Part shown: positions 1-28,827 of the stretch, piece by piece | Layout of the letters: every line of letters starts with the position of its first letter | How positions within the stretch are numbered: position 1 is the first letter of the stretch | Source: a virus | Virus record (IMG/VR): IMGVR_UViG_3300042564_005535 | Location: 1 to 28,827 of that record | Reading direction: 5' to 3' (one strand) | Length of the DNA: 28,827 bases | Made by a program: the position numbers and the translations under genes | The notes under the pieces: model-generated | What the model was told of the DNA's origin: nothing | Databases searched by the model: none | Seen by the model: only the letters and a program-made list of their open reading frames with translations

Positions 1-3000
1 TCCAAGGAGTAACACTACCAACATTAGAAATGTGTTTTCTCATATAAGTTGTAGCTACATAAGATGCTGGTGGGAAGTCAATTGGTCTACCATTATCATT
101 CACAACAACATAAGGTGTAAAGTAACCTACACAAGTTGTACCAGCACCATCACCAAATGAGTAAAGGAATGCTGGGTTACTTTCAGGGTCACCACCTTTA
201 GCAACATACTCAGCTTGTAAAACACCTTCAGCATTAACGAATGTCGGTGATGAAGAGTTCTTAAAGCTTCTTAACGAAGGCATATTTAAGAATCCAAATG
301 CATCTAATCTATCTCCACAAATATCAAGTAATTGTTGTTTAGATCTTTCTGTTAATCCTAATCCAAAAGAGTCAATTAAATATCTGAAATCAATTGATTC
401 TTTATTTGTTAACGCTTTGAACAATGGTGTTCCTTTTGCGACCAAATTAAGAACTTGATTTTGTTTAGCCTCAGTACCATCTGGCATCGAAGCTTGTCTA
501 ATTCTAAATCCTTTAAGAGATATAGCCTTATATGTAGTAGCGTATTGGTCAATTGTTACAAATCTTGTAGTTTGTAAGTCAGTACCAAATAATGTAGTAG
601 CAATTCTAGCATCACAAGTAACCTCTGTTAATGATGTATCACCAGCATATTGTCTTTTACTTAAAATTCTTGTCATTTTTCTTGGATATTCACCAGTCTG
701 TAATAACGTAGTATCAACATAAGCTTCTAAGAAATCACCAACTTTAAGTTCAGTGTATCTAGCTCCATCAATTAATATCTTATTAGGAACTTGAACATAT
801 CCTGAAGGAGTTTCAATTTCAATTGTTTGAGTATAGTTAGACTTTTCTGATTGAATATAGAAAGTATTATTAGCTAAAACATTTACATCTACATCAGATT
901 CTAACAACACATCTTGGAAGTCAACATTTAATAATGAGTCATTATCAAGATATATTTTTAGATAATGTTTAGTAAGATAATCATATACTAATGAAGTCTC
1001 AAACTCTTCAAAAACAACCTCCTCATTTACTTGATAAGCGAAGAAGAATTGAGTTGCGGTATTGACAAATCCCAATTTCAAAGCTAAGGCATCCGGACCA
1101 TCAAGTGGAACAACTGAGTTAGAAACGATTGTAAATGTACCTTTATTACTCTCAGAAGTTGGGAATAATAATTGTTCAAAAACTTGAAGATCAATTTCAT
1201 CATCAAATACGGAAGAACTTGAATCAAATACTATGTAGTTGTAACCAGCGTAAGAAGATGTATTACCAACGTTAGAACCTGTTGCAACAGCCTCACCATC
1301 TATAAAGGTAACACCAACTGAGTAACCAAGTATTGCATTACTTGATGGAGGAGTAGTACTAGTACCATCAGATTTAAGCCATAGTCTATTATCATAGAAA
1401 AAGTCTTTTGTATTAATTATACCATCATAGTATTTAGTATAGAAGTTAGAATACTTAGCAGCAACTCCATATGAAGTAGAAGAAGCAACTGTATTTTTAG
1501 TAACAACTCCTTCTTGACCAAGTAAAAACTCATTATCTTCTGTATAAAGTGTGAAGAAACCTTGTTTAACATAAGCAAGTTGAGCAGATGTTAGATTTGT
1601 ATTTAAGTTAAATGACTTATTCTGAGTTGTTGAAGTAACTATATCAGATATAGTAACATTCTCAAAACTATATTTTTCATAACTTGTAGGATTTATCAAC
1701 ATTGTTATTTTATTCTTATTAGCCCCATCAATTAGATCAACTAATCTATTGAACATTTTGAATCTTCTCCATTGTGCATAGTTTTTAACAGATGGAGTCT
1801 CACTTGTACCAATAAACTCAACTTTAATAACACCAGTTGATGGTTCAGTAATGTAATAATCACCACTTGTAGATGCAGTACCGAATTTAAAGTCGATATA
1901 ACCAGCAGTACCAACAGTAATATTATTACTTGTTGATGATGATGTATTTACAAAATAACCACCATTAACATCAACATCAACATAACCAAGAACTATATCA
2001 CTTGTTCCAACAGTTGGATAAACATCAGCAGTTGTAGTTTTAACTAGTGAAATCTCACCAGTTGAACCAACGGTAAATGCTGCCGTATAAGAAGCTGTTG
2101 ATGTAGTAGCTGTATAATCACTTGAACTTAATGTAAGTGTAGCAGTAGCTGAAATTGGAACATAAGTGTCACCAATAACTGTGTAAGCTCCACCAGCTAC
2201 ATTATAAGTAAATGCAATAGATGATGTAGCGGATGAAGTACCGACTGAAACTGTACCAAATGTAGGAGTAACAGATGCTAAATTAACACCATAAACAACA
2301 CCTTCAGAGAACCAAGAAGTTCTTTTATTTTCATTTACAACTATACCAGATGTTGTAGACCCAGTATTTAGAATACTTGGACCACCAGTGAAAGCGTGTG
2401 CAAATTGACCATAGAAATAATCACCAAGTAAATGATTATTTGAAACTGAATAAGTACTACTTAATAAAGAGGTAACGTTACCTGGTAAGTCAAGTGGTGT
2501 ATTTGTAATTTCTATTGACTCAGCAATTGTTTCTTTATAAGAAAGGAAATCAATTGAAGTTTCACCTTTACCAACTAATGTATTACCCAACAAGTCTAAT
2601 AAACCTGTGTAGTAATCTTTCTCAACTAAATCTGAATTGAATGCACAGAATAAACCAGTTGAGTCAGTGTCTCTATTTATAGTTGTTTCAATGAATATAT
2701 TTCTACCATTTAAATCTCTAAAGTAAGGAATTAAAGATAACCCCTCATAATAAGATAATAATGTAACATTTCTGTCATTGGCAAAATTTCTAATTTGTCC
2801 TTTAACCAAACCTGATGCGTTAAAGTAAGCACTCCATCTTGAATCAACTGCCAAGTTTTGGTAGTTTGACCAATCTCCACCAACCACAACAACATCAACT
2901 AAATAGTCAGATGCGTAATCGTTAGCATTTACATAAGGAGGCATTTTTTCAACAGAACCATACCATTCAAGTAATGTTCTATCAAATCCAGTTACTTGTG

Positions 3001-3514
3001 ACTTAACAACAAATACAGTTACATATCTATCAGATAAGTTTGTTATACTAAATGCTCTTTCATTGTATCCAATGTTAGATTTAGTTAAGTTAATGAAAGA
3101 TTCTGTGTCTCTTTTCCAGAAACCAGTAGTATCAAAGAATCTTCTGTAAGACCCTTCTCTTTCTATATCATTCATAGAACCAGCAGATGATGATAAAGAC
3201 TGATACTCTATTGTATCAAGTGCATCATCAGTAACCAATAGATTCAATGCGAACACTGGAGCGGTTTCTAACATTTTAGAAACAGTTCTGTGGAAGAAAG
3301 AACCTTTTCTCTCTAGACCTCTGTCTAGTTGACCGAATATTGATTCAAGTTCACCAACAGTTGAAACTCTAATTGGTGTATTAACAGGTCCTTTTTTAGA
3401 AACACCTATAACAAGGTTTGTGATACCTTCAACTACAGGGCTGCTGATTATTGACTTGTCAAATTCTTCTATGAAGATTCCTGGTCTTTTGTATTTTCCA
3501 ATTTGAATTGCCAT
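1..3514 (-). CDS. Tail sheath protein (gp18-like), oversized, 3' end outside window
   Basis: Contractile sheath subunit that polymerises around the tail tube. The frame stays open from ATG at 3514 to the window edge: 1171 residues are visible and the C-terminus is missing. The N-terminus (MAIQIGKYKRPGIFIEEFDKS) and the late segment around NGRPIDFPPASYVATTYMR look like phage sheath proteins, whose C-terminal half packs against the tube. T4 gp18 is 659 residues, so this one is almost twice as long. Much of the excess seems to be a Ser/Thr/Val/Gly-rich beta-type stretch at about residues 400-575 and a shorter one near 710-780, which I infer to be surface-exposed inserted domains. A late-type promoter element lies 27 bases before the start. 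The sheath assignment is firm. Domain limits are estimates read by eye. Confidence 0.9.
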   Translation of the reverse strand, partial: MAIQIGKYKRPGIFIEEFDKSIISSPVVEGITNLVIGVSKKGPVNTPIRVSTVGELESIFGQLDRGLERKGSFFHRTVSKMLETAPVFALNLLVTDDALDTIEYQSLSSSAGSMNDIEREGSYRRFFDTTGFWKRDTESFINLTKSNIGYNERAFSITNLSDRYVTVFVVKSQVTGFDRTLLEWYGSVEKMPPYVNANDYASDYLVDVVVVGGDWSNYQNLAVDSRWSAYFNASGLVKGQIRNFANDRNVTLLSYYEGLSLIPYFRDLNGRNIFIETTINRDTDSTGLFCAFNSDLVEKDYYTGLLDLLGNTLVGKGETSIDFLSYKETIAESIEITNTPLDLPGNVTSLLSSTYSVSNNHLLGDYFYGQFAHAFTGGPSILNTGSTTSGIVVNENKRTSWFSEGVVYGVNLASVTPTFGTVSVGTSSATSSIAFTYNVAGGAYTVIGDTYVPISATATLTLSSSDYTATTSTASYTAAFTVGSTGEISLVKTTTADVYPTVGTSDIVLGYVDVDVNGGYFVNTSSSTSNNITVGTAGYIDFKFGTASTSGDYYITEPSTGVIKVEFIGTSETPSVKNYAQWRRFKMFNRLVDLIDGANKNKITMLINPTSYEKYSFENVTISDIVTSTTQNKSFNLNTNLTSAQLAYVKQGFFTLYTEDNEFLLGQEGVVTKNTVASSTSYGVAAKYSNFYTKYYDGIINTKDFFYDNRLWLKSDGTSTTPPSSNAILGYSVGVTFIDGEAVATGSNVGNTSSYAGYNYIVFDSSSSVFDDEIDLQVFEQLLFPTSESNKGTFTIVSNSVVPLDGPDALALKLGFVNTATQFFFAYQVNEEVVFEEFETSLVYDYLTKHYLKIYLDNDSLLNVDFQDVLLESDVDVNVLANNTFYIQSEKSNYTQTIEIETPSGYVQVPNKILIDGARYTELKVGDFLEAYVDTTLLQTGEYPRKMTRILSKRQYAGDTSLTEVTCDARIATTLFGTDLQTTRFVTIDQYATTYKAISLKGFRIRQASMPDGTEAKQNQVLNLVAKGTPLFKALTNKESIDFRYLIDSFGLGLTERSKQQLLDICGDRLDAFGFLNMPSLRSFKNSSSPTFVNAEGVLQAEYVAKGGDPESNPAFLYSFGDGAGTTCVGYFTPYVVVNDNGRPIDFPPASYVATTYMRKHISNVGSVTPW

Positions 3515-3541
3515 ATTATTATCTTAATTTTTTAATTTTAG

Positions 3542-3555
3542 TATATATATAAAAA
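3542..3555 (-). promoter_or_regulatory. Putative late promoter of the tail sheath gene
   Basis: Read on the minus strand this is TTTATATATATACTAAAA, one of the five best copies of the shared element in this window. It ends 27 bases before the sheath ATG. Promoter function is inferred from its recurrence before virion genes. Confidence 0.6.
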
Positions 3556-3574
3556 GCCAAAAACGATATTTTTT

Positions 3575-4144
3575 CTATTTTTGATCAGAATCGCTGATTT
3601 TTTTAATATATTCGTTCATGTCAGTTTTTATTTTTTCCATTTTTGTGACATGTTCCTTCTGTTTAGTATTTATATCAGTCATTATCTTAGTAATCTTAGC
3701 TGAGTTTTCACCCATTCGATTATTAATATCTTGAATTTTAGTATTAACAGAGAGTTTTGTACTAGGTTCCGTAGATAAACTTAACTCTTTTTGAAAGTCA
3801 TCTAACTTAACTTTATCTTCTGCTTTAGCTGTTTGTAAGTCATCTACCTCTTTATGAAGTCTAGCGATTGTTAAATACTCAACTAAGAAAGGATTTCTAT
3901 CTTCACCACTCTGAACATCTGTTTTACCTAAAATATTTTCAAGTTCAGACTCTATTACCTCATTAGTTTTCTTTTTTTCAGTTTTAACATAAACTTTGTC
4001 AATAAGAGGTTTCTTTTGAGTATATTCTTTGAATTGATCTTGAATAGTGTTCATCTTTTCTTTAGCCATCTTAACATCAGGTTGATCTGTTGGACTAACA
4101 TCAAAAGATTCTTTAAATTTCTTATATTTTACTAAATGTATCAT
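3575..4144 (-). CDS. Coiled-coil protein with capsid-targeting-like N-terminus
   Basis: A 189-residue protein of unknown function. It is highly charged and rich in Lys, Glu, Asp and Gln with few aromatics. Its long heptad-like stretches (about residues 90-185) suggest an extended coiled coil. The first residues, MIHLVKYKKFKESF, resemble the short N-terminal motif found on several other proteins in this window (hydrophobic residue 4, aromatic residue 7, then a Glu-Ser). Its ATG overlaps the stop of the upstream 1005-residue gene by four bases (ATGA), which suggests translational coupling and a shared role. It sits just upstream of the sheath gene, which has its own promoter. A virion or prohead-core protein is possible, but no family was recognised. 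Confidence 0.7.
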   Translation of the reverse strand: MIHLVKYKKFKESFDVSPTDQPDVKMAKEKMNTIQDQFKEYTQKKPLIDKVYVKTEKKKTNEVIESELENILGKTDVQSGEDRNPFLVEYLTIARLHKEVDDLQTAKAEDKVKLDDFQKELSLSTEPSTKLSVNTKIQDINNRMGENSAKITKIMTDINTKQKEHVTKMEKIKTDMNEYIKKISDSDQK

Positions 4145-7100
4145 CCGATTTTAACATTAGCTATTTCTTTCATATTAGCGATATCATCATATCCACCATA
4201 TTTAGATACAACAGTTTTAACTTGGTCTAATCTTTTAACACTAGCTCTATCTTTAGTCGCTTTATCAATTACATGATAAGGTTCTATAATATTCCAGGAT
4301 AAACTTTCTTCTTTCACATCATAGTTTTTATGGTTTATATCATCAGGTACCTTACTAAGCTTCTGCGGATCATCTCTTTCTAACCAAATAGATTTAATAC
4401 TACCAGATAACGCACTAGTAAACTTACCATCTTTACTATACAAATCAGATGCTTTAATTTTAGTAGCCTTAATAAGATAAGGTGAATTATAAGTATCTTT
4501 TTCTGTAGTAACATTAATAAGACTAGTAGATGTATCTAACTTAACACTTCTACCAGTGTTACCAGCTATTAAATATTCTTTTAAATAAAATGCACTTTGA
4601 CAAAATGAAACATAGAAAATATCACTTCTATAATCTTGTATATAAAAATAATACTTAATAGTAGATCCACTTTCTTTAACAGTTAAAGCGAAAAATGTAC
4701 CTTTTAAATCACTATAGCTTGAATAAGCTATAGGATTTCTACCAGTATCCAATGCAACTTGCATTGGATCAGGTGTATTACTTTGATTATTCTGTCTTTC
4801 AGACTCTTCACCAAAGTGTGTATTTTTAGCATCATCTCCATCTTTATATCCAAAATATTTATCTAAAAACTTAGCTTGTAAGCCACCGTCTTTACCATCA
4901 ACTTTTCCATAAAACTCATCACCATTAAGCATGTCAGTCATAAACTTTCTTAAATTAGATCCAGCCTTATCAATATACTCATCACCTACCTTTAATCTAG
5001 TTTTAACATTAAATATTTTTTGATATTGTTTATCCTTTAAGATATCCAAAACATTACTTTCCCAAGTGTCAAATAATCTATTATTTCTATAAGGACCACC
5101 ACTTTCTCCAGCATTTTTAGGACTACCATTACCAAAACAAGTATATTCCATAAATATTCTATTAGTAACTTGTCCATCAGATCTACCAGATCTGATAACT
5201 TGTGTTGTGTGTATTTTGTAAGCTCTATTAAAACATTTAACTATCTCTAATACAGGATCTAGACCCATAATAACAATTGCGTCTTTTTCAGAAGCTAATT
5301 TTTTTTCCAAATTCTCTTTTGTAACCTCAGCTTGTTGTTTTGTTAGAATATATTGTTGGAAATTTAACTTATTATTCCACCAATTAGTTAAATCTGTACC
5401 TAATTTTGTTCTATCTGTATATTTAGTAGCCTCATTTATAAGTGAGATAAATTTTGAATACTTAAATAATCTACTTTCTTGTTTTGTATCTTCTTCCTCA
5501 CCTTTGTTATCTTCCTCAGTACTTGTTTCATCAGTCGCCTTATTACTAACTTCTAAACAAGGTTTGAATGTATCATTAAATTTCTTCAATAAGTCTTTAG
5601 CAGTTTTAAGTTCTTTATCATCCGATATTTTCATAGGAAGTCCTAGATCACTATCTTCAACAACTCCATTTTTACCTTTTATTAAGTCATAAATTGATTT
5701 AATTCCAGCGGAAATAGCTGAATGGTCATTTAAAATATCAACCATTGATTCGTTAGAAACTCCAGATTTTTTTCTTATATCTTCGTATATTCTTTTTATC
5801 TGAGCATCTATTTTCAAAAACTCCGTTGGTGAATCTGATTGTAATTTAGTTGGATCATCATCAATATAATTACCATCAGCATCTACACTCGCGATATATT
5901 TAGTTATATTTTTTTCCAATTCTTCTTTACCTATTACTTTAGATAAAACACCCCAAAGATTTTTAGCGGTTGAAAATATCTTACCTTTAGAGTTCTCATC
6001 AGGTGTTGAAGAATTATCAACAGGAGTAGCAGGAACAGTATTTTCAAAAATAAAATATCTAAAATTCTGTTCTTCAATTCTCAAAGATTCTTTAACAAAC
6101 ATCTCAGCTTCTTTTCTAAGTCTTGCTCTAGTACCTTCTCCAGCATTTGTATTCTTATTCAACTTCTTTTGATCTTCTTGCCACTTAGCCAATAACTCTT
6201 TAGCTTTTTTATCAACTTTAACAGCATGTTCAGCCTCTTTTCTAAGTTTTGCTCTAGTACCCTCACCAGCGTTTGTATTTTTACCCAACTTCTTTTGTCC
6301 GTCTTGCCATATAGTTAACAACTCTTGGTATTTTTTATCAACCTCAGGATCTTTAATTGCAGTAGCGGGAGCCGTAGTAGGAGCTGAGGCAGTAGCACCA
6401 GGTGTACCTGACGCAGTAGCACCAGCACGAGCGACAGCTTGTTGTTGTTTAGCAATATTATTAAGTAACTTTTTAATTTGTAAAAGTAATCTCATTAATG
6501 CTACAAAGTTTTTTCTATAAGCATTCATAGCAGACGATTGTGAGGTTGCTGTTGTTGCGGTTGTCGTTGCTGTTGTTGCAGTTGTTGCAGTTGCGGAATC
6601 AAATTCAAGTCCATCAAGAAACTGTTTCCATTTTTTTAATTGACGTAAAATCTCATTTTTATTTTCAAACCCAGTACCCAAATAAGGAAGTGCTGTTGTT
6701 CCTTCTAACTTACCAATAGTATCATTTGTTAAATCTTTAATACTTTCTAATGTATAATATTCACTAGCTTTATCAGCGGTAGGAAAATCTATAACAGCTT
6801 GTTGTAAAACATCTAAATACTCAGATATTACAGCCTTATTAAGTTCGGCTTTATCAACCTCAGTCAAATCATTTAGATTTTCAGCTACTAATAAGTCATC
6901 CATAGCTGTTCTTAATCTAGCAACAACAGAACTTATTCTTTTAAGATTTGCTGCATTTTGAGCCTTTCTTATAATATTATGTAAAAAACGCCCAACTAAA
7001 GAGTCACCCCATTTAACCTCATTTCCAAGTGCACCAGAACCAGCAGTTGTTTCTTGTATTAACTTATTTACAGATACGTCTAATTTATTGTTAATTTCGA

Positions 7101-7158
7101 TAACTCTTCTTTCATTAAGTGATTTAAGATAGTTATCTCTAGAATTTAAATATTTCAT
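4141..7158 (-). CDS. Large putative virion protein (1005 aa), with internal 42-residue duplication
   Basis: Unknown function. I place the start at the ATG at 7158, not the TTG one codon earlier, because this gives MKYLNSRDNYLKSLNE, which fits the Met-Lys-x-hydrophobic tag seen on other proteins here. Visible features in order: a helical N-terminal region; an Ala/Thr low-complexity linker at about residues 192-206; a second Ala/Thr/Pro linker near 247-267; two tandem copies of a 42-residue helical module containing KNTNAGEGTRA (about residues 270-352); an acidic Glu/Asp-rich segment near 545-560; and a C-terminal part with mixed sheet content. Linkers, repeats, size and place beside the sheath gene suggest a structural or internal virion protein. 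The downstream gene overlaps by four bases. No catalytic motif was seen. Confidence 0.75.
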   Translation of the reverse strand: MKYLNSRDNYLKSLNERRVIEINNKLDVSVNKLIQETTAGSGALGNEVKWGDSLVGRFLHNIIRKAQNAANLKRISSVVARLRTAMDDLLVAENLNDLTEVDKAELNKAVISEYLDVLQQAVIDFPTADKASEYYTLESIKDLTNDTIGKLEGTTALPYLGTGFENKNEILRQLKKWKQFLDGLEFDSATATTATTATTTATTATSQSSAMNAYRKNFVALMRLLLQIKKLLNNIAKQQQAVARAGATASGTPGATASAPTTAPATAIKDPEVDKKYQELLTIWQDGQKKLGKNTNAGEGTRAKLRKEAEHAVKVDKKAKELLAKWQEDQKKLNKNTNAGEGTRARLRKEAEMFVKESLRIEEQNFRYFIFENTVPATPVDNSSTPDENSKGKIFSTAKNLWGVLSKVIGKEELEKNITKYIASVDADGNYIDDDPTKLQSDSPTEFLKIDAQIKRIYEDIRKKSGVSNESMVDILNDHSAISAGIKSIYDLIKGKNGVVEDSDLGLPMKISDDKELKTAKDLLKKFNDTFKPCLEVSNKATDETSTEEDNKGEEEDTKQESRLFKYSKFISLINEATKYTDRTKLGTDLTNWWNNKLNFQQYILTKQQAEVTKENLEKKLASEKDAIVIMGLDPVLEIVKCFNRAYKIHTTQVIRSGRSDGQVTNRIFMEYTCFGNGSPKNAGESGGPYRNNRLFDTWESNVLDILKDKQYQKIFNVKTRLKVGDEYIDKAGSNLRKFMTDMLNGDEFYGKVDGKDGGLQAKFLDKYFGYKDGDDAKNTHFGEESERQNNQSNTPDPMQVALDTGRNPIAYSSYSDLKGTFFALTVKESGSTIKYYFYIQDYRSDIFYVSFCQSAFYLKEYLIAGNTGRSVKLDTSTSLINVTTEKDTYNSPYLIKATKIKASDLYSKDGKFTSALSGSIKSIWLERDDPQKLSKVPDDINHKNYDVKEESLSWNIIEPYHVIDKATKDRASVKRLDQVKTVVSKYGGYDDIANMKEIANVKIG
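6115..6366 (-). repeat. Two tandem copies of a 126-bp coding repeat
   Basis: The segment starting tctaagtcttgctctag at 6115 recurs as tctaagttttgctctag at 6241, exactly 126 bases later, and much of the intervening sequence matches. It encodes a duplicated 42-residue module in the 1005-residue protein. Third-position differences show the duplication is not brand new. Confidence 0.75.
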
Positions 7159-7178
7159 CAAAAATGATATTATTTTTC

Positions 7179-7188
7179 TTATATATTA
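7179..7188 (-). promoter_or_regulatory. Putative late promoter of the 1005-aa gene
   Basis: On the minus strand this reads TAATATATAA, 20 bases before the ATG at 7158. It matches the core of the recurrent element but lacks the CTAAAA extension. Confidence 0.45.
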
Positions 7189-7271
7189 TTTTTCTTTCAC
7201 CGTTTTTTACTATATTTGTAATAGATAAAAATAGATTCTGAAAATAAATAAATAGTTTTATAGAAAATATT

Positions 7272-7301
7272 TTGACAATCAAAGAATTTTTGTTATATTT
7301 G
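7272..7301 (+). promoter_or_regulatory. Host-type (Bacteroidota sigma-A) promoter
   Basis: TTG at 7272-7274 and TATATTTG at 7294-7301 are separated by 19 bases, matching the TTG-N(17-23)-TAnnTTTG consensus known for Flavobacterium and Bacteroides. It lies 16 bases before the ATG of the UVR-motif gene. This is the best host-type promoter in the window and suggests early expression by unmodified host RNA polymerase. Confidence 0.7.
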
Positions 7302-7317
7302 TATAAATAAATCCACT

Positions 7318-7698
7318 ATGAAAAATATAATCTGCATTGACTTAACACAATATACTCTCACAGAACTAAAAGATGTATCTGAAGTTTACAACATTCCTTT
7401 CTTTTATTTAGAAGACTTGAAAGGTGAGCCAGGTGAAGAAGTTTACTTTGGAAAAATGTGGTTTGACACTTTGAACCAAGAAATTGTTGGTTATTCTTCA
7501 ATTCTAGATAAAGATAAATTAATCTTGTCTGAAAGTTACACTGACATTATCAGTGGTATCAAACCAGTTGAATTGAAAGTGGTTTCTATCGATGAATTAG
7601 AAATTATGTTGAATGAAGCAATTTCAAACGAAGATTACGAAGCGGCAACAGAAATCCGCGACAAAATCAACAAATTGAAAGTTGCAAAGGTTTCTTAA
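7318..7698 (+). CDS. Small protein with C-terminal UVR motif
   Basis: A 126-residue protein. Residues about 90-124 (DELEIMLNEAI, then NEDYEAATEIRDKINKLK) are a clear UVR motif, the helical-hairpin protein-interaction module of UvrB/UvrC that also occurs in McsA-like Clp partners and in bacterial bifunctional nucleases. The first 80 residues match nothing I recognise and contain no evident catalytic motif, so the UVR hairpin is the only functional clue. The gene stands alone between a host-type promoter and a strong terminator, which suggests separate, early expression. It may be an adaptor for a host Clp or repair complex, and the phage also encodes ClpS. The motif call is firm; the role is inferred. 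Confidence 0.75.
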   Translation: MKNIICIDLTQYTLTELKDVSEVYNIPFFYLEDLKGEPGEEVYFGKMWFDTLNQEIVGYSSILDKDKLILSESYTDIISGIKPVELKVVSIDELEIMLNEAISNEDYEAATEIRDKINKLKVAKVS

Positions 7699-7727
7699 AA
7701 AATAACGTGAATCTGAACAATATGTAA

Positions 7728-7757
7728 AAAACCGGGAGAAATCTCGGTTTTTATTTT
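7728..7757 (+). terminator. Rho-independent terminator with GAAA loop
   Basis: ACCGGGA-GAAA-TCTCGGT forms a 7-bp stem (one G-U pair) closed by a GNRA tetraloop, with A-tract before and T-tract after. It ends the UVR-gene transcript. Confidence 0.85.
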
Positions 7758-7837
7758 TTAAATATTTTTTTTTCTGGTTAATTTTAAAATTTTCTTAAAA
7801 AATCCATGTTTTACTAGTTTATACGAAAAAAAGTAGT

Positions 7838-7847
7838 AATATATAAA
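7838..7847 (+). promoter_or_regulatory. Putative late-type promoter element
   Basis: TAATATATAA ends 22 bases before the ATG of the Trp/Gly-repeat gene at 7870. It matches the core of the recurrent element. Confidence 0.45.
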
Positions 7848-7869
7848 AATGTAAACTTAAATTAATGAA

Positions 7870-8154
7870 ATGGATTTTATAGAACTAAAGTATAACGATA
7901 AGACTTATACCACACCAAACCAGATAATCGATATTCTTAAAAAAGAAAAACTCTACTGGTTAATCGACTCAGAAACCGATAAAGCAATTATTGAAATTAA
8001 AAACAATACTTTAATATGGCACGAAGGTATTTTCATGTCCGGAGATTGGAAATATGGAATTTTTAAAAACGGAGGATTTTATGGAACGTGGGAGAACGGA
8101 ATATGGGAAGACGGATATTTTGATGGAACTTGGATAAGCGGAATTAAAGCTTAA
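7870..8154 (+). CDS. Small protein with Trp/Gly (MORN-like) repeats
   Basis: A 94-residue protein of unknown function. The N-terminal half (about residues 1-50) is an ordinary mixed domain. The C-terminal half (about residues 51-92) is built from short repeats of the form G-x-W/F-x-x-G, for example GDWKYGIFKNGGFYGTW followed by ENGIWEDGYFDGTW. Such runs form repetitive beta-hairpin or beta-solenoid structures, as in MORN-like and pentapeptide-type repeats, and are often binding surfaces. The gene follows a terminator and a late-type promoter element and probably shares a transcript with the gene at 8177, since only 22 bases separate them. The repeats are plain in the sequence; the ligand is unknown. 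Confidence 0.75.
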   Translation: MDFIELKYNDKTYTTPNQIIDILKKEKLYWLIDSETDKAIIEIKNNTLIWHEGIFMSGDWKYGIFKNGGFYGTWENGIWEDGYFDGTWISGIKA

Positions 8155-8176
8155 TTAAAAAATAATCAATAAAACT

Positions 8177-8629
8177 ATGAAAAGAAAGAAGGAACTGCTT
8201 AAATCTGAACTAGATTCAGTATTTGTTAGTAAAAAACTAGTAATAAAAAAAGAAGGCAATGAATGGTTTTTTGAAATAGGTAAAGAAATGACAAATGATT
8301 TATCAGAAGCAGTGACAATAATGATGAGAGTATGTAAACCAGACGACAGTGCATGGGATATAGAAGTCAATAATACAAACATAGAGAATATTTCTCCCGA
8401 AAAAAGTTTATTTTGGCTAACGGGTGGAACACAAGAATGGAGAAATTTAGAAAATTACAATAGACCTTGGTGTGATTGTTATTTAGATTTTCAAGAAGAA
8501 TTTGGATTTATGATTATAAAAATAATTAAAGATTCTAAAAAATTATCAGAAGTAAGAGATGGTTTTATTAAATACTTGAATCTACCAGTAATATATGACT
8601 TCGCAATGAGTAAAAATTTATTAAAATAA
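8177..8629 (+). CDS. Hypothetical protein (150 aa)
   Basis: No family recognised. The protein starts with a basic helix (MKRKKELLKSELDS) and continues as a mixed alpha/beta domain with several Trp residues, including SLFWLTGGTQEWRN and NRPWCDCYLDFQEEFG. The WCDC pair could bind a metal or form a disulphide, but the sequence does not establish this. No signal peptide or membrane segment. It lies 22 bases after the Trp/Gly-repeat gene and is followed at once by a strong terminator, so the two genes probably form one short operon. The antisense frame over 8155-8382 is a shadow. A real gene is likely because of the start context, length and terminator. Confidence 0.65.
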   Translation: MKRKKELLKSELDSVFVSKKLVIKKEGNEWFFEIGKEMTNDLSEAVTIMMRVCKPDDSAWDIEVNNTNIENISPEKSLFWLTGGTQEWRNLENYNRPWCDCYLDFQEEFGFMIIKIIKDSKKLSEVRDGFIKYLNLPVIYDFAMSKNLLK

Positions 8630-8632
8630 TTA

Positions 8633-8666
8633 AAGAAACCTATCAATTTGATAGGTTTCTTTTTTT
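8633..8666 (+). terminator. Rho-independent terminator
   Basis: AAGAAACCTATC-AATTT-GATAGGTTTCTT gives a 12-bp perfect stem with a T-tract. The T-tract runs directly into the TATATATA element of the next gene, so terminator and next promoter abut. Confidence 0.85.
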
Positions 8667-8673
8667 ATATATA
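8666..8673 (+). promoter_or_regulatory. TATATATA element at short spacing
   Basis: TATATATA ends only 4 bases before the ATG at 8678. It matches the late-type core, but the spacing would put the transcription start at or inside the start codon. See the finding on short-spaced elements. Confidence 0.3.
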
Positions 8674-8677
8674 GTTT

Positions 8678-8917
8678 ATGGAAGAATTCACATCAATCTG
8701 TTCAAACCCTTGGTGCAAAGCTACATTCAGATACACAGAGAAAGATTTTATTAAATCTGAAGGTCAGTTATCACGTCCAAAAGAATGTAAAAAATGTAAA
8801 AGCTTTGCTAACGAAATGAGTGGAGGAGTTGAATGGAAAGATAAAACATATGAAGGTGAAAGATTCGATGGAGTTGCACACCAAATATCATACAAAGTAA
8901 CAAATTTTAAATTATGA
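8678..8917 (+). CDS. Zinc-ribbon-like small protein
   Basis: A 79-residue protein. Cys8, Cys13, Cys37 and Cys40 (ICSNPWC ... PKECKKCKSF) form a C-x4-C ... C-x2-C pattern typical of a zinc ribbon, so a structural zinc ion and nucleic-acid or protein binding are likely. The remaining C-terminal 35 residues have no clear motif. The stop codon overlaps the ATG of the next gene (ATGA at 8914-8917), which implies translational coupling with the degenerate HAD-like protein. The start follows a TATATATA element by 4 bases, and no better downstream ATG keeps the first Cys. Role unknown. Confidence 0.75.
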   Translation: MEEFTSICSNPWCKATFRYTEKDFIKSEGQLSRPKECKKCKSFANEMSGGVEWKDKTYEGERFDGVAHQISYKVTNFKL

Positions 8918-9762
8918 TAGCTCATTTTTTTGATATAAATAGTTTAATAACTACAAACGCTAAAATATGGTTGGTTTCTAAAATCAAACCATCTATTCCT
9001 ATAATTAAAATTGACCAATCTGAGTTTAATTTAATTAAAAAAGGAGTTTATAGAAAATTTAATCAACAATTTACAATTGGAAATAAGTCTTATTGGTTAA
9101 GTGATAATATCATCAATGATTTGAAAATCAAATGCAAAAAATTAGGTGTTGATATAACTGATTTATCATTTTCTATGCAAGAATTTATGAATCCTAATAT
9201 AATTGAAAAGTTAGATTATAAAATATGGACAGAAAACTTTGAACATCTTAAAAACACAAATGATGATATTTATATTATATGTTCTAAGAATAGTAAAAAA
9301 AACTATGATATTATAATCAAGAAGTTAGAAGAGAAACTAAAAGACTTAGGTCTTGTAGTTAAAGAATATTACTACTTATCAGAGACTTTTTATAACAGAG
9401 ATAAAGATGATGTATCACAAAAGAAAGTTAAAATACTTATTCAACATTCGATAGGACTTAAAACAGAAATTGACAAATTCATAAATGAAGAAGTAACTCA
9501 ATATGAGGAGGTAAATTTATATGAGGATGAAATCAATTGTATAGAAGTTTGTAAAGGATCTAGTGAGATAATAAGATTCTTAGTTTCTAACTCAACAGAT
9601 GAAATAAAAGAATCAGTTAAGTCAATTATCAAAGAAAAACAATTGCTTATAAATATAAATCAAGTAACTTTTAATAAGATTAATAGATTTATAACTACAC
9701 CAGTTAAGATTGAATGGCAAAATGTAATAAAAACATTTGAAGGATTCAGATATAAAGGTTAA
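8914..9762 (+). CDS. Degenerate HAD-like protein
   Basis: A 282-residue protein. The N-terminus MIAHFFDINSL resembles HAD motif I (FFDxDGTL), but the second Asp, which serves as general acid/base, is Asn at residue 9. DIYIICSKNSKKN (about residues 123-135) is placed like motif II, and YEDEINCIEV (about 202-212) like the acidic motif IV. By layout it resembles phage HAD-family proteins in which these motifs bracket a helical cap. The Asp-to-Asn change suggests lost or altered phosphatase activity. Its ATG overlaps the zinc-ribbon gene's stop by four bases. It converges on the small-terminase gene, sharing TTAA so that both stop codons overlap. Family placement is by motif only; function unknown. 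Confidence 0.55.
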   Translation: MIAHFFDINSLITTNAKIWLVSKIKPSIPIIKIDQSEFNLIKKGVYRKFNQQFTIGNKSYWLSDNIINDLKIKCKKLGVDITDLSFSMQEFMNPNIIEKLDYKIWTENFEHLKNTNDDIYIICSKNSKKNYDIIIKKLEEKLKDLGLVVKEYYYLSETFYNRDKDDVSQKKVKILIQHSIGLKTEIDKFINEEVTQYEEVNLYEDEINCIEVCKGSSEIIRFLVSNSTDEIKESVKSIIKEKQLLININQVTFNKINRFITTPVKIEWQNVIKTFEGFRYKG

Positions 9763-9770
9763 TCCTTTTT
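9754..9770. terminator. Short bidirectional hairpin at convergent stops
   Basis: AAAGG-TTAAT-CCTTT followed by more T on the plus strand. The loop contains the overlapping stop codons of the two convergent genes. The 5-bp stem is weak. Confidence 0.45.
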
Positions 9771-10388
9771 CTTATCATTATCTTTACTCAACATTGCGTT
9801 TTTAATCATTTCATTTAACTTTCTATTATCGGTTATTTCACCATCATCAGAGACATTATCATCTCCATCTACCGTTTTAGTAGACTCTGGTTCAATTTCA
9901 TTATATCCTAAATCTTTTCTTAATGTCTTATAGAATTTCTCTAACTCTGTTTTTTGACCGGATAGGAATTTAGCATTCTCTCTAATTTGACCAATTGTTT
10001 GATTGACAACTTCATGCATTCTAGCAGAATTATCACCATTATCAACTTGTCTTAATTGAGATAAAAAGTTTTTTCTTGTCATCTTTGTTAAGAATATACC
10101 CTCAGCATACACTGTAGCATCTTCTTTCATTTTATTTTTAATATAAGGGTGTTGTTTTAATTGAGGAACGTCACCTAAATATAAATCAACAAGTGATTCT
10201 AATACATCCATAGATTGTTGACTAGCAACTGTTAAATCAGCATCATAGTCATATATCTCGATTTCTCCTAAATCTGGTAAATCTTCCGGTCTTGCTAAAT
10301 GTTTTGACAAATCAAACTCACCATTTTCTGATTGAATTTCATCAAACTCATCTTGTATTCTATTTCTTTCTTTATCAGTTTTTGACAT
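9759..10388 (-). CDS. Terminase small subunit (gp16-like)
   Basis: Probable DNA-recognition subunit of the packaging motor, partner of the large terminase that starts 46 bases away on the opposite strand. It is 209 residues (T4 gp16 is 164). The central helical segment SARMHEVVNQTIGQIRE (about residues 121-137) resembles the gp16 coiled-coil core (T4: SPRHMEVFATLMGQM), and DLPDLGEIEIYDYD (about residues 37-50) resembles the T4 N-terminal DLPGIDGEEIKVYE. Both ends are acidic and probably disordered. In T4 genes 16 and 17 lie in tandem on one strand; here they diverge. The assignment rests on remembered motif similarity plus gene context, so it is good but not certain. Confidence 0.68.
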   Translation of the reverse strand: MSKTDKERNRIQDEFDEIQSENGEFDLSKHLARPEDLPDLGEIEIYDYDADLTVASQQSMDVLESLVDLYLGDVPQLKQHPYIKNKMKEDATVYAEGIFLTKMTRKNFLSQLRQVDNGDNSARMHEVVNQTIGQIRENAKFLSGQKTELEKFYKTLRKDLGYNEIEPESTKTVDGDDNVSDDGEITDNRKLNEMIKNAMLSKDNDKKKD

Positions 10389-10404
10389 AGAGAGTGGTTT
10401 TTTA

Positions 10405-10418
10405 CAATATATATAAAA
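10405..10418. promoter_or_regulatory. Bidirectional late-type promoter between terminase genes
   Basis: AATATATATAA at 10406-10416 is nearly symmetric. It lies 18 bases before the large-terminase ATG and 17 bases before the small-terminase ATG on the other strand, in a 46-base intergenic space with no other candidate element. Confidence 0.5.
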
Positions 10419-10434
10419 AAATATCTCCTCACCT

Positions 10435-12567
10435 ATGGCTAAAGAGCTAATGGAAAAACAAATGGTCTTTACTACTAAGTTAGTAGATGAGGCAACAGAT
10501 AAGATAAATGATGGTATTGTTGTTAAACGATATCAAAATCCATGGTTGAAGAGTGAAGTAGGTCTTAGAAGACAAGGTGTTACTTTTAAGATGACTGCGG
10601 ATGAACAACAAGAGTATATTAGATGTGCGGTCGATATTCACTACTTTGTAGAAAAGTATTGTAAAGTAAAAAGAGAAGATGGTTCAGTAGGATCTATACT
10701 ACTAAGAGATTATCAGAAGGAAATACTTGATAATTTTGTTAATAGTAGATTTAATATATTAATGGCTTCTCGTCAAGTTGGTAAGACAATATCAGCGGCA
10801 ATTTTCATGTTACATAAAATACTATTTGATAACGATAAGAATATAATGATTGTTGCCAACAAAGGTGATACATCAGTAGAAATTGTTGATAAAATTAAAT
10901 CAATTTATTCATTACTGCCTTTCTTCTTAAAACCAGGTATTAAAACTTGGAATCAAAAATCATTAACATTTGAAAATGGTTGTAGAATTAAAACATCAGC
11001 TAGAACAAAGACTCCAGCAATTGGTTTTACGATTGACGTACTTTACTTAGATGAGTTTGCTCACATTCCATCTAATATCATCGAACCATACTACACGGCC
11101 GCCTTTCCAACGACAGCTGCGATACAAAACTCAAAGATTATTATCACATCTACACCAAATGGTATGAACTTATTCCATAAGTTACTTACAGATGCTGAAA
11201 GACCCGATGGTGATCCACAAAAGAATAACTATAAGGCGATGAGAGTTTACTGGTATCAAGTACCAGGTCGTTTTGTTAGTTATTTAAGATTAAATAATCA
11301 TAAACTATATGAATATGGAGTAACCAAGGAGGAGATATTTGATTTATGTAAAGATAAATGGGGAGGTAAGACTAAAGTAGAAATGGATTATAACTCCGAT
11401 TTACAAAAAGATATAATACACATCTATAATAATGAGTTCTGTTCAGATGATGAAGTTAAATCTTTAATGTTTATTGATTCAAAAGGATATGAAGTTCCAG
11501 TAAGAGCATTAGCAGAGGTAACAACTTGGAAAGAAGAGGCTATAAAAGATATTGGTGGTGAAGACGCATTTAACCAAGAGTATGGATTAAGATTTATTAA
11601 TGCAAGTAAATCACTTTTAAGTGAAGCAATAATTGATGAGTTACTGAAAAGTAAGAAAAATTATATATCAGAAGAAATATTTGAGTTTAATAAGTTGAAA
11701 TTTAGCTACAAAGACTTAAAATGGATTGACGATGATGATATTTTTATACCAATTAAAAGAAAAGAGTATAAATTTGTAATATCTGTCGATATATCAGAAG
11801 GACTGGGACAAGATTACTCAGTGATCAATATATTTAAGATAACAAATAAATCGAGAGAATTAATAGAATCTCAAAGAGCTTCTTATAAATCTATAGTTGA
11901 CTTTTTCAGATTAGAACAAGTTGGTATATTTAGAAGTAATTTAGTATCAGTTAAACAGCTGTCAGAATTTTTATATGTTTTAGCATTTGAGTATCTAAAT
12001 CCGGAAAATGTTAAAATTGTATTAGAGTTGAATAACTATGGAAATACTTTACTCGCCGAAATGCCTCACGTTTTAGAGGGAAATAATGAATATGGTTCTG
12101 CTATCTTTGCTAGATACAAACATAGAGTAGATGCAACTGAAGAAAAAGTAGGTCTAAAAGTAGGAGAAAATAAAAACTTAATGGTTAAGGATTACCAAGA
12201 CCTAATGTTATCAAAAGGATTCTCTATAAATAACGAAGAAACTATAAGAGAGATAACAACATTTGTTAAACATACAACAACATCAGGGAATACAAGATAC
12301 GCAGCTGATGTTGGACATGACGACTGTGTTATGACCATTGTGAATACAACTTCTATTTTTCCTAAAAATGAATATAAGGAAATGGTAGAAGAATGGGCCA
12401 ATAAAAATACTGATAAAGAATTATTAGCCTATATCAACCATTGTTTAAATAATATAGATTTTGTAGAAGGTGTAGATTATGGACAAGTTCTAAAAGTTAG
12501 AAAACAGTTTATGAACCGAAACAAAAATACTTATAAAAGTGGGGATTGGTTTGGTAGAAAGTTATGA
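10435..12567 (+). CDS. Terminase large subunit (gp17-like): packaging ATPase and nuclease
   Basis: Packaging motor that docks on the portal, pumps DNA into the prohead and cuts the concatemer. It is 710 residues, against 610 in T4. ATPase domain: Walker A SRQVGKT (112-118), Walker B VLYLDEF (202-208) with catalytic Glu207, and coupling motif TSTPNGM (238-244). C-terminal RNase H-like nuclease: Asp452 in SVDISEGLGQDYS, Glu531 in LELNNYGN, and Asp629-Asp630 in GHDDCVM, all intact. Its 3' end overlaps the stop of the convergent clpS gene by six bases. A late-type element lies 18 bases upstream. The antisense frame at 12192-12401 is a shadow. Confidence 0.95.
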   Translation: MAKELMEKQMVFTTKLVDEATDKINDGIVVKRYQNPWLKSEVGLRRQGVTFKMTADEQQEYIRCAVDIHYFVEKYCKVKREDGSVGSILLRDYQKEILDNFVNSRFNILMASRQVGKTISAAIFMLHKILFDNDKNIMIVANKGDTSVEIVDKIKSIYSLLPFFLKPGIKTWNQKSLTFENGCRIKTSARTKTPAIGFTIDVLYLDEFAHIPSNIIEPYYTAAFPTTAAIQNSKIIITSTPNGMNLFHKLLTDAERPDGDPQKNNYKAMRVYWYQVPGRFVSYLRLNNHKLYEYGVTKEEIFDLCKDKWGGKTKVEMDYNSDLQKDIIHIYNNEFCSDDEVKSLMFIDSKGYEVPVRALAEVTTWKEEAIKDIGGEDAFNQEYGLRFINASKSLLSEAIIDELLKSKKNYISEEIFEFNKLKFSYKDLKWIDDDDIFIPIKRKEYKFVISVDISEGLGQDYSVINIFKITNKSRELIESQRASYKSIVDFFRLEQVGIFRSNLVSVKQLSEFLYVLAFEYLNPENVKIVLELNNYGNTLLAEMPHVLEGNNEYGSAIFARYKHRVDATEEKVGLKVGENKNLMVKDYQDLMLSKGFSINNEETIREITTFVKHTTTSGNTRYAADVGHDDCVMTIVNTTSIFPKNEYKEMVEEWANKNTDKELLAYINHCLNNIDFVEGVDYGQVLKVRKQFMNRNKNTYKSGDWFGRKL

Positions 12568-12846
12568 GTTAACTTCCATAGTAACAGATAAACCGGCAGT
12601 TTTCAACTTTTCTTTCATAATTGAAATTGTATCATAATCACCATACTTAACATCACATTTACCGTTAAAGTGTACGATATGAGCACATTGAGAAGCTTGT
12701 TCTTCATCATGTTTACATATTTTCATAAGACAAGTTATAACCCAATCAAATGTATTATAATCATCATTATGTAAGTCTAAACGATATGGTTTAGATAGAA
12801 TTTCTTCAACTTTTGATTCTGTTTTTTTCTTAGTAATTGTAGCCAT
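12562..12846 (-). CDS. clpS: ClpS-like adaptor of the Clp protease
   Basis: A 94-residue protein matching ClpS, which binds the N-terminal domain of ClpA/ClpC-type unfoldases and presents substrates with destabilising N-terminal residues. The core runs from YRLDLHNDDYNTFDWVI (about residues 21-37), with the NDD signature at 27-29 that contributes to the substrate pocket, through QCAHIVHFNGKCDVKYG to KLKTAGLSVTMEV at the end. The HFNGKCDVKYGDY stretch resembles ClpS of Bacteroidota rather than that of Proteobacteria, which suggests capture from a host of that group. It lies 10 bases downstream of the HAD gene, in one operon. The phage may redirect host proteolysis. A short basic N-terminal extension precedes the domain. 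Confidence 0.88.
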   Translation of the reverse strand: MATITKKKTESKVEEILSKPYRLDLHNDDYNTFDWVITCLMKICKHDEEQASQCAHIVHFNGKCDVKYGDYDTISIMKEKLKTAGLSVTMEVNS

Positions 12847-12856
12847 ATACTATTTA

Positions 12857-13378
12857 TTAATTTTTAATTGTCTTTGTTGTCTTATTCTTAACGTCTACAA
12901 TTGTAACATCACAAGGTTGTTCTTTCGCCCATTCCTCAAACTTAACCAAATGCTCAAGTCTATCATCATACATAACAAAATGATCACAACCGGTCTTTTC
13001 AATCATTTCCTCAAAAAGAGTTGTCTTAAAAATATAGGTGTCTCCGCCCCAGTTCAAGTGAACTTCATCAAATGATAAGTTATGTTGATTTAAAATCTTA
13101 TCGATATTCTCTCTCATACCAATGACTTTTTTTAGTCGACCAGTAGCCATAATAAGATAAGCATCTTGATCAGAAACCGCATCTAAGTATCTTTGGTAAA
13201 CCCATTCGTTTTTTGGAACAGAAAATACATCACTATCTAAAGTTTCTGCTTTACCCCACCAACCGTTATATGGCCAAGATAATCCTGTAGTTTTTTCCCA
13301 ATATTTTTTCCCCTCAATGTGGTCAGGCGTGTGACAAAGTGTATCGTCGAAATCAAATGAATATAATGTTTTGCTCAT
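12857..13378 (-). CDS. HAD-family phosphatase, 'Swiss Army Knife' RNA-repair-like
   Basis: A 173-residue HAD hydrolase. Motif I is intact: FDFDDTL with nucleophile Asp9 and general acid Asp11. Motif II is in YLIMATGR (Thr of ATGR), and the acidic motif IV is VMYDDRLEHL. The pattern FDFDDTLCHTPDH ... WWGKAE ... VHLNWG matches the HAD_SAK group, found in multidomain RNA-repair proteins and as stand-alone phage proteins, which makes a nucleic-acid end 3'-phosphatase plausible. It is the first gene of an operon with clpS. A TATATTTG box on the minus strand lies 23 bases upstream, suggesting expression by host-type sigma factor rather than the late factor. Substrate not proven. Confidence 0.82.
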   Translation of the reverse strand: MSKTLYSFDFDDTLCHTPDHIEGKKYWEKTTGLSWPYNGWWGKAETLDSDVFSVPKNEWVYQRYLDAVSDQDAYLIMATGRLKKVIGMRENIDKILNQHNLSFDEVHLNWGGDTYIFKTTLFEEMIEKTGCDHFVMYDDRLEHLVKFEEWAKEQPCDVTIVDVKNKTTKTIKN

Positions 13379-13401
13379 GTCTGTTTATAATAACTATTTT
13401 A

Positions 13402-13409
13402 CAAATATA
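13402..13409 (-). promoter_or_regulatory. Possible host-type -7 box for the HAD/clpS operon
   Basis: CAAATATA here reads TATATTTG on the minus strand, a perfect TAnnTTTG, 23 bases before the ATG at 13378. No well-spaced upstream TTG was seen, so this is weaker than the promoter before the UVR gene. Confidence 0.4.
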
Positions 13410-13438
13410 ATCAAAAAAGTTTATAAAGTGATTATATT

Positions 13439-13457
13439 TTTAATATATATCCTAAAA
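13439..13457 (+). promoter_or_regulatory. Putative late promoter of the spanin-like pair
   Basis: TTAATATATATCCTAAAA, one of the best copies of the long consensus, with its core ending 20 bases before the ATG at 13471. Confidence 0.65.
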
Positions 13458-13470
13458 ATTTTAACAAATT

Positions 13471-13884
13471 ATGAGATCAGACATAAAATCAATAGCACTT
13501 TTAGTTCTTACAGGTGCTTGTATTTTGTTCTTCGGAATGTGGTTCTTTAAGGGTTCTGAATATAAAGATAAAATTAAAGCTCTGGAAAATGAAAACAAAA
13601 AAATTGAATTGGTAAGAGATTCACTTAAAGCGGCAAACGCTTCTTTAAAATTAGATTTTGATAAAAAACAATCTGAAATTGACAAAAGAGACCAAAAAAT
13701 TAAATTAATTGAATCAGAAATATTAAAAGCTAAAAAAGATTTACAGAAAGCAACAGCTCAAGTAGAAGAAGATAAAAGAAGTCTTAAAGAAACAAAGGAT
13801 AAGATAGAGAAATTGAAAAGGAATCCTATTAAAAGAGAAGATGACGAACTAATAAAATCTCTTAAAGAAAAATTAAAAAATTAA
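13471..13884 (+). CDS. Membrane-anchored coiled-coil protein, inner-spanin-like
   Basis: A 137-residue protein. An N-terminal membrane segment (about residues 7-26, IALLVLTGACILFFGMWFF) is followed by a fully charged Lys/Glu coiled coil to the end. A short cytoplasmic N-terminus with one transmembrane helix and a long periplasmic coiled coil is the layout of an i-spanin, the inner-membrane half of the complex that disrupts the outer membrane at lysis. The next gene starts 2 bases after its stop and encodes a secreted coiled-coil protein, which supports a two-component unit. A strong late-type promoter precedes it. No endolysin or holin is adjacent in the window, so lysis function is inferred from architecture only. 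Confidence 0.6.
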   Translation: MRSDIKSIALLVLTGACILFFGMWFFKGSEYKDKIKALENENKKIELVRDSLKAANASLKLDFDKKQSEIDKRDQKIKLIESEILKAKKDLQKATAQVEEDKRSLKETKDKIEKLKRNPIKREDDELIKSLKEKLKN

Positions 13885-13886
13885 TT

Positions 13887-14387
13887 ATGAAAAAAATACT
13901 AATAACAATGATGTTGGTACTTTCATCAGTACTTGCATTCTCACAAATTGACTATCCAAGAATAGAAAGAGACTCATTGGGTCAAAAAGTTGTTGTGATG
14001 ACAATTGAGCAAGTTCAAAAAATTGATAATAATTTAGAGATTTTACAATTAATGGAAAAGGCACAATTGGAATGTGATAGTCTAAACTTATCTTATATAA
14101 GAGTAATAGATAATCAAAATAGACAAATTTCTTTATTAGAGATAGATATTAAACATCTAAAAGAACAAATAAATTCTAAAGATGAGCAAATTACAAATCT
14201 ACAAAAAAGATTATCAAATTCCGAGACAACTAATAAATTATGTGAAGATCAGAAGTTAAATTATGAAAAACAAGTTGATATACTAAAGGACGAAGTAAGA
14301 AAGCAAAAAAATCATAAAATAGTAGGATTTATAGTTGGAGGAGTCGGTACACTAGGTGGTATATTACTAGCAATACTACTAAACTAA
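13887..14387 (+). CDS. Secreted coiled-coil protein with C-terminal membrane segment, spanin partner candidate
   Basis: A 166-residue protein. A signal peptide (MKKILITMMLVLSSVLAFSQ, cleavage probably before Gln20) is followed by a Gln/Lys/Glu-rich coiled coil (about residues 40-135) and a Gly-rich hydrophobic C-terminal helix (about 146-165, VGFIVGGVGTLGGILLAILL). There is no lipobox Cys at the cleavage region, so it is not a classical lipoprotein o-spanin. The C-terminal helix could anchor it instead. It begins 2 bases after the gene for the membrane coiled-coil protein. Together they could bridge the envelope. An alternative is a holin-like or structural membrane protein. The topology is visible; the role is inferred. 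Confidence 0.6.
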   Translation: MKKILITMMLVLSSVLAFSQIDYPRIERDSLGQKVVVMTIEQVQKIDNNLEILQLMEKAQLECDSLNLSYIRVIDNQNRQISLLEIDIKHLKEQINSKDEQITNLQKRLSNSETTNKLCEDQKLNYEKQVDILKDEVRKQKNHKIVGFIVGGVGTLGGILLAILLN

Positions 14388-14413
14388 AAGATATAAAAAA
14401 TGAGTTTTTTAAC

Positions 14414-14431
14414 TTAATATATAATCTATAA
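14414..14431 (+). promoter_or_regulatory. Putative late promoter of the Q/A-repeat gene
   Basis: TTAATATATAATCTATAA ends about 17 bases before the ATG at 14449 and matches the long consensus with small changes. Confidence 0.6.
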
Positions 14432-14448
14432 AAAATATTCAAATACAA

Positions 14449-15096
14449 ATGAAGCATATTAGAACATATGAAAATTATCGTGTTAAGAAGAACAGAGAAG
14501 AGATTATCAAAGAATCAGTTCTTCAAGTAAACGATATCTATAAAGTTAAAACTATGATTGATATTCCTCAATCTTTAATCAATGCTTATGTTAAGAAGGT
14601 AAAGGATACAACTGGTAAAAACTTACGTCAATTCTTTGGTGATGTTGATATCGCAGAAGAAATCGTTAAATATATTAACATGAACAACTTAGATGTTGAG
14701 AAAATACCTGGTGGAGCTATAATGGGCGGTGCCCAGGGTCAAGTACAAGGTCAGGGACAAGCTCAACCACAAGTACAAACTGAAGGTGAAGCTCAACCAC
14801 AAGCTCAAACTCAAGAGGTACCTCAAGCTCAACCACAAGCTCAACCAGAGGCTCAACCACAAGGACAAGCTCAACCACAAGCTCAAACTCAAGAAGCACC
14901 ACAAGGTGAATTCGAAGAACCACAAGCTCAAGGACAGGCTCAACCACAGGCTCAAGGAGAAGGACAAGCTCAACCACAAGGACAGGCTCAAGGACAAGCT
15001 CAAGGACAAGCTCAAGGACAAGCTCAAGGACAAGCTCAAGGTGAAGAAGAGGAAGAGGAAGAAACTGAAGAAGGTGAAGAAGAATTACCACTTTAA
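14449..15096 (+). CDS. Tagged Q/A/P-repeat protein with acidic tail
   Basis: A 215-residue protein of unknown function. The N-terminus MKHIRTYENY resembles the T4 capsid-targeting sequence. Residues 1-85 form a small, probably helical domain. Residues about 95-195 are low-complexity repeats built on QAQPQ, QGQA and QAQTQ, ending in four perfect QGQA copies. The C-terminus is a Glu-rich tail (EEEEEEETEEGEEELPL). Tag, disordered repeats and acidic tail recall prohead-core or scaffold proteins such as the acidic gp67 of T4, but no homology was seen. Three other frames are also open across the repeats, including a Ser-Leu antisense frame; they follow from the repeats and are not genes. It has its own late-type promoter. 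Confidence 0.8.
   Translation: MKHIRTYENYRVKKNREEIIKESVLQVNDIYKVKTMIDIPQSLINAYVKKVKDTTGKNLRQFFGDVDIAEEIVKYINMNNLDVEKIPGGAIMGGAQGQVQGQGQAQPQVQTEGEAQPQAQTQEVPQAQPQAQPEAQPQGQAQPQAQTQEAPQGEFEEPQAQGQAQPQAQGEGQAQPQGQAQGQAQGQAQGQAQGQAQGEEEEEEETEEGEEELPL
14989..15036 (+). repeat. 12-bp tandem repeat, four perfect copies
   Basis: CAAGGACAAGCT occurs four times head to tail inside a longer field of degenerate 6- and 12-bp repeats (about 14745-15045). The unit is a multiple of three, so copy-number change would lengthen or shorten the QGQA tract without shifting frame. Confidence 0.9.
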
Positions 15097-15123
15097 TCTA
15101 TATTAAAAATTAAATATTAAAAA

Positions 15124-15420
15124 ATGAAAAAAGTAAACAGTTTTAGATTATTTGAAAGTATCAATTATGGATCTTGGATATCTTGTGATGAACAACTTCC
15201 AGATGAAAATGAATTTATTTTAGGATATTGTGGTCCTTATAATGAAATACAAAAATCCGCCCCACATTGTGATGTAGTTAGATTAACACGATTACAAACT
15301 ACAGGAGGGTCTTATTCATCTAATAATAAAAAAGATTATGAATGGAAAACTTTTGGTCCTAAAACATATTTTGGCCAAGAAATAAGTCACTGGATGCCAC
15401 TTCCACAAGTTCCAAATTAA
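15124..15420 (+). CDS. DUF551-type protein with tag-like N-terminus
   Basis: A 98-residue protein matching the small DUF551 family common in phages: WISCDEQLPDENEFILGY near the N-terminus (Trp18) and ISHWMPLPQVP at the C-terminus (residues 87-97) are the hallmark ends of the domain. Its function is unknown. The first 12 residues, MKKVNSFRLFES, precede the domain and fit the Met-Lys-x-hydrophobic ... aromatic ... Glu-Ser pattern shared by other proteins here. DUF551 proteins usually start close to the WI motif, so the 17-residue lead looks added. It follows the Q/A-repeat gene by 27 bases on the same transcript and is closed by a terminator. Confidence 0.8.
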   Translation: MKKVNSFRLFESINYGSWISCDEQLPDENEFILGYCGPYNEIQKSAPHCDVVRLTRLQTTGGSYSSNNKKDYEWKTFGPKTYFGQEISHWMPLPQVPN

Positions 15421-15442
15421 AAATATAAAATATTCAAGGATT

Positions 15443-15473
15443 AAAACCCATCAAGAAATTGATGGGTTTTTTA
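15443..15473 (+). terminator. Rho-independent terminator with GAAA loop
   Basis: AAAACCCATCAA-GAAA-TTGATGGGTTTT is a 12-bp perfect stem on a GNRA tetraloop, followed by T residues. It ends the Q/A-repeat and DUF551 transcript. An in-frame upstream TTG/ATG pair for the next gene falls inside its 3' arm and is not a credible start. Confidence 0.9.
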
Positions 15474-15474
15474 T

Positions 15475-15485
15475 TTAATATATAT
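15475..15485 (+). promoter_or_regulatory. Late-type element at short spacing
   Basis: TTAATATATAT directly follows the terminator T-tract and ends 3 bases before the ATG at 15489. Confidence 0.35.
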
Positions 15486-15488
15486 GTT

Positions 15489-16100
15489 ATGAAATTCATT
15501 AAAACATTTGAAAGTTATAATGCTGATACACTAATCATAATTGATGTACAGAAATCATTTAAGAAATTCTTTTCGGAGATGTATCTAAATGAGTTGAAAA
15601 AATATTGTAAAAACTTTCAAAGTGTTTATCAAATATGGGACAATCACGTCGATGGTAAGAACGTAGATAAAGATTATCTATATGATGACAATCCTGATAT
15701 CCCTGTTCACAAAGATCTTTATCACTTTCCAAATCAAAAAAAACTTATAGAAAAAAGATATAACTATGACGTTGATGCTGATTTCTATAAAAAGATTTTA
15801 GATAAAGATGTTTATGATAAAATCAGTAAAATGGAAGAAGAAAAATCATTAAAGAAAGGTGATATCTTCAATACTAAAGAAGGAACTATTATTACTTTTA
15901 TAAACAACAATCATGTTTGGTTCCATTGTCCTATCAAACTTTATGAATTATTAATTTCACTAAAAGGCAGAGAAGTTACAATTGTTGGAGGTGCTGACTC
16001 TGAATGTTTAGAAGATGTAGTTACAACTGCTGAAAGTATTGGAGTTAAAATTAAAAGAGATTATAAGTATATTTATACTGCTAGTAGTTGTCCTATTTAA
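15489..16100 (+). CDS. Isochorismatase-like cysteine hydrolase with tag-like N-terminus
   Basis: A 203-residue protein. The start is ATG 15489, since the upstream in-frame extension lies within a terminator hairpin. MKFIKTFESY is the clearest copy of the shared N-terminal tag. The body resembles the isochorismatase/nicotinamidase fold: TLIIIDVQKSF with catalytic Asp19, QIWDNHVDG in the position of the metal-binding Asp-x-His region, and VTIVGGADSECLEDVVTTA with the nucleophile candidate Cys173 followed by a helix, as in the family's G-x-x-T-x-x-C-V motif. The catalytic Lys was not placed. Substrate unknown; nicotinamidase is one option. If the tag is functional, the enzyme would be packaged in the head. 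It converges back-to-back with gp25. Confidence 0.7.
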   Translation: MKFIKTFESYNADTLIIIDVQKSFKKFFSEMYLNELKKYCKNFQSVYQIWDNHVDGKNVDKDYLYDDNPDIPVHKDLYHFPNQKKLIEKRYNYDVDADFYKKILDKDVYDKISKMEEEKSLKKGDIFNTKEGTIITFINNNHVWFHCPIKLYELLISLKGREVTIVGGADSECLEDVVTTAESIGVKIKRDYKYIYTASSCPI

Positions 16101-16478
16101 TTACTTTACAAAAGCATCAACTTGATAACCATTGAGTGTAAAGTTAACAACCATAATCTCCTGATGTCTTTCCGGGTCTTCTAAAAATTCAACTGATAGT
16201 TCATATTCCAAACCATCTATTTCTGGAATATAATCAGCTATTTGTGCTTTTATATCAGCTTCAACTGACTCCGCGGATATTCTTGTTTCATGTAGTAGTT
16301 TAACAAGGTCAGCTCCAAAATTTGGATCTCCCAATAACTCACCTTTATTAGTGAAAATAATAACCTCATATTTTTGAATAACAACTCTAACCACATCATC
16401 TTCTATGATATCAGGAGTTCTGTATAAAGGATGACCAGGATAACCAATATAAAAGTCTATAAAATTAAAATTACTCAT
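16101..16478 (-). CDS. Baseplate wedge protein (gp25-like)
   Basis: A 125-residue protein of the gp25 family, which sits at the baseplate periphery and joins wedge proteins to the inner hub and sheath. The conserved core is visible: FTNKGELLGDPNFGADLVKLL (about residues 42-62), with the family's GE-(L/R)-x-x-DPxFG signature, followed by helical and strand segments to NGYQVDAF. T4 gp25 is 132 residues, so the length is normal. The gene lies 20 bases downstream of the gp44 stop but has its own late-type element, consistent with late expression of a structural gene after an early/middle replication gene. Assignment is firm. Confidence 0.9.
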   Translation of the reverse strand: MSNFNFIDFYIGYPGHPLYRTPDIIEDDVVRVVIQKYEVIIFTNKGELLGDPNFGADLVKLLHETRISAESVEADIKAQIADYIPEIDGLEYELSVEFLEDPERHQEIMVVNFTLNGYQVDAFVK

Positions 16479-16482
16479 AAAC

Positions 16483-16493
16483 TTATATATTAA
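16483..16493 (-). promoter_or_regulatory. Late-type element before gp25, short spacing
   Basis: On the minus strand this reads TTAATATATAA, 4 bases before the ATG at 16478. Confidence 0.35.
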
Positions 16494-16498
16494 ATATA

Positions 16499-17467
16499 CT
16501 ATCTACTAATTATATCTCTAATTTTACCGATGATAGTCATTCCTAAAATTATAGGGTCAGTATTAGTTTCTAATTTAGAAGCATAGTCAGATACAACATA
16601 GTTACACTCAAACATTTTATTAACATCTGATTTTTTCTCTTGTATAATCCAATCAATGAATGGTGTTCCCAATAATGAAATCATATTATCTATTTTCTCA
16701 GCCCCAAATGACGACATTAAAAAATGATACACTTTCTCATAATCATAAGAATCGTCATATATCATATTATATAACTCTAACTTTACTTTATTAGAAACAT
16801 TCTGACCAGATGAAGAAACCTCTCCAGTTTCTATAAAACTCTGTACCTCGACCATTATAGATCTAAAGTCTGGAAACTTCTTAGTAATAATAGAAACTAA
16901 ATTATCTTTTGGAATCTCACTTACTTCTTTTGGTAGAATAACATTATTGATTCTCTTATAAATTTCTGTTTTAAGATACTTCTCTTCATCCACATTCTGA
17001 CAATCAAAATCTATTTGAGGTATTCTTGATTTAATTCCATCAGAAATCTTATTGATGTGATTGGTTGTTATAATAAACCTAACATTCTTATTATACTTTT
17101 CAATGAATGCCTTGAAAGCATCTTGGAATTGAGCAGATACTCTCTCAAACTCATCTAAGAAAATATATTTAATATCAGAATCACTAGACATCATTGGAGT
17201 AAACTTACAAAAGTCTTCTATCTCATTTCTAAGAACATCAATAGATGTAAATAACGAACTATTCAATTCTAAAAATGGTTTATCTTTTGTATATTTTCCA
17301 ATTAGTATTCTAGCTAAACTGGTTTTACCGGTTCCATAGTGACCATAGAATATATAGTTTTGATTAACTCCATTCTCAAATTGTTTTCTGATACGAGGAA
17401 GTAAAATGATATCCTCTAATGTTTTGGGTCTCCATCTCTCCCACAATAATAATTTATTTAAACTCAT
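16499..17467 (-). CDS. Sliding-clamp loader large subunit (gp44-like AAA+ ATPase)
   Basis: AAA+ ATPase that opens and loads the sliding clamp for the replicative polymerase. I use ATG 17467 (322 residues), which begins MSLNKLLLWERWRPKTLEDII. An in-frame ATG five codons earlier (17482) is possible. The WERWRPKTLEDI segment is typical of clamp-loader N-termini, Walker A is GHYGTGKT (42-49), Walker B is IFLDEFE (102-108), sensor 1 is FIITTNHIN, and an SR-type motif follows (GIKSRIPQI). T4 gp44 is 319 residues. The small subunit gp62 and the clamp are not in this window. A near-match host-type box (rc AACTTTTG) lies at 17514-17521. It is divergent from the gp15 gene. Confidence 0.9.
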   Translation of the reverse strand: MSLNKLLLWERWRPKTLEDIILLPRIRKQFENGVNQNYIFYGHYGTGKTSLARILIGKYTKDKPFLELNSSLFTSIDVLRNEIEDFCKFTPMMSSDSDIKYIFLDEFERVSAQFQDAFKAFIEKYNKNVRFIITTNHINKISDGIKSRIPQIDFDCQNVDEEKYLKTEIYKRINNVILPKEVSEIPKDNLVSIITKKFPDFRSIMVEVQSFIETGEVSSSGQNVSNKVKLELYNMIYDDSYDYEKVYHFLMSSFGAEKIDNMISLLGTPFIDWIIQEKKSDVNKMFECNYVVSDYASKLETNTDPIILGMTIIGKIRDIISR

Positions 17468-17521
17468 ATAATTAATATTCAATACTAGTGAATATGTTTT
17501 ATGAAATGTAAGACAAAAGTT

Positions 17522-17539
17522 TTTATATATATCCTAACA
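17522..17539 (+). promoter_or_regulatory. Putative late promoter of the gp15-like gene
   Basis: TTTATATATATCCTAACA, a long-consensus copy with one change, with its TATA core ending 20 bases before the ATG at 17553. Confidence 0.6.
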
Positions 17540-17552
17540 ATTTTTATAAACT

Positions 17553-18710
17553 ATGATAGGAGACAGATTTAATTTCGAGGACGTATTTTTCAGAGACTTA
17601 ACGGTTTGTGTATTAGATACATTAGAAGGACAAGTAAAATGGGTAAATAAATTTACATCAGGTGATGTGTTTGTTCAGGTACCATTTTATTACTCACTAA
17701 CAGGTGATGAAAGATTCTTATTAGACTCATTTCAAGATGATATAGTATCCGAAAATAGATTTGTTGAACTAAATACGGATACTATCCCAAGGGGTCATTT
17801 AACAATGACTGGATTTAATATAAAATCAGACGAGTTTGCCAATCCAAATGTTTGGTTGAGAATGGTAGTTGAGAATGAATTAGAAATAAGAAAAGTTCTA
17901 GCAAAAGTAAGAGCTATTCCAATATCAGTGACTTATGATTTGACAATTACTTTATCAAATGAGATTGACACTTTCAAATGTAGTCAAGCTATTATGGATA
18001 CTTTGTGGATTTATAAGTTTATGTATTTTGAACACAACTTTATGAATATAGATGCTGTTATTCTAATGCCGGATACAAATCAAATTGAAATGTCGAGAGA
18101 AAAGAATTTATCAAGTGATAATAATATCACATTAAAAGCTTCTTTCACAGTTGAGACTTACTATCCAGCATTTAGAAAAGATAGAATCAGTGCTACTGGA
18201 TATCCAACATCTTATGGCGATGATAACATAACTAGAGATCTAAACGAGTATCCAATAGAAGATGGATTCTCAGATTTATTTAGACAACCACCATATGGAA
18301 ATGGAGTTGGAAATGGATTCCCTAATGTATATCAAGGAGGACCTCCAGGATATCCACGTCCTTATCCACCTTTTGGACCAAATGTTGGTGGTGATGAAAT
18401 TGTTATAACAGGATCAGGTGTTGGTTCTGGAGGTGGCACAGGAGGAATAGGAGGAACCGGTGGAGGTGGCGTATGGCCGATTGGTTACACATCTAGTTGG
18501 TTCCCAGATAGTAATCCGGGAGGTGATGGAGTCGCTCAAACTATAGTAAATGGTCAATACCAAAGTGATCCTGACTACTTTATGACAAATCCTCGAAGAA
18601 CTAGATGGTTTAGTAATATACTAAGAGCTAGGGAAAGAGCAGCTGCTGGAACTAGTAATCCAAATGCCGGAAATCCAAATGCATCAAATAATGGAAACCC
18701 AAATAATTAA
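17553..18710 (+). CDS. Tail sheath stabiliser / tail completion protein (gp15-like)
   Basis: Predicted to cap the tail and lock the last sheath ring before head joining. Residues about 1-215 resemble T4 gp15: FTSGDVFVQVPFYYSLTGDE (about 35-54, compare T4 SGDKFIRVPITYASKE), RGHLTMTGFNIKSD, IPISVTYDLTITLSNE, then a helix with SQAIMDTLWIYK and a final strand LKASFTVETYYP. T4 gp15 is 272 residues; this protein is 385. The extra part is a Gly/Pro/Asn-rich low-complexity C-terminal region (about residues 245-385) with runs such as GSGVGSGGGTGG and a PNAGNPNASNNGNPNN end, likely disordered. It has a strong late-type promoter. Assignment from motif order is good. Confidence 0.78.
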   Translation: MIGDRFNFEDVFFRDLTVCVLDTLEGQVKWVNKFTSGDVFVQVPFYYSLTGDERFLLDSFQDDIVSENRFVELNTDTIPRGHLTMTGFNIKSDEFANPNVWLRMVVENELEIRKVLAKVRAIPISVTYDLTITLSNEIDTFKCSQAIMDTLWIYKFMYFEHNFMNIDAVILMPDTNQIEMSREKNLSSDNNITLKASFTVETYYPAFRKDRISATGYPTSYGDDNITRDLNEYPIEDGFSDLFRQPPYGNGVGNGFPNVYQGGPPGYPRPYPPFGPNVGGDEIVITGSGVGSGGGTGGIGGTGGGGVWPIGYTSSWFPDSNPGGDGVAQTIVNGQYQSDPDYFMTNPRRTRWFSNILRARERAAAGTSNPNAGNPNASNNGNPNN

Positions 18711-18742
18711 AAACAAAAATGGTAAAAAATCACTTTTTAGCC

Positions 18743-18752
18743 TTAATATATA
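18743..18752 (+). promoter_or_regulatory. Putative late-type promoter of the 427-aa gene
   Basis: TTAATATATA, 28 bases before the ATG at 18781. Confidence 0.5.
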
Positions 18753-18780
18753 GTTTAAATAAAAAAAAATATTTTAAAAT

Positions 18781-20064
18781 ATGAAGAATCTTAAACTCGA
18801 ATTGTTTAACTTCAAAAAAGACCTCTCCCTTGATCAAGAAGAGATCTCTGTAATCATAGAAGGACACATGAATGCTTGTAATGAGCACTCTGAAAAGACT
18901 ATAATCAACTCATTGAATGAGAGATTAAAGCCTTTCACATATGATAAAGAAGTAAAGAAGTTAATTGAAAGCCTTAATGATGATATGAGCAACTATGAGC
19001 TTTTATATGAATTAAAAAGTTTATATAATGTACTTAATTCACAAAATCAAGGTGAAATATACAGACAACCAATTAATGTTGTTTTACAAACAATTAATCT
19101 AGACTCAGATCAAGATAGAATGGCTAAGATTCTTAACGAATTGGCTATTTATGACTGGGTACCAGAAGTTAAATTATTTGTACACAATTTAACATCATCA
19201 CCAGAGAAAAGAACTAATCTTTTAAGTGGTGGTAAAGGCGAACCAATATTTACTATCGTTGAACAAGTTGAAGATGGCCATATTGCTTTAGTTAAAGATT
19301 CTTGGTTTTTATTAACAGAAAATTCAATTGAAAAAACATTATTAGAAAATAACATTAAAGATGAGGAATCATTAAGAACTCTTAGAACTTTAGAAACAGC
19401 TATGAAATATGCTACTATTTCTGAAGATAGAGTTAACTTTAGAATTTCTGAATATTTAACATTAGGTTTAGCAGTAAATGGTAAAGGTGGTATTTATATC
19501 AATGATGATGAGATGAATGAAGAAACTACATTAGAAAGTTTATTCTCTTCTCCTATCGTTCCTATCGTTAACAAAAACTTTTATCCAGTTTTATTAGAAG
19601 TATCTAAAAACTTAGATAAATTTGTTGAGTTAGATGTTGTTAAAAGAGTACAAAACTTAATCAACCCTTATTTAGAGTGTTTCGCATTCAACTATAAAAA
19701 CAGTACATTCTTATACAGATGTGATGAAAGATATGGTAACTCATTCTTCAAATACGAATCAGCTATTGAATTAGTGAACGAAGTAAGAAATGAACTTAAT
19801 TATGACTTAACTTATTTTTATGAAAATAAATTAGGCAAAGAAATAATTGTTAAAAGAAAACTTGAAGATAAAGAAAGAGAAATCACTTTGAAACTTGAAG
19901 ATGTTAACTTCAATATTGAAAAAGTTAAAGGTTCTATTCAAATGATTGGTGAATCTGAAGTGTTATCAACAGCTCTTAAAAACTTAGAGAAAAGAAAAAC
20001 TAACCTTGATGGTGAGTTACTAGGTGTTAAAGAACTTCAATATAACGAAAGAATTAAACTTTAA
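18781..20064 (+). CDS. Hypothetical protein (427 aa), probably late and well expressed
   Basis: No family recognised. It is acidic and mostly helical. The N-terminal region (about residues 1-110) looks all-helical, residues 150-260 include strand-rich segments (EPIFTIVEQVEDGHIALVKDS, cut here), and the C-terminal 80 residues are a Lys/Glu coiled coil (KLEDKEREITLKLEDVN and following). There is no signal peptide or membrane segment. It has its own late-type element and a strong terminator, standing as a single-gene transcript between the gp15-like and sigma genes. Codons for Leu (TTA), Val (GTT) and Ala (GCT) are used uniformly, hinting at strong expression. A structural or prohead-core protein is a guess from context. 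Confidence 0.75.
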   Translation: MKNLKLELFNFKKDLSLDQEEISVIIEGHMNACNEHSEKTIINSLNERLKPFTYDKEVKKLIESLNDDMSNYELLYELKSLYNVLNSQNQGEIYRQPINVVLQTINLDSDQDRMAKILNELAIYDWVPEVKLFVHNLTSSPEKRTNLLSGGKGEPIFTIVEQVEDGHIALVKDSWFLLTENSIEKTLLENNIKDEESLRTLRTLETAMKYATISEDRVNFRISEYLTLGLAVNGKGGIYINDDEMNEETTLESLFSSPIVPIVNKNFYPVLLEVSKNLDKFVELDVVKRVQNLINPYLECFAFNYKNSTFLYRCDERYGNSFFKYESAIELVNEVRNELNYDLTYFYENKLGKEIIVKRKLEDKEREITLKLEDVNFNIEKVKGSIQMIGESEVLSTALKNLEKRKTNLDGELLGVKELQYNERIKL

Positions 20065-20078
20065 TTTTAATTAGATAT

Positions 20079-20117
20079 TAAAAATCCTCAAAGAAATTTG
20101 AGGATTTTTTATTTTTA
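20079..20117 (+). terminator. Rho-independent terminator with GAAA loop
   Basis: AAAAATCCTCAAA-GAAA-TTTGAGGATTTTT: 13-bp perfect stem on a GNRA tetraloop with a T-tract, following the 427-residue protein gene. Confidence 0.9.
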
Positions 20118-20133
20118 AAACTTTTTTAGTTAA

Positions 20134-20144
20134 TTAATATATAA
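20134..20144 (+). promoter_or_regulatory. Late-type element before the gp55-like gene
   Basis: TTAATATATAA, 57 bases before the sigma ATG at 20202 and 1 base before a 14-codon upstream reading frame at 20146. If it acts as a -10 element, transcription would start at or after that upstream ATG. Confidence 0.45.
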
Positions 20145-20145
20145 C

Positions 20146-20190
20146 ATGAAAGCATTCCCAAAAAAGAGTTCAGTCTCTTACAAAAAATAA
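20146..20190 (+). other. 14-codon upstream reading frame, possible N-terminal part of the sigma factor
   Basis: ATG at 20146 encodes MKAFPKKSSVSYKK and stops at TAA 20188-20190, just after six A residues (20182-20187). Slipping back one base on this A run joins it in frame to the sigma gene through ATA AAT GCT AAA TTA ATG (20187-20204). It may be a leader peptide, a programmed -1 frameshift, a sequencing error in the A run, or untranslated leader. Confidence 0.35.
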
Positions 20191-20201
20191 ATGCTAAATT
20201 A

Positions 20202-20567
20202 ATGTACCTAAATAATAAAGATTTGTATGTAGAAGTAATAGTATCTAAAGCACAAGGAAAACTAACAAGAAACGCAGAAAAAATGTTAGAGCTACTAGCT
20301 AAAAAGACGATAAAAAAAATGAGATATTGGTCTAACGATGATAAGTTAGATTGTTACCAATCAGGATTATTAGATATGTTCCAAAACTGGTATAATTTCA
20401 ACGAAGATAAATCTGTTAACGCATTCGCATACTTTACAGAAGTATTTAAGAGAGGTATAGCAAAAGGTTATAACGAACTTTATAAGAAAAAAGGTGATAA
20501 CGACCACTTAATTAAATTAATCTCAATTGAAGGATCAAATGACGGAATGGGACTCCACTCACTCTAA
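20202..20567 (+). CDS. Late-transcription sigma factor (gp55-like)
   Basis: A 121-residue protein. It resembles T4 gp55, the small sigma-like protein that directs host RNA polymerase to late promoters: YLNNKDLYVEVIVSKAQGKLT at the N-terminus parallels T4 YVNNKELLQAII, and NFNEDKSVNAFAYFTEVFKRG (about residues 64-84) parallels the gp55/sigma region 2 helix NFDETKYKNPHAYITQACF. T4 gp55 is 185 residues. The C-terminal end here is shorter (GSNDGMGLHSL), and the N-terminus may be extended by frameshifting from 20146. It is consistent with the recurrent TTAATATATAT elements being its promoters. The assignment rests on motif similarity recalled from the family. Confidence 0.75.
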   Translation: MYLNNKDLYVEVIVSKAQGKLTRNAEKMLELLAKKTIKKMRYWSNDDKLDCYQSGLLDMFQNWYNFNEDKSVNAFAYFTEVFKRGIAKGYNELYKKKGDNDHLIKLISIEGSNDGMGLHSL

Positions 20568-20709
20568 TATCAATCTTAAAACATTTGATATAGTTATGAC
20601 ACCATCATTTGGTGCTAGCATACCAATCAAGTCTCGTTTCTCTTCTAAACAAAAAAGACGAAAGGAAAAAATTCAAAACATATTTAAAATAAAAAAACCA
20701 CTCATTTGA
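20539..20709 (+). CDS. Small basic protein overlapping the sigma gene's 3' end
   Basis: A 56-residue reading frame starting at ATG 20539 inside the sigma gene (29-base overlap, +1 frame) and running 142 bases past its stop to a TGA inside the terminator hairpin. The C-terminus is strongly basic (SSKQKRRKEKIQNIFKIKK), suggesting nucleic-acid binding. The space would otherwise be empty leader-less DNA before the terminator, and the codons look normal for this genome. It could be co-translated with the sigma factor. Alternatively it could be made as a +1 frameshift extension of it, or be fortuitous. No family recognised. Confidence 0.5.
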   Translation: MTEWDSTHSNINLKTFDIVMTPSFGASIPIKSRFSSKQKRRKEKIQNIFKIKKPLI

Positions 20710-20724
20710 GTGGTTTTTCTTTTA
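20692..20724. terminator. Bidirectional terminator between convergent genes
   Basis: AAAAACCACTC-ATTT-GAGTGGTTTTT has A- and T-tracts on both sides, so it can end the sigma transcript (plus) and the glutamine synthetase transcript (minus). Confidence 0.85.
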
Positions 20725-20733
20725 TCATTAATA

Positions 20734-21828
20734 TTATAATTGAGATTCAACTTCAGAATAAACTGTTTCTAACATTTTAAGTGAAACTTGATAAGGATCA
20801 CAGTTAGAAGCTGGTCTTCTATCCTCAAAATATCCTTTACCTTCAATAATAGCTTGTGCAGGTATTCTAATTGAAGTATCTCTTGTACTATACCCAAATG
20901 AGAAGTCATGAATACTTGATGTTTCGTGTTCTCCAGTCATTCTTTGGTCATTACCAAGTCCATAAACAGAGATATGGTCATTATGTCTTTCTTTTAACTT
21001 TTCCATAGTTTCTTCGATAAGTTTAAGACCACCTTCTTCTCTCATTTCTTTAGTTGAGAAGTTAGCGTGACAACCAGAACCATTCCAATCTCCTTTTAAT
21101 GGTTTAGGGTGTAAAGAAACATTAACATTATATTTCTCAGCAACTCTTTGTAATAAATATCTAGAAACCCATAATTGGTCAGAACCATTTAATGATTTAA
21201 CAGGACCAATTTGATATTCCCATTGACCCAACATTACTTCAGCATTGATACCAGATATATCTAATCCAATTTCAATACACATATTCATGTGTTCTTCAAC
21301 AATATCTCTACCAGTAACAGTGTCTGCTCCAATACCACAATAGTAATCTCCTTGAGGTCTTGGTGATAAACCATTTTGTTCAAATATTTCAGGTGTAAAA
21401 CCTAAAGGAATTCCAATTCCATCTCCAAATGGTCTTAATGGCTTATGTGTTAAAGTATATTCTTGTTCCCATCCAAACCAAGGTAGTTCAGATTTATCCA
21501 TATCTTCAGTAATTGATAATTCATTTACTTTTTGTAAAAGTGCTCTTCTATGATTACTTTCGTGTACAGAACTATCTGGATTAAGAACTTCACAAAAAAC
21601 TAATCTATCATTTTCACCTCTAAAAGGATCTCTTGATACAAAAACAGGTTTCAATAAACAATCTGTATTTTTTCCTCTTCCGGATTTAGCTTGTTTAGTT
21701 GAGCTACCATCAAAAGACCATACTGGATAATCTTCTGGTGACATACTGTCCACATTTTGAATTTTTGTTTTACTTCTTAGTTGTTGAGGTTGTGACCCAT
21801 CTAGCCAAATATACTCTAATTTCATCAT
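20734..21828 (-). CDS. Glutamine synthetase, type II (beta-grasp, eukaryotic-like)
   Basis: ATP-dependent ligation of ammonia to glutamate. It is 364 residues, the size of GSII (about 340-370) and much shorter than GSI or GSIII. The N-terminal beta-grasp domain has EYIWLDGS and PVWSFDGSSTKQA. The catalytic domain has PWFGWEQEYTL (metal-binding Glu residues), GINAEVMLGQWEYQIGP, HPKPLKGDWNGSGCHANFST, SIRIPAQ and GYFEDRRPASNCDPY, so the active site looks complete. Two ATGs are adjacent (21828 and 21825) and either could be used. It is transcribed alone, closed by a bidirectional terminator. A phage-borne GSII is an auxiliary metabolic gene, probably captured from a Bacteroidota or eukaryote-like source. 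Confidence 0.95.
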   Translation of the reverse strand: MMKLEYIWLDGSQPQQLRSKTKIQNVDSMSPEDYPVWSFDGSSTKQAKSGRGKNTDCLLKPVFVSRDPFRGENDRLVFCEVLNPDSSVHESNHRRALLQKVNELSITEDMDKSELPWFGWEQEYTLTHKPLRPFGDGIGIPLGFTPEIFEQNGLSPRPQGDYYCGIGADTVTGRDIVEEHMNMCIEIGLDISGINAEVMLGQWEYQIGPVKSLNGSDQLWVSRYLLQRVAEKYNVNVSLHPKPLKGDWNGSGCHANFSTKEMREEGGLKLIEETMEKLKERHNDHISVYGLGNDQRMTGEHETSSIHDFSFGYSTRDTSIRIPAQAIIEGKGYFEDRRPASNCDPYQVSLKMLETVYSEVESQL

Positions 21829-21903
21829 AATAGTTTTTTTTTATTTTATATCATTTATCAAACTTTGTTTATTATCAATAATATATTTAGTAAATTTTTT
21901 AAT

Positions 21904-22203
21904 ATGAATAAGGCAATTTTACAAATTTGGGAAGAATCAAGTATCGATAATAACATTTTACCGGTTGGTGGAACATTACATATAGATATTAAAGAAAGAA
22001 ATGAGTATGTTAATAAAATGTACGAAGGAAGAGACTTAAATCAAATTCCAAATAACTATGAGAGAATATCCGGAAGTGAAACAGAAGTATTAATTAATGA
22101 TTCAATCTTTAATATTCTTTTAGAAAGAAAGACTGTTATATTAGAAGAATATGAACTAAATAACTTAGTGAATATGAGTGAAATTATGATTGATAATGAT
22201 TGA
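21904..22203 (+). CDS. Hypothetical protein (99 aa)
   Basis: No family recognised. I prefer ATG 21904 (MNKAILQIWEESS) to an upstream in-frame start at 21865, because the upstream part reads through an A/T-rich intergenic region and gives an unlikely hydrophobic lead. The protein is acidic, with segments LHIDIKERNEYVNKMY and EYELNNLVNMSEIMIDND. No signal peptide, membrane helix or metal motif. Its last 8 bases overlap the start of the following membrane-protein gene, so the two are probably translationally coupled. The upstream region has no clear promoter of either class. Confidence 0.6.
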   Translation: MNKAILQIWEESSIDNNILPVGGTLHIDIKERNEYVNKMYEGRDLNQIPNNYERISGSETEVLINDSIFNILLERKTVILEEYELNNLVNMSEIMIDND

Positions 22204-22537
22204 TATTATTATATACACATTTTCTTTACTATTCATATGGAGTAATGTCTACTACGTCATCAATTATAATAGATTAGACAAAAGATTTGCTGAAAGAGAT
22301 AGAAATTCAAAAGTTGATTTAATTTACTATGTAACAAAAGTTCTTTTTTGGATATGGTTAGTAGTTGGTTTATTCACCCCGATAAAGTATATTTTTATGA
22401 TAATGATGGGAATAGGTTTGATAAGAATTCCAATGTATCATATAAGTAAAAATCTAACTTCAGTTTGGTTTAGATTAACACCTGTTTTTTATACTATATT
22501 AATGATACAAATTTTAATTGAGATATTTAAACATTAA
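22196..22537 (+). CDS. Small integral membrane protein
   Basis: A 113-residue protein. I use ATG 22196 (MIDIIIYTFSLLFIW), which overlaps the previous gene's stop by 8 bases. There are three hydrophobic segments: about residues 2-20 (DIIIYTFSLLFIWSNVYYV), 45-75 (VLFWIWLVVGLFTP and IFMIMMGIG) and 93-110 (PVFYTILMIQILIEIF), with short charged loops (NRLDKRFAERDRNSK). It belongs in the inner membrane. Function unknown; a holin is possible from size and topology, but nothing specific supports it. The 3' end overlaps the convergent gp4-like gene by 11 bases. Confidence 0.65.
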   Translation: MIDIIIYTFSLLFIWSNVYYVINYNRLDKRFAERDRNSKVDLIYYVTKVLFWIWLVVGLFTPIKYIFMIMMGIGLIRIPMYHISKNLTSVWFRLTPVFYTILMIQILIEIFKH

Positions 22538-23054
22538 ATTTGTTTAAGTGTTGTTCTGTTATTATTATGAATTCATATCCTTTTTTATTACACCAATTAA
22601 TCATAGTTTCCCATTTGTTTTTGTTTTTATAAGCCATTTTTAGGTCATACTCGAAACTTTTTAGTTTTTTAGCACCCTTTTCAGGAACACTTAACTTACC
22701 TTCATTAAGAGCGATAACCATATTATATTCTTTCATTGGTTTAACTTCAACAACTATTTGTTTTAGAGTACCATCACTTAATCTCATCTCATAATAAAAA
22801 TCAGGATAATAACAATGTTCTTTGATTTTAGAATCACCATTATTGAAATGTGTCATTTGATAAGGTATTTTTAAACACTCAGCTCCCCACTTTGTTATAG
22901 CTGGATTATAATCTAACCAGTGCATTATTTTCTTTTCCCACGAACTTCTAAAATAAACTCCACCTTGTGTATTTAATTTTATAACCTTATCTTTGTTATT
23001 AGGAACATAATTTCCCTGGTTATAGTTTTTATTGTTAGGTTTAGAATTTAACAT
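22527..23054 (-). CDS. Head completion protein / nuclease (gp4-like)
   Basis: A 175-residue protein that resembles T4 gp4 (gp50/gp65), needed to finish DNA-filled heads before tail joining. The aligned core is YFRSSWEKKIMHWLDYNPAI (about residues 34-53; T4 YRSNWEKFFFEWLDKNPEI), then WGAECLKIPY, YYPDFYYEM and IVVEVKP. Pro84-Asp85 ... Glu103-x-Lys105 is a PD-(D/E)XK nuclease signature, with Glu40 upstream as the possible extra ligand. The first 30 residues are an Asn/Lys-rich extension. The start is divergent from the next gene across 38 bases holding one shared TATATATA element. Assignment is strong from motif order. Confidence 0.88.
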   Translation of the reverse strand: MLNSKPNNKNYNQGNYVPNNKDKVIKLNTQGGVYFRSSWEKKIMHWLDYNPAITKWGAECLKIPYQMTHFNNGDSKIKEHCYYPDFYYEMRLSDGTLKQIVVEVKPMKEYNMVIALNEGKLSVPEKGAKKLKSFEYDLKMAYKNKNKWETMINWCNKKGYEFIIITEQHLNKFNV

Positions 23055-23066
23055 AACTTTTTTATT

Positions 23067-23077
23067 TTTATATATAA
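23067..23077. promoter_or_regulatory. Shared late-type element between divergent genes
   Basis: TTTATATATAA lies 15 bases before the ATG at 23093 and 12 bases before the opposite ATG at 23054. It is the only candidate promoter in the 38-base gap and is near-symmetric, as at the terminase pair. Confidence 0.4.
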
Positions 23078-23092
23078 ATAAAAGTTGAATCT

Positions 23093-23785
23093 ATGGGAGA
23101 ATTAGTTGAGAGAGTTAAATTAAATCTGTTAGTATATGGTGATGGACTTGTCGAAAACTTCCGAAATAACTCATTATACTTTTATGATAAATATCAAAAA
23201 TCTGATAATGAGGTAAAAAATGTAAAGGTGTCGGATGTTTATCCTGGTGGTTTTTATTTCTTTCATTATAAAGACGACTCAAATTGGATGAAATGGTCTC
23301 CAGTATTTATCGCTGGTTATAAAAAGTTTTCTAACCAAATAGTTTTTTTCGCGGTTAACTTCAACTTTATACCACTAGAAGTAAGAGCAATGATATTTGA
23401 CAAGTTTATAACTGAAGAAGATTTTACAAAAGATAAGTTTTTAAAAGTATCATATGAAGGAATGTATGAAGAATTAAAAAGATTAGGATTTGAATATGCA
23501 CTAATGGAATTTAACTCAATTCAAATAGTAGCGGTTCATAAAATTAAATTAGATATGATTCCTAGATTTATATATTCACAACACCCAAAGAATGTATATG
23601 ACCCTAAAAAGTTAATACAAATATGGGAAGCTAAAATAGAAACTAAAGATCAAAGACATAAAGAAATAATGATGTCTTCAATAGATGAATTTTATGATAT
23701 AAATAAAGAAATATCAGAAAAGTATAGTGTTCTTAACGACCACGTTAAAAGAATACAGAAAAGTTATAAAAAATATGGTAAATAA
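23093..23785 (+). CDS. Hypothetical protein (230 aa), possible virion or DNA-end protein
   Basis: Unknown function. The N-terminal part contains VYPGGFYFFHYKDD, then WMKWSPVFIAGYKKF and VNFNFIPLEVRAMIFD (about residues 49-105). This aromatic, strand-rich module has the flavour of phage head or tail completion proteins, but I cannot name the family with confidence. The C-terminal 60 residues are helical and basic (YSVLNDHVKRIQKSYKKYGK). It is divergent from the gp4-like gene, and in T4 the DNA-end protector gene 2 neighbours gene 4, so a gp2-like role is an option that context alone suggests. No signal peptide or membrane segment. Confidence 0.6.
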   Translation: MGELVERVKLNLLVYGDGLVENFRNNSLYFYDKYQKSDNEVKNVKVSDVYPGGFYFFHYKDDSNWMKWSPVFIAGYKKFSNQIVFFAVNFNFIPLEVRAMIFDKFITEEDFTKDKFLKVSYEGMYEELKRLGFEYALMEFNSIQIVAVHKIKLDMIPRFIYSQHPKNVYDPKKLIQIWEAKIETKDQRHKEIMMSSIDEFYDINKEISEKYSVLNDHVKRIQKSYKKYGK

Positions 23786-23790
23786 TAAAT

Positions 23791-23798
23791 AATATATA
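23791..23798 (+). promoter_or_regulatory. Late-type core element, short spacing
   Basis: AATATATA ends 4 bases before the ATG at 23803, overlapping the end of the previous gene's trailing sequence. Confidence 0.3.
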
Positions 23799-23802
23799 CA
23801 CT

Positions 23803-24198
23803 ATGAAAAATATGAAAAAATTTAACGAGTCTTGGTTTTCTAAAAAAAGTAACCCTGAAGAAATAACAGATATAACTCCAAGAGGAGTTTCAAGAACTTC
23901 TATGCCAGCAGAAAGAAATACATCATCTGGATTATCAGAGGAAGAATTAGAAGAGTTAAAAAGAAATAGTTCATCATCTAAGGTTGAAACTAAAGTTGAT
24001 ACTTATTTTATGCAAGAAATATCAGATAGACTTTTTGGCCCAGATTCTGAAGGTTATATACAAGCTATAAAAGAATTGAATCTAAAGTTCAGACCAAGAG
24101 AAGGAAGAACAGCTAATCAATTCTATGATCCATCTATATCAGATGAAAGAAGACATAAAGAAGATGAAATAAATAGAAATATATTAAAAGACGAGTAA
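23803..24198 (+). CDS. Small tagged protein upstream of the portal gene
   Basis: A 131-residue protein with no recognised family. MKNMKKFNES carries the shared tag (hydrophobic residue 4, Phe7, Glu-Ser). An in-frame ATG at 23812 would give MKKFNES, but the longer start keeps Phe at position 7 as in the other copies. The rest is hydrophilic and charged: a Ser/Thr/Arg-rich stretch, helical SEEELEELKRN, then IKELNLKFRPREGRTANQFY and an Arg/Glu-rich end. It is probably partly disordered. The stop codon lies in the loop of the following terminator. Its place beside the portal gene fits an internal head protein. Confidence 0.7.
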   Translation: MKNMKKFNESWFSKKSNPEEITDITPRGVSRTSMPAERNTSSGLSEEELEELKRNSSSSKVETKVDTYFMQEISDRLFGPDSEGYIQAIKELNLKFRPREGRTANQFYDPSISDERRHKEDEINRNILKDE

Positions 24199-24210
24199 TC
24201 GTCTTTTTTA
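24186..24210 (+). terminator. Terminator whose loop contains the stop codon
   Basis: AAAAGACGA-GTAA-TCGTCTTTT, a 9-bp perfect stem on a GNRA tetraloop with a T-tract. The TAA stop (24196-24198) is in the loop, so the 5' arm encodes the protein's last residues. Confidence 0.8.
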
Positions 24211-24239
24211 TTTTACCCAAAAAAAGGAATATGTAAAAA

Positions 24240-24257
24240 TTAATATATATTCTAAAA
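24240..24257 (+). promoter_or_regulatory. Putative late promoter of the portal gene
   Basis: TTAATATATATTCTAAAA, a full match to the long consensus. The TATA core ends 22 bases before the ATG at 24273. Confidence 0.65.
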
Positions 24258-24272
24258 TTTTATAATTCCTAA

Positions 24273-25976
24273 ATGGCGTATAATGATGCAGGAAATTCAG
24301 CAAATTTCACTAATATAAATTCAGCTATAGAGAATAAAGGCTTATTCAGTCGAATTCTACGAAACTTATCTAACTATGGAATGAACTATGATGATATGAT
24401 CATCAGAAATCAAGTTGGTATAGGTATTAACGAAGATCCATACGCTGCTAGAGGAAACTCAATGTATGACTTTTTCTCTCAAAGAGCTGTTGCTTCTGTA
24501 TTAAATAGAAAGTCAATTCCTTACTTAGATAAAGCTTATGCTGATAAAAGAAGAATCCTAAGAGAGTATTCTATTAAAGATGAGATTAGAGACTTCGTAT
24601 CAACAATAACAGATGAGACAATCGTTTATAACGATGAGAAAGACTTCTGTTCACCAAGAGCTTTATCAAATGACTACTCACAAGAGATTAAAGATAAATA
24701 TCAAGAATATTTCGAGAAAATATATAATAAATTTGGATTCTCTGATAACATCACTGCATGGTCAATGATGAGAGACTTTATGATTGATGGATATTTAGCA
24801 ATTGAGATTATATATGATGATAAAAAGAAAAATATCATCGGATTCAATAGACTAAGACCTGAGACTTTAGTTCCTGCTTACGAACCAAATATTGGTCACT
24901 TATGGATTCAGTTTCCAGAAGATCCACAATTAAGAAGAATATTCTTAGACTCTCAAATAATTTACATTTCATATTCAACACAAAATGATTATTCAGAAAC
25001 ATCTTATGTTGAAGGTTTAATTAAACCATATAATCAGTTAAAAATTCTTGAACAAACAAGAATTATGTTTAACATTATTAACGCAACTGTTTACCAAAAG
25101 TTTACTATTCCGATTAAAGGTTTATCAAGACAAAGAGCTGAAGAACAAATTGGTCAATTAATACATGATTATTCAGAAGAAGTAGAATGGGATGAATCTT
25201 TAGGTACTTTACAAATTAACGGAGCTAAACACTTACCTTATAACAAACAAATTTGGTTTCCTGAGGGAGATGCTGGTACACCAAATATGGAATTAGTATC
25301 ACCACAAGGACATGACTTAAATGATGAAACTATGTTATCTTGGTTTTACAAAGCACTTAAAAGAGCTTCAAAAATTCCAATGTCAAGATTTGAAGGTGAA
25401 AATGGTGGTGGTAATTTAATTACAGATGCTGCTGAGATGACAAGAGATGAGATTAAGTTTCACAACTTCATTAGTCGTTTAAGAGCTAACTTCAAAGAAA
25501 TAATTGTTAAACCTATAAGATTACAGATGTTAATTGAGTTTCCTGAGTTAAAGGATGACGAAGTAATGTTAAATCAAATGGATATTCAATTCTATACTAA
25601 CCAAGTATTTGAAGAATGGAAAAAGATAAACAATCTAGCTAAAAAATCCGAAATCGTTGGAACTTTACTTGGAGTAATGAATGGTGAGAAACCTTACTTC
25701 CACATAGAATGGATTATGGATAATGTATTTAAGTTAACACCAGAAGAAAAAGCAGAAAATCAAAAGTATTGGGCGAAAGATCCATCTACACTTGGAGCAG
25801 CACCAGAAGGAGGAGCACCTGCTGAAGGTGGAGCACCGGTTGAAGGTGGTGGAGAAGCACCTGCTGAAGGTGGAGAAGCACCAGCACAAGGAGGAGCACA
25901 AGCAGCACCAGAAGAACCACCTGCTGAAGGTGGTGGAGAAGCTCCAGCTGAAGGTGGTGGAGAATTTGAATTTTGA
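24273..25976 (+). CDS. Portal vertex protein (gp20-like)
   Basis: Dodecameric ring at the head vertex through which DNA is packaged and ejected. It is 567 residues (T4 gp20 is 524). The T4-type portal pattern is visible: an N-terminal region with SVLNRKSIPYLDKAYADKRR, clip/stem segments with MRDFMIDGYLAIEIIYDD, GFNRLRPETLVPAYEP, YVEGLIKPYNQLKILEQTR, the helix after KALKRASKIPMSRFEGENGGG, and FHNFISRLRANFKEIIVKPI. The last 60 residues are an Ala/Glu/Gly/Pro repeat (units such as APAEGG) ending in GEFEF, an extension not expected in T4. It has a strong late promoter and a bidirectional terminator. Confidence 0.93.
   Translation: MAYNDAGNSANFTNINSAIENKGLFSRILRNLSNYGMNYDDMIIRNQVGIGINEDPYAARGNSMYDFFSQRAVASVLNRKSIPYLDKAYADKRRILREYSIKDEIRDFVSTITDETIVYNDEKDFCSPRALSNDYSQEIKDKYQEYFEKIYNKFGFSDNITAWSMMRDFMIDGYLAIEIIYDDKKKNIIGFNRLRPETLVPAYEPNIGHLWIQFPEDPQLRRIFLDSQIIYISYSTQNDYSETSYVEGLIKPYNQLKILEQTRIMFNIINATVYQKFTIPIKGLSRQRAEEQIGQLIHDYSEEVEWDESLGTLQINGAKHLPYNKQIWFPEGDAGTPNMELVSPQGHDLNDETMLSWFYKALKRASKIPMSRFEGENGGGNLITDAAEMTRDEIKFHNFISRLRANFKEIIVKPIRLQMLIEFPELKDDEVMLNQMDIQFYTNQVFEEWKKINNLAKKSEIVGTLLGVMNGEKPYFHIEWIMDNVFKLTPEEKAENQKYWAKDPSTLGAAPEGGAPAEGGAPVEGGGEAPAEGGEAPAQGGAQAAPEEPPAEGGGEAPAEGGGEFEF
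25795..25973 (+). repeat. Low-complexity AEGG-type repeat in the portal C-terminus
   Basis: Degenerate units of GAAGGTGGAGAAGCACC type (GCTGAAGGTGG and variants) encode APAEGG/GEAPAEGG repeats. All unit lengths keep the portal frame. The plus frame at 25792-25989 is a shadow of this repeat. Confidence 0.8.
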
Positions 25977-25993
25977 TAAATTATTATAAAAAT

Positions 25994-26024
25994 AAAAACC
26001 TCAGAAAAATCTGAGGTTTTTTTA
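25994..26024. terminator. Bidirectional terminator after portal
   Basis: AAAAACCTCAGA-AAAA-TCTGAGGTTTTT: 12-bp perfect stem with A- and T-tracts on both sides. It serves the portal transcript and the convergent minus-strand operon, whose last stop codon (26022) lies in the tract. Confidence 0.88.
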
Positions 26025-26231
26025 TTTGAGTATTTTATTTAACTTATACTCTCTTTTATCTTCCAATTCTAATGGTTCGGCTATTAACTCACCATCCGAT
26101 ATTTTAATTTGCCATTTATTACCAGTCTTTTCATCCAATAAGACTAACTTACTAATAACTGTACAACCATCGACATCAACATTAATTGCAGTTGATTTTG
26201 ATGAACTATTTATATTAAATACACTTGACAT
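26022..26231 (-). CDS. Small hypothetical protein (69 aa)
   Basis: No family recognised. The sequence looks like a small all-beta protein: TAINVDVDGCTVISKLVLLD, then GNKWQIKISDGELIAEPLEL, with a basic end. The ATG overlaps the stop of the DUF1653 gene by one base (TAATG), so it is the last cistron of the homing-endonuclease/methyltransferase operon. It ends in the bidirectional terminator. The opposite-strand frame at 26026-26244 is weaker, because it lacks a start context and crosses the terminator. Role unknown. Confidence 0.6.
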   Translation of the reverse strand: MSSVFNINSSSKSTAINVDVDGCTVISKLVLLDEKTGNKWQIKISDGELIAEPLELEDKREYKLNKILK

Positions 26232-26431
26232 TATATTAATTTAAATCTTTTTTGACCATCTTCTGATGTTGAGTTCCAGATATCTAAAGGTCTAACATAA
26301 ATAGAACCAAAGTTAATAGATTTATAAACTACTAACTTTTCACCTGTTTCTGTATGAGTAGCTAAAGTGATTACTTCATAAGTACCACCTTTATAATGTT
26401 TATATCTCTGTCTCGGTAGCGGATAATCCAT
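26231..26431 (-). CDS. DUF1653 protein
   Basis: A 66-residue protein that is essentially one DUF1653 domain: RYKHYKGGTYEVITLATHTE at about residues 9-28, TGEKLVVYKSI, and YVRPLDIWNS near the end, the positions of the family's (Y/F)-x-H-(Y/F)-KG-x-Y-x-V, E-x-(L/M)-V-x-Y and RP-x-x-(F/M) hallmarks. The family is widespread in bacteria and phages, and no biochemical role is established. It overlaps the end of the methyltransferase gene by 32 bases and touches the next start codon, so it is co-transcribed and probably coupled to both. Confidence 0.85.
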   Translation of the reverse strand: MDYPLPRQRYKHYKGGTYEVITLATHTETGEKLVVYKSINFGSIYVRPLDIWNSTSEDGQKRFKLI

Positions 26432-27383
26432 CTTGTATGTTTAATTTTTTTCCAGTAACTGGGTCATAATTTAATATTAACAACTCAACTCCTTTAGTTT
26501 GTTCTTTCTTTACGTCAGAGTTATTACCACCTTGAGCAGAACTTCTAAATACTTCTTTCTCAGTCCAAATATATTGGTCTCTTGGTAACAATTCCTCTAA
26601 TAAAGGAAAATAATAATAAGATAATGACCAACGAGATTTAGATTTCTTAATCAACTCTAATAATCTTCTATGAGAAGCTGGTCCAAATACACCATCAGTG
26701 TCAGAACCATACCAGAATAATCTCTTAGCGTCATCTTCACCTTTAGCCTCATTAAAACGAGCATATGGTGGGTCTAAATAGATGTAAGTATCATCTGCGT
26801 CATATTTAGTAATAAGTTCTTCAAAATCAATATTAGTAAACTCTTTAATTGATTTTAACTTATTTGTATATTTGTTCTTTTTCAACTTATCAATAAGAAC
26901 TTCTAATTTCAAACGGTCTTTATCTTTCTTATAACCATTAAAACCAGCACCACGAGGGTAAACTGAATTGTGAGCTGATGTAATCAAGAAAGCATAAATT
27001 GCAGCTTTTCCAAAGTTACCAATCTCAAAGTCCATATTATCAAGAAATTCATTCTTTTGATATTTCTTATAAATTCCTTTATAGAAGTCCCATTTTTTCA
27101 GTGGATCTGTCTCATCAGTTTTTAATAAAGTTTCTTTTAATCTTTCTAAGTATTTAACAAAGGTTTCAGGTTCTGAACAACACTTATATAAGTTCACCTG
27201 GTGACGATTTTTATCATTGTAAACAACTGTATCGAATTTAAGAGAATCGTCGTCCATATACGTTCCCATAGAGCCTGAGAAAGGTTCTAAATATGTTTTG
27301 ATTCCAGTCTTAGGAATCTTTGAGTTTATAAACTCTTGGAATACTGATGAACTCTTGCCACCAAAATATGAAATACATGCCAT
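26400..27383 (-). CDS. Dam-like DNA N6-adenine methyltransferase
   Basis: A 327-residue methyltransferase of the D12/Dam class. The S-adenosylmethionine-binding region is at the N-terminus (ISYFGGKSSSVFQEFINSKI, then TYLEPFSGSMGTY), and the catalytic DPPY motif is at residues 204-207 (YIYLDPPYARF), giving the N-terminal FGG ... DPPY order typical of this class. A target-recognition region probably lies between them. It may protect phage DNA from host restriction or mark it for packaging. The ATG overlaps the homing-endonuclease stop by one base (TAATG) and the DUF1653 gene overlaps its 3' end. No partner endonuclease is adjacent except the LAGLIDADG enzyme. Target sequence unknown. Confidence 0.9.
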   Translation of the reverse strand: MACISYFGGKSSSVFQEFINSKIPKTGIKTYLEPFSGSMGTYMDDDSLKFDTVVYNDKNRHQVNLYKCCSEPETFVKYLERLKETLLKTDETDPLKKWDFYKGIYKKYQKNEFLDNMDFEIGNFGKAAIYAFLITSAHNSVYPRGAGFNGYKKDKDRLKLEVLIDKLKKNKYTNKLKSIKEFTNIDFEELITKYDADDTYIYLDPPYARFNEAKGEDDAKRLFWYGSDTDGVFGPASHRRLLELIKKSKSRWSLSYYYFPLLEELLPRDQYIWTEKEVFRSSAQGGNNSDVKKEQTKGVELLILNYDPVTGKKLNIQDGLSATETEI

Positions 27384-28204
27384 TATTTTCTATATTTAAT
27401 CTTTTCTTTAGTTATACTAATTACTTTTTCGAAAGTTTCTTTTTTTCTTTTAAGGCATATGGTTGAATCTTTGTATAGAAAATTATAAATATTCTCAACA
27501 TCTAATAACCCACCCCAATCAACTACATGATATGTTCCTTTAGGACATCTTATTTTATTCCTACCTGATAGATTAGCAAATAATACTAATTTATCATAAT
27601 AATCTTTTATAAAATCATAACTACCCGAACATATGTTAACCTGTCCTCTTTGTTGATTGTCTCTTTTATCCGTTCTCAATGTAATACAACCATCACCATC
27701 AAAAACACCTCTCATAAAATGATTTTGTAAATTATCAGGAATGTTTGGATATTTAACAACCATTGTTTTATTTGAATGGATTCCTAGCTTTTCAAGATCA
27801 CTCTTAGTCTTATTAGACGATATACTAAAGATTGAAATGTTTCTATTCTTAGATGTAAATACAACTCCATCTGAATTAATATACTTTTTAAATTCATATA
27901 ATATATATGTTTCCTTCTGTACTATCTTAATAGTATTTGTCTTATCAGAGATACAACCATCAGCAACAATAAATCCTAAAAAATAAGCTTTATCCTCAGT
28001 ATCTATAGATTCAAAGTAATCTTCATCAAAATTATATTTAACAACTTTAGATTTTTGTTCAATATTATTTAACTTTAATAAGTTATAATATTGTCTTAGA
28101 GAAATATCAAATTTTTTTGATATTTCTTTTTCTGTTGTTCCTATTTTTCTTTGATTTATAATTTCTGATTTTTCAATATCAGAAAGGTCTTTTAATTTTC
28201 TCAT
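27383..28204 (-). CDS. LAGLIDADG homing endonuclease (free-standing)
   Basis: A 273-residue mobile endonuclease. The N-terminal helix-turn-helix-like part (IGTTEKEISKKFDISLRQYYNLLKL, about residues 21-45) is followed by two LAGLIDADG helices: AYFLGFIVADG (73-83) and FMRGVFDGDG (163-172), each ending in the catalytic acidic residue. Two copies in one chain imply a monomeric enzyme cutting an asymmetric site. It is a stand-alone gene, not visibly inside an intron or intein. Its TAA overlaps the methyltransferase ATG (TAATG), so the element is fitted tightly into the operon. A TATATATA element lies 4 bases before the ATG. Such enzymes spread by cutting related phages that lack them. Confidence 0.88.
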   Translation of the reverse strand: MRKLKDLSDIEKSEIINQRKIGTTEKEISKKFDISLRQYYNLLKLNNIEQKSKVVKYNFDEDYFESIDTEDKAYFLGFIVADGCISDKTNTIKIVQKETYILYEFKKYINSDGVVFTSKNRNISIFSISSNKTKSDLEKLGIHSNKTMVVKYPNIPDNLQNHFMRGVFDGDGCITLRTDKRDNQQRGQVNICSGSYDFIKDYYDKLVLFANLSGRNKIRCPKGTYHVVDWGGLLDVENIYNFLYKDSTICLKRKKETFEKVISITKEKIKYRK

Positions 28205-28208
28205 ATAC

Positions 28209-28216
28209 TATATATA
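28209..28216 (-). promoter_or_regulatory. Late-type core element, short spacing
   Basis: TATATATA (symmetric) 4 bases before the minus-strand ATG at 28204, with a second TATATA six bases further out. Confidence 0.3.
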
Positions 28217-28266
28217 AAAATATATAGTTTCCCTCCGAAGTAATTTAATAAACTATCAAAAATAAA

Positions 28267-28773
28267 TTAATTGTTTTTATTTTTAATTATATCTTCTAAT
28301 GATGGTCTTGTCTTTTGTTTTAAATTTAATCGAATATCCATAAGAATTTTTCCTAAATTATTTTCACCATCTTTACATTTATTACAAGTACAGACACCCC
28401 AGAAATTGTCGTGCCACCAGTTCCCTTCAGTTAACTCCATATCACCAGTACTTAGTAACATTTCGGATAACTTTGGATCTTTGAATTTTTCAGTAACACC
28501 CCATTTCATAAATTCTAATTTCTTAGAGTCCCAATCTTTTCTAATTTTAAGTTTACTGCCTATTTTCTTAACGTCTCCAGGACTTTTGATTATAGCAATC
28601 AGTTCTCTGAAGTCAGCAGCGGTATAATAACTACCATTTAGAAATTGCATTTCAGTAACTTTCATTGCAACGTAGTAGTGTTCAACAGACGGATATGTTA
28701 TGCCCTTGTGTTCTATCCTACAAGGATAGAAATTAGATAAAAATCCATATTTACCGTCAAACTTATTAACCAT
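28267..28773 (-). CDS. NADAR-family protein (YbiA-like; ADP-ribose N-glycosidase fold)
   Basis: A 168-residue protein with the full NADAR pattern: FDGKYGFLSNFYPCRIEHKG (about residues 5-24), YPSVEHYYVAMK (27-38), a central AIIKSPGDVKKIGSKLKIRKDW, KLEFMKWGVTEKFK, LLSTGDMELTEGNWWHDNFW (cut here) and LGKILMDIR. The invariant Glu of SVEH and the GN-x-WHD-x-FWG motif are present, so it should be active. Family members hydrolyse N-glycosidic bonds in ADP-ribose-linked compounds, and some reverse guanine ADP-ribosylation. In a phage, undoing host ADP-ribosylation defence such as DarT is plausible. It ends 62 bases before the homing-endonuclease start and has no terminator of its own. Confidence 0.9.
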   Translation of the reverse strand: MVNKFDGKYGFLSNFYPCRIEHKGITYPSVEHYYVAMKVTEMQFLNGSYYTAADFRELIAIIKSPGDVKKIGSKLKIRKDWDSKKLEFMKWGVTEKFKDPKLSEMLLSTGDMELTEGNWWHDNFWGVCTCNKCKDGENNLGKILMDIRLNLKQKTRPSLEDIIKNKNN

Positions 28774-28827
28774 ATGATTTATATGATTAAAAAGTCTTTA
28801 GTTTAATTTTTAATAAAATGTGATTAT

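Follow-up and report, generated by a model that had tools for sequence, protein, structure and literature searches.

In phage T4, the capsid-targeting sequence (CTS) is described as acting in targeting mainly through residues 4 and 7 and in processing through residues 8 and 10, with the protease gp21 cutting behind L/I-X-E (PMC9026906). In phage P1, the N-terminal 30 residues of DarB, one of a set of head-borne anti-restriction proteins, are reported to direct a reporter into the head (PMC9024508). Head and ejection proteins of SPN3US and phiKZ are likewise described as being cut behind x-x-E by a gp21-like protease (PMC5694885, PMC9026906). For megaphages, the account in PMC9723777 gives no cultured member as of 2021.

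The stretch analyzed here (the window; 28,827 nucleotides of IMG/VR record IMGVR_UViG_3300042564_005535) is a fragment of a megaphage near LR745206 (635 kb) and LR756502 (642 kb). It is placed in this >630 kb group because its terminase large subunit (10435..12567, + strand) is 79.7% and 75.5% identical to those of LR745206 and LR756502, respectively. About one gene in seven in these two genomes, which are among the largest known bacterial viruses, carries a short N-terminal tag that also opens six ORFs of the window. The tag is probably (about 0.7) a capsid-targeting propeptide that is cleaved off and functions in the manner of the T4 CTS. Among the open-licence papers listed for capsid targeting, mega-, huge and jumbo phages, propeptides and the T4 peptide, none was recognized as reporting it.

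Throughout, ORFs of at least 50 aa were called from the first ATG and those overlapping by >25% were dropped, as a result of which some starts are wrong. LR756504 was covered from position 1 to 438,000 (640 ORFs) and LR756501 in parts (396 ORFs).

Tagged ORFs of the window

The initial annotation had singled out six starts in the window as comparable, and all six lie where it placed them. Its residue counts are also correct, with Lys at position 2 in five of the six, a hydrophobic residue at position 4 in all, Phe or Tyr at position 7 in five and Tyr, Phe or Ser at position 10 in all. A profile built from LR745206 and LR756502 alone picks exactly these six of the window's 36 called ORFs; none of the others scores above 2.

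The tag MKFIKTFESY (15489..15518, + strand; score 16.4) leads through a variable linker, NADT, into a conserved body (15489-16100). This start is backed by orthologues that begin at the same Met. Across 14 aligned sequences (the window and 13 others), E8 is invariant, positions 4 and 7 change conservatively, and indels fall immediately behind the tag; residues 1-10 have a mean pLDDT of 28. An enzyme fold had been proposed for this protein, for which neither a Pfam family at E 0.01 nor a Foldseek match at E 0.001 was found. The neighboring tag MKHIRTYENY (14449..14478, + strand; score 17.1) opens a protein of 215 aa that includes a Gln-rich repeat region. Among 12 matched loci with a readable start, 11 retain it as MKHIR[TQ][FY]E[SN][YF] and one, LR756501, does not; two further matched loci are cut off and stand outside the 12. 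The third tag, MKKVNSFRLFES (15124..15159, + strand; score 10.9), precedes a domain correctly named earlier as DUF551 (PF04448, E 2e-10) and contains LFE↓S, which fits a T4-type L/I-x-E site. Among the loci searched, this protein was matched only in L003 and L005.

The tag MKNMKKFNES (23803..23832, + strand; score 13.0) lies directly upstream of the portal gene (24273..25976, + strand; phrog_213, E 5.9e-59). It is present in orthologues from near relatives (L002-L014, L032) and takes the form MIKNWDKFNEG in L040 and L041, while other orthologues begin near the body, as in MKIFKKKK (L047) and MGIFRKKK (L065). On the - strand, MIHLVKYKKFKES (4106..4144; score 12.0) opens a 189-aa protein (3575-4144) and aligns by eye, free of gaps, with the tagged orthologues MKYLKKYKIFLEA and MKYLKGYSSFNED. 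The weakest of the six is the degenerate tag MKYLNSRDNYLKSLNE (7111..7158, - strand; score 5.2) of a 1005-aa protein (4141-7158), whose counterparts in orthologues are MKYLSKRSEYLKSAKYKVINES and MRYLKQREEFIRNNKYSLIKEE. Its start has Arg at position 7, as do both orthologues, MKYLSKRSEYLK and MRYLKQREEFIR.

Abundance and sequence of the tag

At scores above 6, the cross-validated profile finds 123 tagged ORFs among the 924 of LR745206 (expected 2.6) and 149 among the 962 of LR756502 (expected 1.7). By profile, 35/640 ORFs are tagged in the examined part of LR756504 (expected 0.5), and the common tag form is rare in the examined parts of LR756501 (6/396; expected 0.4). A T4-like variant opens 18/396 ORFs in the stretches of LR756501 that were covered (expected 0.84), 14/640 in that of LR756504, 13/924 in LR745206 and 15/962 in LR756502. 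All four megaphages are thus enriched in this variant, which in T4 itself opens 2/256 ORFs, ipII and ipIII. When either form is counted, LR745206 and LR756502 have 132 and 163 tagged ORFs.

The regular expression M[KR].[LIVMFY]..[FY] matches 93/924 ORF starts in LR745206 (2.9 expected from internal Met, 6.0 from shuffling) and 134/962 in LR756502 (3.8 and 5.7). As a positive control, it matches 5/256 T4 ORFs, including ipI, ipII and ipIII, and in the comparison phages it matches 2/290 ORFs in Sphingomonas phage PAU and 4/302 in Tenacibaculum phage PTm1. Only 3/36 window ORFs match, because the caller starts the 15489 ORF upstream and two of the six tags do not fit the expression. In IMG/VR, all 62 stretches with the exact DNA pattern open an ORF of at least 60 aa or run off the contig (7). 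A scan of genome contigs from 84,980 species gave one stretch, on a MAG contig that is probably phage and wrongly binned, since one of its ORFs is 57% identical to an LR745206 ORF.

The tag consensus is MK[YH][LI][KR]x[FY], often with Ser behind a Glu. Among ORFs selected on residues 2-3 alone (n=277), information over positions 4-20 is highest at position 7 (1.79 bits) and position 4 (1.71 bits). A first Glu falls within residues 8-14 in 206 of 227 regex-tagged proteins, its register sliding chiefly across 8, 9 and 11, and Ser comes next in 87 of the 206 (42%; background 7.4%). Most tags end in Glu followed by Ser, Asn, Ala or Gly at a sliding register, resembling prohead-protease sites. The relaxed site [LIFMVY].E occurs within residues 5-22 in 89% and 85% of tagged ORFs (n 120 and 150) vs 40% and 36% of those without a tag. 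When the site is restricted to the strict T4 form, [LI].E, the same residues contain it in just 46% and 52% of tagged vs 24% and 22% of untagged ORFs, and megaphage cleavage specificity would therefore have to be looser.

Tagged bodies

Behind the tag come a linker that varies and bodies of many unrelated kinds. Matches include RNA ligase, NUDIX, HNH, 2'-5' RNA ligase with RNase_T, lysozyme, peptidase M15 and DUF551. The regex-tagged lists include false positives, such as the starts of D12 methyltransferase and cytidylyltransferase, and only re-checked functional names are relied on. Of 30 hand-picked tagged proteins of LR745206 and LR756502, the majority lack a Pfam family, and none of 10 tagged IMG/VR bodies matched Pfam above cut-off. 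RNA ligase 1 is tagged in LR745206 (in the T4-like form) and LR756502, and untagged in LR756504 and LR756501. Across the genomes, the tag appears as a module that conserved proteins gain or exchange, and it is scarce on ORFs with T4, PAU or PTm1 homologues (53 per genome), of which one is tagged in LR745206 and two in LR756502. Phage lysozyme (LR756502) and peptidase M15 (LR745206), both tagged bodies above cut-off, are predicted endolysins; they are odd cargo for a head and count against packaging.

Head genes

In LR745206 and LR756502, the head-gene region runs from the portal gene, through other genes, to a protease-scaffold fusion and the major capsid protein; the latter two are absent from the window. 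A gp23-like capsid gene is found above cut-off in 12/12 records, and the protease gene lies near it. Pfam PF03420 (Peptidase S77, the T4 gp21-type prohead protease) matches the protease at E ≤ 0.01 in 12/12 records, above the curated cut-off in two (PAU and PTm1); the T4 control passes that cut-off. The gp21 motifs NRNxRxY, GExxHP and SSR, the His and Ser of which we take to be catalytic, are found in T4 gp21, all four megaphages and 28/28 distinct IMG/VR protease ORFs, and the PAU protease has only GExxHP. AlphaFold predicts residues 236-450 of the protease-scaffold fusion as one long helix, and the protease domain poorly, too uncertainly for a fold search; a PDB profile search with the protease gave no match up to E 1. 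The scaffold repeat YSEYIAEN of this putatively self-cutting fusion is comparable to T4 YQEFIAEA.

In 29/30 rows the capsid proteins have [IM][NH]E↓N at about residue 44, and PAU lacks it. The FLTE↓A of T4 gp23, at residue 65, was matched to the megaphage boundary by eye and not by alignment. Two small tagged proteins bear the capsid-protein arm that comes after this boundary, and their tags close with FIE↓N or FNE↓D in the place of the INE↓N that closes the capsid propeptide.

Proposed mechanism and alternatives

The sequences show a modular tag that is conserved as protein, is rare on genes that T4, PAU and PTm1 share and has a cleavage-like end, together with a capsid-protein boundary that is conserved and with repeats in the protease-scaffold. 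We infer that the tag docks and is cut, that its carriers are packaged and injected, and what the cargo does. Newly synthesized accessory proteins bear MK[YH][LI][KR]x[FY] at the N-terminus, and the hydrophobic residue 4 and aromatic residue 7 would dock onto the core of the prohead, a part probably played in these phages by the long helical repeat to which the prohead protease is fused. Once the shell has assembled, the protease would cut behind the Glu at the tag end (hydrophobic-x-E↓S/N/A), freeing the body and fragmenting the core. The freed proteins would remain beside the DNA in the head and pass into the host together with it, where the targets of many would be host defence, RNA and metabolism.

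Among the alternatives, the tag might be a sorting signal to another place, such as a phage-made compartment or a membrane site of head assembly, and remain uncut and unpackaged. This is unlikely, though the tie between tag and virion is drawn from sequence, two predicted endolysins are tagged, and no enrichment of the T4 late-promoter octamer was found upstream of tagged genes. A Glu-Ser end with a sliding register, and the likeness of that end to the capsid-protein boundary and to the capsid-arm proteins, would serve no obvious purpose in a signal that stays uncut, and the key positions of the tag are the ones used for targeting in T4. Shared ancestry, in which one paralogous family spread and kept its first residues, is less probable still. 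It would suit a superfamily with a DIxxIxxELxDxGF-like region, 70 of whose 82 members in LR745206 and LR756502 are tagged by score, but 200 of the 270 score-tagged ORFs lie outside it. Moreover, the 230 regex-tagged proteins fall into 194 body clusters (BLAST E 1e-4), an upper bound because distant paralogues split, their matches are diverse, and RNA ligase and the 23803 protein are each seen both tagged and untagged.

We give little credence to a translation-start or promoter element that incidentally encodes the tag residues. Leu4 favors TTA/CTA more strongly than the genome does, but tag codons otherwise mostly follow genome usage, Ser is encoded by TCN and AGY alike, orthologues keep the residue classes, and no strong shared element was found in the upstream regions of tagged genes. 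Chance, or the composition of Met-Lys-rich starts in AT-rich genomes with many MK starts, can practically be dismissed against 93 and 134 observed starts vs 2.9 to 6.0 in controls; Met-Lys richness does not account for the set, which extends well beyond the six proteins first noticed. In addition, only 5% of 303 control ATGs open an ORF of the kind found at all 62 IMG/VR pattern stretches.

If the tag is a capsid-targeting propeptide, head delivery would explain how megaphages could face host defences immediately on entry, and a large block of hypothetical proteins would become testable as first-strike effectors. The tag would be an address that could be tried on reporter proteins, and whether delivered proteins drive megaphage gene accretion would become testable. 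A more tentative and rather doubtful extension is that phages of >600 kb carry a head-borne arsenal of more than 100 different proteins, injected ahead of phage gene expression by way of one evolvable address that imitates the protease-scaffold repeat. If so, a single address would let any gene join the cargo, and its likeness to the repeat would let the cargo assemble together with the core and be released by the same cut. A scaffold-repeat profile ranks ipIII only third and ipII fourth among 256 T4 N-termini, scores both low and hardly picks up the common form of the tag; as few megaphage tags resemble the repeat, mimicry is kept solely within this extension.

Comparison with known systems

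The DarB signal of P1 and the megaphage tag are both N-terminal, a likeness of description and not of sequence comparison, and P1 has few Dar proteins. In SPN3US and phiKZ, unlike the megaphages, several propeptides are described as exceeding 100 residues, and the cleavage motif as A-x-E or S/A-x-E (PMC5694885, PMC9026906). The initial proposal of a modular loading signal for head proteins delivered into the host holds in part: several lines of sequence evidence support well a modular N-terminal address that acts as protein and resembles a prohead propeptide, and location in the head, cutting there and injection are predictions. A link by descent to the T4 sequence itself did not emerge: under the megaphage profile the T4 starts ipI, ipII, ipIII and 61.1 score -5.8 to 0.3, no profile-level similarity to these four was found, and only looser regular expressions match.

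Like the CTS of IPI, IPII, IPIII and Alt, the megaphage tag is short, N-terminal and borne by unrelated bodies; its most informative positions after residues 2-3, namely 7 and 4, are the T4 targeting residues, a hydrophobic-x-E sequence that may be a protease site mostly follows, and megaphages have a gp23-type capsid and a gp21-like protease. It departs from T4 in its consensus, with Ser often after Glu, in the fusion of the protease to a long repeat helix, and in that packaging is, for the megaphages, a prediction. The numbers also differ, 93 and 134 regex-tagged ORFs vs 5 in T4, and the tag would represent a T4-type capsid-targeting propeptide expanded roughly twentyfold.

Relatives of the source phage

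The 28.8-kb window constitutes a separate virus record. The terminase encoded in it shares 79.7% and 75.5% identity with those of LR745206 (634,780 b) and LR756502 (642,428 b), 45% and 43% with those of LR756504 and LR756501 (735 kb), and approximately 32–34% with those of Tenacibaculum phages and Sphingomonas phage PAU. The 2020 record for complete phage genomes stood at 634, 636, 642 and 735 kb, and these genomes were assigned to the "Mahaphage" clade, with Bacteroidetes as predicted hosts (PMC7162821; PMC9723777, both in excerpt).

Frequency of the tag

The comparable N-termini that the initial annotation had claimed for six proteins (15489, 14449, 15124 and 23803, plus strand; 7158 and 4144, minus strand) were confirmed for all six. 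ORFs were called in the relatives so that this set could be tested without circularity, covering the examined parts only of LR756504 (640 ORFs) and LR756501 (396 ORFs), with expectations for the regular expression derived from internal Met residues. In LR745206 the expression M[KR].[LIVMFY]..[FY] opens 93/924 ORFs where 2.9 are expected, and in LR756502 134/962 where 3.8 are expected. The other counts are 47/640 in LR756504 (expected 1.4), 8/396 in LR756501 (2.3), 2/290 in PAU (1.0) and 4/302 in Tenacibaculum phage PTm1 (0.9). A position profile trained on either LR745206 or LR756502 and applied to the other selects 123/924 ORFs in LR745206 (expected 2.6) and 149/962 in LR756502 (1.7). Trained on both, it selects 35/640 in LR756504 (expected 0.5), 6/396 in LR756501 (0.4), 1/290 in PAU and 0/302 in PTm1, and in the window precisely the six named starts, five scoring at least 10.9 and 7158 scoring 5.2. 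Tagged genes cluster in LR745206 and LR756502, with 48 and 70 adjacent pairs versus 15.4 and 23.3 in shuffles; no late-promoter signal was seen upstream of them.

The DNA pattern of one tag subform matches 62 stretches in IMG/VR. Every one of them starts an ORF that reaches 60 aa or more or is cut off by the contig end (7 cases), compared with 5% of 303 control ATGs. Since a genome collection of 84,980 species holds a single match, adjoining a megaphage-like gene, this subform is very nearly restricted to virus contigs. That match lies on a Rickettsiaceae MAG contig (JAIOYD010000005.1), where one ORF shares 57% identity with an ORF of LR745206; this is probably a wrongly binned megaphage contig.

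Anatomy of the tag and the bodies behind it

The consensus M-K-[Y/H]-[L/I]-[K/R]-x-[F/Y] is followed by variable ends, namely ES, NES, K[IL]FES or an extended segment finishing in INE. Tag codons mostly match genome usage and Ser is encoded by TCN and AGY alike, and therefore the constraint lies at the protein level. A Glu falls within residues 8–14 in 206 of 227 regex-tagged ORFs. The first such Glu lies mainly at 8, 9 or 11 (59, 65 and 55 cases), and the residue next to it is Ser in 87 and one of S/A/G/N in 138 (backgrounds 7.4% and 21%). In an alignment of 15489 with 13 further sequences, the tag residue classes are kept and Glu8 is invariant, while the stretch directly behind varies in length; the predicted model has a pLDDT of 28 over residues 1–10. 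Among 427 reciprocal-best pairs of LR745206 and LR756502, both members are tagged by score in 27, one in 17 and neither in 383. Identity in the 27 is 0.61 over residues 2–8, 0.26 over residues 13–19 (taken without gaps, hence lowered) and 0.52 over the body.

The bodies of 230 regex-tagged proteins form 194 BLAST clusters (an upper bound). One superfamily, marked by a D-x-G-F region that resembles DIxxIxxELxDxGF, comprises 82 ORFs in LR745206 and LR756502, 70 of them score-tagged. Bodies checked singly include NUDIX, HNH, phage lysozyme, peptidase M15 and, in both genomes, T4-type RNA ligase 1; another combines 2'-5' RNA ligase and RNase_T domains, with an Acb1 match under cut-off. The RNA ligase bears a tag of the T4-like form in LR745206, is likewise tagged in LR756502, and is untagged in LR756504 and LR756501; the tag of 23803 is restricted to nearer relatives' orthologues. 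In one pair of 84% identical bodies, one member starts with MIIKKYIKFINEEFDHL and its counterpart from the second genome with MKYLRTYEGFDHL, which points to interchangeability of the two tag forms. LR745206 and LR756502 each have 53 ORFs with homologues in T4, PAU or PTm1; the tag stands on just 1 of these in the first genome (RNA ligase) and on 2 in the second (RNA ligase, lysozyme), compared with 132/924 and 163/962 overall when both forms are counted.

Separately, the 14449 body (window 14729–15093) is a Gln/Pro/Ala/Gly-rich repeat (QAQPQGQ...) with acidic residues at its end, and the portal C-terminus (window ~25750–25970) carries a low-complexity GGAPAEGG repeat resembling it. A family of 31 proteins (LR745206 90898–92298, database locus L220:5343–6800 and relatives; 327–772 aa) has an SCM motif in 29 members, and the T4-like form opens 7.

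Capsid protein and prohead protease

A gp23-like capsid gene scores above cut-off in 12/12 records examined. Its boundary, [IM][NH]E↓N, is present in 29/30 rows and absent from PAU, and corresponds by region, in a by-eye match, to FLTE↓A of T4 gp23, the propeptide of which has 65 residues (PMC5694885, in part). The capsid arm GMGxV..AQP...GSGD also lies behind the tag in two small proteins, of 84 aa (LR745206 93266–93520) and 81 aa (LR756502 80294–80539), as SGMGAVxxAQPxxLxGTTG..GSGD or a near variant. Here the tag ends in FIE↓N or FNE↓D exactly where the capsid propeptide finishes INE↓N. Across 5678 proteins the arm expression gave 42 forward and 0 reversed matches. In two more proteins (166 and 171 aa) the arm follows a site of the form ILE↓T or ILE↓D.

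A prohead-protease match was likewise found in 12/12 records, above cut-off in PAU and PTm1 only. The gp21 motifs NRNxRxY, GExxHP and SSR are present in the four megaphages and in 28/28 distinct IMG/VR protease ORFs. The protease ORFs are fused to repeats with YSEYIAEN-like motifs, numbering 10–15 in the four megaphages, 10–14 in all 28 IMG/VR ORFs and 0 in PTm1; residues 236–450 of the fusion are predicted by AlphaFold to form a single helix. The motif resembles T4 YQEFIAEA, but a profile of the repeat places ipIII no higher than 3rd and ipII no higher than 4th among 256 T4 ORFs. A further protease-family match (LR756501 11386–11787; E 1.1e-5, under cut-off) is distant from the capsid gene, and an ORF that by eye resembles glutamine synthetase lies among the head genes (window 20734–21828), with a look-alike at the matching place in both relatives.

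Comparison with the T4 capsid-targeting sequence

For T4 IPIII, the ten N-terminal residues are enough for entry into the head, targeting depends chiefly on residues 4 and 7 and processing on 8 and 10, and gp21 cleaves behind L/I-X-E (PMC9026906, in the part available). Among 277 megaphage ORFs picked on residues 2–3 alone, information over positions 4–20 is similarly highest at 7 (1.79 bits) and 4 (1.71 bits), followed by 5, 10 and 8. The regular expression selects 5/256 T4 ORFs: ipI, ipII, ipIII, 61.1 and one other. Counting against a T4-type tag, the megaphage profile fails to recover the T4 tags (0/256 ORFs above 6), a strict L/I-x-E site is present in just approximately half of tagged ORFs, and the late-promoter signal is missing. 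The T4-like form, [FYW]xx[FYL][ILVK]xE[SAGN], opens 18/396 ORFs in LR756501 (expected 0.84), 14/640 in LR756504 (1.5), 13/924 in LR745206 (2.4), 15/962 in LR756502 (1.6) and 2/256 in T4 itself (0.14), with no enrichment in PAU (0/290) or PTm1 (0/302). T4 IPI has 95 residues and its mature form 76 (PMC3012670, in excerpt), which would place the cut at ITE19↓A; therefore, the T4 cut can also sit some distance beyond residue 7.

On the available evidence, the tag probably functions in the manner of the T4 capsid-targeting sequence; this assignment concerns function and not descent. Two tagged proteins, predicted to be a lysozyme and an M15 peptidase, are unexplained by this reading and weigh against it. 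No account of this megaphage tag was found in open-licence papers. The new element is scale, with 132 and 163 tagged ORFs in LR745206 and LR756502.

Follow-up and report, generated by a model that had tools for sequence, protein, structure and literature searches.

The presence of a glutamine synthetase (GS) gene among the head genes of a virus raises the question as to whether it encodes a working enzyme, whether it is a viral gene or a host loan, and what it does during infection. The gene lies in an IMG/VR virus record of 28,827 bp, the whole of which was analysed and is here called the window. The preliminary description of this DNA had claimed a complete type II GS (GSII) in a T4-like phage.

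20734..21828, minus strand: type II glutamine synthetase gene, from the ORF and its translation (364 amino acids, no internal stop)

The ORF agrees with that claim. Both GSII domains, the beta-grasp N-terminal and the catalytic C-terminal, are present by Pfam (Gln-synt_N PF03951, 36.6 bits against a cut-off of 33.4; Gln-synt_C PF00120, 55.3 bits against 24), and GlnII is the top NCBIfam model with an E value of 1e-120. The score of 402.7 bits lies below the 500-bit equivalog cut-off of the GlnII model NF041605, an NCBI naming rule that is narrower than GSII; because GSII controls from dog (420.6), yeast (441.3) and Bacteroidota (402-408) also fall below 500 bits, this shortfall says nothing against GSII, and the cut-off was dropped as a membership test. 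In the PDB, GSII structures take all the top places (E 1e-99 to 1e-91), with GSI at about 1e-8. An AlphaFold2 single-chain model (mean pLDDT 89.6, pTM 0.91) matches GSII folds with Z scores of 39-46 and GSI folds with about 30-32, including maize GSII at Z 46.1 (1.5 A over 338 residues) and human GSII at Z 45.2.

The preliminary description had also raised substitution of active-site residues as a possible objection, and alignment revealed none: at each of the 22 substrate, metal and catalytic positions mapped the residue is that of mammalian GS, and 15 rechecked active-site positions are invariant in 46/46 aligned GSII from phages and cells. Strong purifying selection is evident from dN/dS values of 0.07-0.09 against close relatives. 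These data indicate that the ORF is a real, intact and selected GSII which, as far as sequence can tell, is catalytically competent with ordinary chemistry. In length, domains, active site and fold (Z 44-46) it resembles the known GSII/GlnII enzymes (maize 2d3a, human 2qc8, Streptomyces 4bax, Bacteroidota GlnII).

The description of the phage as T4-like was likewise borne out by a set of T4-type structural, sigma and clamp-loader genes in the window, namely portal gp20, large terminase (TerL), gp25, clamp loader, late sigma factor and a gp4-type head-closure protein.

24273..25976, plus strand: T4-type portal protein gp20 (Pfam Portal_T4, E 1.6e-57)
10435..12567, plus strand: large terminase, 79.7% identical to that of LR745206 (635 kb) and 75.5% to that of LR756502 (642 kb)

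Complete genomes of 634, 636, 642 and 735 kb have been reported, all genomes above 634 kb in that study being assigned to the Mahaphage clade with predicted Bacteroidetes hosts (Al-Shayeb et al. 2020, PMC7162821). We infer that LR745206 (634,780 bp) and LR756502 (642,428 bp) are Mahaphage genomes of that study. The window's phage falls in the Mahaphage group by near-complete synteny with the 634-642-kb members and by TerL identities of 80% and 76%, and since TerL is this close to 635- and 642-kb genomes the window is in all likelihood part of a phage genome of several hundred kb. Its Bacteroidota host is a prediction from the literature. The window's phages are referred to below as lineage A, and a second group (e.g. 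L180, L185, L189) as lineage B.

A number of other features were recorded in the window and its relatives. A ClpS-type adaptor (12562-12846, minus strand; Pfam ClpS, E 2.2e-18) adjoins the terminase gene and is conserved in lineage A; such a phage adaptor could redirect host ClpAP proteolysis. The portal C-terminus near 25800-25976 (plus strand) is a long tail of low complexity with EGGGEAPAE repeats, which is unusual for a portal protein. Similar short N-termini (MKFIKTFESYN, MKNMKKFNESW, MKHIRTYENYR) occur on proteins of unrelated content (3575-4144, minus strand; 14449-15096, 15124-15420, 15489-16100 and 23803-24198, plus strand) and are reminiscent of T4 capsid-targeting sequences, with similar starts in related huge-phage proteins. 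One of these products (14449-15096) has a long low-complexity tail of Q/A/G/E repeats and another (15489-16100) resembles by eye an isochorismatase/nicotinamidase-type hydrolase (IIIDVQKSF, SECLEDV), for which Pfam and PHROG gave no match. A NADAR-domain protein (28267-28773, minus strand; E 5.8e-26) belongs to a family for which processing of ADP-ribose derivatives in jumbo phages has been proposed (PMC7824862), and a LAGLIDADG-type homing endonuclease gene of which only some close relatives have a copy (27383-28204, minus strand) lies between the NADAR and Dam genes. Full DnaK is encoded by all three complete huge genomes searched and by two other large records (L056, L057, L058, L145, L043).

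The immediate surroundings of GS are defined by the following features.

20202..20567, plus strand: gp55-like late sigma factor gene, the conserved neighbour on the 3' side of GS (phrog_234; 81-100% identity in lineage A)
20691..20720, found on both strands: bidirectional intrinsic terminator separating GS from the convergent gp55-like gene
22527..23054, minus strand: gp4-like head-closure protein with a TnsA-type nuclease fold, the conserved neighbour on the 5' side (phrog_218, E 8.5e-31; Pfam Tn7_TnsA-like_N)

Terminator-like sites number 6 in the GS region against 1.3 expected. With the terminator at 20691-20720 on one side and a divergent gene starting upstream of GS on the other, the map is consistent with the single-gene transcript proposed earlier. 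The lineage-A order of portal, gp4, two small ORFs, GS, gp55-like sigma factor, clamp loader and gp25 is kept in nearly all lineage-A contigs, of which there are dozens, and in the 635- and 642-kb Mahaphage genomes, where the slot is occupied by the same GS. As this arrangement recurs across independent contigs and complete huge-phage genomes, a chimeric contig, and with it the phage-host joint that had been raised as a concern, can be ruled out.

A search for the gene in related phages, as had been suggested, was performed by anchoring on the sigma gene rather than on GS in the best-matching 80 loci. The downstream head gene was seen in 73 of the 80 and GS fills the slot in 71 of these 73, a figure that describes close kin and not all Mahaphages because the 80 are the best-matching loci, some of them perhaps near-duplicate contigs. 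GS is thus near-fixed in a slot among the head genes in the window's phage lineage. The GS-less loci L288 and L297 keep the neighbouring ORFs, with a short empty junction in L288 and a different small ORF in L297, and when the same phage collection was searched for GS nothing matched in the 636-kb relative (TerL 45%). Since two phages of the lineage and this relative do without it, GS is not essential.

Upstream of GS two candidate control elements were identified.

21860..21870, minus strand: dyad AAAC-AAA-GTTT, AAACAAAGTTT, candidate operator or promoter box for GS, conserved upstream of lineage-A GS
21843..21850, minus strand: TATAAAAT, candidate -10 element 9 nt downstream of the dyad, from sequence inspection and conservation in related loci

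The dyad has a 3-bp centre and is found in either orientation. It is present exactly in 14/23 lineage-A representatives (0.02 expected after shuffling) and within one mismatch in 18/23 (0.39 expected), and is missing from both GS-less loci although these keep the divergent neighbour. Lineage-B GS has a different leader. RNA structure in the GS leader is weak (z -1.64) and a sigma-70 promoter scan gave no excess over the shuffled background. A late-type motif, TAATATATA, occurs 11 times in the window against 2 expected, with none of 100 shuffles reaching as many, and lies upstream of structural genes (13441, 14415, 15476, 16484, 18744, 24241 and others); it may be the late-promoter motif recognised by the gp55-like sigma factor. 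It is absent from the GS leader though it precedes many neighbouring structural genes. An operator or promoter box for GS is the best interpretation of the dyad, whose presence where the late motif is absent suggests non-late or regulated expression, in which GS would be transcribed from its own non-late promoter. A wider regulon marked by the dyad was considered and rejected: genome-wide counts were barely above those of a control pattern and the other hits were mostly inside ORFs, with two intergenic.

In order to place the enzyme among its relatives we compared it with phage and cellular GSII. A maximum-likelihood tree of 75 rows gathers 39 phage representatives into one clade with a support of 100/100. 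Other phage GSII fall outside this clade, and well-supported branches require the virus label to have been gained or lost three times or more; the GSII of the 735-kb phage is a different enzyme, nested among cellular, mainly Bacteroidota, sequences. On this phylogeny the window GS is a member of an old virus-only GSII clade. A gene taken from a Bacteroidota or eukaryotic host, the frame implied by the earlier proposal of a phylogeny with their GSII, is at odds with this placement and with the movement of GS between phage lineages described below. Cellular GSII is common in Bacteroidota, occurring in about 70 of the 395 genomes searched, and this would favour recent acquisition from a host, or an assembly that joins phage to host DNA. 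However, the closest cellular GSII among the matches listed is only about 52% identical to the window GS by BLAST and the closest in the 395 Bacteroidota genomes reaches 58% by an HMMER-based measure, and on these identities of about 52-58% recent host capture was rejected. The 39-row virus clade and the fixed synteny across independent contigs and curated genomes also speak against such an origin, and we regard it as extremely improbable.

The gene has a further history within viruses. In lineage B it is flanked by that lineage's own genes, portal/holin-like on one side and prohead protease and capsid on the other. Mean GS and portal identities are 76% and 82% among lineage-A pairs and 66% and 75% among lineage-B pairs, whereas A-B pairs share a mean of 65% in GS (range 57-76%), 20% in the portal and 23% in TerL. 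Because GS evolves faster than the portal within each lineage yet stays alike between A and B, descent alone does not account for these identities, and the gene must have been exchanged between two deeply separated lineages of large phages. The best tree nests lineage A inside B; the AU test does not reject a tree in which B is kept as one group (p 0.117).

The viral clade is about 45-58% identical to known GSII and differs from it in two loops, one enlarged in all members and the other in nearly all.

21676..21687, minus strand: insert 1, residues ~48-51, which lengthens by 3 or more residues the active-site loop that lies between the human D63 and D76 positions
21355..21447, minus strand: residues 128-158, a loop enlarged by EQEYT-YYCG spacing that falls where plant GSII has the 'teeth' of its inter-ring contact

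Of the 38 clade members in which the active-site loop could be read, 37 have a loop of 18-21 residues; L200 has 15, as do all cellular and other phage GSII in the comparison. From EQEYT to YYCG the segment measures 37-56 residues in 39/39 clade members versus 27-34 in all other sequences compared. In plant GSII, segments 136-141 and 146-152 have been named as the teeth joining two rings (PMC8668187) and similar inter-ring loops have been described (PMC3975887); the enlarged loop of the clade covers both sets. It is also where the AlphaFold2 model has its lowest pLDDT (59-74). The enlarged loops may change the assembly or control of GS, and the larger of them would do so by altering pentamer-pentamer contact in the decamer, built from two pentameric rings, that is typical of GSII.

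What the enzyme does for the phage is addressed by its active site and by the gene content of related phages. We consider it probable that an intact GSII of an old virus-specific clade, kept under selection in huge T4-like phages of the Mahaphage group, makes glutamine that feeds host synthesis. During infection GS would form glutamine from host glutamate, ammonium and ATP, working outside the host's control of its own GS, and host amidotransferases would use the glutamine to build nucleotides and amino acids during replication of a several-hundred-kb genome. Ten related phage records were searched; as several are incomplete, failure to find a gene carries little weight outside the three complete huge genomes. 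Nine of the ten encode the ribonucleotide reductase large subunit, which agrees with the glutamine-supply role put forward in the preliminary description, a plausible one. Class I glutamine amidotransferase (PF00117) was found in only 2/10 and class II (PF13522) in 0/10, on which grounds a phage-encoded glutamine-consuming pathway was set aside. Because amidotransferases are this scarce the consumer must mostly be the host, and in the simplest reading host purine, pyrimidine and amino-acid synthesis would be the beneficiary of the raised glutamine.

The scarcity of phage-encoded glutamine users in most related genomes could also be taken as a sign that the protein is a GS-fold amidoligase with another acceptor, such as a polyamine, methylamine or protein, and not a glutamine maker. 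GS-fold relatives of this kind exist (GmaS and GGputSyn, both weak matches to the window GS), and the active-site loop carries the clade-specific insert. The equivalents of D63, S66, Y162 and E305, which we take to be the ammonium-site residues, are conserved in the window GS and argue for ammonium as the acceptor; the ammonium- and glutamate-site residues are identical to those of mammalian GS, and both sequence and fold place the protein much nearer GSII than the other-acceptor families, so that a different acceptor appears very unlikely. The same lack of glutamine-dependent enzymes in most of these phages would also suit a main benefit in the control of host nitrogen state, of glutamate or ammonium levels, or of ATP, instead of glutamine for nucleotides, given that GS is a hub of nitrogen sensing in bacteria. 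Genes for PII and the ammonium transporter Amt were found in 0/10 related records, however, and no gene of the neighbourhood ties GS to regulation. The suggestion that the enzyme resets the host's nitrogen signalling accordingly found no support, and we think a benefit of this kind unlikely. Glutamine supply to host synthesis remains our preferred reading.

The mere presence of GS in a phage is not new, as jumbo-phage GS was already reported in 2025-26. In the accessible parts of these reports GS is carried by nine moraphages (PMC12619734) and glnA is listed for jumbo phages (PMC13037316); these are likewise large aquatic phages with predicted Bacteroidota hosts, and lineage B could be moraphages. 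Those same parts give no GS type, tree, insert or transfer. The word 'glutamine' is absent from the main text of the 2020 Mahaphage study (PMC7162821), and the phrase 'phage-encoded glutamine synthetase' had no match in the full-text open-licence literature, where we also found no description of a viral GSII branch, an enlarged ring-contact loop or a near-fixed head-gene slot.

Metabolic genes of phages are usually viewed as recent, patchy loans from the host. The window GS behaves as a viral gene, with an old clade of its own, near-fixation in one lineage of huge phages and presence in a second, unrelated lineage, and the viral enzyme is remodelled at an interface that tunes GSII activity in plants. 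More tentatively, large Bacteroidota-type phages may share a pool of remodelled GSII in which an altered ring interface escapes host control, expression comes from an own non-late promoter and nitrogen assimilation is near-core, a wider picture that we hold to be possible if doubtful. The clade can serve as a marker for GSII-bearing huge phages in metagenomes, and it raises the testable question of huge phages that run nitrogen assimilation with a virus-evolved GSII of different assembly and control. Were that wider picture true, nitrogen assimilation would be near-core in some of the largest phages and not an occasional acquisition of a host gene.
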